A stretch of DNA of 64,000 bases from Kappaphycus alvarezii. Its lineage: Eukaryota; Rhodophyta; Florideophyceae; Gigartinales; Solieriaceae. The stretch is taken from assembly GCA_002205965.3 (NCBI GenBank), contig NADL03000147.1, positions 143,815 through 207,814 on the forward strand, given 5' to 3'. The position numbers were made by a program, and so were the translations under genes. Under the pieces are notes generated by a model. That model was given only the letters and a program-made list of their open reading frames with translations. It was not told the origin of the DNA and did not search any database. Shown here one piece after another: positions 1 to 64,000 of this stretch. Every line of letters starts with the position of its first letter. The first letter of the stretch is position 1.

Positions 1-89
1 GCTATCAATCTTGGAAGCAGTTGTCAAGATGAAATTTTTCGGTCAGCACCTCCAACATTTTTTAAAGCAAACAGGATTTTATCAAAATA

Positions 90-760
90 AAGTCGCCTAA
101 AAGAGGTTTATAAGGAATCTTTGGACCTGCAAATAATAGCAAGAACTATTTATTGGTTTACTTGACATTCATAAGAGAGTAGAAACGATTGGAGCATACC
201 TTATGTGCTGTTATGAGAGAAGAACTTCAGTCATGAAGTGAGATACACTGTAGACCAGCATAAATTCAAGAAAAAAAGCTCCACAAACTATTTGACTCTC
301 TAAAGAAAACTGAAAAACTATACTGATACTCCTGGTGTTCTTCATGCTAAGCGTATTGCTCGTGAAATACAGAGCAAAGTGGTAGCGCAGATAATCAGTA
401 ATGAAAATGGTTGTACTGGAGAAAATGGGGACGGTAGCGATATTGAAGGTGCGAATACTGTCATAGAGAGATAAAATGTGGTGAAAGTTCGAGCTAACAA
501 GAACAGTACGGCCGAAGGGGTTCGGGTGTCTAAGAATGCCAAAAGGGAAGAATCGTTGATCGACAACATGGAAAAAATGACGGTCTACATATCTATGATT
601 GCGAAATCTATTAACGCGAACAAAGATTCTAGCGCTTGTTCTGACCAAATAGTTTAATGATGAATGTATTGAGGTTAAAAGACGACATTCGGAAGTGAGA
701 GAAAAGACAAAACCGGAATTAGGTCAAGACTATAATAACTGCGATGAATTTTATTCTACC
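90..760 (+). pseudogene. Unidentified decayed coding remnant
   Basis: Read in the plus direction, this stretch has coherent protein-like blocks broken by stops and shifts. One block runs from about 305 to 474 (NYTDTPGVLHAKRIAREIQ and onwards). The next runs from about 480 to 655 and includes KREESLIDNMEKMTVYISMI, and a further block follows to about 760 (KTKPELGQDYNNCDEFYS). No single ORF covers it. The blocks are lysine- and glutamate-rich and alpha-helical in character. I do not recognise the family. In this setting it is more likely part of an old transposon than a host gene. The minus-strand ORFs at 211-648 look like shadows. Confidence 0.3.
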
Positions 761-769
761 GCACCTGGT

Positions 770-2430
770 TGAGAAATTGTCCAGACGAGATAACGGAGCT
801 TCCGGAGAGTAATTCGATCTAGTAGTACGTCTCTGGGACCGACAGGTTTTCCGCGTTAATGCTCGTAAGCTCGCATTCGCGGACTTTACTCCTTGCGTCG
901 GAGCCCGCCCAAACGTATTAAGGCAAGGTTTGCATGTCAGGGTTGGGCTTATACGTCGTAAGACTCTGACTCCTGTCCATTTTCGTTTTGCGTAGATTAA
1001 TTAAACGGCCAGTAAGCCCCATAGTAATTTCCCTTTTCTGCGTGTCGTACTTAAGTACCTTATAGAGAAGATTGAATTGATCTTTTATCCCGCTAATAAC
1101 CAATTACGCGCTTTTACGTTGACTTCGCATGAATCGTTGCATTATAAGATCTATTACTGGTATCTTTTTCGACTCGAGTATGCAGTCCATCGCGTTGGTT
1201 TTTGGGGCTCATAACAATTTCCGTTGGTAAAATCTGTGCGTTTCACGAACGCTGAGTCAACCAATATAGCCATGACTGGAGGGGTCATATCATATGATAA
1301 CTTTGGGTAGGACAATATTATAGCTCCCGCAGGCTTTTAATTATGCCAACTGCCAGAGTAGTTGATTCCAGTATGAATTAGTTTGCCAAGAAAGTTGAAG
1401 ACAAATAGATTCATCACCTCTTCCGACAGCGCATATTTCTCATCACACGTGCTTTGCAGGTTTGTGTCTCCATATTTATTGCATTTAAAACGGCCGCCAT
1501 CGGTAGAGATTCATTTTAATAATGGCCTGAATTTCCAACTCTTCTCCAAAAGTGCTTCTGATGCTTTTTGATCTTCAAGATTCGATTAAAAATCCAACTG
1601 ATTTTGAAAATAGTAGTTTATTTATTTTTCATTGCTTTGTACAAAAAGTGCAACGCTTAGTCTAACCATACAGAAATTGAACTCGGAAAAAGACAAAAAA
1701 AACGTACATACCTGTTCTAGTTTGCCACTTTTTCGAAGAAAGTACAGTACTAGTCACAGTAGATCTACGAATTTAGGCATCGTATTACGTCACTTGTTCC
1801 TTAAACTTTTTTTCTATGGACTTACATACCTGCATTAATTCCTTGCGGTTCGAAACAGCGGGAGTGATCCCTGCATAAAAAAATATCAGGTGACATTAGT
1901 GAGGGCTATAAAGTCGCTTTCTGTTCCCTGCGTCAATATCAGTCGCCAATGCGTCTCATCATGTTCGAGTTTTGGGTGCAAAACCCTTGTAGTGTGTGTG
2001 TGGCAAGTTTGCGGGATCTTTTCTGACGTTTTTCATGTTTTTTCAGGTACAGAGAGAGGCTTATTTTCGCAGCAGATGTTGCGATCGCAGCGCAAACGCC
2101 GTTTTTCGGTGATTCTCAGGCCATCGGTCCCGTATAGTCAACTGGCGAACAGTATGGTAGCCTGGGGGAGTCCTTGTAGGGCTCGTTCAGGCTACCGTGT
2201 TTGATGGACAACCGGTAAAACGTTTAGCCATTTGATTGGCAACTGGTTGACCCGTTGTCAATCTGGCAGTTTCTGTAACCTCATAATTTCGTGGTTTAAT
2301 CACTATTATACAATTGTGTGTGCAACATTACAGTACATATGAGGTCAGATCACTGCAAATCTAATTTTGTATTGGGTAATTGAATCCTGCGTGTTGCAGG
2401 GCACTATATATTACAGACGCCGCAGATATG
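770..2430. other. Stretch with no recognisable gene
   Basis: I see only short ORFs without motifs on both strands and no repeat structure. The DNA is AT-rich, with many stops in all frames. It may be diverged transposon sequence. Confidence 0.4.
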
Positions 2431-2432
2431 GA

Positions 2433-2717
2433 CTAAATGACGTAGCTAAGCATCTGATACAAGCGAGTCTTCACTCCTCCACTACAGCATTCGCTGCGAA
2501 GCGCGATAACTGCCGGGCATTTCTCTATTACCTTGGATGATGTCTCAGAAGATGATCCAAACGAGTCGAATGCTAGAGGCCCCAAATTATATCCCAGCAT
2601 CGTCCGTCCTCGCAGGACCTCGCCAGGGATGGCAGCCACTTCCGTTGCTAGATTCCTCCTCTTCCGCTTTTCTGTTGCTTTGGCAAAAGCTCGCGGTTTC
2701 GGTGCTCCCATATGCAT
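2433..2717 (-). pseudogene. 3' relic of the RLE-type non-LTR retrotransposon
   Basis: The minus-strand frame contains LGPLAFDSFGSSSETSSKVI. This parallels the C-terminal segment of the long non-LTR element at 34.5-39.4 kb (FQPLAFDSLGAPSPAS, followed by an IAEKFNTT-like stretch). Only the last part of the polyprotein is present, as expected for 5'-truncated non-LTR copies. Upstream residues can be aligned only loosely to the tail of the endonuclease domain. The relic is strongly diverged. It lies just left of the copia element. Confidence 0.45.
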
Positions 2718-2875
2718 AAAGATTTATATTGTTGGCGAACTCATCGGTACCTGTGCGATTTGTGCTGCAGTAGAATTTACATTTTAAAGGTGGATGAATA
2801 GTGATTCTTCTATACATTAAAATAAACCAAAATTCCCCTCATTTCAATTTTATTGGCCCATTTTTGAGTTTAAAC

Positions 2876-3275
2876 AACGATAGACTTTGAAGATAGTTTC
2901 ATCTAGCAGAAAATTTCAACCAACAGTAGTTCCAGTTTATTGCGTACGATGACACGAATTGATATATTTTAGACTATTTTGCTGCTTTATACTGTCAGTT
3001 AGGCTATACAACTATAATGAATTTTTCAGCTAGTCTACAATAAACTCCTTACCTGTGCACCTCAGGCAGGAGAATCTACGGCATAAAGGGAGTGATGGTG
3101 TTACATCCCGCACACCATCACCAACATCAACATCATCAACAAACAGCTACAACCTGAACTCCCCCCAAGAAAAAATTTCTCATGTGCCTTCCCTTGACTG
3201 TGCGTAGTACAGCAAAAGCTAGCTTACAGACATTCGGCTCTCGTCCTGCTTGTCTATGGGGCGAAAACCCATTCC
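2876..3275 (+). repeat. 5' LTR of the copia element
   Basis: This segment aligns with 8,462-8,848. Shared words include TCCAGTTTATTGCGTACGAT, GGCTATACAACT, CCATCACCAACA and the final GGGGCGAAA / GAGGCGAAA. The left edge is degenerate; by comparison with the right LTR it should begin near 2,876-2,882. A pyrimidine-rich leader of about 450 bp follows. Confidence 0.75.
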
Positions 3276-3781
3276 ACAATTCATATTTCCTCCTCTTTCT
3301 CGCTTTGCAATTTTAGCCTCTCTTGTTTTCTCTCTGCTCTGAATTGGTTTGAGTTTTGATCTCCAGTCTTGTTAGGTCTATGGTTTCTTCCTCTCTGTCT
3401 TGTCGTCTTCTCGGTCCTCTCATACTCTTCTTATTGTTCTTGGTGTTTGGTTGCTTCCTATTTTCCTCTTGGTCTGTTATTTTGATCTGTGCTCTTCATC
3501 TGGTTCTGTGGCTGGCCTGCTATTGCTTCTTGGGTATTTTGCTACTCCTAATTGTTTTTTTGGCTCGCTGATTGTCTTGGAGTTTCGGCTTTCACTACTC
3601 TGTTGTGGAACTTTTGCTGCATTGCTTAAGTATTTGTGCCTTTCTGTTTTAAGCTCTAGCTTTCTTCGGTCACCTAGCTGTTATAGGTATCACTTCAGTC
3701 TATCTCATAACTAGTAAGTTAACCTATAGCTTTTTTGCAGGTAAACGAAAGGTAACTAAGATACTGACCTGTGGGTTCCTA

Positions 3782-5398
3782 TTGCTTACGCTGCGTGAGT
3801 TACTTGACCACTTGGAAGGCATCTTCGGTTCAGAGCTTGACTCTAACCAAGAACGGAACTCGGCTCCTGCTCTAATCAATCACGAGGCAGTAAGCGCCTT
3901 GGAAGAAGTACGAAGAGAGACTTCTGTCTCTCCCGAAGTGACGTCCGGTAACAGCTACTACACCGCTCTAGCAACACCGGTAGTAAACTTCGATGCGCCC
4001 ATTCAACCTGGTACTGCGGCTCCTTCTCCTTCTACTCTGCCTCAACACCCACCCCGCCTTTTTCTACTACCTTTTCTCTTCCACTGTATCGACGTCTTCA
4101 AATCCGCAAGCTGCCCGCCCCTGTCATGACTACTGTAGCTCTGAGAGGTATTGCTTCAAGATCGCGTCAGCCAAAGCTTATACAAGAAGGGAGTTCGCAT
4201 AAAATCTACCGCATAGCCCACGACCGTAAAAGGAAGAAGAAGAAGGGAAATCGTTTCAAGTCTCTTGCAAGCCGTGCTACTGCAATTACTTATCCCACCT
4301 GCAGCTCAACGTCCGCACGAAAGGTAAGGACCATATTTCCAAGGTCTGAAAACTTGAAAATCGGAGGATTTCCCACTGGGAGTTGTGCAATATCAACATT
4401 CACACCAAGCCTGACGCAGGTCATCATATACTCACTAGGACGCACTTCAAGAACGAGCTACTCCAATTAGGACTTCTTTAAATAGCACCAACTCCCTTTT
4501 ACATCCTAAAGACTCCATTTTTCTATCACCCGGAATCTTTGAAACGGGCGCTTTAAGATGGTCACTCTGAAGTATATCTAGAAATTTCTTAACGCGTATG
4601 ACCCAACTTTCTCGTCGCATTGTAATGTTAAAGCTGCTCTTTCTCTTAACATCAACGCCGACCGCAACCTTCACAGGAAGATGCGATACTTGGCCTTCCC
4701 AAGTATCTCCCTGTGGAAATCCTTTACAACACAGAATTTTTTTCTTGCCCTGTGGTACTTTCTAGGCTTCTACGCGAGTACTTGCAACTACACGGACTGA
4801 CGTACATTCATCATCTAGAAAATTTGAGTATTTTCCGGGGAATCCCCTCCATGGTTTATCGATTGGAACAGGATATGAGCAAAGCATATGCTGTAATCGA
4901 TAGTACAAAAAAAGGCACAATGTAGTCACCTTATACTCTCAAGTTGATGAGTAATCTCGCTATGCTGATGATTCCAGAGCTGCTCACGACCTTGCAACTC
5001 GTTTCAAATATACGAAAAATTGTGCAGGTAAACTTGGTGAGGATATCAATGACTACATGTCCAACTACCTCGATGCCGCCGCGAATTCCGAAATTCGTAA
5101 TGAATGGAAGTTACAATACTTCCATAACGTTTTTGAAGGTGAATTAAAAAGTTTTTATAGTGAGCATATCGCTAGCCGCTGTGAAACGTTTGCAGCAGCA
5201 GTGTCTACAATGAGGGAAAAGTACACTAGCTACACTCGTCAGAATCACATTCGTGAACACTTGGGAAGCTTAAGGTTATCCTCTTTAATCGAGGGAAAGC
5301 GTTGCACTGTGCCCGAGGCCTTAGATTACCTTAGAGAAAAATCACTAAATTTACTCAATATGGTGCCCCGCAGCACCGATTTGAGCATGATAAAGTAA
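3782..5398 (+). pseudogene. copia gag remnant
   Basis: The N-terminal piece (3,782-4,129) starts with MLTLRELLDHLEGIFGSELD. The best-preserved block is 5,057-5,398, containing EWKLQYFHNVFEGELKSFYS and a long helical stretch ending DLSMIK. The layout, an N-terminal gag located between the 5' LTR and integrase/RT relics, supports nucleocapsid or capsid origin. I cannot see an intact CCHC zinc knuckle. The region between 4,130 and 4,930 reads in mixed frames. No protease motif can be made out in the following segment (5,400-6,100). Confidence 0.5.
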
Positions 5399-6129
5399 CA
5401 TATCTCTATAAAGCCGTTATTAGTGCACCATGGGCTAAAGAATCGATTTCTAATGCCCTATCTGCAAGACCCAATTGAGTTTTCTACAACCGTTTAGTTC
5501 TATGGATTCCATTTGGTTAATAAATCAGCAAGAAATAGAAGGAAACCATTGGGATGCAAAAACTGCATGTTGTTCATAATCTGCTTAAAGATCAAACGCT
5601 CCTCTGACCACTCCGAATATTCCTGGTCTTTACTTCAACCGTATAACATACGGTAAACCTCGTAAACTGGGATCGCGATCATCCGTTACAGCTTCGTCTG
5701 CAACTATTAATGGACGATTCAATCGTTAAATGGATACCATAAAGATACCCCTGGAAAAATGGTGTTGACCGCCTCGGAAATATTCGTCGTTGTAACAGTT
5801 ATGGGGACAAAAATCATTTTATTTGAGACTTTTCTATGCCTCCGAATGTCATGAATAACGTCATCAAAGCCTTAACCAGAAATAAGGGCCGTGGTAAACA
5901 AATCATTTTCGAACTATGTCAACAAGTGGAAGACGCTACGTTTAGTGATGACGAAAATACCTAGGATTCGTTTAAAAACACCGACGAGAAAAAAAGAATG
6001 CCCCAATAAAAATGAGGAAAATGCTACCTCAATAAGCAAGAAACCCTGGTTACCGCTCAAAATTTTCACAATGACATAATAGAGTCCCATAACTCGTTTT
6101 TATAGCACTGTTTTCCTAGATCATAAATC

Positions 6130-7000
6130 AGGATACAATCAGAGCTTTGAAGGAATCTGGCTTGGTTTTCTTGAGGTTTGGTGCCTAGAATACTCTGGAT
6201 ATCCCAATCAGACTCGTATCGACGCAGGATCATTCTTTACCTTTCCCCGGTGGAAACATATCTAAAATGGATGTTTTACCAAACTTAGAATCTCTGGTAT
6301 CGAACCTCACAATTCTCTCGGTATAGGGGAACAACTTCATGCTCTGCTACTTCGTATATATCAAAAGGTACAGCTGACATACCCCAATATCAAAAAGGAG
6401 CTATTAATCTAGATTTCTAACAACGCTATGAATGTCAACATTGGAGAAAATGGTCTAGTCCCTTCATTTCTTATATCCGGAATCAAACCTACGTTCCTAG
6501 TTCTAAACTCAAAACTACCTCAGCAAATTGAAGGCATGAAAACTATTTATGATGCCATGAAGTAAATGAAAACTATCATTGCAAAAATACGTATTACAAC
6601 TGCGTTAAGCAGTAATGTAACTTCTGATTCAGACAGAGTTTACTACCACAGTGACGATGTTTTCATCTTCAGAGATAAAGAGAATGAATAGATACGGCCA
6701 TAAACAATTATATATTTCCATGCCAAAATGGTTCATGTTCAAAGGGGAAACTCGCCGATTGAACTTTTCAATACACGACAAACGAAAACGTACTTTCCCG
6801 AAATTAGGGAAGAAGTTGTAGACCCTTCGGACATCTCCCCTCCCTCTGAATTCTATCAAATTATGTTGAAATCATTCCGTTCTAGAAACAACCCCCTAGT
6901 CCTCACTTCTCTACCCACCTTACAGAAATTATTAATCCCAAGAACCGCGCACAGCTGGTTTCGGTCCAGCGAAACGAAAGGAAATCATGGGACTGATTGA
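6130..7000 (+). pseudogene. copia integrase C-terminal and linker remnant
   Basis: Across shifted frames the plus strand gives NIGENGLVPSFLISGIKPTF (about 6,432-6,490), then an IAKIRITTALSSNVTSDSDR-like stretch (about 6,576-6,640) and GNSPIELFNTRQTKTYFPEI (about 6,746-6,805). This matches the usual order of the end of a copia integrase, where a target-directed domain is followed by a linker to reverse transcriptase. The catalytic DDE core cannot be identified. Several stops interrupt it. Confidence 0.5.
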
Positions 7001-7711
7001 AAGTGGTACATTAAAATTAGTATGCAAAGATGAATTACCATCTAGCGAAGATGTTCTAGGTGGAAGTTTTGCACTCGCTATCAAAAATGCTGGTACATAT
7101 CGTGAAGTGTGGAAAGCTAGATTTGTCGTACAAGGTCATGGGGAGAGAATGAAAAAATTTCTTGTCGGTGCAACTAGCAAAGATCTTGAACATTCGATCA
7201 GAATACTAGTTTTTTGCATGTATTTTCGGCTTCAAGCTCTTCTCAACGGATGTCACATAAGTTTACCTGCAAAGTGCTGACAGAGATATATACGTAAACC
7301 CGACAGAAAAGTTTAAGCTTGGCCCCAATGCAGTGCTCTAGGTTCTTAAGCCACTATATAGACTCCCTCATAGTGGTTATTACTAGGGAAGAACAATCTA
7401 AGGACATTTAAGACCCCGATCTTGTAATGTAATCTATAAGTAACGACGGATCATTCTTCTTTAGAGTAATTGGTAAGAAGCTTTCTGGCCTTTATTTGAC
7501 CTATGTCGAAGATTTACTTCAAGCTGTAAATGAGCATTTTGAAAAGTTCTCAATTGAAACTGAAAAATATTTCAATTGTAAACGTATAGAGTATGTTAAC
7601 ATCCAGTTATCTGGAGCGCAAATCGAAATAAAACCCTTTGGCTTCGAAGTTCATCAAGCCAAATACATACAGGGGCTTAAAATAATTCCCTCTAATGCCT
7701 ATTTTAGTTAG
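6987..7711 (+). pseudogene. copia reverse transcriptase remnant
   Basis: The frame starting near 6,990 has GLIESGTLKLV and then VWKARFVVQGHGERMKKFLV, the typical entry motif of copia RT (KARxVxxG). Later, LTYVEDLLQAVNEHFEKFS (about 7,497-7,553) occupies the place of the active-site region. The expected YVDD is changed to TYVEDL, and the segment between (7,280-7,490) is broken. The enzyme would not be active as read. It belongs to the same decayed polyprotein as the gag and RNase H pieces. Confidence 0.65.
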
Positions 7712-7732
7712 CATAAATAACAAAAGGCTACA

Positions 7733-8472
7733 ATGGCTTGGATAGCCTACAAGAGGCCTGACATATTATTTCGGGTCTCTCAAGCCGCTCAACGTAGGGA
7801 AGATTTATTTGAAAGAAATCGGCAGAAGCATATCAAAAGGATCAATTTCGCCTTAAATATCGTCAAAAATGACACCTTGATGCGACTAATGTTTCCCAAG
7901 CTTGATTTTAAATCACTTTATTTGCATGTCTATTATGAATCATTTGTAACAAGTTTCAGCGGGTCATTACATCTTGGATACATTATTTTCTTGCCAGATA
8001 AACTTGACAAGTGTTAACCACTTTACTGGCCACCCCACAAATCTAAGAGCATCACGAGTTCTGCACTAGGTTGTGAATATATGACATTGGCTAATGCTTT
8101 CGATATTTTTTACGCTATGAAAGACGATTTACAAAAAAAATATCACGACCTGTATCGATTATCATGTTTACAGATATCCTGTCTCTTTTTGACGTTATTA
8201 CAAGGGCTACTACGACTACTGAGAAGCCTTTTATGATAGATAGTGCCACCATAAGATCTTTTTACAAATCGAAGGAACTTCAAATGATCAACTTTATTTA
8301 CTCTGAAATAAATACCGTTGATGCACCGACTAAATTTAAGAATGACACTATTTTATTTCATTATTCATTATTAGAGATGGTTACATTAGTCATCCAATTG
8401 AGCAGTGGATCTATAGAGAAAGCTGAATTCGTTTTACTCACACGAACAAAGAAGGTGGGGATGTTAGAATAA
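7733..8472 (+). pseudogene. copia RNase H remnant
   Basis: MAWIAYKRPDILFRVSQAAQ (7,733 on) is the conserved copia segment downstream of RT (xWxxxxxRPDIxxxVS). It is followed by GYIIFLPDKLDKC and, after a stop, SITSSALGCEYMTLANAF (about 8,048-8,101). That last block matches the RNase H 'SSAEAEY' motif in degenerate form. The frame continues to 8,472, just at the 3' LTR border. Internal stops occur near 8,016 and 8,110. Confidence 0.65.
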
Positions 8473-8848
8473 GGAAATGTTTTCTTCAAGCAGACAATTT
8501 CAACCAACATTAATTCCAGTTTATTGCGTACGATGAGTCGAATTAATATATTTTAGATCATTTTACTCTGCTTTATACTGTCACTTAGGCTATACAACTT
8601 CACTGCATTTTGTCAGCAAGTCTACAGTATACTCGTAAGCTGTGGACCTCAAGCAGGGGATTAGGGTATTTGCATCCCGCATACCATCACCAACAACAAC
8701 ATCATCAACAAACACCAACAACCTAAACTCACCCGCAGAAACATTGCTCTTGTGCCTCCGCCTGACTGTACTCAGTACAGCACAAACGAATTGGCAGGTA
8801 TTGGGCTCACGCCTCGCTCAACTATGAGGCGAAAGAAAAAGCAAAGCA
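8462..8848 (+). repeat. 3' LTR of the copia element
   Basis: It begins TGTTAGAATA directly after the purine tract GAAGGTGGGGA, giving a credible TG start. It aligns along its length with 2,876-3,275, with many substitutions. The right edge lies near the GAGGCGAAAG word; the exact CA end is not certain. Confidence 0.75.
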
Positions 8849-9013
8849 TTTACGTTGGCGCCCAGTTTCCATGATGTTAACTAATGATTCATATGTGTCC
8901 AAATTATAACCATCACACATGCTAACCCTGTAGGATATCCCGGGCCACAACCGACCATATCTTTCAACTATTAAATCACCCCACATTTTACCACTTGCTA
9001 ACATTGAAAACAT
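8822..9013 (-). pseudogene. Short coding-like fragment with PWWP-like motif
   Basis: The minus-strand frame contains GDLIVERYGRLWPGISYRV. A closely related segment, GDLIFEKYGRLWPGISYRV, is found in plus orientation at about 20,690-20,750. Of six codon differences, about half are synonymous and the rest mostly conservative, which suggests former coding use. The GD...YG..WPG pattern recalls the start of PWWP chromatin domains, but the fragment is too short to be sure. It may be a captured exon or part of a transposon protein. Confidence 0.35.
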
Positions 9014-9019
9014 CAGGTT

Positions 9020-9345
9020 TTAACAGTATTCAATACTATTACGGATAATACATTGCCCCTTTCCTGTGTCAACTCAAAATTTAATGGGTAGGTCTACTGC
9101 ATGGCATTGTCCCGGAAGTACTGTTATTTCTAATTTATTTCAACGCGGTTGTACCTCGATTCACAAGCTTACAGTAATCTAAGTTACCGTTAGGAGATAA
9201 CCTGTATACCATGGTAGCGTCGTGCGACGGGGCTCTGGACAGGACGGAGATCGCTATGGACGATCAGATTGTAGAGCTAGGGTGTTATTAGATCCTTCGG
9301 CGAACTGTAGCAGTGCCCGTAAAGAAGCGGCGTGTCGCGCAGGGT
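9020..9345. other. Stretch with no recognisable feature
   Basis: AT-rich DNA with no ORF of note, no tandem repeat and no recognisable RNA gene. Confidence 0.4.
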
Positions 9346-9346
9346 A

Positions 9347-9583
9347 TTAATGCATGAACAAGGCGAGTGGTGACAATCGACGGGGCGCGCCCAAACAGTC
9401 GAAGGCGAGGGACTGGAGGGTTAAGTTGACAAAGGGGAAGTTACGGTAGCCCCGGAAAATTTTAAGGGGTATTGCGCGAGGTGCCCCTTGATTTTTTCCT
9501 GGCAGTTTTTCTATTGGCAATGAATTGTAGTTGTCAACCGCGGACCTTATTGTGCTTCTTGATGTGAGCTTTTGGTATAGCAA
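9347..9583 (-). pseudogene. 3' relic of the RLE-type non-LTR retrotransposon
   Basis: The end of this minus-strand frame reads LTLQSLAFDCLGAPRRLSP, matching the FQPLAFDSLGAPSPAS segment of the element at 39.1 kb. Only this short part is alignable; the N-terminal half of the frame is not. It is a diverged, truncated tail of the same non-LTR family as the relics at 2.4, 14.9 and 24.8 kb. Confidence 0.4.
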
Positions 9584-9747
9584 TAATATTTACCAATACT
9601 TTCCAAGAACAGCGAGGATTTCATCGCCAAGCATACGATAATAACCATCTAGACTTCGGGTACCCCTTCGTAAAAATGGTGCCCCATACAAGAGGTACCC
9701 AATATGGTACCTCTTACCAATAGTTACTTCCGGATAATATAAAATGA

Positions 9748-10143
9748 TTGCAGCGTCCTACAGATTATTTAGCTCATGTCACTTCTCCCAACAACTTCTC
9801 TGAGCTCTGTGGCGAACTTTCCGCCGAATCACCCGACAAAAAAAGACACTGCATTTTGAAAAAGAGTAGCGAGTTTTATGACCACTTCGAGCACACAATA
9901 CACCATTTCGGGTTTCCAGAAACTTTATTTTCTTTTCCAATACGACCACGAGTATGCAGAATAGGTACGTGTGGTTTGACAGATTCTAGTCGAGTTACAT
10001 CTATCTTCTTGGCTCGAGCAGAATCCATTTTTTATCGCAAAGGTTTTGATATACATTGGTTTCCAATCATCAATGCCGTCTCATTCTCACAGCATTCTGT
10101 TGCTTATCTCTTTCTGAACGCAACAGATTTGCGTAGAGATTGA
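9748..10143 (+). CDS. Unidentified ORF of 131 codons
   Basis: This is an open frame with an ordinary amino-acid composition, including ELCGELSAESPDKKRHCILK and FGFPETLFSFPIRPR. I recognise no domain, signal peptide or membrane segment. The initiating codon is uncertain because upstream sequence in the frame is open only briefly and the DNA has no clear promoter. It ends next to transposase-like fragments on the opposite strand, so it may be part of a decayed element or an exon fragment of a host gene. Confidence 0.25.
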   Translation: MQRPTDYLAHVTSPNNFSELCGELSAESPDKKRHCILKKSSEFYDHFEHTIHHFGFPETLFSFPIRPRVCRIGTCGLTDSSRVTSIFLARAESIFYRKGFDIHWFPIINAVSFSQHSVAYLFLNATDLRRD

Positions 10144-11801
10144 AATATGTTTTCCAACACCATTTTGAATGGGCTTCGCATTATAGCACAAATTGTATCT
10201 GCAATGTACTGTGCGATGTCGACACGTACTGCGTAGAATATCTTGCTTCTTGAAGCTGCTACAAATAATACTAAAGACTGGCAAACAGCAGCGTGTTGTG
10301 TAGGTTGGTTTCTGTACTGCTTTCATGGTACCGCAGAATGGAATGATTTCGATTGCAATTCTAATTCACATTTAGACAAAGGCAAGCTTTGTTGCGAGCT
10401 ACCACTCCCAATGAGAAGCTCAGAGTATATGGCGTGCATCTCGCGGACATCATAAGCCATTGACAATTCATCGTGTCCACAAAACGGTTTGAATTCACAA
10501 ACGACCGTAGTAGTACTCCATTCCATCTCACGCTGCTGGTTACCTGTTTCAGTCTCTCCTGAATTTCCTTCTCTTTCATTGAGCACAGCCACCATATCAG
10601 GTGATGTGGACATGTGCATGAATGGATTCCTTATTCTTTGCACGAGACAGTAAGACCGAGCGCATAGTGTTCCGAGATTACTGTGCAACAACAAGAAATC
10701 TGGGAGGGTTTGTCTCAATTTCACTTCATTTCGGGAACCCGCACGCATGTCTTCACTGGCCCTCCGCGGTTTGAAACACCACGACTGTAGTGCTACATGA
10801 CCAATCAAACCTGCGAATATCAGACAATCTACAGAATCCTGCTGCCAATGCGCTAAAAACTCTCTCATTCCTTGCTTCTTTTTTTCTCGAGAACCCCGTA
10901 ATTTTGAGAGCCCTACATTCAGCTCGTAATTCCAGCAAATTCATTTTGTCACAATCTTCCATTGCTATGGCTGTCATAGGTGTAACAAATTATTCTTCAT
11001 TGGATACAGTAGTACCGACTAGAAGGCGGACGCATTCGTATTATGTGCTTCTCAGAATCTCATCGGGCTTATGATTTGCAGCGGCTTCAAGAAACGAGAG
11101 CGTTGTCGTTGATGTAAATTGAAGTCCTTGTGCTAAAAGCCACAGCTTATCTCCATGGGACTGTCCTCTGCTGATGGGGTTAAGATTGGAAAGAAACTCT
11201 TCTTTCAGTCGATCGCCGAATACATGTAAGGGTACATTTTCAGGCTTTCCCTCTCGCTTGAGACTATTGGAATTCCTCGGAGACTAAAGCCTGTTCTGAC
11301 GTACCACGCCTATTTTCCACCCACTTGTCACCCGCCATGTCCGCCCGAGTGGTGGCAAACATCGCAACTTGCCCACGCGTTGTGCTTGCTTCTCTTAGCG
11401 CCAGATGATATGAATTATTTCTCTTCAAGTGCTCTCTCTCAGCCCAAAACACTGAAATTATACCGAACTCCGGAAATTCCCCTGGTCCCTTCATAAACCC
11501 TGCTATCCCCATACGTAAATAGGGCATTTGGTCCTCTCTTCTGCGTGCCTACAACATGCATTTCTATATCCCGAAGCAATGAAATCACGTCATCAGACAT
11601 GTAACCCTGATCAATAAAAAGGGTACTCGCATTCCTGAACATACACGATGAGACCTCAGAATGGTCCTGCACGCGACGACGTAAAGTCCCAATTGTAGAT
11701 ATTGCTGTCTCGTGAACAACGGCATGTCTAGAACAAAAACATGAGGTTAGTAAGTGGATTTGACAACGTTGTAGTAGAATGGACTTGTAAGGTCCACGCA
11801 C
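10087..11801 (-). pseudogene. Unclassified DDE-type transposase relic
   Basis: Several minus-strand frames follow one another. The first (11,801-11,439) contains STLFIDQGYMSDDVISLLRD and then MHVVGTQKRGPN. An aspartate after a hydrophobic strand followed by a 'GT.KR.pn' strand is a pattern found around the second catalytic residue of several cut-and-paste transposases. The next (11,527-11,264) continues it after a shift. Downstream (10,977-10,753) lies MNLLELRAECRALKITGFSR, which resembles a SAP DNA-binding motif. The last part is 10,868-10,323. Family (PiggyBac-, Mutator-like or other) cannot be decided. Frame breaks show it is not functional as read. Confidence 0.35.
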
Positions 11802-12330
11802 CAGGTGGAGGTTTTAGAAGCGGAGCTTCTTCAGGAGACCAGTCTAGCTGGGCTAGACAGCTACAGGAGTAGCAGGGCAGAGCGACCGTAGGTCGCGCTC
11901 GACAGGACTAGGAGGACGCCCTAGGATCCTCCAGGTGAACCTGGAGTGGGAGATTGGTAGAAGGGCAAAGGAAAAGGAGGAAGAAAAGAAAGAAAGGGGG
12001 AGGAGGGAGACGGTTCATAAGGGTAGGCGATCCTACTCCGGGAAACGCCCGAAAGTGTTAGTGGGTGTGACTACTACAGTCACTGTGTCTACTAAGGACA
12101 CGAGTAGCGCCGCCTACTCCGGACATACGCTAATTGGTCTAGCTGCAGTGATCCCGTACAGCTTTAGGCTTGCCGGGTACTCAACTACGCAAAAATTGGA
12201 CAAACCACACCGGAGTACTCCGGTCTCGGTGGTGCTGGTCTGGGAATCAGTCTGATGTTTCGTTGATCTTTTAGTGGTAGGGCTTCTAAGGCCAACGGGC
12301 CTAAGTAGTATAGGTGCCACATACATTGGC
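11800..12330. repeat. Hairpin-rich insert with purine tract
   Basis: Between 11,810 and 11,960 there is a run of small inverted repeats with 5-6 bp stems and short loops: GAAGCGGAGCTTC, TCTAGCTGGGCTAGA, GCGACCGTAGGTCGC, CTAGGAGGACGCCCTAG and CCAGGTGAACCTGG. A purine-rich run follows at about 11,940-12,015. More hairpins follow at 12,070-12,110 (GTGACTACTACAGTCAC, GTGTCTACTAAGGACAC). No protein reading frame explains this spacing. It sits between two minus-strand coding remnants and may be a nested non-autonomous element or a structured RNA. Confidence 0.45.
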
Positions 12331-12567
12331 ACTGTCAACTAATTAGTCCTACAGTAATGACTGAAATAAAGGGATAATTAAGGGAATAGATGTAAATTCC
12401 TTGGCCCTGCACGTGGCCCTAAAACGTGGCAAACACACGTGGCACTACACGTTTCCCCTAGACAGGGCAGCCTTTCCGTGCCGAAATAAGACAGTATGCG
12501 GGCGCGAAAATAGAAGGCCAGGTTCCCACAAACGTCTTCTGCTGTGCACCTTTCGCTTTGTCGAGAT

Positions 12568-13296
12568 TTACCAGTCGAATTCCAGTACTTGGAGAAAATT
12601 CATTACTTGGAGAAAATTTATTACTTCGCTGCCTTTCACATTTTCATCAGCGGAAAAGCTCATTCCAGGGACACAAAATAATGGACAACATGTCGATGCA
12701 AATGCTTCCTCTAATCTGATGATGGCGCGATCATAAGATCCCCAAATATTACGCAGCTCACCATCAAAGACCGTTCCCCTCACCCCTACGGCTGCCAGAT
12801 TTTCCCTTACTCTGTGAATTTTGACAGAAACAAACGTATACACATCTCTATTCTTCGCACTAGTTAGATCATCAATCGATAATCGGTAGAATGCACTGGA
12901 AGCTATCATTCCAACCACTAAATTCCGTTCCTCTCCGTTGCATAATGGTAGGCTCCGTTCATCTAAACCCACGTTGCAGATCCGCAGTAATTCCTGTTTG
13001 ACTGAGCCAGAAAACAAAACTTCAAATAGAGAGACAGCTTCCCAGGGTGATATCTGGATCTTTTGTATCCGTAACTGTTGTGCGAACCGCACATTCAATA
13101 CCTTGACCACCGTTTTGACCTCCATCATGGCGCATGCATCTACTTGGGTGGTTAGAATTTTTTCCGTTGTATGTGCGGGCGTGTATCGGAATTTGATCGA
13201 CGAGTGTGGAGCGGTTTCTTCGTCTTCATTGTAGTTATTGAATAGCTCCGTATCGGGGCAGAGCGAATCCGAATCATCATCATCGGTGTCGGCCAT
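12568..13296 (-). CDS. Intact orphan ORF, 242 codons, acidic N-terminus
   Basis: This uninterrupted ORF starts at an ATG at 13,296 with MADTDDDDSDSLCPDTELF. The first 30 residues are strongly acidic. The middle has hydrophobic beta-strand-like stretches (KTVVKVLNVRFAQQLRIQKI) and the C-terminus ends VINFLQVMNFLQVLEFDW, where a short DNA repeat (ACTTGGAGAAAAT, twice) creates a repeated peptide. I see no signal peptide, membrane segment or known catalytic motif. It lies upstream of the transposase-like remnants on the same strand, so it might be an accessory protein of that element. Integrity in such decayed surroundings suggests a recent or selected gene. Confidence 0.45.
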   Translation of the reverse strand: MADTDDDDSDSLCPDTELFNNYNEDEETAPHSSIKFRYTPAHTTEKILTTQVDACAMMEVKTVVKVLNVRFAQQLRIQKIQISPWEAVSLFEVLFSGSVKQELLRICNVGLDERSLPLCNGEERNLVVGMIASSAFYRLSIDDLTSAKNRDVYTFVSVKIHRVRENLAAVGVRGTVFDGELRNIWGSYDRAIIRLEEAFASTCCPLFCVPGMSFSADENVKGSEVINFLQVMNFLQVLEFDW

Positions 13297-13299
13297 GTG

Positions 13300-14010
13300 T
13301 TGTTTTGCTTGTCTCTTGATTGTTGTCGAGACTCAAAGTCGGGTACGTAAAGACTGTGCTTGCATTTCATAGAAGTGTATGTTTCACGCACAGCCCGAAG
13401 TGCGCATAGCTCCAGAAGTCCACGCTCTTTGAGTGTACTGTGCAAGCGCACCTATTTTTCCAAAGTGCGCGCATTCCAGGTGAAGCGCTGCTTCTCGCGC
13501 GCTTTCAAAGCAAGTTGTAAAGCGGGCGCTTTTGAGGCGAAGCTCGCGTCAAACGGCCGCACATGCAAAGCAGGCAAAGAGGCAAAGCCAGCTCTGGCAA
13601 AGAGCGAGCTGATTATGGGTCACCAGTTTGAGATTATGGGGTATCCGCGGTACCCCTTGTGAAAAAAGGGGAACCGGCATGGGAAAATGTCGTTTTTGTT
13701 CAGGTGTACCGCTGGGTACCCCATAGTTTTCGGGTTTCAGTGGTGCCGGATGGGGAAATGTTATACGGTACTGTACTCTGCTGTACAATAAAAGTCTAAA
13801 AAAACTTTGAACAACATCTCTCATCAACGACTCAGAGTAAATTTAGTTTGGGTAACGGTTCTGTACTGTAAAGCAGATCGTTAGTTCAAGCAGTGCCTGT
13901 TACGGTACGGTAAAGGGTTAACACTACCTAATAGTGCTGGTACTTGTAGGACACTGGAAGGGGTTACTTATTTTAATTTCTTTTTCTTTGGATTTGATTT
14001 TGCTCTTCTT
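13300..14010. other. Intergenic region with inverted-repeat mini element
   Basis: No convincing coding sequence is present. Around 13,635-13,730 two inverted arms (TATGGGGTATCC...CGGTAC on the left, GTACCGCTGGGTACCCCATA on the right) enclose about 50 bp. This is suggestive of a tiny non-autonomous element or a stable hairpin. Words of the same kind (GGTACCCC) occur at 9,658-9,710. A T-rich tract fills 13,960-14,060. Confidence 0.4.
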
Positions 14011-14202
14011 TTGTTTCTTTCTTTTGTTTCTTTTTTTGTTAAACTTATTCAAACCTTGTTCGTTTCCTCAGGCTACCAATTAAACACGCCAAATTTCCCC
14101 TCTGAATCACTCCTTAGCAGCCGTGGTGACCCCCTTGTGTCCTCAGTGGCTCTGCAGGCCTTTGACTACGCCCTTCGATTGCCAGGAAGTTTTATAGATT
14201 AG
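14011..14202 (+). other. Possible terminal exon after a pyrimidine tract
   Basis: A long T/C-rich run (about 13,965-14,069) ends TTCGTTTCCTCAG at about 14,072, which resembles a 3' splice site. It is followed by an open stretch (GYQLNTPNFPSESLLSSRGD and onwards) that ends in a stop at 14,202. No upstream exon is recognised and the peptide has no known motif. This is a weak suggestion only. Confidence 0.2.
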
Positions 14203-14204
14203 CG

Positions 14205-14340
14205 GTCACTGAGGGTATTGCCCCCTTGAACTTCGAGCTAGGCACCGAAAGTCCAAAGGGACAATTGACACCTGAAGTTTAATGGGTATTTCCCCCTTGG
14301 ACTTCGTTATGCACACCGTAAGTCCAAGGAGACAAGGCAA
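14205..14340. repeat. Two tandem stem-loop repeats
   Basis: Two related units of about 68 bp (from GAGGGTATTGCCCCC and from ATGGGTATTTCCCCC) each contain an internal inverted repeat around CTTGGACTT...AAGTCCAAG, giving a hairpin stem of about nine base pairs. They precede a G/T-rich low-complexity run (14,385-14,530). Confidence 0.5.
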
Positions 14341-14384
14341 ACCACTCCGTTCCGGACAACAGACAAGAGAAGGGCAACGTTTTG

Positions 14385-14530
14385 TTTGGGGTGTGGGTGC
14401 TTTGGTTGATGGTGTCGGATTGTTTCGGGTTGTGGGTGTCGGAGTGTCTGGTTTGTGGGTGTCGGATTGTTTTGGTTTGTGGTTCTTGGAGTGTTTGATT
14501 TGTGGGTGTTTGAGGGTGGGCCTTCTTGGT
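14385..14530 (+). repeat. G/T-rich degenerate tandem repeat
   Basis: The words GTTTGTGGGTGTCGGATTG and close variants recur about five times at irregular intervals of about 25-33 bp. The tract is almost free of C and A on the plus strand. The ORFs crossing it are low-complexity artefacts. Confidence 0.55.
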
Positions 14531-14714
14531 GGTGGTTTTGCTGGCCGGTCAAGGCTTGCACTTCAGTGGACCAGTCTTTATTTGGAGATTCGCAAATTTT
14601 GAAAATGCACAAATTGATTCTAAATTCCTAGCAAAATACAAAAAGTAGCCCTTCGACTCTCTTGATTGGCTGCTTTCAGACGCTCCCTACTCTACTTTTG
14701 TGCAGTGCACGCTA

Positions 14715-14825
14715 CTTGTGGCTCAGGGCCATGCGCAGTACTGTGCATGGCTCTCGTATCCCGAATTTGTGGCCATGTATAGTACTGTACATGGCTCTCG
14801 GGACCATAACTTGTGGCCGTAGGAC
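14715..14825. repeat. Tandem repeat of about 45 bp with palindromic cores
   Basis: Two units begin GTGGC(C/T) and each carries a near-perfect palindrome: CCATGCGCAGTACTGTGCATGG-type (described as CCATG, variable trinucleotide, AGTACT, variable trinucleotide, CATGG). A third GTGGCC follows at 14,814. It immediately precedes a non-LTR 3' tail. Confidence 0.5.
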
Positions 14826-14839
14826 ACCGGCCACCATGA

Positions 14840-15095
14840 GCCACATAACACTACCGTATATCGAAGACTTCGTCCTGCGCATAGCAGAGAAGTTCAACAC
14901 AACTAGAGGAGTGATACGCAGACGTATTTATCAGCGCATAAGTTGCACACTGTGGTCTTCTGTTGCAATGGCGATTCTATTGCGAGCCCCACTGCACGTG
15001 CCTGACGTGGAACATCCGGTTAGTTAGCCGTATAGTCAGTCTTGCAGTGTACACGATACAGTAGATACTGTACTCAATGAAGGATAGTTTCTTCT
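14840..15095 (+). pseudogene. 3' tail of the RLE-type non-LTR retrotransposon
   Basis: The frame ending at 15,027 contains YIEDFVLRIAEKFNTTRGVI, then RRRIYQRISCTLWSSVAMAI and APLHVPDVEHPVS. It is nearly identical to the last 60 residues of the element at 34.5-39.4 kb. The following 3' untranslated part (GCCGTATAGTCAGTC, GCAGTGTACACGATA, TACTCAATGAAG) is shared as well. This is a 5'-truncated copy, the least diverged of the relics in the left part. Confidence 0.8.
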
Positions 15096-15247
15096 GCAGT
15101 ATATATTGGACTGTAGTAATGAAGATATTTACAGTACTCATGACTTGGGATTGGAGAGGTTCTTAACTCATTGCTTACAGTATCTTGAGTGTGCACCGAC
15201 TGACCGACTATTCATTTTATTATCCTGAGTCTGCACTGTACAACTGA

Positions 15248-15278
15248 CAGTACTGTACTGTACTGTACTGTACAGTGC
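15248..15278. repeat. TACTG pentanucleotide microsatellite
   Basis: Five to six consecutive TACTG units occur here. Related TACTGTAC words are scattered through the left 27 kb. Confidence 0.7.
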
Positions 15279-15600
15279 TAGAAAACACAAGTCATGGCCA
15301 GAAGACAAGTCATCATCATCTCGCCGTTGGAACCATTTACTGATATATCTTGCTGATCTTGCAGATCAGCAAACACTGGCATTTCACCGCCTCGCGTACC
15401 GCAGTGGACCCATGCAATTCCTGGTCCTGATGTCAGGAGGTTGTCAAGGACATTTCCCGAGTGCTGAAATCGATTACTGTGGAGAGTGTCTCTGTGCATG
15501 CTCCCTCTCAACGTCATCCGTCGGCTCCTCGTAGAACCAATGTCTCTAACTGCTATTTCTTTGTAACGAAGGGGCTGCATGCAATATCATCATTTCCAAA

Positions 15601-16851
15601 ATGCAGCTTCCCCTCATCTTGTTCCTAATCTATTTTGTGCTCATTTTCCCCCCGATCGCAGAATGCCTATCGGATGAGGCCAGACGCATCCAGACCACTT
15701 TCACCTTTTTAATCTCTTCCCGCCCGGATTCGAACGCAACCTCCGCCGAATGTCCCGCTGTCATTAACCACCGCTCTATTGGCCTCTACCGAGGACTGGA
15801 CCTAACAGATCCCTCAGTGGAATCTGAGGGCATACTCTGGCGCGATCTTTCTGTTAACGGCATAGCATGTCTCGACACGGTGCGTCCCGAGGCCGCAAAC
15901 ACGATTTCAAACTCACCCCCTCGGACCCCCTGGAACTTCTGCTGACAATGCCACACCTTGGTTCATCACAGGTTTTGACAATTCCCCGCGTCGATGTGGA
16001 CCGTTTGCAGCTGCCAACCCGGCAAGCTATTTCTTCGTTGATGACCTTCCGCGTTTCAAGCAAAGATTCATCGATCAAGGGATCATCCCGCGCAACACAC
16101 AACTCCCAGAGGCAGTCGACTCACCCATTCGGGGTGATGTATTCATGCTTTCTCAGCAAGTCCGCGCCGTGGCTGGTGGTACCGTTACCTCCAATGTCGT
16201 ATGTATGTACCAGGCGGCACCGCCATCCCCGACGCCTGGCCCATCGCCGTCTCGAAATGAGGAAGACGGCGGCTCGGTTTGCTTCCCGCCGGATGCGACT
16301 GTCAGGAATGACAACGGAAAGAAATTCCTATGCGAAGTCTGGTTGTAGGTGAACGAGTGTTGGTCGCAACGGACAAGAAGGGCAACGATTTATACTCGGC
16401 AGTTGTCTCGTTCAGTCATAGAGATAGTCTGGCTCAATCACAGTTTGGAACTATATCTATCCTTGTCGCCGGCTGTGAAAACGGGCAGAACATGACATTA
16501 CAGTTAACCGCAACCAACGGACATTTTGTTCGGATGTGGAATGGAAGACTTCGTGCCGTTGAAGACCTGAAGTTTGGAGATTTTCTGCAAGTGGCAGAGT
16601 GTAGCCAAAGGGGTCGGGTGCAAGGTATCAGGTGGGGCCGCAGGCGTGGCTTATACAGCCCTATCACAACTCATGGGGACATTGTTGTCAATGGTGTCGT
16701 TGCAAGCTGCTATACAAAGAGTTTAAGGGTGAGTGCGGCACACGCGTTGTTGGCGCCCGTGCGATGGGGTTTCAAAGCAGCAGTACAGATGAACAGAGAA
16801 GGCATTGAATGGTGTGGAGTAATTGACCGACTGCGTTGGGCACTTCGATGA
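15601..16851 (+). pseudogene. Secreted protein with Hedgehog-type Hint domain (frame-broken)
   Basis: The gene begins MQLPLILFLIYFVLIFPPIA, a typical signal peptide with cleavage near residue 22. The first frame continues to about 15,890. Coding sense then moves to another frame (ASYFFVDDLPRFKQRFIDQG; AGGTVTSNVVCMYQA) to about 16,345, and back again to the stop at 16,851. The C-terminal part is a Hint module of Hedgehog 'Hog' type. Its catalytic cysteine lies in SVCFPPDATV (codon at 16,280), followed by VGERVLVATD, the TxxH motif in LTATNGHFVRMWNG, FGDFLQV, and the closing GDIVVNGVVASCY and AAHALLAP. Known Hint domains self-cleave at the cysteine to process a precursor. In this family the aspartate of VGD is usual; here it is glutamate. 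The two shifts could be introns, sequencing errors or real mutations. Confidence 0.75.
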
Positions 16852-16859
16852 TGAAAAAA

Positions 16860-18780
16860 GCTTGTGCGTTTGCATTAAGTGCAGCGTGATGGTTAGATTT
16901 TTTGAAGGCGACGCCCCCAGCGCATCTAAATAGATTTTGCTCTGCGAAATTATGAGATGTGTTCAAGGCCCTCCCGAGACGGGACGATAATTGCAACCGC
17001 CAAGAGTCTTGTGAAATTGTGAAATTAAGAATTTGCTGGATTTCCCAGAACGTTGCGACATGTTGGCCGTAACATTGATGTCCGGCAATGTGGTTCAAGC
17101 GTCGGCAATTGTGGGAGCGGGCTATCAAACAAATCAGTAAACGGGGATCGATGCCAAATTCGTGGATCTTGATACAGAGTCGCAGATGAAACGCGAAGTA
17201 GGACCTTGTGCGGTGGGTCAACGCAATTGTCGTGAAGAGGACCGAAAATTTTCATGCCCCGTTGTGCACCAGTAGAGTGGTACTTGATGCAAAATGTGGC
17301 ATCAACTTTATCAGATAGATGTGAGACCAAACTAATTGTGAATGGATGATGTCAGCAGGTAAATTTCAATTCGCTACCGAAGCTCCAAGGGTTGTATGTC
17401 GCTTAACCAGAGTGGAAGGGATTGTTATCTATTCGGTAGGTTTACGCGGAAGGCACAGTTGCGGATTGGGAAGCAATGAGACCATCGGCGACACTGTACC
17501 AGTCAGCAAGACTGGAATATTGCTGTACGTGGTACAGCCTTGGCTACACTACTATGTCATAGTTAGGGACCGAATGCGTTGTGTTTTGTACGGTCGTCAA
17601 GAGCAAGATGTGAATTCACGGGAGAGGTCACGAACGATGTCGAAGTATTTCTTGCCGCCATGGCCGAAGTTTCGCAGTATCAGCTGGATCAGTAGCTCGG
17701 TTAGACTTGCGAAAGGATGCCGCATTGAGGCATGTGCATGCGGAGTGCGCACGGTGGGAGTTTAAAAAGGGGAGAGCTACGGGAACAGGGGTTACACCAC
17801 ACTGAGGTGCAGAAGAACGACACAGTGTCCGAGGACAGGCGGGAGAGAATAACAGTACAAACATGATCCCTGAAAAGCACTTAGACCGCATCCTGCTCAC
17901 ACAAATTAGAGCTGCCATCCTTAAGAATTAGTGTAAAGCAATTCACAACCGTAAACCATAGACCGAATTTTCCAAGTTTTGACCCTCGGGAACACAGTGA
18001 GCAAATGCTTAATTTGTTGACCTGGACATTTATCTTTCTGTAAATGTACTGTACAGTTCTCGCTTGACGTTGGTTAGCAATGGAGCCAGTCTTGAACTTG
18101 CTGAGAGTTGAGTGTCCACAAGTGATCAGCGTCGGGAAAGGCGAGGAGTATCGGCACAAGTTGCCGACGGTCTGATTGTGATCCTGCTCTCAACGCCGCC
18201 ACCTTGAATCCTCTGTATTTGATCTACCGCCTCTCAAAAGCCATCGTCTTCTCGCTCAATTGGACGATATCTCCCTTCTCCGAGATGCGCTGTCTGCCCG
18301 CCCAAATACTCTCGATGTTTCCACATGCTTTTAACACGTGTACAAGTCTCACCCAGACGCCATGTTATGCTCTTTCCAGTGGCTAATGGCGGTTAATACA
18401 CAGGCCTGCCCCTCCCGCTAGTCTCCGGAAAATAACCGTCCTAGAAGGACGGCCCTACATCCGTAATCAGTAGAGCACCCCATTTCCCCCTCTGTTGAGA
18501 ATTAGCAGTAATTGCATGGAAAGCGTAAGTGTTTTGGTTTAACGGAGTGGTCTACTGATTTTTCTGACAAAAGGTTGAGTGCAAAGTCGAAAGTGTTGAA
18601 CATCCTATCGGTTCGTGCAGCAAGCAGGCAATCACAATCGCTTAGTTGCGTATGGTCCAATCAAAGGCAGGCCAATGTACTTCTCCGTGGTCGAAATAAC
18701 CCCACTCTCGCGCTTTGCGTCTACCCATAGACGCCTTCGTCGGGTTTTGCTTGAAATTAGGCGGCCTCCAAAATAGAAGA
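16860..18780. other. Region with weak coding traces only
   Basis: Plus-strand pieces such as DMLAVTLMSGNVVQASAIVG (about 17,058-17,117) and FATEAPRVVCRLTRVEGIVI (about 17,367-17,426) look protein-like but are interrupted by stops and match no family that I know. A stretch at 18,210-18,390 reads sensibly in two frames. The area may hold a decayed gene next to the Hint gene. No RNA gene or tandem repeat was seen. Confidence 0.25.
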
Positions 18781-19088
18781 TTGGAGCCCTAATTCCTGTC
18801 ACTAGGTGACGAGCGCGGGGTGTTCGGTATAGCAGGACAATGGACCTGTTTCTTTGAGACGGGCAACCTTGACGAACACCACTGAAAAGCTACGCCATCC
18901 TTCTTGCGCACCGTTTTCGGTTCGTCCAACGTGCTCCGGGGGCGGCAGGTGGCGGTAAATGTTTGGGTCAGTTACTGCGTATGGAACATAAGGTGAAACT
19001 CCCATTAGCCTGTGCAGTGCGGCAGCGGCGGAGAAAACTACCGTAGTGATGGCCAGTACTGGTAGGCAATTGCATGGTAGTGGCAATG

Positions 19089-20658
19089 CAGTGGTGGCAA
19101 TAAATATACGACACTTAGCCTTATTGGTACTGCTTGATACAGTCAGTATTGCAGTTAGAACCAAACCCTTCAGTCCACGTATGTATCAGACCATGATTCG
19201 TCCATTTCCGATGTCAGAATTTTTAAAAAAACTTTGGATGGTACAAGCCCATTAGTCGAATACCCCCGGGAAAAAATATACTAACACTTTGAAACACGGC
19301 CTATTCAAAGTGGGCTAACCCTTTAACTCGGCCATTTTAGTAGTATATCCTCTTGCTCTTGACATGTATAACGGCTACGCAACGTTTCTGCATGGACTTA
19401 ACTAACTTAACGGGCGTTTCAGAGTTGCTATCTTCCCAAGCATCCGTAATGCAGTCAACGAAAGAATCCACATATTCAAACTGCCGCTGGTTGGCGTCAA
19501 CCTTACTCACTAGAATGCACCATAAGTTCTCAATAGGATTCAGGTCTGGTGAATAAGCGGTCCACTCTAAGACTGAAATAAAATGATCGTAAAGCCAATC
19601 TTTCGTCACCCTTGCACGGTGCCCAAGTGCAACTTCCTGCATGAAATGCCACCGAAGTGGCATATCCTCGGCGAAAGGGAGTAGATAATCTTTTAAGGTC
19701 TTCACATACTTCGGTCCGTCTTTTTTTCCGTTCAATATTACGAGTGGAGATATTTTGTTTCCAACAAAACAAGCCCAGACCATAACACTCTTACTGCCAT
19801 TCTCTCTCTTCGAAAACTAGTCCTTCTCTTTTCGCAAATTATGCTATTTGTATGCTAGACCGTCCGGACTGTCAAGGTTAATCTTCTTCTCATCAGACCA
19901 AACGATACTACTCCATTTAGCTTCACTCCATGTGACCTTTCCAGTTGCCCAAAACATTCTTATTTGCTCGTGATGTTCACGTATAGAGGGTGTACGAGCA
20001 ATTTTCTTGTACCGGAGATGTGCTTGCTTTTGAAGCAATAAACGAACAGAGCGAGCCGTAAATGGAAGTTGAAGAGCCTTAAATAACCCAGAAGAGCTCC
20101 GTTTTTTTCTTAGAAGCTTCCCTAATTACCCTCCTCTTGGCCGCCTCCGTCCATTTAGGTGGCCTTTCGGCACTTCTTTTGGTTCAGTATCCTTGTGGAT
20201 TTTTCAGAAGCATTTGTACCACATCCCTGGACTTTCCTAGCTCTCCTTCAATAGCTGGAATGCTTGGGCAGTTGGAGTGGTGGGCCAATATTTGTCCTCT
20301 TTCGAATATGGCGAGTTCCCGTTTTTGAGGCATCGAGTTGGGATAACAGGAATGCTATTTCTTCGTTAAGTGCATTTTTATGTTTAAAGAGGTCAAAACT
20401 GCTGAGTTGATAAGGGTTTGGCGCCATTTTAAATTGTTATTCCCGCCCTGTTACCAAAGTTTGCAAAGTGTCAGTAAAATTTTTGCCGAGAGTATTCGAC
20501 TTATGGGCTTGTACCATCCAAAGTTTTGTTTTTCTGACATCGGAAATGGACGAATCATTGTCTGATACATACGTGGACTGAAGGGGTTGGTTCTAACTGT
20601 AATACTGTATAATGCAGTACCAATAAGGCTAAGTGTCGTATATTTATTGCCACCACTG
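19089..20658 (-). mobile_element. Tc1-like DNA transposon with long inverted repeats
   Basis: The element is 1,570 bp, the usual length of Tc1 elements. Both ends start CAGTGGTGGCAATAAATATA (right end inverted), with inverted repeats of about 180 bp (19,089-19,270 and about 20,490-20,658). The right flank is TA, the Tc1/mariner target; on the left the flanking pair is TG, so one copy of the TA duplication has mutated. The transposase reads on the minus strand inside. The arms are still about 90% alike, pointing to a moderately old insertion. Confidence 0.9.
19337..20330 (-). pseudogene. Tc1-type transposase (broken)
   Basis: In reading order the N-terminal helix-turn-helix region (about 20,320-20,100: REVAIFERGQ-like start, then SAERPPKWTEAAKRRVIREA) is followed by YKKIARTPSIREHHEQIRMF. 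The first catalytic aspartate lies in IVWSDEKKINLDSPDG (about 19,905-19,860), and MVWACFVGN follows. The second catalytic site should read like QDNAPxH but is here MQEVALGH, so the aspartate is lost. The glutamate box AYSPDLNPIENLW is intact (about 19,557-19,519), which identifies the DD34E Tc1 group. Stops and shifts at about 20,180, 20,060 and 19,840 make it non-functional. Such enzymes excise and integrate the element at TA. Confidence 0.85.
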
Positions 20659-20669
20659 TACAGTATAAT

Positions 20670-21470
20670 TCTAATGGGGGCGAAATGGGGGGTGATTTAA
20701 TATTTGAAAAATATGGCCGGTTGTGGCCCGGAATATCCTACAGGGTGTCCAGTAATACCTCTAAAATGACACTAAAAAGCCGGATAATTCTAATGGCAAT
20801 TTTGGCAATTGCTTATAACTGAAATTGCGGAAAATATAGTGCCACTGGTAGGGTACTGGCAAAGCACTGGTCAACCATGGTATGCCAGAGGGCACTGTCG
20901 AGGCACTGGTCAACCAGGGCATGCCAGGTGGCACTGACGAGGCAATGGTCAACCAGGGCATGCTATGGGGCCTTGGTGACAATTTCTCACCACCAATGCT
21001 CCTGTGAGTTTATAGTGCCTTTGCTCACATGCCGGGGCCCCTCTAGAAGCCTAATCCACGTTGAGGTTTTCTAAACTACGATACTGAATGCATTAATTTC
21101 TTCTGTACTGTACTGTACAGTATACAAAACAACAGTACATTTAAAGATATTTTTTAATGTCTTACATATTGGCCAGTCAGATACCGTAAAATCAACATTA
21201 ATTAGATCATTATGAACATGAGTAAAATTATTATTATTATATCTACAGTAGTTTTCATGTGCTAATTTAAGTTCGAAATCACAGTGTTTCTTCAAACGTT
21301 TGGTCCCTGAATTTTGATTGCTATTTAACTTTTCCGTCGGCAAAACCATTCTCTCCATTACAACCTTTCCCATAGGGGGTACCATTCCCTCAGGTACTGA
21401 TATTCCCTTTAATACTACCAATTTCAAAGTAATTCTATTTCTATATCCGGTATCCCTCCAATTCCTATCT
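20670..21470. other. Intergenic region with PWWP-like segment and tandem repeat
   Basis: At 20,688-20,750 there is a copy of the segment also found inverted at about 8,925-8,985 (GDLIFEKYGRLWPGISYRV in the plus frame). The rest, to about 21,470, shows no gene. TACTGTAC words occur at 21,105-21,120 and an ATT run at 21,230. Confidence 0.4.
20838..20982. repeat. 39-bp tandem repeat, about three units
   Basis: The words GCACTGGTCAACCA and GGCATGCCA recur with a period of about 39-42 bp. The minus strand therefore encodes a 13-residue periodic peptide (GMPWLTSAS...P). The peptide is a by-product of the repeat rather than evidence of a gene. Confidence 0.6.
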
Positions 21471-21479
21471 TTTTATCCA

Positions 21480-23960
21480 AATGAGTACTATTACCAATAG
21501 CAATTCAAACAATGCTTCTGACAAGCATACTCTGCCGTCAGCGACGACGCCTGTACTTACATCTTCTATTTAAGCTGACACGACTGGAAAGCGTCATTTT
21601 GAGAGTTACAAAGGGAAATGAAACAATCTCATCTTTACCTATATCGAATTGGAATGTTCGAATGGTCCTATTTTTGAAAAGAAATATGGGTGCAGAATCT
21701 GTAAAACTGTTAGAGCTATCGGAAGAGGGCCAACCAATCTCAAGCTTCACTTATCCTAGAGACACAGGACAATGGATTTCGGCAATCCATTAGTGCTATC
21801 AACTCGCAATTCAGCTCTGATTGGACAAAAAAATGCAAAGAGATCCCCCTCAAATGCTCCAAGCGAAGGTGCCAAAGAGGGTTCAATTCCGTCTAGGTTT
21901 ATAAGTTTGTGCGCTGAATGGGTTGCATTAAACCAGAGACCTCTATCAATTATGGAGGATGTCGGGTTTCGAAAATATCATGAAAGAATTTGCTCCAAAG
22001 TTACATGACGTCAGTACTCAGTCCGTCGTGAGGCGTTTACGCAATGCTGAGAAAGATGTGGATGCTCAAAATTTAAAAGATCTTGAAAATATCAGCGTGC
22101 TTGCTGCAACAAGATCTTGAAAAGGTCAGCGTGCTTGCTGCAACAAGAGACGTTTGGACATCTGAAAATTACGAGTCCTACTCATCCTGACAGTCTCATA
22201 CATAGATGAAAATTGGGATTTCCAAAACAAGGTGATTGCATGCTCAAAGGTGAAGGGAAGACATAGTGGAAAGGAGTTGTCGGCCTTCCTGATATATATT
22301 AACAAAAAGGTCGGTATTCTGAAGAACTTTTCCTTCGTCACAACTGGCAATAAATCAAGTGCTAGGAAGCGGGTAAGACTGACAGCCGACGAAGTTGGAA
22401 TTTTAAATGACATTTTCAGTCAGATCTTATCGGGAAAGAGCGAATGCACGAAGCTGGATCTTCCGGTAAATCTGGAAGTGATTTTGAATCATTGCAAGAG
22501 GAGGAAAAACTGTCGCTAATTTCATCCATTGGGGCAGTTAATTCAAGTTCTGACTTAATATTCCACTCAACTTTCAAAGAAACATCCAATGAGAACCATG
22601 AAAACATATTCGAGGGAGATGTTTCCGACCTTTTATCAAAAGATGACCTCGAAATTACTAATCTAACACGAGACTGGTTGCTACTCCTTATTTACGCGAC
22701 GGAATCAACTAATCGCCCGTATCCAAAAAGTCAACCTATTCCACTCTCTTGGAATCGCATCTCTTACACGACCCACTCTTATCAGCTGTCCGTCAAGAAG
22801 GCTTTTGAAAGGGGATAAGTTTATACAGCTGTCTCAAATTCACGCCAACCCATGAAATTCTTTAAAAAGTCCTTAGTGGCTGGAACCCATCTTCTGAAGG
22901 AATTGAAAGAGCGTAAGCAGAAAGTGCTGAGACCTATAGTGGATGTACCAACACGGGGGATCCACTGCAGTTATCATTAAGAGATTTACGAAGTTGGAAA
23001 CCTGCCTTACAGCGGCTACTGACAAGATGTATGCAGATGACGTTGAATGGTCTGGGGGTGGGCCCGGTGAGAAACCATCTCCCCGTGAAACCCTTACCTT
23101 GGAAGATATTCTTGATTTGGTCATTTCAATTGAAGTAAGCACCACGATTCTTGGTAAGCAGTCCAGTCCGAGTGTCCACTTCATAAATGTCAGCACAGCC
23201 CAACTTTTACGGAAAATCAAGGAAATTCAGGACCAACCGAGCAACGATTCCTGTATTCATGATTTAGCATCCAGTTTTCAAATTTAATCCCTGAAAATAG
23301 GGCAAAGAACAATTTGAAATGCCCAATGGCTGCAAAGTGTGCACATGTGGCATCTATTCTCACAACCCCGTTCAAAAAGTAGAAGCATAAGGCCTATCTT
23401 GGTGGCATTTCTGCATACAAGCGTTTTGAAATCAATGCAGTGAAATTGATCAGTGCAATGAGATAAGAATATTTTCCAGAAGAAGTGAATGAAGAACCAC
23501 CTTGTCAGGTTTCACAATATGTGGAACCATCCAAGGTTCCAGGAAATGATTTTCTTTCATTTCTCGCTGAAAATTCTTTGGATAGCGCAAATGATAGCTA
23601 TAAAAGCTTGGAGGAGGAATTCCGTATTTACATGGCTACAGTAAAGGCTCAAAGTGATTCCTGTCCTCTCCACTTTTAAAAGAAGAACTTCCAATTGTTC
23701 ACTCTTCTTTCTCGCCTGGCACGCTTGGTATTCACGCTTACTGCAACATCTACCGATTCCGGACGGATTTTCAACGTCGCTGGAACTGTCAGATCTAGGA
23801 AAAGATCTCTTCTATCTTCGAATATGGCAGAATGTCTTGTCAAAGTGGGGCACTATCTTAATAAATACAGGCGTCTTCTTTCGAATGTTAATTGCTACTA
23901 TGTTGAGCATTGATTTCATTTTTATGCCTCATCCTCTCTTTTTCAGGGCAAGACTTTAGG
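21480..23960 (+). pseudogene. hAT-family transposase relic with BED finger
   Basis: A BED-type zinc finger is readable near 21,680-21,765: YGCRICKTVRAIGRGPTNLK, then LHLS, a stop and RH, which gives the C..C...H...H spacing. It is followed by RFISLCAEWVALNQRPLSIM (about 21,892-21,951), a conserved stretch before the catalytic core of hAT enzymes. At the end (about 23,745-23,910) comes the C-terminal dimerisation region, TDSGRIFNVAGTVRSRKRSL, corresponding to the family's SERxFSxAG...R box. Many stops and shifts lie between. A 34-bp tandem duplication occurs at 22,079-22,146. I did not find terminal inverted repeats. hAT enzymes are DDE cut-and-paste transposases. Confidence 0.7.
22079..22146. 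repeat. 34-bp tandem duplication in the hAT relic
   Basis: The sequence GATCTTGAAAA followed by TCAGCGTGCTTGCTGCAACA occurs twice in a row with two mismatches. It shifts the transposase frame. Confidence 0.8.
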
Positions 23961-24700
23961 GTCAGCAACTCCAGATCTTTGAGATAAATCAAAACTATTC
24001 TCTCTTATTTGAACTTGCGAAATTTTTTCAATAGCTTATAATTTATCTCTTAGCTATTGAAAATAACTACTGACGAACTGTATACAGAAATTCTATTGAA
24101 TAGAGATGATGCTTTTATAAAAAAACGTCTTTGGGTATTGGTTCGGCTATGGCACGTCGGAAGGATGGAGTTGTATAACTTAAAAAAATCAATATTTTTC
24201 ACGATTAAAGTACAAGTTCTATTGAGTATCTATTTACCAAATACAATACCATTTAAAGGTGCAAAAATGTCACAAATGAGTAACATTATACCTCATAATA
24301 GCAAATTGTGTCAGTGGTCTTACTTACATAATGTAAGGGGAAAAAGTTATCACTGCAGCCCCCTACAAATCTTATCTGCGTTTTTTGACTTGCTAGATAT
24401 ACTTTTGCATATGGGGGAATACCCCTTTATCAGATGTAACCTTGTCCTGTCTCATGTTCAAGTAGGCGCCGAAGCATCCTGAAAACCGAGTCAATGCACA
24501 GATTAGTCATGCCTCCAAGTGGATTGGAGGTTTTTGAGTTCGCCATCGGAACTCAGCGAGGAACTGAACCCTGGCCTGTGTGGTAGTGATATTTTAGACT
24601 CTACTTATTGATGGTGGTCTGAGTTGCATTATCTGCTGTGCGGAGTCCTCAGTAGATACTGAATGCCTTAAAATTCTTTCTCTGCTCTTTCCCCTGGTAC
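23960..24700. other. Stretch without recognisable gene
   Basis: A 141-codon open frame (24,057-24,482) begins with a non-conserved start and has no known motif; the DNA is very AT-rich. I consider it fortuitous or a fragment of an unknown element. Confidence 0.3.
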
Positions 24701-24905
24701 AATTTCGTTTATCGAGGAGTTACTTCCGCAGATCGCATCCAAGTGTCACTCAACACCTGGTGTTATCCGCTGCTGTATCTACCAGCGACTGAGTTGCACT
24801 CTCTGGTCATCCATTGCTCAAGTTATCCTGTCCCAAGCACCGATGCGCATGGACAACGAGGTACATCCGGTTATATCTTAGCGACATAGTCAGTCGTGCA
24901 TTTTC
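24700..24905 (+). pseudogene. 3' tail of the RLE-type non-LTR retrotransposon
   Basis: The frame from 24,711 reads IEELLPQIASKCHSTPGVIR, then IYQRLSCTLWSSIAQVILSQ, ending with HPVIS and a stop at 24,879-24,881. It parallels the end of the element at 39.2-39.4 kb. The 3' flank GACATAGTCAGTCGTGCA is also shared. It is more diverged than the 14.9-kb tail. Confidence 0.7.
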
Positions 24906-24945
24906 CACGACATATATTCAATCTGCACTAATAAATGGTCACCCC

Positions 24946-25425
24946 GTCGTAGTGCCGAGAGGGGGCCTCCACCTCATGAGACCGGATATTAGGGCAATGG
25001 GAAGCCGCGGGGGGACTGACTTCCTCGACATCAACTTTTTCAATCCTCTCGCGCCATCGAACAGGAGAGTCAACAAGTTCAACCCCTTGAACTCTCTTAA
25101 CGCAGCCCGAGCTGGGAAGCAAAGAAAGTACCAATCTTTAATCGCTACTTCCATTCGAGGCAGACTCGTCCCCGTGCCCATATTCACCCTCGGCGGTTGG
25201 CACTCAGACGCTTACGCCGTCATAGCAGAGTTGGCAAGAATGGTTGCAGGCAGGGCCATGGAATCATACGGGAAGGGTCGCGGGATATTCATGCAAAGGC
25301 ACGCTGCTGTTATACAGAAAGGGAATGCGATAGTGCCAGCGCAGCCAGCAAAAGTTTTGCTGCGCCAGCGCAGCACCTCTGACAGCTCAGCAGGAATGCT
25401 TAGATATTTTATGATATTAATCTAG
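24946..25425 (+). pseudogene. Restriction-like endonuclease fragment of a second non-LTR lineage
   Basis: The frame contains MRPDIRAMGSRGGTDFLDIN, matching the PD...D(L/I) catalytic pattern of restriction-like endonucleases at the C-terminus of early-branching non-LTR elements. Downstream come ARAGKQRKYQSLIA (the lysine) and PVPIFTLGGWHSDAYAVIAE, which is common to this endonuclease group. The first methionine is arbitrary; the fragment is 5'-truncated. It ends near 25,425, where a duplicated GCCAGCGCAGC word occurs. This enzyme nicks target DNA to prime reverse transcription. Confidence 0.65.
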
Positions 25426-25429
25426 TACC

Positions 25430-26060
25430 AAATGCTACTGTAGTCATTAGATTTAATTTTTATGGTGGACTATTTCTACAATTTACTGTACTATACTTCC
25501 AAATACGGTGCAGACGGGCTACAAAAAAGCCTATATAAGGGCTTGCGTACCGAGTAGCGGAGCAATTCCAAGACAAGAATCATCAGCCATCAAACAGAAG
25601 AAGTAAAATTTTGTTCTTGCTGCAATAAGGGGAAGCCAACCCGTCGAGCACAACTGTCAGTAGTGTCATACTTTGTAAGCTCGGCTTGTAGGGCTTACAG
25701 GAGACTTCCACCAGCAACCTTGCTGCGTGCTACACGTGTCATACCTTTTGGGCTGTGATAATACAGCTGCAGTCGCTGTCACGTCCAACGCGGCCTGCCT
25801 GCTGGCTGGTCTCGCGGCGGCCTTCCAGTGACTTTGACCCGGATTAACTCCGTTTTCTTGGTTCTTTCATGCCGCCCACTTGTACCAATTATTTGATGCG
25901 TTTTGAAACATAGTCTAATCTATTTTTAAATCATTAAAACACCCCAAGTTTTCCCCCTAATATATGGGGTCTAAAATTTTCCACTGTTTTAAGTAATATC
26001 TATTGTATTAAAATTTTTAGGAAAAAGTGGTTTAGTCCTTGTCAAATAAGGCACTAGATT
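25430..26060. other. AT-rich stretch with promoter-like TATA, possible LTR remnant
   Basis: A CCTATATAAGGGCTT word at about 25,529 lies in a context that resembles the solo LTR at 38,070-38,659 (CTCTATATAAGGGGCTG at about 38,287). No LTR borders or coding sequence could be defined. Nothing else was seen. Confidence 0.25.
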
Positions 26061-26149
26061 GCGCTACTGTACTGTATAGCAATATATCCGAGCAAACAAC
26101 CACGCTCTGTACTGTCTCACGTTCCATCCCTGCCCCTTCTCGATCCGCT

Positions 26150-26330
26150 CGGGAGCCAGGCGATCGAGTGCTCCCCCATGGAGGGATGGTTCGAAGGCAG
26201 AACCACCTGCGGATCGCAGGTGGTTGTATTTTCGAAGGACCTCGCAGGATGCGGAACAAGCTATTATCGCGACTCTTTAGGCCCGCATTAGTGATGCGGG
26301 CCAAAAGAGTCCTAGGCTGGCGATTCGTGC
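26150..26330 (+). other. Strong stem-loops upstream of the RT fragment
   Basis: Two hairpins stand out: AACCACCTGC-loop-GCAGGTGGTT (about 26,200-26,224) and GGCCCGCAT-TAGTG-ATGCGGGCC. The second is extended by GACTCTTT...AAAGAGTC to a stem of about 17 pairs (26,271-26,312). They lie about 100 bp before the RT-like frame and may be an RNA structure of that retroelement. Confidence 0.6.
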
Positions 26331-26419
26331 CCGTGGGATTCGAATCGTTGGGATTTCCTTCCGAGCCGACTACCAATGATGGGATACACATTGAGATGAA
26401 GACAGAGCCCGTTCTCTTC

Positions 26420-26990
26420 GCCACTATGCTGTGCAACTGGTAGACGACAATAGGCCGAACACTCCACTACTCCCAGAACTGGGCCACAGGCACCTTGATC
26501 CCGGTCCACAAACGCGGGGACCAACACACTCCAGCGAATTGCCGACCGCTTTGCCTCTTATCGCACTGCCGGAAAGCCATCGAAGGAGGTCTCGCCTCTT
26601 TCCTAGCCGACCTCACAGAACCCCACCTAATGCAATTTGGCTTCCAAAGAAGAAGAGGCCCCCTCCACGCTCTCATAGCCAAGGAAGCAGCCATAAGACA
26701 AGGGGGTCGCTGCCTCGCTGCCCTGGACATGCTGAAGGCCTACGACAGGGTCAACCGTAAACTGCTCTTACACGATTGCGGACGCATGCTCCCCCACAGA
26801 GAAACAGCCATGATAAGAGCATGCCTCTTGCCGCTCAAGGTCTGGACAAGAGACGAATGTACCTATAGCTATTCTGAGGCCGGGGGTAAGTCAGACATCA
26901 GAAAAGTTAATCAAAAGAGCACATACAGAGGGGGGGACGTTTCGTTGGCGCTCAGCAAAATATGCCCGGATTCTACTGAATCTTAACCTT
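26420..26990 (+). pseudogene. Non-LTR reverse transcriptase fragment
   Basis: The frame from about 26,426 (one stop early on) runs through LIPVHKRGDQHTPANCRPLC, FLADLTEPHLMQFGFQRRRG and CLAALDMLKAYDRVNRKLLL. These are RT motifs 1, 2 and A: the 'NYRPI' region, the 'GF...R' and the catalytic aspartate in 'LDMLKAYD'. It breaks off near 26,870, before the YxDD motif, and then runs into unrelated sequence. It is probably of the same lineage as the endonuclease fragment at 24.9-25.4 kb, though not from the same copy because the order is wrong. Confidence 0.8.
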
Positions 26991-26999
26991 TTTTCGTTA

Positions 27000-27590
27000 C
27001 TGTACAAATACTTTCCTGCAATTTGGGGGCAGGGATTTCCGTAAGCATTGCCCCCGTCCAATAATATTTGTGGATCAATTTCGTCAAAAAATGTTATGAT
27101 ACACCTGCGTTTGCACGCGGTTGTACCGGGCCACACTTATGATCGGTCAAAAAATGGCGAGGCTTGAGGGGGAATGCTGATTGGACGGGGCCGGGACCAC
27201 GGGGGAAGGGGCGGATGCTTATTGGAGGTGGTCAGGAGGTCCCATTTGGGCATAATAATTGCCTTCATCGGGGGTAAGTCCAGGTACATCGGGGGGTAAG
27301 TCCAGGTACACAAGGGGTAAGTCCGCAGTGAGAATTAGGCTGTGCGAACGTGCACAGCCTGTAAGTCAGGCTATTACGTTGTGCAAAAGTTCAATGCTTG
27401 TCCCACCATATCCGCGTGGCAGGCTCTAGGATATTGTTGAATAGCAGATAGAAACTGAAAAAGAATTTAAGGAATAGTGAAGTTGAGGTGGGGAAAAAGC
27501 AAGGATACAAGGAACGGGAAAGTATGGATAAGAGGCGAAATGAAAATATAGGCCGAACTGTTGGGTCAGCCTAGTGAATAAACAAAACAA
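27000..27590. other. Intergenic DNA with short tandem repeat and hairpin
   Basis: Three copies of GGGGTAAGTCCAGGTACA-like units occur at about 27,266-27,325. A hairpin AGGCTGTGC...GCACAGCCT lies at about 27,337-27,361. No gene is seen. The right end borders unit 1. Confidence 0.5.
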
Positions 27591-27625
27591 TTTAGGGGTT
27601 TTAGGGTTTTTTTTATTAGGGGATT
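27591..27625 (+). repeat. Telomere-like tract at the left end of unit 1
   Basis: TTTAGGGG, TTTTAGGG and, after a T run, ATTAGGGG lie directly before the first base shared with unit 2. A comparable tract stands in the same place at 45,003-45,026. Confidence 0.6.
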
Positions 27626-27649
27626 TAGTTACCGGCCTGGTGGGGATTT

Positions 27650-29100
27650 GGGTGGCCGAGGGGATTTGTTGCACATGTTATTTATATGTTGCGATAAGGC
27701 TTGTATGGTCCTTGGAAGTATTCAGGAGTGCTTCATTGTCTTCCTAACAACAGTTGAAGGCATAGAAGTAAAAATATTTTGGGTTATGACAATTTTTCGA
27801 AAATGTCGATTTTGCCTATTTTTGATGCGGTTGTACCGTTTTTTCTAGGAAATGGATTACAGACCTATATTAACCCGTTATTATTTAAGAAATGGATGGA
27901 GTAGGCAGTGTATCACAACAGTTTTATGAAAAAGTGTGCAAAGATAGCGTCATGCAGACTCGTGGTGTTGCCATGTTTTTAAGGCGGTTTTTGACGGTAA
28001 ACTCGATTTTGTGGAGTGTTTGTTCAACTAAAGCATGAATCTTGTGCTGAGGTGGTCCCTTGATAGTGGTATTCAGCGTCTATATTATATTTGTGTGCTG
28101 CGATCATGGCCTATGCAGTGATATGGGTCGGGGCTACCTGATTTTCCCTACTATATCCATTTTTTGGGATTGCAGTGAAAATCGATGAAATGAACAGTTG
28201 ATATTAGTAAGGTTTATGTTGGATACGCTGCAAGTCAAACTCTGCATAAAAGTGGCCAATGCAAAAAAACTTGCTCTTTAAGCGGAATTGATGACGGCTC
28301 TGTTTGCGAACAAGTGATCCAATGTGCTCTTAGTGTGTTCTTGGGACCTTGTAAAGTGAGCTGGATACAAATTCGCTTTTATCCGAAAAACTCCGCAAGG
28401 AATCGTTAGTAGTAAGAAATTGGGTAAGGTTTCCTGAACACGAGGATCTGCTGAATTTACATAGGTGACGCACTCAAAGCATTTGTTTATAAATTGCTTC
28501 CTAACTGAGAAAAAAAAACTGAATACCGTCTTGCCTTTATTGAATCCTTGAATCCATTTGGTAGAGAAATAATTCCTAAATCCTGATAAATGGAGCAGTT
28601 GGTATTAGTATGCCTTGTTTTCGGTGCGTGGAATGTAATGCTCCGGTGATTGGTGTCGATAAAAAATGACACAGAGCGACCTTTTTGTGTTTACTAGATC
28701 CATTTGGGGATAAATATGACTTGAAATCCGTTGGATTGCTTATATCACAAGAGTAGGAAAAGTATGATGCTGTCCGGGATGTAAGGATTTGGAGAATGTA
28801 TTTGTCTTTAATCAAGTCATTGGCTGGTTCAATGCTTCCTAAATGAGAAACGTGACGTACAAATACCTTATGGTCTTTATTCAATTTAGTTGATGCGTGT
28901 GTTTTCAGTTGCAACCTGATGAATACAGCAGATCACCTTAGTAAGTATTTGCATGGTGCTCGTAATGTGAGGTTCAGGCTAATGGTGGGGTGGGAATATA
29001 TGCCTTGAAATCCGTTGGAGCGATTGTCCTCAAAATGAATTTTTAAGGGACGCCCAGTGTGAGCCTTTCGAGCATGGATGGAGAGCTTTTATCGTTCTGA
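27650..29100. other. Long non-coding left region of unit 1
   Basis: No credible gene. The open frames in it (for example minus 28,576-28,914) have no motif. A core word of the palindrome family, ACAATTTTTCGAAAATGTCG, occurs at about 27,788. The phrase CTTGAAATCCGTTGGA occurs twice (28,719 and 29,003). The position before gene A and the repeat content suggest a control or maintenance region. Confidence 0.4.
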
Positions 29101-29880
29101 TGAATATCAAAGTCTTACGCGATCTAGGAGTGAGAGTCATGTTGGAAGGAGGAATTTTGCCATTTACGTTCATACGGACTGCTTAAGAAACATAGGACTT
29201 ATGGATAAATGACATTGAGGGCCATCCGCACTTGTTTCTAACTGACATGATGTAGCAATGGTAAAGAGATTTTTGACCTCTACAAGGCTCATAGAACTTG
29301 AGCGTCATTCTAGGCTCTATTTCTATAAAAATGATCATGAAATCTATCACAAACGGCAGGGTTTTAGCGTATTTATTACAACAGAGAGATTGTATTTGCC
29401 ATTCCTGGTCTTACTTGCAAAACAATGATCATAAAGTCTACCTTGCATGGCCTTGAAATTTCAGTTCGGAATGAGAGAATTTGGAGCGAGCCGTCATTTC
29501 TGCATATTGTGTTTTGAAAGAAATGGCAGCGAAGATCATCCGGACATATTTCTATCTGACATGATTTCACCATGCAAAAGAGGTTTTGGACAACAACGAC
29601 TTTCTGTGAAATACAAAGTCTTTCCCGGTTCTGTTTACATAAAAATGGCCATAACGTCCATCATATACGGCTTTAGGGTTTTAGGGTTTTTTTTCACCAT
29701 GCAAAAGAGGTTTTGCACAACAACGACTTTCTGTGAAATACAAAGTCTTTCCCGGTTCTGTTTACATAAAAATGACCATAACGTCCATCATATACGGCGG
29801 GGGATTCGTAGTGTGTAATTTCCGGTTCTACTTCCAAAAACATGTTCATAACGTCGAAATAAAACGGCCAGGAGCCGGCG
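29100..29880. repeat. Degenerate tandem array with period near 100 bp (unit 1)
   Basis: Variants of a block ending ATGAYCATAAAGTCYATC...ACGGC recur at about 29,331, 29,426, 29,531, 29,645, 29,772 and 29,841. Two copies (about 29,570-29,671 and 29,694-29,798) are almost identical and separated by a telomere-like CTTTAGGGTTTTAGGG tract. No reading frame is conserved across units. Confidence 0.65.
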
Positions 29881-29969
29881 GGTTGCAATGGAGAGAGTTC
29901 AGAGCAGGCTGCACATATAGTTCTTGGATTTAGGGGTTTTCAATTTGGGTTTCATTCTTGATTTCAGTT

Positions 29970-30006
29970 GCCACGTGTATATCACAATTTTTAGAATTAC
30001 AACTGT
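29970..30006. promoter_or_regulatory. CACGTG palindrome P1 before gene A (unit 1)
   Basis: The left arm CCACGTGTA and the core CACAATTTTTAGAATTAC match the other sites; the right arm is degenerate (ACAACTG). It lies 221 bp before the ATG of gene A. Confidence 0.5.
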
Positions 30007-30226
30007 AAAATCAATAGTCAGTTACTATTTGCTTTGATTTGATTCTGCGCTTGCAATTAATTTGGGTACTTAAAGTCCAACGTTTTTCTTCCGTCTCTTC
30101 CTTCTCCCTCTCCAAACATATCCACATCTACCCTGCATCTCCACCCGCACCTATATCAGAATCAACAGATTATATTTCTCTACTAACTTAACTCGTTGCA
30201 TACCTCTCTAAACATCTCTCTTCCAA

Positions 30227-32567
30227 ATGGCGCAAATGTTCCGTGCCTGTTTTAGCATCAAGCAGCTCAACATCATCTCCGATGCGATGTCAGAGAAGGC
30301 CTTCGTCCTGTCGATAATGCCACTGTCGAAGTTATTGCGGAGGACATGAAAAGTTTTGGTTTTGACCAAGCGAAGAGAGGAACATTTATCATGGGAATCA
30401 AGACTTCGCATAGAGCTCACTTCAACGATGTCGCGCCCGGCTCTATGAAGGGAATGGTTTGGAACTTGAGCGCCAGGGAATTAGAAGCACTTCCATCCAT
30501 AGATCTATGCACCTCACAAGCGGACGCCGAGTCGGATCTGAAAGAATTCATTTTTATTGATGGCCGTCACCGACACAGGAGCATTGTTCAGGCCTTCTCC
30601 GATCGGGATGACATACTGGAAACGTACTTGTACTTTGATGTTTTCCTCAATATACCTACAAGCCAGGCCTTAGTGATGTCTTACAACGCATCTCGCATTG
30701 CAAAATCGTCAGTTCCGTGCTTTCTCGACGAGTTGATCTGTATGAGAGGCCAGAAGTCCAAGCACGAATTACATTCTGCGATGAGGTTGTCGAAGAAACA
30801 GGTATCCGTTCTGAAGCATTTGAATGCCTGCATTACTCCCCTTTCACAGAGAGTGATCCAGCGTTGGCGCTCTTTGGGCCTCTTCTCGCTATCTAACATC
30901 ATGGACAGGGGAAACAGAATGCTATGGACTTTTTGCATGCTTTTTCGCCTGGTACCATCAGATTGACGATGATGCGAAGGGGAAGAAAGAGCGCACTTTG
31001 CTCATCTCTTCACGCAGCTTCTTTGTATTCTCATTCCCGTTTGATGTTGGCTATGCAAGGATTTGTGTTCGCCGCTATTGTTGTTGTCTACCGGCAGGTT
31101 CACAAGAAAAATGGCTCCTTAAGCGCCGCGGGAGTTCTTGAAAGGGTATCCAGCAGCATTACGATCGCAATGCTGGATATACTACCGAGATGGAAAGCCG
31201 AAAACAACAGTCTATCAGATGCACAGAAAATGTTTTGGGCGCTTTTTGTGACTTCGATTTCTTCCACTGCCCCATTTGATCAAGATTTGGAACAAGCTCA
31301 TTCTAAATTTCGCGAGGTGTTGCAGTTGTGGGTTCGGTCGAATTTGCTTGTGAAGATCTTGCACCAGCAAAACATCTATTCGACTCCATCCAGTCTCGTC
31401 TTTCCTCACCAGCTCGTGGCATGAAAATTGGGAAGGGCACAAAGAAGCCCAGATGAAGCAACATCCCTCCAAAAAAGAAAATGCGAGTCGAAAGTCATGA
31501 CGTATCTGACGTAATTGTTGAGGGGAAATTCAAGAGGCTGCTGACAAAATCACCGAAACGATCTCCGAATACATACCAAAGGGGAGTAGTCCCAACGTCA
31601 TTGTTGCTCCGATCCCCAAAACCGGGATACCAATCCAAAGCTCGAGGTGGTGGAACCTATTTTGAAAGTAAGGGAGAAACGCGCCTCGGTCGCAAAGGTG
31701 GTACATCTTACGTCAAAAGAAGTTATGGGGAGGGAAAAGATTCTTCAAATATCTGATGATAGCGTTGGAAGCACGGACGAGAAGTGTCTTGATGTTCGGA
31801 ACGTGGAGAAAGTGAAGATGCATATGCCAGCACGTGAGGAAGCTGATGAAGAGGTTGCAGACCGAACCGAAGACGATGCTGCAATTATGATTCTGCCTTC
31901 AAGCGCCCGCAGGCACCGAGAAAATACTCATTTAAGTGTTAGAAAGACTCGGAGTAGCGAAAGGCTGCGCTCTAAAAGGGACTTCTGCGATTCCCATCGC
32001 AGTAATGAGGTCAAGACGCAGCGCGAACAGGTCCCCTCGCAAAAGGCCAAACGAAAGAACTTCCCGGGAAAACGGGCATCTGAGCCTACCCCTCAACCGT
32101 CGAGTTCATGTGGACGTATTGATCCAGAAGTTCGACGCAAAATTGCGTGCGCCTCAAACTGTCTCGAGCTGGCTGATAAATACCTACAACAAATCGAAAT
32201 CGTTCAGGTATCGCAGCATGAAGAGAGAATTCTCGAAATCGAGCCGGAACCTCTCCACAATGGAGCGAAGTGGATTGGCTTCTTCAAGTCCTATGATAAC
32301 TGCTACGGACATACTGTCTCCGAAGTACTTGAAGAGATTTTCCTTAAGAACTATAACATGGAGTATGCCATAACAATGAACGAGACTGCCGTTATGTCTC
32401 CTGAGAAGTCATTTGGAAATGGAAAGCTTAAATTATACTCTCAGACGATCGTTGTCTCGCCAGAGTTCGATGGGTCTTTGTCGAATATTGCTTCGACATG
32501 CATCTGCCACTTTTTGGTTTACGCTAATATCCTGAGATCCAAACATCGCTTAAAATTCAGTCGTTGA
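30227..32567 (+). pseudogene. Gene A, ParB-like domain protein (unit 1 copy)
   Basis: The start at 30,227 (MAQMFRACFSIKQ) follows P1. A ParB/sulfiredoxin-like core is visible around residue 108: EFIFIDGRHRHRSIVQAF, then MSYNASRIAKSSVPCFLDEL and a helix-turn-helix-like segment LHSAMRLSKKQVSVLKHLNA. ParB proteins bind centromere-like sites and use such a fold as a nuclease or CTP switch. The second half is charged, contains PPKKKMRVE (present in the unit 2 copy as a nuclear-type signal) and ends KHRLKFSR. This copy is broken near 30,300, 31,326 and 31,450-31,650 by indels absent from unit 2. Shifts near 30,945 and 31,040 are shared by both units. Confidence 0.55.
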
Positions 32568-33520
32568 GCTCCGAGGGTTTAGAAAGTGACCTTCACGCAT
32601 TTCTCAAATTGGAGTTTAGCAAAATCATGCAGAGATTCCCTCGTTATAAAATTCTCGACGTCACCGGCGAGGATACGGAGGTTCTCAAGGAATTTCTCAC
32701 CGTGACCCGTCCATCATCTCCGACAGTTTTCCGAAAGGTCATGGCATGGGTGTTCGATGGCCGGAGGTCGACATCAATTGGGGTCTTCGAGGCGTTGAGA
32801 TCTATTGTCCTGAAGAAGTGCCATTGTGGTGGTCATTCGGTCCTTGGAAAACATAATGAAGGTGCTTTCAACCGCCATCCTGAAAGAGATAACCTTGACA
32901 GATCTGTTTCTGTTCCTTTTCTGATGACACTGCATCAGTCGGATAGAGTGATTTCCGAAATTGGTTTGAAGGCACATGTAAGCATTTTTCTAAGTAAGAA
33001 CACCCCTACATCAGAGTCAGACTGTTACAAGAGGTTCAACGATGATGGAACTCCGGTGGAACTTGGCGCTTTCATTTCGAAGGAGCAGGCCAGGGAAATA
33101 ATCCAGCGTGGGGAAAGGCCTTTGCCATTGGTTCTTGGGCAGGCATATTTAGTTGACTCAGAGAGTGGCGTCAAGGATCACAAGCATCGCCTATCGCCGT
33201 TTGAACAGCGGGAGCTGTTTGTAAGCGGTATAACAGATAAGCTGTACTGGCTCTTTTTCCATGACGATAGCCTAGCTTCTAAATTCAACCACAACAGTGA
33301 CGGCAGTTGCGTTGTCTACGAACGGCAGCTGGACCCCGCACAGCTCACGGAAATATACTCAGAAGGAACGAAAGCGCTAAAAAAGAACCACCTTGTTGTT
33401 CCGATGTTGTACCCCAAGCTATTGGAAAGGCTGTTGAAGTCCAAACAATGCTACGAATGTCCTATATGTGGTGCTGTAGAACTACTAGTAGACTATGGAG
33501 CAAGTTACACATTCACTTAG
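32564..33520 (+). CDS. Gene B, C-terminal part of gene A product or separate protein (unit 1)
   Basis: An open frame of about 318 codons follows gene A in the -1 register, overlapping its stop (frame B is open from about 32,531). It starts LSSEGLESDLHAFLKLEF. It has KKCHCGGHSVLGKH near residue 88, possibly metal-binding, and a C-terminal CYECPICGAVELL that could be half of a zinc ribbon. No enzyme family is recognised. The frame is identical in unit 2 with the same break, so the junction predates duplication. An intron, a programmed shift or an old mutation are all possible. There is no ATG at its start, supporting expression as part of A. Confidence 0.5.
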   Translation: MSSEGLESDLHAFLKLEFSKIMQRFPRYKILDVTGEDTEVLKEFLTVTRPSSPTVFRKVMAWVFDGRRSTSIGVFEALRSIVLKKCHCGGHSVLGKHNEGAFNRHPERDNLDRSVSVPFLMTLHQSDRVISEIGLKAHVSIFLSKNTPTSESDCYKRFNDDGTPVELGAFISKEQAREIIQRGERPLPLVLGQAYLVDSESGVKDHKHRLSPFEQRELFVSGITDKLYWLFFHDDSLASKFNHNSDGSCVVYERQLDPAQLTEIYSEGTKALKKNHLVVPMLYPKLLERLLKSKQCYECPICGAVELLVDYGASYTFT

Positions 33521-33634
33521 CGTGTCATCAACTTGGGAGTAAAGAATGTAATCCGAGCAATGGGGAGGTGCTAAAGGGTAAACAACTCGCAACCAAACAG
33601 TTAAGTTAAAAGAGCTTATTTTTCAGAGCACCAT

Positions 33635-33672
33635 GACACGTGTATTCCAAAAAATTGCCAATTACACGTGGC
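33635..33672. promoter_or_regulatory. CACGTG palindrome P2 (unit 1)
   Basis: The arms are GACACGTGTA and TTACACGTGGC around an A/T core of about 20 bp. The flanks (AACAGTTA before; CAAAAAGGCTC after) are shared with P3, so the whole promoter segment is duplicated between the two genes. Confidence 0.7.
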
Positions 33673-34514
33673 AAAAAGGCTCCCTGTAAACAGGGGTTAT
33701 GTGACGAGATATGGTAAGAAAAACCTCCTAACCGGTGGCGGTCTTGAAAACTCCTGGACTTTCATCCTTTCGCTGGGTTACATCAATGGTTTTGTGTACC
33801 AAACGGCAAAATTAGGGGTCCAGTCGTCCCCAATCGAGTTGTCGGTATCGCTGTCTAACTGTTTCAGGCATTTTTTTGCAGCACTTAGCGCAGTGAAGCA
33901 GCACGTTTCCTTGTTGAGGTGGCTCTTCGGCAACCAAGGCAACGTGTTTGATGACATTGGGCTACTCTACTGCTGCGGCACAGCAACGGAGTTTAGTGGA
34001 AGTGACGTGGTCAGTGCCTTTGGTGAGGGTGAGGTGGGTGGAAATGAGTTGAGAGGCTTGATGCAAGAGGGAAGGATGGAGTGAGGACAACTGATAGAGG
34101 AAGCGCCAGCATGGATCTGCAGGAACTTCCGTCATTCTCACGGTTGATTCGTAGACTAGTCGTCCTATCATTCCGGAATTTCTTGATCGGAAATGCCGCG
34201 ACCTTGTGGGAGACGAGCTCGAGACGGAGTTTTGCCAACATTAAAACATTTTTAGTCCCTTGTGCAGATGCTCGCGCCAGTCATTCCCATCTTTGTCAAA
34301 AAACCCCGAAAATCCCCTAAAGTTGCCACCATTTGTGTTTGTGGATGAATTGAATCAAGGGCAAAACTTCCTCCTCTACACTTCTTCGACTCCTTTCTTC
34401 GAAATCTCTCCAAAACAAATACTTTTCCAACAATCAACGTCACCACCCTCATGCCCCCTTCCCCCCGGCGCCTTCCGCGCGCGCCCGCCCGGCGCCCCGC
34501 CGCGCTCGGCATGG
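33673..34514 (+). other. Remnant 5' region of an interrupted family gene and retrotransposon leader
   Basis: P2 should drive a member of the D/E/F/G family, whose C-terminal end lies beyond the retrotransposon at 39,438. The segment here has open frames (33,668-34,084 and 34,081-34,320) without recognised motifs. A short stretch at about 34,000, RSLVEVTWSVPLV, resembles a strand in the family's C-terminal half. The last 170 bp before 34,515 are probably the 5' leader of the inserted element. The exact insertion point is not visible. Confidence 0.3.
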
Positions 34515-37500
34515 ATGGGTACATCCTATGCCGCCGTTGCGTCACGCCCGCCCCGCCGCCCACAAACCGCCCCCACACTAGTGCCCATCACCAAGGTCGA
34601 GCTTCCACGCGTCGACCCTGCTATTGGCGCACGTGTCATGAGCCTCCCGCAGGCTCAAGCGCTCATTGGCCAACCGGCCAATGCCTCTCCCCAGACCCTC
34701 GCCCGTGCTCGGGAGCTCGTCGCTCTCGGCGCCTCCGCCCCCGGTCGTCTCAATCCGCGCACGGGGGAGCTTGAGCCAACGCCCCCTCCCGCCCCGCAAC
34801 TCGCCCACTTGGGCATCGCCACCACCCCGGACCGCTCCTTCGCCTCCTACCAGGCTGCCCAACAGTTCCTCGGGGAGGCTGCCGCCCTCGCTAACACCGC
34901 GCTGCCCCCGCACGTCCTCATCCCTCACGTGGGAAAATGGACGTTCATTTACTTCCCCGATGCTGCCCGACAGGAGATGTTCTCCATCCTAGCCCACCTC
35001 CAGTGCATGTTTCCGGACCTGCAAACCACAACGACGACCATCGCGGCCACCGCCGCAGCCCTGGATGACTCCGCTTCCCAAGGAGTCGTGACACGCCTTG
35101 GCCGAGAGGCCAACCGCCTACTCGACCCAACCCTTCGCTCCTGGGTCCTTCCCTACGTCCGCACGCGGCCCTCGCAACGACCCTGCGCCACATGCTCGCC
35201 GACGTCATCGACACCCGTCGTGCCGCCCGAGCTCGCCCCTCACCCGCCCAACCAAGACCCCCGTCCCACCCAAGACCCCCGCCAATCCCACCCGCCCACC
35301 CGTTGTGAGCCCCGCTCACCCCACCGCCCCGACCTCTCCTGGCTCCGCCCGCAACAAGCGCCCCAACGCGCTACCGCCTCCTCCCCCCTCCCCGGGCACG
35401 CCCCGCAACAATCCCCCGACCTCACCCTGCAATCCCCGGGCTCTTCACCCTCGGCGACCAAACGCCGCTGCGCTGCATCCGAAGAGGCCCCCGCGGCGGA
35501 GTTCCTGATGGTGCCCACCGCAACCCCGACGCTCCCGGCCGTTCTGCCGCCCACTGTCGCCTCCTCGGCGCCACAGGGTCGGGAGTCCGCCACACACGCC
35601 GCCATGCCGCCGTCGTCCATAGGCATGCAAGATGTCCAACCTCCGACCCAGGGACCCACTCAAGACCCCCGCTGCCCCCTTCCTCCAGCTGTCGGTGCGT
35701 CCGCAATGGAAGGAGTGCGGTCGGGTGACGGCTCCTCCGCTAAGCATCCTCCCCATGGACATCTCACCCCACCCATCCTCCCTCCTCCGCTGCCTCTCCC
35801 TTACCAAGCCCCGAAGACATCCTCCGCACCCCATACCGGGAAAGGGACATCTTCCAGGATATCCCATTCCCATTTCTCAAGCCCTTCACTCTCCTGTTTA
35901 TCAAGCTGGTACAAGCCGCCGCCAACGCAAGGGGGGACGAGGCCACCTACCGTGCCTTCCTGCACCTCCACATGCTGCCAACCGCTGTCCTCCGCCGCAG
36001 ATTGCGGGGAGGATGGCTGGCAGCATAACAAAGGTCAACGGGCCGCACTAAGTGCCCGAATCCGACGCGCCCATACCGGAGCTGAGTGGAACACCTTGTG
36101 GTTTGAAGCCCTTCGCGCCCATGAAGCACGCTCTGAATGGATCCAGCAGCACCGCCCCGCCTACGGCTCGGGCTCCAGTGACGCTCGGCGCGCCCGTCGC
36201 GCTGAAGCCCTCTGTGCAGACGCCCGCTACGGCAAGGCCATGCGGTCCCTGCACAACGCTCCGCTAGCCGATGTGAACGACCCGCACACCATACAAGCGC
36301 TGCGTGATCTTCACCCCGCGCCCCCGCGCCCGATCACGCCCATTCCTGAAGATGGCCTTCCTTCTCCACCATCAATCACGGCAGACGCCGTAGAGCAGGC
36401 TGGACGAGGTATTTCTCGTGGTACGACCGCGGGACCGGACCGCACGCCGGCACGCTGGTTCCACTTGCTAGTCAAAACATCGGTCAGCCCGGCCGCCGGG
36501 GTGACAGGGAAAAGTGTGCTTACGAAGTTGGTGATGCGGATCGCGCGTGGGGAACTGCCGGACTCGGTCCTGCCCCTGCTCGCTGCCGCAACATTACTCC
36601 CGCTACGGCCGAGACCGGACAAAATTCGTCCCATCGCTGTGGGGTCGGTCCTCCGCCGCATCGTCACCAAGACGCTGCTGCCGAGCGCCATCGATGACTC
36701 TCGAGACTTCCTCGCGCCATTCCAAACGGCCAACGGTGTCAAGGCCGGGATGGAAGCGGTCATCCATGACACTCGCACCCTGCTTCGCCGTTTCACTGGT
36801 GCTCCGCATGTTGCCACGGTCCTCATTGACGCGCACAACGCTTTCAACCGCGTTGATCGCCAGTCAATGCTGTCTCAACTTCCTGCACTCGCTCCTTCTC
36901 TGGCCCGCTTCGTGAATATGATATACGGTCGTATTCAGCCACCGTTGCTTATACCGAATCGCCAGAACACGGTCATCTCGAGTGCTCAGGGCACCCAGCA
37001 GGGCGACCCGGCCAGTATGTTGCTGTCTTCCCTCACGATCCAACCATTAATTCGGAAAATCGCCGAGGACAGCGACATCGTGCTTAATCAATGGTACGCG
37101 GATGACGGGACTCTCATAGGGACACTTCAGGGTCTGCGCCGCGCTCTCCACCTCCTCCTAAAACCCCTAAATCCGGCTGTGGGCCTCTATGTCAACGCGA
37201 GGAAGACGCGCATTTACTGGCCGAACACGCTCCTGCCGGACCGCACGGAATTCCTCCGGGTTTTTCATCTGTCCGAGTGCTCGCGCGACGGCTTCGAGCT
37301 CCTAGGAGCGCCGATGGGCAACCGGGCCTTCACCGATGCATACCTACGGGACAAGGTCGATGGGTGCCGCTGCACCCTCCGACTGCTGACCACGTTCGTG
37401 ACCCCCGCGCCCGTTTCCACATGCACCGGCTGTGCGCGTCGGCATGCCTCGTCACCCAAGCGTTCCGGCTCGCCGACCCACAACACTCGGCCCCCGCTGC

Positions 37501-39384
37501 ACAAGCCTTTGACGCCCTGCAGAGGTCGTCGTACTCGGAGCTACACGGGATCGCCCTCACAGACACTGCATGGGACCAAGTCACGCTACCCATCCGCCAG
37601 GGAGGTCAGGGATTTACCCTCATCTCTCCGTTCCTACACGGCTCGGTCGCAGCTAGTATCATCGACGCGGTTCCGGCACGTGAGAGATCGGCATCGTATA
37701 CCACGCAACGTTCTGCCGCCGTCTCTGGTCACCGATACCGAGGTGACAGGGCGTTCCTGGTCCGACAAGCCTTGCCGCGAATCCGTGATTTCCTGCAATG
37801 TATCCCTGGGCGCCCGTACTCCGTCGACCTCGGCCCCTTTGACCCATGCCTGCTTGCTGCCAAACCATCCAACCTCCAAACCTTCTTAAATGCTGTGCAG
37901 CAGGAGGCACAGGCAAAGGTCCACTGGCGCGACGACTCATGGTTGACACATCCCAACCCGGCTCAGCACAGCACTCAAGAAGTTCGACATCGGATCCGTG
38001 GCCTGGCGTTCCGGAACAGCCCGCCGCCGCTTTTCTCATCGCTCACCCCACAACCGCTACGGTGGTGTCTGATATAATGAAAATTGTAGATATTCCTTGG
38101 CATGCTGCGCTGGCCGAGTTGGCATGCTGCGCTGGCCGAGTTGGCATGCTGCGCTGGCTGAGCTGTCACTGTACTTACAATTATATTTTTAATTATTTTT
38201 AGAGGGATGCTTTGCACTGTACTGTGGCGGTGCAGATTTGGCACATAGGTACTGTATAGGTGCTACAGAATGTGAGGGTTGAAAACTCTATATAAGGGGC
38301 TGTTTGCATGAAATGGTAGGACTACTTGGGAGCCAGCATACCCGAGCGGGGCGCTCAACAAGTTAAGTCAAACGCAAAGCATAAAGGAAGTTGGCAGACA
38401 ACTTCAAGCCAAGTTCCGAGTAGTAGGAAGTTGAAAGTCAACTTCAGACCCAAGAAAACTTTTTCTTACGCTAGTCGCAGAGCGTCGGTGGTAGACCCTG
38501 CCCCTTTTATACTTGCTTGTAGCTTCCTCAACTCTCTTCTATATACACTCCCTTTTGTTCGTTCAACAATACCACGACAGCACTTTTGTCGCTCGCAACA
38601 CCTCCTTCTCAGGGTAATTGGTTCTGAGGATCTCTTCTCCCGCCGATTTACCCCTATCAGTGTCCTCGGCCCACTGGCAGACCATGCTCCGCCGGCACCT
38701 AGGCCTCCCCGTGTACGACGACTCCCGCCCGCTCACCTGTGCCCACTGCAATCAAACTTTGGACGCACTCGGGACCACGCGGCTGACCTCTGCCCTGCCG
38801 GCTTCGGCCGCCCGCACCGCCACAACTCGCTGCGCAACGTTTTCGCCTACTACGTTGCTCGCGCCGCGGGCCTGGACTGCCAATACGAAGTCCCGCTCCT
38901 TGTCCCGGGAACGAATATCCGTCCTGCGGACATTCTCATACAACCCCCCCTGCCCACTGGTCAACAGGTCCGCCCCATAGCCTGCGACCTAACCATTGTC
39001 TCGCCGTTCAAACAAGGTGTGCGCACAAGGGCCACCCAAATGGCCGGCGGCGCCGCTGACATTGCCCACCGAGACAAAGTCACAGACCTGGAGCGCAAAC
39101 TGGTACGCCGCATCCCGCCCCCTTCGCACAACACCCTCCAGGAACCGAACTTCAAGTTTCAGCCCCTGGCTTTCGACTCCTTGGGTGCCCCATCCCCCGC
39201 CTCTATCCTGTTCATCGAAGACTTCATCCCGCGCATCGCAGAGAAGTTCAACACAACCACAGCAGTGATCCGCAGACGTATTTATCAGCGCATTAGTTGC
39301 ACACTGTGGTCTTCTATTGCAATGGCGATTCTATCGCGAGCCCCACTGTACGTGCCTGACGTGGAACATCCGGTTAGTTCTTAG
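34515..39384 (+). pseudogene. Non-LTR polyprotein: gag-like, RT and endonuclease (unit 1)
   Basis: The start MGTSYAAVASRPPRRP (34,515) opens an N-terminal region of about 220 residues, then a long proline-rich linker. Reverse transcriptase follows. Motif A is LIDAHNAFNRVDR (about 36,823-36,861), then QGTQQGDPASMLLSSL (about 36,991-37,038), with the active site QWYADDGTL at about 37,090-37,117, intact here. One frameshift lies near 37,390 (ACCACG against ACCCACG in unit 2). The C-terminus has a zinc-binding CAHCNQTLDALG...DHAADLC motif, then the endonuclease catalytic pattern RPADILIQ...CDLTIVSPF. It ends DVEHPVSS. The domain order is that of non-LTR elements with a restriction-like endonuclease (R2/CRE-type architecture). 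It is disrupted by the LTR at 38,070-38,659. Confidence 0.85.
38065..38664. mobile_element. Solo LTR with 5-bp target duplication
   Basis: A 590-bp insert (38,070-38,659) starts TGATATAATG and ends CCCCTATCA, giving TG...CA ends with short TGATA/TATCA inversion. It is flanked by direct GTGTC (38,065-38,069 and 38,660-38,664). Unit 2 has the empty site with one GTGTC (about 55,392-55,396). Inside are a triplicated CATGCTGCGCTGGCCGAGTTGG-like word (38,100-38,165; shown here only as its description) and a TATATAAG promoter-like word at about 38,290. There is no coding sequence, so it is a solo LTR left after LTR-LTR recombination. Confidence 0.85.
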
Positions 39385-39437
39385 CCGTATAGTCAGTCCT
39401 GCAGTGTACACGATAGATACTCAATGAAGTAAAGTTT

Positions 39438-39623
39438 CTCCCGCTGGATTACGTGAATGAGGGAAGAATAATGAGAATGATGTTTGAGGATTCCGAAAAG
39501 GAGAATGCGCCACAGAGTTTCGTCATAACGCCGAAACTTTTGCCTGATTTACCTTTTTATGCCCATACCAAGTCGCATATCATTTTTAATGGAAGAGTAA
39601 CCGGCAAAGATATGCTCTCCTGA
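39438..39623 (+). pseudogene. C-terminal fragment of a family gene cut by the retrotransposon (unit 1)
   Basis: Right after the 3' end of the non-LTR element an open frame begins LPLDYVNEGRIMRMMFEDS and ends GKDMLS with a stop at 39,623. It parallels gene E's stretch TLPSQGPKELMRVVFDEE. It is therefore the tail of a fifth paralogue whose body was separated by the insertion. Its promoter would be P2. Confidence 0.55.
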
Positions 39624-39748
39624 CAGTTTCCATTACATTTTGGAAAGGTATATGTTTTGGAAGGCCGAAATTCTTACTGGAAAAAAGGTTTTTCATGTTA
39701 AGTTACAGTGCAGTAAACAGTTAGAGAGCTTACTTTTCTAGTGCCTGT

Positions 39749-39788
39749 GGACACGTGTATTTCAAAAAATTTCCAATTACACGTGGCA
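39749..39788. promoter_or_regulatory. CACGTG palindrome P3 before gene D (unit 1)
   Basis: The arms are GGACACGTGTA and TTACACGTGGC. It lies about 220 bp before the ATG of gene D. It shares flanking words with P2. Confidence 0.75.
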
Positions 39789-40008
39789 AAAAGGCTCTCT
39801 GTATAATGATTTGGTTATACCCATGGTGCAATTATCTTATCCCGGTAAATCTGCCGGGTGAAGACTCCTCGACGTGCTTTCCGCGCAATACCTCTGCTCT
39901 ATTGGAAATGCATTGCGCCGCTGAAGAGTGTCAATAAATAGCCACTACATCAGACCCAGTTTGATTTCAAATCGCTATTCCCTAACATATTCTCCCTCCA
40001 ATTTGGAC

Positions 40009-41181
40009 ATGTTCTTTACAGCTACGCTGAGGCAACCCGCAAAGACAGTTCCCGTCTGCGTCCTCTTCGACAGCGATCCTGATTCCCCAGGATCGGTTGA
40101 GCAACACCAAAGTCTTCCAGACGCTGTGCGGGTGAAATTCGACTTGGAGAGGTATCACAAATTTGGTACACTTCCCCAAATGACGATGGTGGGTCCTGTG
40201 ACTCCAGAAAATTCGCCATTTGTCATGAGTGGAGGTTTAGGGGCTGATGAAGCCCCGGGATGCGTCTCATTGACTACACCGGTGGGAGTTTGGAGGCTTG
40301 GCCTAAATCCATTCTTCAAGGAGACCAAGGATCTCGTCCATTTATCGCAAAAATCTGGGCTTCCACAGGAAGGAATGTTTTTATCAGGCCAGAATATTGG
40401 ATCTGCCAGAATTACGAAGAAGAAGTTGAGCGAGATGAGCCCGTGTGAAAAATGGATTGCCGGTCTCGCTCTTCGACTCGTTCAATCGACATTAGCGGTA
40501 GTAAAGTCTGTACGAAAAATATACCCTGTTGTGGCGCCAGTGCGGAAAAGCTTGAGAAATTCGAACAGGTTCTGGGTGTGGTATCCATCGGCAAAACCAC
40601 GTTGTCTTAGGTCTTGGCTTGAGCATTTGTGGGTTGGAGGTATCAAGGCTGAGCAAGAAGGTAATCTAGAACAAGTATATCCCCATATTGCAGGGTTCTA
40701 TTTGTCCATACCTTTCATGCAAGAAACTACGAAGGATGATCTGGCAAAACTAGCTTTTTTGGAGGAAGAGGGATCTACGTACATCCCCATATCATTACGG
40801 GATATGATCGTTGGAGCAACAGCCGAGTTTCTAGCCCGTCTAGAGGTACGAGCACCAAGAGATGAACGCAAAGGCCTTCTGGACTGGGGTTTCAGGTATA
40901 AAACGCAAGTTATTGAAGCATTCGTCCTCGAGGAGGCTACGGAAATATTCCTCTACGGTCCAGTCCGATCCGGGGAACCGCGGCGTGGAAGAGACTTTTG
41001 GGAGGAACAGGCATTATCACATTCAAAGGGAGTCCCAGCACATAGATTTATCACTTCTTTCTCCAAACTTTGTGACAGAAATGAGAATAGAATGACAGTT
41101 CTCACACACAGAAACGTCGTTCAAAATACCGAAATGAATGTACATCCGGCCAGTGAAGAGAAGAAGAGTAAATTAATTTAA
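40009..41181 (+). CDS. Gene D, unrecognised element-specific paralogue family (unit 1)
   Basis: The start at 40,009 (MFFTATLRQPAK) is preferred to upstream in-frame codons because paralogues E and F also begin MF. Family marks: an N-terminal strand ending in acidic residues (VCVLFDSDPD), a helix with tryptophan at residue 147 (EKWIAGLALRLVQ), FWVWYPSAKPRCLRSWLEHL near 188 and AGFYLSIPF near 229. No known fold or signal peptide is recognised. D converges on E. In this copy one extra base near 40,983 changes the last 65 residues relative to unit 2, where the frame stops earlier. Which end is original is unclear. Confidence 0.6.
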   Translation: MFFTATLRQPAKTVPVCVLFDSDPDSPGSVEQHQSLPDAVRVKFDLERYHKFGTLPQMTMVGPVTPENSPFVMSGGLGADEAPGCVSLTTPVGVWRLGLNPFFKETKDLVHLSQKSGLPQEGMFLSGQNIGSARITKKKLSEMSPCEKWIAGLALRLVQSTLAVVKSVRKIYPVVAPVRKSLRNSNRFWVWYPSAKPRCLRSWLEHLWVGGIKAEQEGNLEQVYPHIAGFYLSIPFMQETTKDDLAKLAFLEEEGSTYIPISLRDMIVGATAEFLARLEVRAPRDERKGLLDWGFRYKTQVIEAFVLEEATEIFLYGPVRSGEPRRGRDFWEEQALSHSKGVPAHRFITSFSKLCDRNENRMTVLTHRNVVQNTEMNVHPASEEKKSKLI

Positions 41182-41195
41182 TACAAAACTAACAG

Positions 41196-42846
41196 TTACA
41201 GCTTATTCAATTCTTCGTCAATTAGACGATCCACTTCTTCGTCAGAGTCCATATAACTACTCTCATCGCTCTCGGAGCTCTCTAAAGTGGTGAATTTGCT
41301 CCTATTATCCTTAGGAGGCTCTTGGGGTTTAGAGGTTTTCGTTTTCATCACAGGTTCCTTCTGAACAATTTGTTGCCTGCTTGACTGGGCATCACTCTCA
41401 CCCGGTGGCGATTCGTTTTTCCTCTGAGCTGTGGTCTTAGAAACTGAACCTTTTTTGCTCCGTTTAAGTTTAGGAGAGCCAGAGGTACCTGCTGTGCCTC
41501 TTTGGAAAGGTCTCTTCTTGGGGCGTATTTTCTTGAGAGTAGATTTTGCGGGTGCCGATGACTTAGTAGTCCTTTTTCGGAAAAACTTTCCTTAGACGCT
41601 TCATGAGCAGCAGAAACTTCTCGCGAACTATTCGTAGTGTCATTTTTGGGTCCTTTACTGCTTTTGGGAACGGTGGACCCTGAGACCGGACGCGCTTTCG
41701 ACGACACTTCTTTCAGCTTGGAATGGTCGTTCTCATTCCAACCGATTTTTGACCCCATAATGAACCCAGGTAAAGATGATATGATTTGTTGGAGGTTGTC
41801 CACAGCGTTCCTCTCAACGCCGGCTGCCCTTTGGTCTACTTTCAACTTCTTCATGAACGATGACCAACGATCGGAGGCATTAGAACCATGCACTGCGGAT
41901 CGATATGGGCCGAGACATCCAGAAAAAATTAAAGGATTTAGGGGAAGCACGAAGCAGTCCACCACCTCATTAAAGGAGAAAACTGACGCCCCTGGCGGAG
42001 AGGAAGACTTGGGAACGTCAATATTCAAGGGGAGCGTGATTTGAAGGAATCGGCTGGATCCTTGCTCCACTTCGTAAGCTTGAAGTCCATTTGAGTCCAG
42101 GGGCTCTTCGTCAAAAACGACTCTCATGAGCTCCTTAGGGCCCTGACTGGGAAGCGTGAACCTGTAGAAACCTTCTAGGGACGGTAATATGTTCAGCAGG
42201 TCGTTCGAGTCATATCCCCTTCCCTTTGAAAGAAACTCAATCCACTTCACAAGCGATCGAGGGGTAGCGGACGGATACCACATCACCCATTGATTTTGCG
42301 TCTTGCATCCTTTCATAGGCAGTTTGCGATCCAGTTGATCACGATTCGCCTTCGGCAATACGCACACGGTGAGAAATGCACGTGTCAGAACGAAGCGGCT
42401 CACTGCAAGAGTCCCTATCCAAATCATCGCTGCCTCCTTTCCGGGGCGAATGTCGCCGTCTTCGAATTTTTCAATTTTTAGCATATTAAGGTTGAGTTTG
42501 AAGTTTTGCGATCCATTTTCTCCCGAATAGTCACTAAGTAAAGAGTTTTTGTTCTCGTAGCACTGGACATCCAAGCTGTACTCCGTTCGTATGTCGTGTC
42601 CACTAGGCGGAGTTCATTTTCAGGGGATCGAGTGACGAAACCAGGTATTGAATTGGGAATTTCTTTGCCCTTTGAGAAGAATACGACGGGGATCTGTACA
42701 GCGCCAACGTTAATTTTTGGGAGATATTCAGCAAGGAGAAGGGCTTGCGGGGTGCCAGGCTCCATCATCGTGCGACTATCGTCATTGAAGAAGAGAATGC
42801 CACTCAAGCTCTTACTGTTAGAGATGTTGGTGAGTTTGGAAAACAT
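41196..42846 (-). pseudogene. Gene E, family paralogue with basic/acidic tail (unit 1 copy, broken)
   Basis: This is the counterpart of the intact gene at 57,930-59,582. In this copy the frame is broken near 42,590 (one base missing) and near 41,575 (one base missing), giving pieces 42,846-42,478 and 42,574-41,348. The protein features are described under the unit 2 copy. Because both lesions are single bases that unit 2 lacks, sequencing error is as likely as decay. Confidence 0.6.
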
Positions 42847-42851
42847 GGGGA

Positions 42852-42965
42852 GATGGTAAAGGAGGAGGCTGAATGTAGATGGATGGTAGAGGAGGAAGAT
42901 GGATGGTAGAGGAGGAAGATGGATGGTAAAGCAGAAAGATGGATGGTAAAGCAGAAGGGTGAATG
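42852..42965. repeat. Tandem GATGGATGGTA repeat in the leader of E (unit 1)
   Basis: Units of about 20 bp (AAGATGGATGGTAGAGGAGG, AAGATGGATGGTAAAGCAG) are repeated about five times between the start of E and P4. On the transcribed strand of E it is a pyrimidine-rich leader. Confidence 0.7.
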
Positions 42966-43062
42966 TACATGGATGGATTTTGGTAGCGATGGGACTGGGA
43001 CTCGCAGTGTGTCAAGTGGAAGGATGGGCGTGGTATATATCTATTTTCAATGTCCACGTGTG

Positions 43063-43100
43063 TCCACGTGTAATTTGAATTTTTTCGATTTACACGTGTG
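43063..43100. promoter_or_regulatory. CACGTG palindrome P4 between divergent E and F (unit 1)
   Basis: The arms are CCACGTGTAA and TTACACGTGTG; an extra CCACGTG lies 10 bp to the left. It stands about 217 bp from the start of E and 250 bp from the start of F, so it can serve both. Confidence 0.75.
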
Positions 43101-43350
43101 TTCTGAATTTTTCAGAATTATGCAGAATTTACAGGTCAACCTCATCACTCTTCTCTTCCCGCCCCATTCTTAATCAACGGCTCTTTCACACCCCCGGCCA
43201 CCTTTCCATACCCGCCCCCACTTACCCGTCCTCCAACTCTTATCGGCACACCCACTCATTTATCTTGGCCGACCTGCCACAATTTTTACAGAACACACGC
43301 CCACTCTTTCTTTTCACTCACCCTCTACTGAAACCTATACGCTAGCAGCA

Positions 43351-44576
43351 ATGTTTATCACCACCGAACTTGCTGGCTCCAGTGTATGTGGTATCCTTTT
43401 GTACTATTCCAATCCTTCCAGAACTCGTCCTACTCGAAACACATGGCCACTTTCTGCGGTATTAAGGGACGACATTCGTCTATTACTCACCCACAACTGC
43501 CTACCCGAATTGATGCTTGTTTATTACAAGACAGGTCCTTCTGAAGCTCCGACAGTTGTGAATTGCCACATTTTTGTGAAGGAAGGTACAATCAATCTTC
43601 TTCTTCCAGATGGGACGTCGGCAGCCGTGGATATGGACTCGCATAAAAGCCACAATAACCGCTGCCTCTCTGCAAATTCCCATTTAGGGAGATTCCTGTA
43701 CCCACTGGAATATTAAGGGATACGAATGGGGAATCACATAGATCGGATACTGAATGGAAGGTTTCGTGGGAGCTGCTACATCCATTCTTCCATTCCTTTC
43801 GGGGAGTGGATCTGGCGAAAACTTGGATCGGATGCCTCATTCTCCACCAAGCTGCATGCCTTCAAGAGCTCTTACGCGTCATGAAGCTTCCCTGGGATGC
43901 GCAGAATGCACTTTACCAACAAGTGGAAGCAGAAGAAAATGGAGATGACCAAGCTATTGATGAATCTGCACCATTCATTTGCTGGATATGGTGGTCTTTA
44001 TCGAAACCAGTAGATTTAGGTGCTTTCCTCAATTGCCTTTACGATCAGGAAAAGCTATCGTTCGATTATCTGAAAGAAGTCCTCTGTGAAACACATCCAT
44101 TTCGCTCGGGATTCTATCGGATTTTGCTGTCGGAAGAGGTCAAGAAGGACGATAATGACCATGATATCATGATTCTCTGGCACACAGAGTCGTTCCTTCA
44201 ATATGAGATCACGGTCACTTCTGGGAGGGATGAATCGTTGGAGGCGAATAAGTTTGGGCCTAATTGTTTGAAAAGAGTCCGAATGACGCTGCAAAACGCA
44301 TCTGTTATTCCTCTCCCAGCAGGACAGTCCTCTTCATACTGGGATGCCAGCCGATCACTGGGTCGGCAGACGAGTTTCCTTGTGAAAACATCGTTCCATA
44401 AGCTCCCATGCTCTTTCAGTCCTGTTAGTAACCCCTTGATGTCGCCCCAGGAGGCTGCGCTTTGGACGGACCACCGCCTTGGTCCGTCTCGGAAACTTGC
44501 CGGCCCGCTGCGACAATGTTTCGAGGCAGAGGGGCTACTGGGATTATCAATGCTATGGAAAGTAGTAGATGAGTAG
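43351..44576 (+). pseudogene. Gene F, family paralogue (unit 1 copy, one frameshift)
   Basis: It starts MFITTELAGSSVCGILLYYSN. Family marks are KTWIGCLILHQAA, CWIWWSLSKPVDLGAFLNCL and SGFYRILLS, in the same order and with the same 42-residue spacing as in D, E and G. One base missing near 43,675 (CTGCAAATT against CTGCTAAATT in unit 2) shifts the frame; the downstream part is open to the stop at 44,576. The unit 2 copy carries a different single-base loss. It is convergent with G. Confidence 0.6.
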
Positions 44577-44599
44577 CACAGAAACAGAATAAAATTTAT

Positions 44600-44675
44600 T
44601 TATCTTTTCACCACTATGGTCGTTTTCACTAGTTTACGAATATCAAGGAACGAAGATAGGTTCTTTAAACCTTGG
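44600..44675 (-). pseudogene. Terminal remnant of gene G (unit 1)
   Basis: Only the last 25 or so codons of G remain (stop at 44,600-44,602). Then the sequence jumps at CCTTGGG to an inverted copy of the G promoter region. The GG shared at the joint suggests end-joining through microhomology. Confidence 0.8.
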
Positions 44676-45006
44676 GATGATTCAGAGTGGCAATAGAAGG
44701 CGTCGTACGCTGATTGTGTATGTTGGAAGAAGGGAGCCGGCGCCGGCGCAGACGAAGGTTGCATGCGAACCGGCTATGGGCTGCGGTGTCGGGGCCACAC
44801 GTACTAGGAAGTGGTGAGGAACATGGGAAAATGTCGCACCACATGTTTTTCGAAAAATTGTAAATTACACGTGGCATAGATGCTCTCTCTGAAATGGATT
44901 TTGGGATCACTGATGTGGCGCAGTCTAATCTCGTTATTAAATTAGAAAATCACTTTACTCGCTATGGCTCATCAACAGTTGATAAACATTTCGAAGAAAA
45001 TGTTTT
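44674..45006 (-). repeat. Inverted 333-bp segment holding the G promoter and first codons
   Basis: This is the reverse complement of 62,468-62,799. It contains palindrome P5 (44,839-44,875; one arm mutated to CACATG) and the first 13 or so codons of G (MAHQQLINISKKMF), now reading outward into unit 2. It ends exactly where the telomere-like tract begins. Confidence 0.9.
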
Positions 45007-45026
45007 TTAGGGGTTTTTTAGGGGAT
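45003..45026 (+). repeat. Telomere-like tract at the unit 1/unit 2 joint
   Basis: TTTTTTAGGGG occurs twice in a row between the broken start of G and the first base of unit 2 homology. The analogous position at 27,591-27,625 holds a similar but not identical tract. Confidence 0.65.
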
Positions 45027-45049
45027 TAGTTACCGGCCTGGTGGGGATT

Positions 45050-46500
45050 TGGGTGGCCGAGGGGATTTGTTGCACATGTTATTTATATGTTGCGATAAGG
45101 CTTGTATGGTCCTTGGAAGTATTCAGGAGTGCTTCATTGTCTTCCTAACAACAGTTGAAGGCATAGAAGTAAAAATATTTTGGGTTATGACAATTTTTCG
45201 AAAATGTCGATTTTGCCTATTATTTTTGATGCGGTTGTACCGTTTTTTCTAGGAAATGGATTACAGACCTATATTAACCCGTTATTATTTAAGAAATGGA
45301 TGGAGTAGGCAGTGTATCACAACAGTTTTATGAAAAAGTGTGCAAAGATAGCGTCATGCAGACTCGTGGTGTTGCCATGTTTTAAGGCGGTTTTGACGGT
45401 AAACTCGATTTTGTGGAGTGTTTGTTCAACTAAAGCATGAATCTTGTGCTGAGGTGGTCCCTTGATAGTAGTATTCAGCGTCTATATTATATTTGTGTGC
45501 TGCGATCATGGCCTATGCAGTGATATGGGTCGGGGCTACCTGATTTTCCCTACTATATCCATTTTTTGGGATTGCAGTGAAAATCGATGAAATGAACAGT
45601 TGATATTAGTAAGGTTTATGTTGGATACGCTGCAAGTCAAACTCTGCATAAAAGGGCAATGCAAAAAAACTTGCTCTTTAAGCGGAATTGATGACGGCTC
45701 TGTTTGCGAACAAGTGATCCAATGTGCTCTTAGTGTGTTCTTGGGACCTTGTAAAGTGAGCTGGATACAAATTCGCTTTTATCCGAAAAACTCCGCAAGG
45801 AATCGTTAGTAGTAAGAAATTGGGTAAGGTTTCCTGAACACGAGGATCTGCTGAATTTACATAGGTGACGCACTCAAAGCATTTGTTTATAAATTGCTTC
45901 CTAACTGAGAAAAGTAAAAACTGAATACCGTCTTGCCTTTATTGAATCCTTGAATCCATTTGGTAGAGAAATAATTCCTAAATCCTGATAAATGGAGCAG
46001 TTGGTATTAGTATGCCTTTTTTCGGTGCGTGGAATGTAATGCTCCGGTGATTGGTGTCGGTAAAAAATGACACAGAGCGACCTTTTTGTGTTTACTAGAT
46101 CCATTTGGGGATAAATATGACTTGAAATCCGTTGGATTGCTTATATCACAAGAGTAGGAAAAGTATGATGCTGTCCGGGATGTAAGGATTTGGAGAATGT
46201 ATTTGTCTTTAATCAAGTCATTGGCTGGTTCAATGCTTCCTAAATGAGAAACGTGACGTACAAATACCTTATGGTCTTTATTCAATTTAGTTGATGCGTG
46301 TGTTTTCAGTTGCAACCTGATGAATACAGCAGATCACCTTAGTAAGTATTTGCATGGTGCTCGTAATGTGAGGTTCAGGCTAATGGTGGGGTGGGAATAT
46401 ATGCCTTGAAATCCGTTGGAGCGATTGTCCTCAAAATGAATTTTTAAGGGACGCCCAGTGTGAGCCTTTCGAGCATGGATGGAGAGCTTTTATCGTTCTG
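45050..46500. other. Long non-coding left region of unit 2
   Basis: Counterpart of 27,650-29,100. No gene. A few single-base indels distinguish it from unit 1 (for example TATTATTTTTGATG against TATTTTTGATG), with no frame preserved, as expected for non-coding DNA. Confidence 0.4.
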
Positions 46501-47282
46501 ATGAATATCAAAGTCTTACGCGATCTAGGAGTGAGAGTCATGTCGGAAGGAGGAATTTTGCCATTTACGTTCATACGGACTGCTTAAGAAACATAGGACT
46601 TATGGATAAATGACATTGAGGGCCATCCGCACTTGTTTCTAACTGACATGATGTAGCAATGGTAAAGAGTTTTGACCTCTACAAGGCTCATAGAACTTGA
46701 GCGTCATTCTAGGCTCTATTTCTATAAAAATGATCATGAAATCTATCACAAACGGCAGGGTTTTAGCGTATTTATTACAACAGAGAGAATTGTAGTTTGC
46801 CATTCCTGGTCTTACTTGCAAAACAATGATCATAAAGTCTACCTTGCATGGCCTTGAAATTTCAGTTCGGAATGAGAGAATTTGGAGCGAGCCGTCATTT
46901 CTGCATATTGTGTTTTGAAAGAAATGGCAGCGAAGATCATCTGGACATATTTCTATCTGACATGATTTCACCATGCAAAAGAGGTTTTGGACAACAACGA
47001 CTTTCTGTGAAATACAAAGTCTTTCCCGGTTCTGTTTACATAAAAATGGAGATAACGTCCATCATATACGGCTTTAGGGTTTTAGGGTTTTTTTTTCACC
47101 ATGCAAAAGAGGTTTTGCACAACAACGACTTTCTGTGAAATACAAAGTCTTTCCCGGTTCTGTTTACATAAAAATGACCATAACGTCCATCATATACGGC
47201 GGGGGATTCGTAGTGTGTAATTTCCGGTTCTACTTCCAAAAAAATGTTCATAACGTCGAAATAAAACGGCCAGGAGCCGGCG
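46500..47282. repeat. Degenerate tandem array with period near 100 bp (unit 2)
   Basis: Counterpart of 29,100-29,880, with the same near-identical pair of blocks separated by CTTTAGGGTTTTAGGG and a T run (about 47,071-47,096). Confidence 0.65.
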
Positions 47283-47371
47283 GGTTGCAATGGAGAGAGT
47301 TCAGAGCAGGCTGCACATATAGTTCTTGGATTTAGGGGTTTTCAATTTGGGTTTCATTCTTGATTTCAGTT

Positions 47372-47408
47372 GCCACGTGTATATCACAATTTTTAGAATT
47401 ACAACTGT
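47372..47408. promoter_or_regulatory. CACGTG palindrome P1 before gene A (unit 2)
   Basis: Identical to the unit 1 site: complete left arm CCACGTGTA and degenerate right arm. It lies 221 bp before the ATG at 47,629. Confidence 0.5.
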
Positions 47409-47628
47409 AAAATCAATAGTCAGTTACTATTTGCTTTGATTTGATTCTGCGCTTGCAATTAATTTGGGTACTTAAAGTCCAACGTTTTTCTTCCGTCTCT
47501 TCCTTCTCCCTCTCCAAACATATCCACATCTACCCTGCATCTCCACCCGCACCTATATCAGAATCAACAGATTATATTTCTCTACTAACTTAACTCGTTG
47601 CATACCTCTCTAAACATCTCTCTTCCAA

Positions 47629-49975
47629 ATGGCGCAAATGTTCCGTGCCTGTTTTAGCATCAAGCAGCTCAACATCATCTCCGATGCGATGTCAGAGAAG
47701 GCCCTTCGTCCTGTCGATAATGCCACTGTCGAAGTTATTGCGGAGGACATGAAAATTTTTGGTTTTGACCAAGCGAAGAGAGGAACATTTATCATGGGAA
47801 TCAAGACTTCGCATAGAGCTCACTTCAACGATGTCGCGCCCGGCTCTATGAAGGGAATGGTTTGGAACTTGAGCGCCAGGGAATTAGAAGCACTTCCATC
47901 CATAGATCTATGCACCTCACAAGCGGACGCCGAGTCGGATCTGAAAGAATTCATTTATTGATGGCCGTCACCGACACAGGAGCATTGTTCAGGCCTTCTC
48001 CGATCGGGATGACATACTGGAAACGTACTTGTACTTTGATGTTTTCCTCAATATACCTACAAGCCAGGCCTTAGTGATGTCTTACAACGCATCTCGCATT
48101 GCAAAATCGTCAGTTCCGTGCTTTCTCGACGAGTTGATCTGTATGAGAGGCCAGAAGTCCAAGCACGAATTACATTCTGCGATGAGGTTGTCGAAGAAAC
48201 AGGTATCCGTTCTGAAGCATTTGAATGCCTGCATTACTCCCCTTTCACAGAGAGTGATCCAGCGTTGGCGCTCTTTGGGCCTCTTCTCGCTATCTAACAT
48301 CATGGACAGGGGAAACAGAATGCTATGGACTCTTTTGCATGCTTTTTCGCCTGGTACCATCAGATTGACGATGATGCGAAGGGGAAGAAAGAGCGCACTT
48401 TTGCTCATCTCTTCACGCAGCTTCTTTGTATTCTCATTCCCGTTTGATGTTGGCTATGCAAGGATTTGTGTTCGCCGCTATTGTTGTTGTCTACCGGCAG
48501 GTTCACAAGAAAAATGGCTCCTTAAGCGCCGCGGGAGTTCTTGAAAGGGTATCCAGCAGCATTACGATCGCTATGCTGGATATACTACCGAGATGGAAAG
48601 CCGAAAACAACAGTCTATCAGATGCACAGAAAATGTTTTGGGCGCTTTTTGTGACTTCGATTTCTTCCACTGCCCCATTTGATCAAGATTTGGAACAAGC
48701 TCATTCTAAATTTCGCGAGGTGTTGCAGGGTGTGGGTTCGGTCGAATTTGCTTGTGAAGATCTTGCACCAGCAAAACATCTATTCGACTCCATCCAGTCT
48801 CGTCTTTCCTCACCAGCTCGTGGCATGAAAATTGGGAAGGGCACAAAGAAGCCAGATGAAGCAACATCCCCTCCAAAAAAGAAAATGCGAGTCGAAAGTC
48901 ATGACGTATCTGACGTAATTGTTGAGGGGAAATCTCAAGAGGCTGCTGACGAAATCACCGAAACGATCTCCGAATACATACCAAAGGGGAGTAGTCCCAA
49001 CGTCATTGTTGCTCCGATCCCCCAAAACACCGTGGATACCAATCCAAAGCTCGAGGTGGTGGAACCTATTTTGAAAGTAAGGGAGAAACGCGCCTCGGTC
49101 GCAAAGGTGGTACATCTTACGTCAAAAGAAGTTATGGGGAGGGAAAAGATTCTTCAAATATCTGATGATAGCGTTGGAAGCACGGACGAGAAGTGTCTTG
49201 ATGTTCGGAACGTGGAGAAAGTGAAGATGCATATGCCAGCACGTGAGGAAGCTGATGAAGAGGTTGCAGACCGAACCGAAGACGATGCTGCAATTATGAT
49301 TCTGCCTTCAAGCGCCCGCAGGCACCGAGAAAATACTCATTTAAGTGTTAGAAAGACTCGGAGTAGCGAAAGGCTGCGCTCTAAAAGGGACTTCTGCGAT
49401 TCCCATCGCAGTAATGAGGTCAAGACGCAGCGCGAACAGGTCCCCTCGCAAAAGGCCAAACGAAAGAACTTCCCGGGAAAACGGGCATCTGAGCCTACCC
49501 CTCAACCGTCGAGTTCATGTGGACGTATTGATCCAGAAGTTCGACGCAAAATTGCGTGCGCCTCAAACTGTCTCGAGCTGGCTGATAAATACCTACAACA
49601 AATCGAAATCGTTCAGGTATCGCAGCATGAAGAGAGAATTCTCGAAATCGAGCCGGAACCTCTCCACAATGGAGCGAAGTGGATTGGCTTCTTCAAGTCC
49701 TATGATAACTGCTACGGACATACTGTCTCCGAAGTACTTGAAGAGATTTTCCTTAAGAACTATAACATGAGTATGCCATAACAATGAACGAGACTGCCGT
49801 TATGTCTCCTGAGAAGTCATTTGGAAATGGAAAGCTTAAATTATACTCTCAGACGATCGTTGTCTCGCCAGAGTTCGATGGGTCTTTGTCGAATATTGCT
49901 TCGACATGCATCTGCCACTTTTTGGTTTACGCTAATATCCTGAGATCCAAACATCGCTTAAAATTCAGTCGTTGA
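47629..49975 (+). pseudogene. Gene A, ParB-like domain protein (unit 2 copy)
   Basis: It starts MAQMFRACFSIKQLNIISDA and is open to 47,961, where two T's missing relative to unit 1 end the frame just before IDGRHRHRSI. The ParB-like core and helix-turn-helix segment (MRLSKKQVSVLKHLNA) follow to about 48,340. After two shifts shared with unit 1 (near 48,348 and 48,445) a 451-codon frame runs from 48,426 to 49,781. It contains PPKKKMRVE, a likely nuclear signal, and a long charged, probably disordered middle (KVREKRASVAKVV; RSKRDFCDSHRSNE), then a folded end with KWIGFFKSYDNCYGH. A private one-base loss near 49,770 precedes the final 60 codons. The shared shifts may be short introns. Confidence 0.55.
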
Positions 49976-50928
49976 GCTCCGAGGGTTTAGAAAGTGACCT
50001 TCACGCATTTCTCAAATTGGAGTTTAGCAAAATCATGCAGAGATTCCCTCGTTATAAAATTCTCGACGTCACCGGCGAGGATACGGAGGTTCTCAAGGAA
50101 TTTCTCACCGTGACCCGTCCATCATCTCCGACAGTTTTCCGAAAGGTCATGGCATGGGTGTTCGATGGCCGGAGGTCGACATCAATTGGGGTCTTCGAGG
50201 CGTTGAGATCTATTGTCCTGAAGAAGTGCCATTGTGGTGGTCATTCGGTCCTTGGAAAACATAATGAAGGTGCTTTCAACCGCCATCCTGAAAGAGATAA
50301 CCTTGACAGATCTGTTTCTGTTCCTTTTCTGATGACACTGCATCAGTCGGATAGAGTGATTTCCGAAATTGGTTTGAAGGCACATGTAAGCATTTTTCTA
50401 AGTAAGAACACCCCTACATCAGAGTCAGACTGTTACAAGAGGTTCAACGATGATGGAACTCCGGTGGAACTTGGCGCTTTCATTTCGAAGGAGCAGGCCA
50501 GGGAAATAATCCAGCGTGGGGAAAGGCCTTTGCCATTGGTTCTTGGGCAGGCATATTTAGTTGACTCAGAGAGTGGCGTCAAGGATCACAAGCATCGCCT
50601 ATCGCCGTTTGAACAGCGGGAGCTGTTTGTAAGCGGTATAACAGATAAGCTGTACTGGCTCTTTTTCCATGACGATAGCCTAGCTTCTAAATTCAACCAC
50701 AACAGTGACGGCAGTTGCGTTGTCTACGAACGGCAGCTGGACCCCGCACAGCTCACGGAAATATACTCAGAAGGAACGAAAGCGCTAAAAAAGAACCACC
50801 TTGTTGTTCCGATGTTGTACCCCAAGCTATTGGAAAGGCTGTTGAAGTCCAAACAATGCTACGAATGTCCTATATGTGGTGCTGTAGAACTACTAGTAGA
50901 CTATGGAGCAAGTTACACATTCACTTAG
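49972..50928 (+). CDS. Gene B, C-terminal part of gene A product or separate protein (unit 2)
   Basis: Same 318-codon frame as in unit 1, without a single residue change that I can see, although neighbouring genes have indels. Such exact retention fits either very recent duplication or selection. It has CHCGGH and CYECPICG metal-binding-like clusters. It overlaps the end of A by four bases in the -1 register. Confidence 0.5.
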   Translation: MSSEGLESDLHAFLKLEFSKIMQRFPRYKILDVTGEDTEVLKEFLTVTRPSSPTVFRKVMAWVFDGRRSTSIGVFEALRSIVLKKCHCGGHSVLGKHNEGAFNRHPERDNLDRSVSVPFLMTLHQSDRVISEIGLKAHVSIFLSKNTPTSESDCYKRFNDDGTPVELGAFISKEQAREIIQRGERPLPLVLGQAYLVDSESGVKDHKHRLSPFEQRELFVSGITDKLYWLFFHDDSLASKFNHNSDGSCVVYERQLDPAQLTEIYSEGTKALKKNHLVVPMLYPKLLERLLKSKQCYECPICGAVELLVDYGASYTFT

Positions 50929-51042
50929 CGTGTCATCAACTTGGGAGTAAAGAATGTAATCCGAGCAATGGGGAGGTGCTAAAGGGTAAACAACTCGCAA
51001 CCAAACAGTTAAGTTAAAAGAGCTTATTTTTCAGAGCACCAT

Positions 51043-51080
51043 GACACGTGTATTCCAAAAAATTGCCAATTACACGTGGC
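51043..51080. promoter_or_regulatory. CACGTG palindrome P2 (unit 2)
   Basis: Same as 33,635-33,672, with both arms intact (GACACGTGTA and TTACACGTGGC). Confidence 0.7.
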
Positions 51081-51921
51081 AAAAAGGCTCCCTGTAAACA
51101 GGGGTTATGTGACGAGATATGGTAAGAAAAACCTCCTAACCGGTGGCGGTCTTGAAAACTCCTGGACTTCATCCTTTCGCTGGGTTACATCAATGGTTTT
51201 GTGTACCAAACGGCAAAATTAGGGGTCCAGTCGTCCCCAATCGAGTTGTCGGTATCGCTGTCTAACTGTTTCAGGCATTTTTTTTGCAGCACTTAGCGCA
51301 GTGAAGCAGCACGTTTCCTTGTTGAGGTGGCTCTTCGGCAACCAAGGCAACGTGTTTGATGACATTGGGCTACTCTACTGCTGCGGCACAGCAACGGAGT
51401 TTAGTGGAAGTGACGTGGTCAGTGCCTTTGGTGAGGGTGAGGTGGGTGGAAATGAGTTGAGAGGCTTGATGCAAGAGGGAAGGATGGAGTGAGGACAACT
51501 GATAGAGGAAGCGCCAGCATGGATCTGCAGGAACTTCCGTCATTCTCACGGTTGATTCGTAGACTAGTCGTCCTATCATTCCGGAATTTCTTGATCGGAA
51601 ATGCCGCGACCTTGTGGGAGACGAGCTCGAGACGGAGTTTTGCCAACATTAAAACATTTTTAGTCCCTTGTGCAGATGCTCGCGCCAGTCATTCCCATCT
51701 TTGTCAAAAAACCCCGAAAATCCCCTAAAGTTGCCACCATTTGTGTTTGTGGATGAATTGAATCAAGGGCAAAACTTCCTCCTCTACACTTCTTCGACTC
51801 CTTTCTTCGAAATATCTCCAAAACAAATACTTTTCCAACAATCAACGTCACCACCCTCATGCCCCCTTCCCCCCCGGCGCCTTCCGCGCGCCCGCCCGGC
51901 GCCCCGCCGCGCTCGGCATGG
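51081..51921 (+). other. Remnant 5' region of interrupted family gene and retrotransposon leader (unit 2)
   Basis: Counterpart of 33,673-34,514. A T missing near 51,166 and an extra T near 51,285 close the first open frame of unit 1, so that frame is probably not a conserved protein. Confidence 0.3.
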
Positions 51922-54900
51922 ATGGGTACATCCTATGCCGCCGTTGCGTCACGCCCGCCCCGCCGCCCAAAACCGCCCCCACACTAGTGCCCATCACCAA
52001 GGTCGAGCTTCCACGCGTCGACCCTGCTATTGGCGCACGTGTCATGAGCCTCCCGCAGGCTCAAGCGCTCATTGGCCAACCGGCCAATGCCTCTCCCCAG
52101 ACCCTCGCCCGTGCTCGGGAGCTCGTCGCTCTCGGCGCCTCCGCCCCCGGTCGTCTCAATCCGCGCACGGGGGAGCTTGAGCCAACGCCCCTCCCGCCCC
52201 GCAACTCGCCCACTTGGGCATCGCCACCACCCCGGACCGCTCCTTCGCCTCCTACCAGGCTGCCCAACAGTTCCTCGGGGAGGCTGCCGCCCTCGCTAAC
52301 ACCGCGCTGCCCCGCACGTCCTCATCCCTCACGTGGGAAAATGGACGTTCATTTACTTCCCCGATGCTGCCCGACAGGAGATGTTCTCCATCCTAGCCCA
52401 CCTCCAGTGCATGTTTCCGGACCTGCAAACCACAACGACGACCATCGCGGCCACCGCCGCAGCCCTGGATGACTCCGCTTCCCAAGGAGTCGTGACACGC
52501 CTTGGCCGAGAGGCCAACCGCCTACTCGACCCAACCCTTCGCTCCTGGGTCCTTCCCTACGTCCGCACGGCCCTCGCAACGACCCTGCGCCACCATGCTC
52601 GCGACGTCATCGACACCCGTCGTGCCGCCCGAGCTCGCCCCTCACCCGCCCAACCCCGGACCTCCGGCTCCGCCCGCACACAGCGCCCCGGCTACGCGCC
52701 ACGGCCCCCCCTCCCCCCCCGGGCACGCCCGCAACAATCCCCGACCTCACCCTGCAATCCCCGGGCTCTTCACCCTCGGCGACCAAACGCCGCTGCGCTG
52801 CATCCGAAGAGGCCCCCGCGGCGGAGTTCCTGATGGTGCCCCGCAACCCCGACGCTCCCGGCCGTTCTGCCGCCGCCACTGTCGCCTCCTCGGCGCCACA
52901 GGGTCGGGAGTCCGCCACACACGCCGCCATGCCGCCGTCGTCCATAGGCATGCAAGATGTCCAACCTCCGACCCAGGGACCCACTCAAGACCCCCGCTGC
53001 CCCCTTCCTCCAGCTGTCGGTGCGTCCGCAATGGAAGGAGTGCGGTCGGGTGACGGCTCCTCCGCTAAGCATCCTCCCCATGGACATCTCCACCCCACCC
53101 CATCCTCCTCCTCCGCTGCCTCTCCCTTACCAAGCCCGAAGACATCCTCCGCACCCCATACCGGGAAAGGGACATCTTCCAGGATATCCCATTCCCATTT
53201 CTCAAGCCCTTCACTCTCCTGTTTATCAAGCTGGTACAAGCCGCCGCCAACGCAAGGGGGACGAGGCCACCTACCGTGCCTTCCTGCACCTCCACATGCT
53301 GCCAACCGCTGTCCTCCGCCGCAGATTGCGCGGGGAGGATGGCTGGCAGCATAACAAAGGTCAACGGGCCGCACTAAGTGCCCGAATCCGACGCGCCCAT
53401 ACCGGAGCTGAGTGGAACACCTTGTGGTTTGAAGCCCTTCGCGCCCATGAAGCACGCTCTGAATGGATCCAGCAGCACCGCCCCGCCTACGGCTCGGGCT
53501 CCAGCGACGCTCGGCGCGCCCGTCGCGCTGAAGCCCTCTGTGCAGACGCCCGCTACGGCAAGGCCATGCGGTCCCTGCACAACGCTCCGCTAGCCGATGT
53601 GAACGACCCGCACACCATACAAGCGCTGCGTGATCTTCACCCCGCGCCCCCGCGCCCGATCACGCCCATTCCTGAAGATGGCCTTCCTCCTCCACCATCA
53701 ATCACGGCAGACGCCGTAGAGCAGGCTACGAGGTATTTCTCGTGGTACGACCGCGGGACCGGACCGCACGCCGGCACGCTGGTTCCACTTGCTAGTCAAA
53801 ACATCGGTCAGCCCGGCCGCCGGGGTGACAGGGAAAAGTGTGCTTACGAAGTTGGTGATGCGGATCGCGCGTGGGGAACTGCCGGACTCGGTCCTGCCCC
53901 TGCTCGCTGCCGCAACATTACTCCCGCTACGGCCGAGACCGGACAAAATTCGTCCCATCGCTGTGGGGTCGGTCCTCCGCCGCATCGTCACCAAGACGCT
54001 GCTGCCGAGCGCCATCGATGACTCTCGAGACTTCCTCGCGCCATTCCAAACGGCCAACGGTATCAAGGCCGGGATGGACGCGGTCATCCATGACACTCGC
54101 ACCCTGCTTCGCCGTTTCACTGGTGCTCCGCATGTTGCCACGGTCCTCATTGACGCGCACAACGCTTTCAACCGCGTTGATCGCCAGTCAATGCTGTCTC
54201 AACTTCCTGCACTCGCTCCTTCTCTGGCCCGCTTCGTGAATATGATATACGGTCGTATTCAGCCACCGTTGCTTATACCGAATCGCCAGAACACGGTCAT
54301 CTCGAGTGCTCAGGGCACCCAGCAGGGCGACCCGGCCAGTATGTTGCTGTCTTCCCTCACGATCCAACCATTAATTCGGAAAATCGCCGAGGACAGCGAC
54401 ATCGTGCTTAATCAATGGTACGCGATGACGGGACTCTCATAGGGACACTTCAGGGCTGCGCCGCGCTCTCCACCTCCTCGGCTTAAAACCCCTAAATCCG
54501 GCTGTGGGCCTCTATGTCAACGCGAGGAAGACGCGCATTTACTGGCCGAACATGCTCCTGCCGGACCGCACGGAATTCCTCCGGGTTTTTCATCTGTCCG
54601 AGTGCTCGCGCGACGGCTTCGAGCTCCTAGGAGCGCCGATGGGCAACCGGGCCTTCACCGATGCATACCTACGGGACAAGGTCGATGGGTGCCGCTGCAC
54701 CCTCCGACTGCTGACCCACGTTCGTGACCCCCGCGCCCGTTTCCACATGCACCGGCTGTGCGCGTCGGCATGCCTCGTCACCCACGCGTTCCGGCTCGCC
54801 GACCCACAACACTCGGCCCCCGCTGCACAAGCCTTTGACGCCCTGCAGAGGTCGTCGTACTCGGAGCTACACGGGATCGCCCTCACAGACACTGCATGGG

Positions 54901-56119
54901 ACCAAGTCACGCTACCCATCCGCCAGGGAGGTCACGGATTTACCCTCATCTCTCCGTTCCTACACGGCTCGGTCGCAGCTAGTATCATCGACGCGGTTCC
55001 GGCACGTGAGAGATCGGCATCGTATACCACGCAACGTTCTGCCGCCGTCTCTGGTCACCGATACCGAGGTGACAGGGCGTTCCTGGTCCGACAAGCCTTG
55101 CCGCGAATCCGTGATTTCCTGCAATGTATCCCTGGGCGCCCGTACTCCGTCGACCTCGGCCCCTTTGACCCATGCCTGCTTGCTGCCAAACCATCCAACC
55201 TCCAAACCTTCTTAAATGCTGTGCAGCAGGAGGCACAGGCAAAGGTCCACTGGCGCGACGACTCATGGTTGACACACCCCAACCCGGCTCAGCACAGCAC
55301 TCAAGAAGTTCGACATCGGATCCGTGGCCTGGCGTTCCGGAACAGCCCCGCCGCCGCTTTTCTCATCGCTCACCCCACAACCGCTACGGTGGTGTCCTCG
55401 GCCCACTGGCAGACCATGCTCCGCCGGCACCTAGGCCTCCCCGTGTACGACGACTCCCGCCCGCTCACCTGTGCCCACTGCAATCAAACTTTGGACGCAC
55501 TCGGGGACCACGCGGCTGACCTCTGCCCTGCCGGCTTCGGCCGCCCGCACCGCCACAACTCGCTGCGCAACGTTTTCGCCTACCACGTTGCTCGCGCCGC
55601 GGGCCTGGACTGCCAATACGAAGTCCCGCTCCTTGTCCCGGGAACGAATATCCGTCCTGCGGACATTCTCATACAACCCCCCCCCTGCCCACTGGTCAAC
55701 AGGTCCGCCCCATAGCCTGCGACCTAACCATTGTCTCGCCGTTCAAACAAGGTGTGCGCACAAGGGCCACCCAAATGGCCGGCGGCGCCGCTGACATTGC
55801 CCACCGAGACAAAGTCACAGACCTGGAGCGCAAACTGGTACGCCGCATCCCGCCCCCTTCGCACAACACCCTCCAGGAACCGAACGTCAAGTTTCAGCCC
55901 CTGGCTTTCGACTCCTTGGGTGCCCCATCCCCCGCCTCTATCCTGTTCATCGAAGACTTCATCCCGCGCATCGCAGAGAAGTTCAACACAACCACAGCAG
56001 TGATCCGCAGACGTATTTATCAGCGCATTAGTTGCACACTGTGGTCTTCTATTGCAATGGCGATTCTATCGCGAGCCCCACTGCACGTGCCTGACGTGGA
56101 ACATCCGGTTAGTTCTTAG
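51922..56119 (+). pseudogene. Non-LTR polyprotein: gag-like, RT and endonuclease (unit 2)
   Basis: The start corresponds to MGTSYAAVAS in unit 1. The N-terminal and proline-rich parts contain several C/G-run indels relative to unit 1 (for example near 51,968, 52,190 and 52,312). RT motif A is LIDAHNAFNRVDR (about 54,150-54,188). The active site is broken by loss of one G inside the YADD codons (about 54,420). The frame resumes from 54,504 to 55,715. It covers the thumb region, the CAHCNQTLDALGDHAADLC zinc motif intact in one frame (about 55,468-55,526), HNSLRNVFAYHVARAAG and the first endonuclease residues RPADILIQ. One more shift near 55,680 precedes the end (55,754-56,119). Confidence 0.85.
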
Positions 56120-56172
56120 CCGTATAGTCAGTCCTGCAGTGTACACGATAGATACTCAATGAAGTAAAGTTT
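51922..56172 (+). mobile_element. GC-rich non-LTR retrotransposon with RLE endonuclease (unit 2)
   Basis: Same insertion as in unit 1 but without the solo LTR, so it shows the uninterrupted element: about 4.2 kb of coding sequence plus a short 3' UTR ending near 56,172 in front of the family gene fragment. Confidence 0.85.
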
Positions 56173-56358
56173 CTCCCGCTGGATTACGTGAATGAGGGAA
56201 GAATAATGAGAATGATGTTTGAGGATTCCGAAAAGGAGAATGCGCCACAGAGTTTCGTCATAACGCCGAAACTTTTGCCTGATTTACCTTTTTATGCCCA
56301 TACCAAGTCGCATATCATTTTTAATGGAAGAGTAACCGGCAAAGATATGCTCTCCTGA
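56173..56358 (+). pseudogene. C-terminal fragment of a family gene cut by the retrotransposon (unit 2)
   Basis: Identical in reading to 39,438-39,623 (LPLDYVNEGRIMRMMFEDS to GKDMLS). Confidence 0.55.
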
Positions 56359-56483
56359 CAGTTTCCATTACATTTTGGAAAGGTATATGTTTTGGAAGGC
56401 CGAAATTCTTACTGGAAAAAAGGTTTTTCATGTTAAGTTACAGTGCAGTAAACAGTTAGAGAGCTTACTTTTCTAGTGCCTGT

Positions 56484-56522
56484 GGACACGTGTATTTCAA
56501 AAAATTTCCAATTACACGTGGC
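56484..56522. promoter_or_regulatory. CACGTG palindrome P3 before gene D (unit 2)
   Basis: Same as 39,749-39,788; about 224 bp before the ATG of D at 56,746. Confidence 0.75.
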
Positions 56523-56745
56523 AAAAAGGCTCTCTGTATAATGATTTGGTTATACCCATGGTGCAATTATCTTATCCCGGTAAATCTGCCGGGTGAAGAC
56601 TCCTCGACGTGCTTTCCCGCGCAATACCTCTGCTCTATTGGAAATGCATTGCGCCGCTGAAGAGTGTCAATAAATAGCCACTACATCAGACCCAGTTTGA
56701 TTTCAAATCGCTATTCCCTAACATATTCTCCCTCCCAATTTGGAC

Positions 56746-57780
56746 ATGTTCTTTACAGCTACGCTGAGGCAACCCGCAAAGACAGTTCCCGTCTGCGTCC
56801 TCTTCGACAGCGATCCTGATTCCCCAGGATCGGTTGAGCAACACCAAAGTCTTCCAGACGCTGTGCGGGTGAAATTCGACTTGGAGAGGTATCACAAATT
56901 TGGTACACTTCCCCAAATGACGATGGTGGGTCCTGTGACTCCAGAAAATTCGCCATTTGTCATGAGTGGAGGTTTAGGGGCTGATGAAGCCCCGGGATGC
57001 GTCTCATTGACTACACCGGTGGGAGTTTGGAGGCTTGGCCTAAATCCATTCTTCAAGGAGACCAAGGATCTCGTCCATTTATCGCAAAAATCTGGGCTTC
57101 CACAGGAAGGAATGTTTTTATCAGGCCAGAATATTGGATCTGCCAGAATTACGAAGAAGAAGTTGAGCGAGATGAGCCCGTGTGAAAAATGGATTGCCGG
57201 TCTCGCTCTTCGACTCGTTCAATCGACATTAGCGGTAGTAAAGTCTGTACGAAAAATATACCCTGTTGTGGCGCCAGTGCGGAAAAGCTTGAGAAATTCG
57301 AACAGGTTCTGGGTGTGGTATCCATCGGCAAAACCACGTTGTCTTAGGTCTTGGCTTGAGCATTTGTGGGTTGGAGGTATCAAGGCTGAGCAAGAAGGTA
57401 ATCTAGAACAAGTATATCCCCATATTGCAGGGTTCTATTTGTCCATACCTTTCATGCAAGAAACTACGAAGGATGATCTGGCAAAACTAGCTTTTTTGGA
57501 GGAAGAGGGATCTACGTACATCCCCATATCATTACGGGATATGATCGTTGGAGCAACAGCCGAGTTTCTAGCCCGTCTAGAGGTACGAGCACCAAGAGAT
57601 GAACGCAAAGGCCTTCTGGACTGGGGTTTCAGGTATAAAACGCAAGTTATTGAAGCATTCGTCCTCGAGGAGGCTACGGAAATATTCCTCTACGGTCCAG
57701 TCCGATCCGGGGAACCGCGCGTGGAAGAGACTTTTGGGAGGAACAGGCATTATCAATTCAAAGGGAGTCCCAGCACATAG
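56746..57780 (+). CDS. Gene D, unrecognised element-specific paralogue family (unit 2)
   Basis: It starts MFFTATLRQPAK and reads as in unit 1 for 320 residues, with the family blocks EKWIAGLALRLVQ, FWVWYPSAKPRCLRSWLEHL and AGFYLSIPF. The last part is GPVRSGEPRVEETFGRNRHY, ending at 57,780, shorter than the unit 1 version because of one base at about 57,719 and another difference near 57,755. The length of about 345 residues is close to that of the folded part of E, so this end may be the original one. It faces gene E tail to tail with about 150 bp between. Confidence 0.6.
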   Translation: MFFTATLRQPAKTVPVCVLFDSDPDSPGSVEQHQSLPDAVRVKFDLERYHKFGTLPQMTMVGPVTPENSPFVMSGGLGADEAPGCVSLTTPVGVWRLGLNPFFKETKDLVHLSQKSGLPQEGMFLSGQNIGSARITKKKLSEMSPCEKWIAGLALRLVQSTLAVVKSVRKIYPVVAPVRKSLRNSNRFWVWYPSAKPRCLRSWLEHLWVGGIKAEQEGNLEQVYPHIAGFYLSIPFMQETTKDDLAKLAFLEEEGSTYIPISLRDMIVGATAEFLARLEVRAPRDERKGLLDWGFRYKTQVIEAFVLEEATEIFLYGPVRSGEPRVEETFGRNRHYQFKGSPST

Positions 57781-57929
57781 ATTTATCACTTCTTTCTCCA
57801 AACTTTGTGACAGAAATGAGAATAGAATGACAGTTCTCACACACAGAAACGTCGTTCAAAATACCGAAATGAATGTACATCGGCCAGTGAAGAGAAGAAG
57901 AGTAAATTAATTTAATACAAAACTAACAG

Positions 57930-59582
57930 TTACAGCTTATTCAATTCTTCGTCAATTAGACGATCCACTTCTTCGTCAGAGTCCATATAACTACTCTCAT
58001 CGCTCTCGGAGCTCTCTAAAGTGGTGAATTTGCTCCTATTATCCTTAGGAGGCTCTTGGGGTTTAGAGGTTTTCGTTTTCATCACAGGTTCCTTCTGAAC
58101 AATTTGTTGCCTGCTTGACTGGGCATCACTCTCACCCGGTGGCGATTCGTTTTTCCTCTGAGCTGTGGTCTTAGAAACTGAACCTTTTTTGCTCCGTTTA
58201 AGTTTAGGAGAGCCAGAGGTACCTGCTGTGCCTCTTTGGAAAGGTCTCTTCTTGGGACGTATTTTCTTGAGAGTAGATTTTGCGGGTGCCGATGATTTAG
58301 TAGTCCTTTTTTCGGAAAAACTTTCCTTAGACGCTTCATGAGCAGCAGAAACTTCTCGCGAACTATTCGTAGTGTCATTTTTGGGTCCTTTACTGCTTTT
58401 GGGAACGGTGGACCCTGAGACCGGACGCGCTTTCGACGACACTTCTTTCAGCTTGGAATGGTCGTTCTCATTCCAACCGATTTTTGACCCCATAATGAAC
58501 CCAGGTAAAGATGATATGATTTGTTGGAGGTTGTCCACAGCGTTCCTCTCAACGCCGGCTGCCCTTTGGTCTACTTTCAACTTCTTCATGAACGATGACC
58601 AACGATCGGAGGCATTAGAACCATGCACTGCGGATCGATATGGGCCGAGACATCCAGAAAAAATTAAAGGATTTAGGGGAAGCACGAAGCAGTCCACCAC
58701 CTCATTAAAGGAGAAAACTGACGCCCCTGGCGGAGAGGAAGACTTGGGAACGTCAATATTCAAGGGGAGCGTGATTTGAAGGAATCGGCTGGATCCTTGC
58801 TCCACTTCGTAAGCTTGAAGTCCATTTGAGTCCAGGGGCTCTTCGTCAAAAACGACTCTCATGAGCTCCTTAGGGCCCTGACTGGGAAGCGTGAACCTGT
58901 AGAAACCTTCTAGGGACGGTAATATGTTCAGCAGGTCGTTCGAGTCATATCCCCTTCCCTTTGAAAGAAACTCAATCCACTTCACAAGCGATCGAGGGGT
59001 AGCGGACGGATACCACATCACCCATTGATTTTGCGTCTTGCATCCTTTCATAGGCAGTTTGCGATCCAGTTGATCACGATTCGCCTTCGGCAATACGCAC
59101 ACGGTGAGAAATGCACGTGTCAGAACGAAGCGGCTCACTGCAAGAGTCCCTATCCAAATCATCGCTGCCTCCTTTCCGGGGCGAATGTCGCCGTCTTCGA
59201 ATTTTTCAATTTTTAGCATATTAAGGTTGAGTTTGAAGTTTTGCGATCCATTTTCTCCCGAATAGTCACTAAGTAAAGAGTTTTTGTTCTCGTAGCACTG
59301 GACATCCAAGCTGTACTCCGTTCGGTATGTCGTGTCCACTAGGCGGAGTTCATTTTCAGGGGATCGAGTGACGAAACCAGGTATTGAATTGGGAATTTCT
59401 TTGCCCTTTGAGAAGAATACGACGGGGATCTGTACAGCGCCAACGTTAATTTTTGGGAGATATTCAGCAAGGAGAAGGGCTTGCGGGGTGCCAGGCTCCA
59501 TCATCGTGCGACTATCGTCATTGAAGAAGAGAATGCCACTCAAGCTCTTACTGTTAGAGATGTTGGTGAGTTTGGAAAACAT
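57930..59582 (-). CDS. Gene E, family paralogue with basic and acidic tail (intact, unit 2)
   Basis: An uninterrupted 550-codon gene starting MFSKLTNISNSKSLSGILFF at 59,582. The folded half carries the family blocks: GILFFNDD near residue 20, MIWIGTLAVSRFV near 139, WVMWYPSATPRSLVKWIEFL near 184, EGFYRFTLP near 226 and RFLQITLPLNIDV near 270. The C-terminal 200 residues are low complexity and lysine/arginine-rich (KKIRPKKRPFQRG; PKLKRSKKG), followed by an acidic end (ESSESDESSYMDSDEEVDRL). This suggests a nuclear, DNA- or histone-associated protein. Such a tail is absent from D, F and G. It is divergent from F across P4 and convergent with D. Confidence 0.75.
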   Translation of the reverse strand: MFSKLTNISNSKSLSGILFFNDDSRTMMEPGTPQALLLAEYLPKINVGAVQIPVVFFSKGKEIPNSIPGFVTRSPENELRLVDTTYRTEYSLDVQCYENKNSLLSDYSGENGSQNFKLNLNMLKIEKFEDGDIRPGKEAAMIWIGTLAVSRFVLTRAFLTVCVLPKANRDQLDRKLPMKGCKTQNQWVMWYPSATPRSLVKWIEFLSKGRGYDSNDLLNILPSLEGFYRFTLPSQGPKELMRVVFDEEPLDSNGLQAYEVEQGSSRFLQITLPLNIDVPKSSSPPGASVFSFNEVVDCFVLPLNPLIFSGCLGPYRSAVHGSNASDRWSSFMKKLKVDQRAAGVERNAVDNLQQIISSLPGFIMGSKIGWNENDHSKLKEVSSKARPVSGSTVPKSSKGPKNDTTNSSREVSAAHEASKESFSEKRTTKSSAPAKSTLKKIRPKKRPFQRGTAGTSGSPKLKRSKKGSVSKTTAQRKNESPPGESDAQSSRQQIVQKEPVMKTKTSKPQEPPKDNRSKFTTLESSESDESSYMDSDEEVDRLIDEELNKL

Positions 59583-59587
59583 GGGGA

Positions 59588-59702
59588 GATGGTAAAGGAG
59601 GAGGCTGAATGTAGATGGATGGTAGAGGAGGAAGATGGATGGTAGAGGAGGAAGATGGATGGTAAAGCAGAAAGATGGATGGTAAAGCAGAAGGGTGAAT
59701 GT
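59588..59702. repeat. Tandem GATGGATGGTA repeat in the leader of E (unit 2)
   Basis: Same repeat as 42,852-42,965. Confidence 0.7.
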
Positions 59703-59798
59703 ACATGGATGGATTTTGGTAGCGATGGGACTGGGACTCGCAGTGTGTCAAGTGGAAGGATGGGCGTGGTATATATCTATTTTCAATGTCCACGTGTG

Positions 59799-59838
59799 TC
59801 CACGTGTAATTTGAATTTTTTCGATTTACACGTGTGTT
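59799..59838. promoter_or_regulatory. CACGTG palindrome P4 between divergent E and F (unit 2)
   Basis: Same as 43,063-43,100, with the extra CCACGTG box on its left. It is shared by two genes reading away from it. Confidence 0.75.
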
Positions 59839-60085
59839 CTGAATTTTTCAGAATTATGCAGAATTTACAGGTCAACCTCATCACTCTTCTCTTCCCGCCC
59901 CATTCTTAATCAACGGCTCTTTCACACCCCCGGCCACCTTTCCATACCGCCCCCACTTACCCGTCCTCCAACTCTTATCGGCACACCCACTCATTTATCT
60001 TGGCCGACCTGCCACAATTTTTACAGAACACACGCCCACTCTTTCTTTTCACTCACCCTCTACTGAAACCTATACGCTAGCAGCA

Positions 60086-61308
60086 ATGTTTATCACCACC
60101 GAACTTGCTGGCTCCAGTGTATGTGGTATCCTTTTGTACTATTCCAATCCTTCCAGAACTCGTCCTACTCGAAACACATGGCCACTTTCTGCGGTATTAA
60201 GGGACGACATTCGTCTATTACTCACCCACAACTGCCTACCCGAATTGATGCTTGTTTATTACAAGACAGGTCCTTCTGAAGCTCCGACAGTTGTGAATTG
60301 CCACATTTTTGTGAAGGAAGGTACAATCAATCTTCTTCTTCCAGATGGGACGTCGGCAGCCGTGGATATGGACTCGCATAAAAGCCACAATAACCGCTGC
60401 CTCTCTGCTAAATTCCCATTTAGGGAGATTCCTGTACCCACTGGAATATTAAGGGATACGAATGGGGAATCACATAGATCGGATACTGAATGGAAGGTTT
60501 CGTGGGAGCTGCTACATCCATTCTTCCATTCCTTTCGGGGAGTGGATCTGGCGAAAACTTGGATCGGATGCCTCATTCTCCACCAAGCTGCATGCCTTCA
60601 AGAGCTCTTACGCGTCATGAAGCTTCCCTGGGATGCGCAGAATGCACTTTACCAACAAGTGGAAGCAGAAAATGGAGATGACCAAGCTATTGATGAATCT
60701 GCACCATTCATTTGCTGGATATGGTGGTCTTTATCGAAACCAGTAGATTTAGGTGCTTTCCTCAATTGCCTTTACGATCAGGAAAAGCTATCGTTCGATT
60801 ATCTGAAAGAAGTCCTCTGTGAAACACATCCATTTCGCTCGGGTTCTATCGGATTTTGCTGTCGGAAGAGGTCAAGAAGGACGATAATGACCATGATATC
60901 ATGATTCTCTGGCACACAGAGTCGTTCCTTCAATATGAGATCACGGTCACTTCTGGGAGGGATGAATCGTTGGAGGCGAATAAGTTTGGGCCTAATTGTT
61001 TGAAAAGAGTCCGAATGACGCTGCAAAACGCATCTGTTATTCCTCTCCCAGCAGGACAGTCCTCTTCATACTGGGATGCCAGCCGATCACTGGGTCGGCA
61101 GACGAGTTTCCTTGTGAAAACATCGTTCCATAAGCTCCCATGCTCTTTCAGTCCTGTTAGTAACCCCTTGATGTCGCCCCAGGAGGCTGCGCTTTGGACG
61201 GACCACCGCCTTGGTCCGTCTCGGAAACTTGCCGGCCCGCTGCGACAATGTTTCGAGGCAGAGGGGCTACTGGGATTATCAATGCTATGGAAAGTAGTAG
61301 ATGAGTAG
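60086..61308 (+). pseudogene. Gene F, family paralogue (unit 2 copy, one frameshift)
   Basis: The frame is open from MFITTELAGSS at 60,086 to 60,904 and again from 60,856 to 61,308. One A missing near 60,844 (CGGGTTCTA against CGGGATTCTA in unit 1) breaks the SGFYRILLS block. Family blocks: KTWIGCLILHQAA near residue 156 and CWIWWSLSKPVDLGAFLNCL near 209. Three bases fewer than unit 1 are present at about 60,668 (EAEN against EAEEN), an in-frame change. With the two private shifts discounted, both units encode a protein of about 408 residues. Confidence 0.65.
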
Positions 61309-61331
61309 CACAGAAACAGAATAAAATTTAT

Positions 61332-62510
61332 TTATCTTTTCACCACTATGGTCGTTTTCACTAGTTTACGAATATCAAGGAACGAAGATAGGTTCTTTAA
61401 ACCTTGGCGTACTAGGGTTTTCTGACGATTGGCGTCCACTTCTTTTGCAACATTATCGCACCATGCCTTTCTCGTCCACTGGTAGCTCTGAGACCTTACC
61501 ACACCAGCCCCAATGCATGTTTCTAGAGATGAGTTAATGAAAACAAGGTTCACAGACTTATGTTCAAACGATATCTCCGCTATTTGCGTTCCTTCTACTT
61601 TCAGATGAAATGCAATAGGTACCGTCACTGAAATAGAGGCCACATCATCATAAAGAAGATCTGAAGTGTCCACTATAGGGTAGGGAGCGTCCGATTCGTC
61701 ATCCAGGTAGATCTTATCGTTCCCCACGACAGCTGAGTAGAAACCAGTATAATGAGGAAAAGACCGTAGCAAAGGAGTAGCAATATGAATTGGGACTCTT
61801 TTCATGGAATAGACATTTCGTATAAACTCCCTTAAATTCAGTGGCTTTGGAGTTTGCCACCACACAAAAAGGTTCCCCTCTCGATTAACTTTCGTTGGAA
61901 CAAAGGCTTGCGCTTTTTTAGGACGATTCATGCATATTTCTAATAAAGCACGTGTGCTCATGTGGTGAATGACGGTTAGCGCCGCAATCCATTCCTTGGC
62001 AATCCGCTCTCCATTCAAAGAACTGTCTTGGTCATAAAATTGGCCGATATTGCTCGTCTGTAGTTTCATCATAGGGAGTTCTGAGTGATCGGAGAGTATT
62101 GGACACCTGACGTTGTATCCAGTCGCATATGTTATCAAAAGAATTTGATGGTTGATAAGTCTGCAAGGTTCGAAGTTCAACCGCCAGTACATATGTTGGT
62201 TTTCTTTCAGGCGAAACTCTTCCCTTTGCCAGGACAAGGCACCCTCAATAATTTCGGGAGAGGCGGCGTTCGGAAAATGGACTAATGTCACCAGAGAAAG
62301 AACTCCGGTCCGATTGCGAATAAATCCTTTCAGACGAAGGCTTGGTGGCGCGAAACCCCTATATTCGGTGTTGTACTCCTCGTAGTCGAATACCACTGCC
62401 GGAAAGGTAGATGGGTAAGGTGAGCTAGAGCGTTGGGGAATACTTTGAGACGGTTTTTCGGCTACGCAAAACATTTTCTTCGAAATGTTTATCAACTGTT
62501 GATGAGCCAT
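61332..62510 (-). CDS. Gene G, family paralogue (intact, unit 2)
   Basis: An uninterrupted 392-codon gene starting MAHQQLINISKKMF. Family blocks: AVVFDYEEYN near residue 39, KEWIAALTVIHHM near 173, LFVWWQTPKPLNLREFIRNV near 214, TGFYSAVVG near 258 and ASISVTVPIAFHL near 294. It starts with MA and a 15-residue extension rather than MF, and its palindrome P5 is closer (about 90 bp) than in the other genes. It is convergent with F, with about 20 bp between the stops. No signal peptide or known enzyme motif. In unit 1 it is almost wholly deleted. Confidence 0.75.
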   Translation of the reverse strand: MAHQQLINISKKMFCVAEKPSQSIPQRSSSPYPSTFPAVVFDYEEYNTEYRGFAPPSLRLKGFIRNRTGVLSLVTLVHFPNAASPEIIEGALSWQREEFRLKENQHMYWRLNFEPCRLINHQILLITYATGYNVRCPILSDHSELPMMKLQTSNIGQFYDQDSSLNGERIAKEWIAALTVIHHMSTRALLEICMNRPKKAQAFVPTKVNREGNLFVWWQTPKPLNLREFIRNVYSMKRVPIHIATPLLRSFPHYTGFYSAVVGNDKIYLDDESDAPYPIVDTSDLLYDDVASISVTVPIAFHLKVEGTQIAEISFEHKSVNLVFINSSLETCIGAGVVRSQSYQWTRKAWCDNVAKEVDANRQKTLVRQGLKNLSSFLDIRKLVKTTIVVKR

Positions 62511-62599
62511 AGCGGGTAAAGTGATTTTCTAATTTAATAACCAGATTAGACTGCGCCACATCAGTGATCCCAAAATCCATTTCAGAGAGAGCATCTATG

Positions 62600-62636
62600 C
62601 CACGTGTAATTTACAATTTTTCGAAAAACACGTGGT
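62600..62636. promoter_or_regulatory. CACGTG palindrome P5 before gene G
   Basis: The arms are CCACGTGTAA and ACACGTGG around TTTACAATTTTTCGAAAA; it is the best-formed site of the set. It lies about 90 bp from the start of G. Confidence 0.8.
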
Positions 62637-62923
62637 GCGACGTTTTCCCATGTTCCTCACCACTTCCTAGTACGTGTGGCCCGACACCGCAGCCCATAGC
62701 CGGTTCGCATGCAACCTTCGTCTGCGCCGGCGCCGGCTCCCTTCTTCCAACATACACAATCAGCGTACGACGCCTTCTATTGCCACTCTGAATCATCCCT
62801 TCCACCCATCACCGTTTCTCCCCGTCCAGTGTCAGATCTCACTCCGCGCCATATACCAACCAGGCCGATGGGGGTCTCACATACGCTGGGACCCGACCTC
62901 CACCCGACCCCAGGCGGAGTTTG

Positions 62924-62960
62924 CAACGTGTAGATTACAATTTTTCGAAATACACGTGGA
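62924..62960. promoter_or_regulatory. CACGTG palindrome P6
   Basis: The left arm is slightly altered (CAACGTGTAG); core ACAATTTTTCGAAA; right arm TACACGTGG. Confidence 0.7.
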
Positions 62961-63036
62961 AAAAGTACCACAAATAACCATAAATTGATAATGAAAAAAA
63001 GGGCAAGCCGGGAGCACGCGGCAATCACTGAACTAT

Positions 63037-63073
63037 TGACACGTGTAACTAACAATTTTTCGAAATACACGTA
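63037..63073. promoter_or_regulatory. CACGTG palindrome P7
   Basis: The left arm is GACACGTGTAA; core ACAATTTTTCGAAA; right arm TACACGTAA, one base off. It is 113 bp from P6. Confidence 0.7.
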
Positions 63074-63372
63074 ATCAGGAGGAGTATACAAATGGCACGC
63101 CTGGGAGCGATGCCGCAATTTCTAACATTTAGCCGTGTCTGTGTGTGACAACGTATTTTAATGTGTTCTGGCTAATCCCTTCCGCTTCTCTGACTAGCTC
63201 TTAGCTCTAGCTCCTACCTGCTCAACGAAGCAAAGCGCCCTTGTTACCAATATCCCTACCCACATACAGTATCTTTCGAATTGACACTGCATCCTGTAGT
63301 CTCCTCTATCATTTGCTAAGGAGGAATGAAACATTTGAGAGAGGAGGAAAGCGAGGAGAAAAGGGTGGATAG

Positions 63373-63531
63373 GGTGCGACGAAGATTCACTTGCCGCACC
63401 TTGGGAGACAGCTTGTGGAGGTCACCCTTCCTATTGGGCTTGTTGGGGATGAGGTGAACGAATTTATATCCAAAACACTGCGTCGAATTCCTGGTTCAAG
63501 CGAATTCGGCAACACCCCTACTGACTGGTGA
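63373..63531 (+). pseudogene. C-terminal scrap of a sixth family gene
   Basis: The open frame between stops reads IHLPHLGRQLVEVTLPIGLV, then GDEVNEFISKTLRRIPG, ending at 63,531. The stretch RQLVEVTLPIGL parallels RFLQITLPLNI of E and ASISVTVPIAF of G. The joint with unit 3 falls at its end, so the gene was probably truncated on both sides. The match is short and needs a profile comparison. Confidence 0.4.
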
Positions 63532-64000
63532 GAGTCATGTTGGAAGGAGGAATTTTGCCATTTACGTTCATACGGACTGCTAAGAACATAGGACTTATGG
63601 AAAAATGACATTGAGGGCCATCCGCACTTGTTTCTAACTGACATGATGTAGCAATGGTGAAGAGATTTTGACCTCTACAAGGCTCATAGAACTTGAGCGT
63701 CATTCTAGGCTCTATTTCTATAAAAATGATCATGAAATCTATCACAAACGGCAGGGTTTTAGCGTATTTATTACAACAGAGAGATTGTAGTTTGCCATTC
63801 CTGGTCTTACTTGCAAAACAATGATCATAAAGTCTACCTTGCATGCCTTGAAATTTCAGTTCGGAATGAGAGAATTTGGAGCGAGCCGTCATTTCTGCAT
63901 ATTGTGTTTTTGAAAGAAATGGCAGCGAAGATCATCCGGACATATTTCTATCTGACATATTTCACCATGCAAAAGAGGTTTGGACAACAACGACTTTCTG
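63529..64000 (+). repeat. Start of unit 3 (partial)
   Basis: From TGAGAGTCATGTTGGAAGG onward the sequence matches 29,131 to about 29,610 of unit 1 and the same part of unit 2. The first 1.5 kb of the unit is missing, and the joint lies in the degenerate array. Small indels distinguish it from both other units. It runs off the window. Confidence 0.9.

Follow-up and report, generated by a model that had tools for sequence, protein, structure and literature searches.

A tandem array of multi-gene units with telomere-like seams in the genome of Kappaphycus alvarezii

Organisation and gene content of the array

The right-hand part of the 64,000-bp stretch of Kappaphycus alvarezii DNA analysed here (the window) contains an array of near-identical units arranged head to tail. 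Units A and B are followed by the start of a third, unit C (Table 1). A unit of 17-18 kb in at least three copies had been proposed from the sequence alone; the head-to-tail repetition was found (98.1-99.7% identity), while only 473 bp of the third copy, its start, fall within the window. The edge, formerly set at 27617, is placed at 27591/27599 by the alignment and the seam. The alignment of A with B starts at the seam (27599/45005), and the sequences to the left of the two seams are unlike each other. The aligned blocks are 27599-35253 with 45005-52655 (99.2%), 35312-38069 with 52638-55396 (98.1%) and 38660-44675 with 55392-61407 (99.7%). Outside the retroelement (34441-39442), 35 indel or complex events versus 15 single substitutions separate the two units over 12,072 aligned columns. 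The right ends of A and B differ, that of A being broken and containing an inverted stretch (44674-45006 is the reverse of 62468-62799; 333 bp, 98.5%). Unit C begins without the 1.5-kb left block. The genes of the array are read without introns, as is the Hint gene of the left flank; Hog domains are described from several red algae (PMC2362128), and a Hint-module gene readable in this way would suit a red alga, though other protists too. No tRNA genes or Rfam families were found in the window.

Table 1. Features of the array, with positions in the window
Feature	Position	Strand	Unit B copy and remarks
Telomere-like seam, left edge of unit A	27591..27624	+	TTTAGGGG TTTTAGGG T-run ATTAGGGG
Unit A	27599..45005	+	98-99.7% to unit B
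Left block X	27625..29129	.	directly right of seam in A; B: 45027-46530; absent from C
107-bp repeat, two copies	29565..29798	+	TTTAGGGTTTTAGGG and T-run between copies; B: 46966-47200
34-bp site upstream of ParB-like gene	29972..30005	-	B: 47374; weakest copy, one half-site degraded
ParB-like gene	30227..33520	+	B: 47629-50928; IDGRHR motif at the N terminus, middle part basic and acidic, C-terminal end with Cys
34-bp site downstream of ParB-like gene, no assigned gene	33637..33670	+	B: 51045
Non-LTR retroelement (LINE), G+C-rich, with reverse transcriptase	34245..39442 (ends approximate)	+	same place in both units
Solo-LTR-like insertion, 590 bp	38070..38659	.	A only; TG...CA ends, 5-bp duplication GTGTC
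34-bp site upstream of gene E	39752..39785	+	B: 56487
Gene E, 390 aa	40009..41181	+	B: from 56746, shifted near end; relative P0001 found
Gene F	41196..42846 (A; end approximate)	-	frame broken by indels in A; open in B 57930-59582, 550 aa
34-bp site between divergent F and G	43065..43098	-	B: 59801-59834
Gene G	43351..44576	+	B: 60086-61308; frameshift positions differ between A and B
Broken right end of unit A	44600..45004	.	last ~75 bp of H, then inverted H promoter and first codons
Telomere-like seam, broken end of A to unit B	45003..45026	+	TTTTTTAGGGG x2
Unit B	45005..63527	+	one period, 16,997 bp (46531-63527), up to start of unit C
Gene H, 392 aa	61332..62510	-	open in B only; broken in A
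34-bp site upstream of gene H	62601..62634	-	copy in inverted end of A: 44840
34-bp site further upstream of H, no assigned gene	62925..62958	-
34-bp site further upstream of H, no assigned gene	63040..63073	-
Unit C start	63528..64000	+	matches 29130-29606 (98%) and 46531-47007

The window contains four contiguous (TnAGGG[G])x2 motifs, which represent two distinct loci. All are on the + strand with none on the -, and none occurred in 40 third-order random sequences. The motif is present at two of the three seams, on the same strand (+) each time, and the B-to-C seam lacks it. These seams are two or three repeats long, and the TnAGGG pattern may not be the telomere repeat of the host. Both adjoin the same unit on the right, which may point to one inherited edge rather than two healing events.

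Two insertions lie within the unit. The inserted non-LTR element reported by the sequence-only reading is supported by an RVT_1 match to its reverse transcriptase (E 1.5e-9) and by its identical position in A and B. Its G+C content is 0.61-0.67 across four 2-kb windows, 74 bp of it are found in A only, and its 3' end also occurs at 14860-15092 (88%) and 24707-24922 (69%). The second insertion resembles a solo LTR, and its empty site in B lies near 55396. Since this insertion, with its 5-bp target duplication, is present in A only, a single copy sequenced twice does not account for A and B.

Genes E, F, G and H are four diverged paralogues, which upholds the family of related proteins seen earlier in the sequence. 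The six pairwise comparisons gave shuffle z values of 4.0 to 13.2, and leave-one-out profile searches found each left-out gene (E-values of 4.2e-8 for E, 5.4e-8 for F, 6.2e-5 for G and 1.7e-11 for H). No further family members scored above threshold among 1633 window ORF segments. A fifth member, cut by the LINE at 39.4-39.6 kb, was suspected by eye; shuffled alignment and profile were both negative. Searches of 5.8 billion proteins returned one relative (P0001). The four paralogues would be nuclear proteins which aid the persistence of the element.

The ParB-like gene and the 34-bp site

Indels that differ between the copies interrupt the frame of the ParB-like gene. One further shift, near 32.53 kb, is shared by both copies, so the last 330 aa may constitute a separate gene. 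The ParB label derives from an ‘IDGRHR’-type motif resembling that of ParB. No ParB domain was found in Pfam/NCBIfam (to E 10), PHROGs (E 5), PDB sequences (E 1) or by plasmid tblastn (E 10). Homologues of the protein were absent at E<=1, and scans of genome contigs, which find close relatives only, returned no relative of the ParB-like part. The gene is present as claimed from the sequence, while its assignment to ParB is backed by no profile, PDB-sequence or plasmid match.

The repeated palindromes of the earlier reading prove to be one 34-bp dyad-symmetric site with CACGTG at both ends. There are 12 copies of it, representing seven distinct sites, all inside the array; none was seen in the left 27 kb. 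The site of the ParB-like gene, left out of the matrix derived from the remaining six, scores 30.6 with it. The best other place listed scores 8.0, and the best of 30 random 64-kb sequences 20.5.

Four of the distinct sites lie upstream of five genes (ParB-like, E, F, G and H). The distances from site to ATG are 221, 223, 218, 251 and 90 (or 126) bp; four genes fall at 218-251 bp, and the gap of gene H is unlike the others. A partition function is disfavoured because five genes have the site upstream, four of them within this range. Judged by this placement, a shared promoter switch fits the sites better. They would serve as operators or enhancers which switch the genes of the element together, and the binder could be the element's own ParB-like protein or a host CACGTG-binding factor. 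The site provides a direct handle on the question of eukaryotic gene regulation by a ParB-like protein. The remaining three of the seven distinct sites have no assigned gene.

Origin of the array

The description of a multi-gene tandem element lacking hallmark genes agrees with the scans made. The element's own ORFs scanned (those of at least 110 aa, minus many overlapping or antisense frames) match no transposon or virus profile, the reverse transcriptase of the inserted LINE apart. There is no Pfam match to DNA polymerase B, integrase, capsid or packaging ATPase among them, nor a Pfam or NCBIfam match to the tyrosine recombinases of Starship or Crypton elements. Several weak matches were judged to be chance: MutS_III (E 0.25), Fungal_trans_2 (E 0.056), Sec20 (E 0.2), DUF1390 (E 0.066), TIGR01568 (E 0.11), dapB_plant (E 0.066), phrog_16351 (E 0.046), phrog_10904 (E 0.067), mitochondrial transcription factor A (E 0.77) and PDB 6t5a (E 0.33). 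A virus origin was considered, and viral contigs were scanned with the paralogue family, the LINE, the N and C parts of the ParB-like protein, H and the 34-bp site. Neither proteins nor site found a relative in these scans, which detect close relatives only, and the algal virus remnant proposed as a candidate finds no support. No literature on such an element was found by title or abstract, most subscription journals being outside the scope of the search.

The explanation favoured here, with confidence at about the even mark, is a subtelomeric element with several genes. Its head-to-tail array would occupy a chromosome arm that ends somewhere to the right; the window itself stops within the array, short of any chromosome end. 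A subtelomeric selfish unit was among the earlier candidates and is the one that the seams favour. The outer end of unit A would have broken and been healed by the addition of a short telomere. This short healed end could then have recombined with another unit at its left-hand telomere-like motif. B and C would be copies, made by break-induced replication (BIR), of that unit and of the sequence beyond it. If the array is subtelomeric, it shows that telomere healing and recombination are open to exploitation by large elements with several genes that are related neither to Y' (helicase) nor to retrotransposons, and that co-regulated genes of its own can form part of such an element.

A more far-reaching version, which is tentative and rather doubtful, proposes a selfish chromosome-end element of a new class with its own regulon. 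It would comprise a ParB-fold (CTP-switch-type) protein and paralogous nuclear proteins, all driven by one palindromic operator to which the ParB-like protein itself binds. Having no transposase, it would multiply by exploiting break-induced replication and the healing of telomeres.

An integrated circular plasmid-like replicon is unlikely. Under this explanation a 16,997-bp circle (46531-63527) would have entered as a head-to-tail concatemer, kept by the ParB-like protein and the repeated sites. It retains some standing through the B-to-C seam, where the units join plainly head to tail with a period of 16,997 bp: the seam motif is missing there, and the first base of C corresponds to 46531. 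The A-to-B seam, however, has 1.5 kb of extra DNA and a telomere-like motif. Each unit has several sites, three of them within 0.5 kb (62601-63073) beside the B-to-C junction, and for two of these three no gene is assigned. This clustering and the three sites without a gene keep the replicon reading alive. Against it, four distinct sites are scattered across the unit upstream of genes, Rep, ParA and ParB profiles are absent from the ORFs scanned, and the ParB-like part has no plasmid tblastn match at E<=10. A maintained replicon, with a partition-like protein and repeated sites, had been preferred by the sequence-only reading, and it gives way on the same grounds: sites placed upstream of genes, no ParA or Rep in the scanned ORFs and a ParB undetectable by profile.

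Rather improbable is a mobile element that belongs to an undescribed class, has a defined left end and inserts at or beside TTTTAGGG-like sites. The identical left edge in two different left contexts and the one upstream site common to several orphan genes are consistent with it. Yet the scanned ORFs gave no profile match to a transposase, recombinase, polymerase or integrase, the inserted LINE's reverse transcriptase excepted. A matching right end is also missing, and the start of C lies 1.5 kb into the unit.

Likewise rather improbable is that a cluster of host genes underwent ordinary segmental duplication in tandem. The genes would then form a lineage-specific family with a shared promoter element, and the telomere-like words would be a coincidence or an old fusion. 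Tandem duplication of gene clusters is common, and the genes are readable without introns, as in the left flank. On the other hand, telomere-like pairs occurred in 0 of 40 random sequences of similar composition and yet lie at the unit edge, and relatives are nearly absent among the proteins searched. An assembly artefact, in which one genomic copy or two alleles were laid out twice (two alleles misplaced in series being a possible form), is very unlikely: outside the LINE, A and B differ mostly by short indels typical of uncorrected long reads, but the solo-LTR-like insertion with its target duplication and 74 bp of the LINE are confined to A, and the right ends of the two units are not alike.

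Comparison with known systems

The growth proposed for the subtelomeric array may be read as resembling that thought for yeast Y' and MoTeR arrays, with unrelated gene content. Y' elements carry a helicase gene, whereas no helicase profile was found in the element ORFs scanned here. The unit is 17-18 kb as against 5.2-6.7 kb for Y', and has several orphan genes and an operator-like site. A partial likeness to Y' of Saccharomyces subtelomeres may lie in the tandem blocks, of whose three seams two (27591 and 45003) have telomere-like motifs in one orientation and the third (B-to-C) has none. The available text on Y' elements describes kilobase-sized, multi-copy tandem blocks separated by short interstitial telomeric sequence (PMC13022453).

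The reverse transcriptase here belongs to a mid-unit LINE, 5.6-6.6 kb from the seams of unit A and with its 3' end also elsewhere in the window, whereas MoTeRs are retrotransposons within the telomere. Terminons, or Penelope-like telomeric elements, have a Penelope-type reverse transcriptase and telomeric repeats at their junctions. In the MoTeR/FoTeR arrays of fungi, few-repeat telomere seams are likewise found. As far as the source describes them, the MoTeR seams are stable and of at most two telomere repeats, and the arrays are altered by breakage and by BIR between elements (PMC7367193). FoTeRs, the subject of PMC12857005, are telomeric retrotransposon arrays of fungi. In cyanidiophycean red algae, conserved subtelomeric blocks of 20-30 kb near telomeric repeats contain unannotated and retroelement genes; compared by description, and within the text available, these blocks are common to the ends of different chromosomes and no tandem array with promoter palindromes is mentioned (PMC9812998).

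The ParB/parS systems share with the array repeated palindromes containing CACGTG and an IDGxHR-like motif. The differences are that the protein has no ParB profile match, that no ParA is present in the ORFs scanned, that four of its seven distinct sites precede genes and that the CACGTG is double and spaced. An IDGxHR-like motif is a feature of ParB, and CACGTG is the core of bacterial parS.

The repeat-seam-repeat arrangement of the array recurs on a 107-bp scale at 29.6 kb.

Repeat structure of the array

The array contains two near-identical units, A and B, in head-to-tail order. By self-comparison of the window, 27599-35253 and 45005-52655 share 99.2% identity, 35312-38069 and 52638-55396 share 98.1%, and 38660-44675 and 55392-61407 share 99.7%. 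The last 473 bp (63528-64000) are ~98% identical to 29130-29606 and 46531-47007 and begin a unit C without the first 1.5 kb present in A and B. The sequence-only reading had counted at least three head-to-tail units; two of these are borne out, and the third is seen only as this 473-bp start.

Of the differences between A and B in the 12,072 aligned columns outside 34441-39442, 15 are single substitutions and 35 are indels or complex events. Many of the latter are one base within single-letter runs, the pattern expected when a long-read assembly has received little correction, and they account for genes that read through in one unit but are frameshifted in the other. Single substitutions number 0.38 per kb in the right part (39443-44674), 1.9 per kb in the left part (27625-34440) and 4.4 per kb in the non-LTR retroelement (LINE) inside both units (34441-38069 vs 51849-55396). 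The LINE is more diverged between A and B than its surroundings (0.4-1.9 per kb), and some of its changes are clustered at 35.33-35.42 kb. The uneven density may reflect different ages or local gene conversion.

The retroelement of unit A is interrupted by 590 bp, which start with TGATATAATG, end with CCCCTATCA and have the 5-bp repeat GTGTC on both sides; unit B contains the uninterrupted site. These are the features of a solo LTR that arrived after the duplication. A further 74 bp of the retroelement in A are missing from B, and the right ends of the two units are unlike each other. Therefore, a single copy read twice is ruled out. It is possible that two alleles were placed in series by the assembly.

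Features of the array and of the rest of the window
Feature	Position	Strand	Remark
Unit A	27599-45005
Unit B	45005-63527
X, left block	27625-29129		in A
ParB-like gene	ATG 30227 (A), 47629 (B)		in each unit
E		+	in each unit
F		-	in each unit
G		+	in each unit
H	61332-62510	-	open in B only
590-bp insertion	38070-38659		A only
Promoter and first codons of H	62468-62799
Inverted copy of these	44674-45006		98.5%
34-bp site without assigned gene	33637		downstream of ParB-like gene
Two extra 34-bp sites without assigned gene	62925, 63040 (62925-63073)		B-to-C spacer, further upstream of H
Direct repeats and interior	2897-8834		repeats ~370 bp
Copia-like ORF fragment	6936-7280		between the repeats
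Related LINE 3' ends	14860-15092, 24707-24922, 39214-39439		66-88% identity
Hint-module gene	15550-16851		PF01079
Inverted repeats and interior	19089-20658		repeats ~206 bp
DDE_3 transposase ORF	19337-19816		between the repeats
Second LINE reverse transcriptase fragment	26444-26986		RVT_1

Telomere-like seams and the proposed mechanism

The match between A and B begins at 27599/45005, within a telomere-like word. The left edge of A reads ...AACAA then TTTAGGGGTTTTAGGGTTTTTTTTATTAGGGGATTTAGTTACC and that of B ...GAAAATG then TTTTTTAGGGGTTTTTTAGGGGATTAGTTACC, and the sequence left of the seam differs between the two. The + strand has four contiguous T2-9AGGG(G) pairs (27591, 29672, 45003 and 47073); the - strand has none, and none appeared in 40 third-order random sequences. 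The four represent two distinct loci, each in A and B. The pair at 29672 sits between two copies of a 107-bp repeat, a small-scale version of the repeat-seam-repeat arrangement of the array. According to PMC7046594, Chlamydomonas telomeres consist of TTTTAGGG repeats, and a candidate repeat for the red alga Galdieria is TTATT(T)AGGG; that of the host may differ from both.

Only approximately the last 75 bp of gene H are left in unit A. The remnant is followed by an inverted copy of the promoter and first codons of H, the seam motif and unit B. Breakage of an end, its healing and recombination would be expected to leave just such a truncated end with an inverted duplication, a telomere-like cap and a new unit joined to it.

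The G-rich strand at the A and B seams reads rightward, which is the orientation expected for a chromosome end to the right of the window. In the subtelomeric proposal, two ends would have been short telomeres, first the one on the host side and afterwards the broken one of A. Each would have invaded the telomere-like motif lying left of another unit, and replication as far as the chromosome end would then have copied X, the unit and everything beyond. The B-to-C junction is without the seam motif. For an integrated circular plasmid, this would be the circle junction, with a period of 16,997 bp; in the subtelomeric model, it would have been copied along from the donor.

In this model, the element would behave like a Y' array, but it cannot be classed as one. 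Unlike Y', it has no helicase in the scanned ORFs and one seam without the telomere motif, and its chromosome position is presumed. By the membership tests made, it is not a MoTeR, a partition system, a Polinton or a tyrosine-recombinase element; in these tests, 'not found' results on gene content refer to a scanned subset of the ORFs of the unit.

Gene family and shared 34-bp site

Genes were read without introns from the first in-frame ATG. The 'family of related proteins' of the sequence-only reading was confirmed, as E, F, G and H are paralogous. Compared with 100 shuffles per pair, Smith-Waterman alignment yielded z values of 13.2 (E-H), 12.7 (H-G), 10.8 (E-F), 9.4 (F-H), 4.2 (E-G) and 4.0 (F-G). 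Leave-one-out profiles over 1633 window ORF segments recovered E (4.2e-8), F (5.4e-8), G (6.2e-5) and H (1.7e-11), and the full four-gene profile passed no ORFs among these segments beyond their own. The coding DNA of the four has no mutual similarity by blastn at E 1e-5, so the proteins were conserved while the genes diverged for a long time. Searching protein sequences with the alignment of the family returned one relative among the best 8000 candidates by shared words, P0001 (212 aa), from a contig of 1,158 bp and with 58% identity over 34% of E.

The label 'ParB-like' is backed by no scan: a ParB match was absent from Pfam and NCBIfam to E 10, PHROGs to E 5, PDB sequences to E 1 and, by tblastn, 72,556 plasmids to E 10. 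What remains is the stretch FIDGRHRHRSI, which resembles the ParB/sulfiredoxin motif. The first 424 and last 330 residues of the ParB-like protein have no homologue at E<=1 in the proteins searched, which is not proof of absence. Ten further ORF stretches scanned in Pfam agree with the earlier reading.

The repeated palindromes described earlier proved to be one 34-bp site, consensus CACGTGTATTTCGAAAAATTGCAAATTACACGTG, with CACGTG at either end; 26 of its 34 positions agree with its reverse complement. When up to 3 mismatches are allowed, the pattern is found 8 times in the window and not once in 100 shuffles. A matrix built from six of the distinct sites gives scores of at least 49.0 at ten places. 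Two others score 30.6, at 29972 in A and 47374 in B, and are the copies of a site that the matrix did not include. Among the matches listed (best 25 per strand), the next-best place has a score of 8.0, at a position overlapping the F/G site; on 30 first-order random 64-kb sequences the mean best score was 6.9 and the highest 20.5. All 12 places are inside the array.

The site lies 221 bp from the ATG of the ParB-like gene, 223 from E, 218 from F and 251 from G, with a single site between F and G common to both. For H, the gap is 90 bp, or 126 from a second ATG. The sites look like a shared promoter element because of this near-constant distance to the starts of related and unrelated genes alike; the three distinct sites without an assigned gene do not fit. 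Eukaryotic bHLH and bZIP factors commonly bind CACGTG, which in bacteria also forms the core of parS, and therefore the sequence does not identify the binding protein.

Other elements of the window

The direct repeats (77% identical, 5.6 kb apart) possibly delimit an old LTR retrotransposon; the ORF between them is copia-like in the author's reading and has no Pfam match. The inverted repeats (89% identical) around the transposase ORF indicate a Tc1/mariner-like element with long terminal repeats. By eye, the C-terminus of the LINE looks like a CCHC and PD-(D/E)XK region, for which there is nothing in Pfam; if true, the LINE would be of the restriction-like-endonuclease type. The second reverse transcriptase fragment matches at E 1.5e-5, below Pfam's own cut-off. 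The Hint-module (hedgehog-type) gene (E 4.7e-23) reads without introns, with frameshifts. Genes of this type are known in red algae among others, according to PMC2362128.
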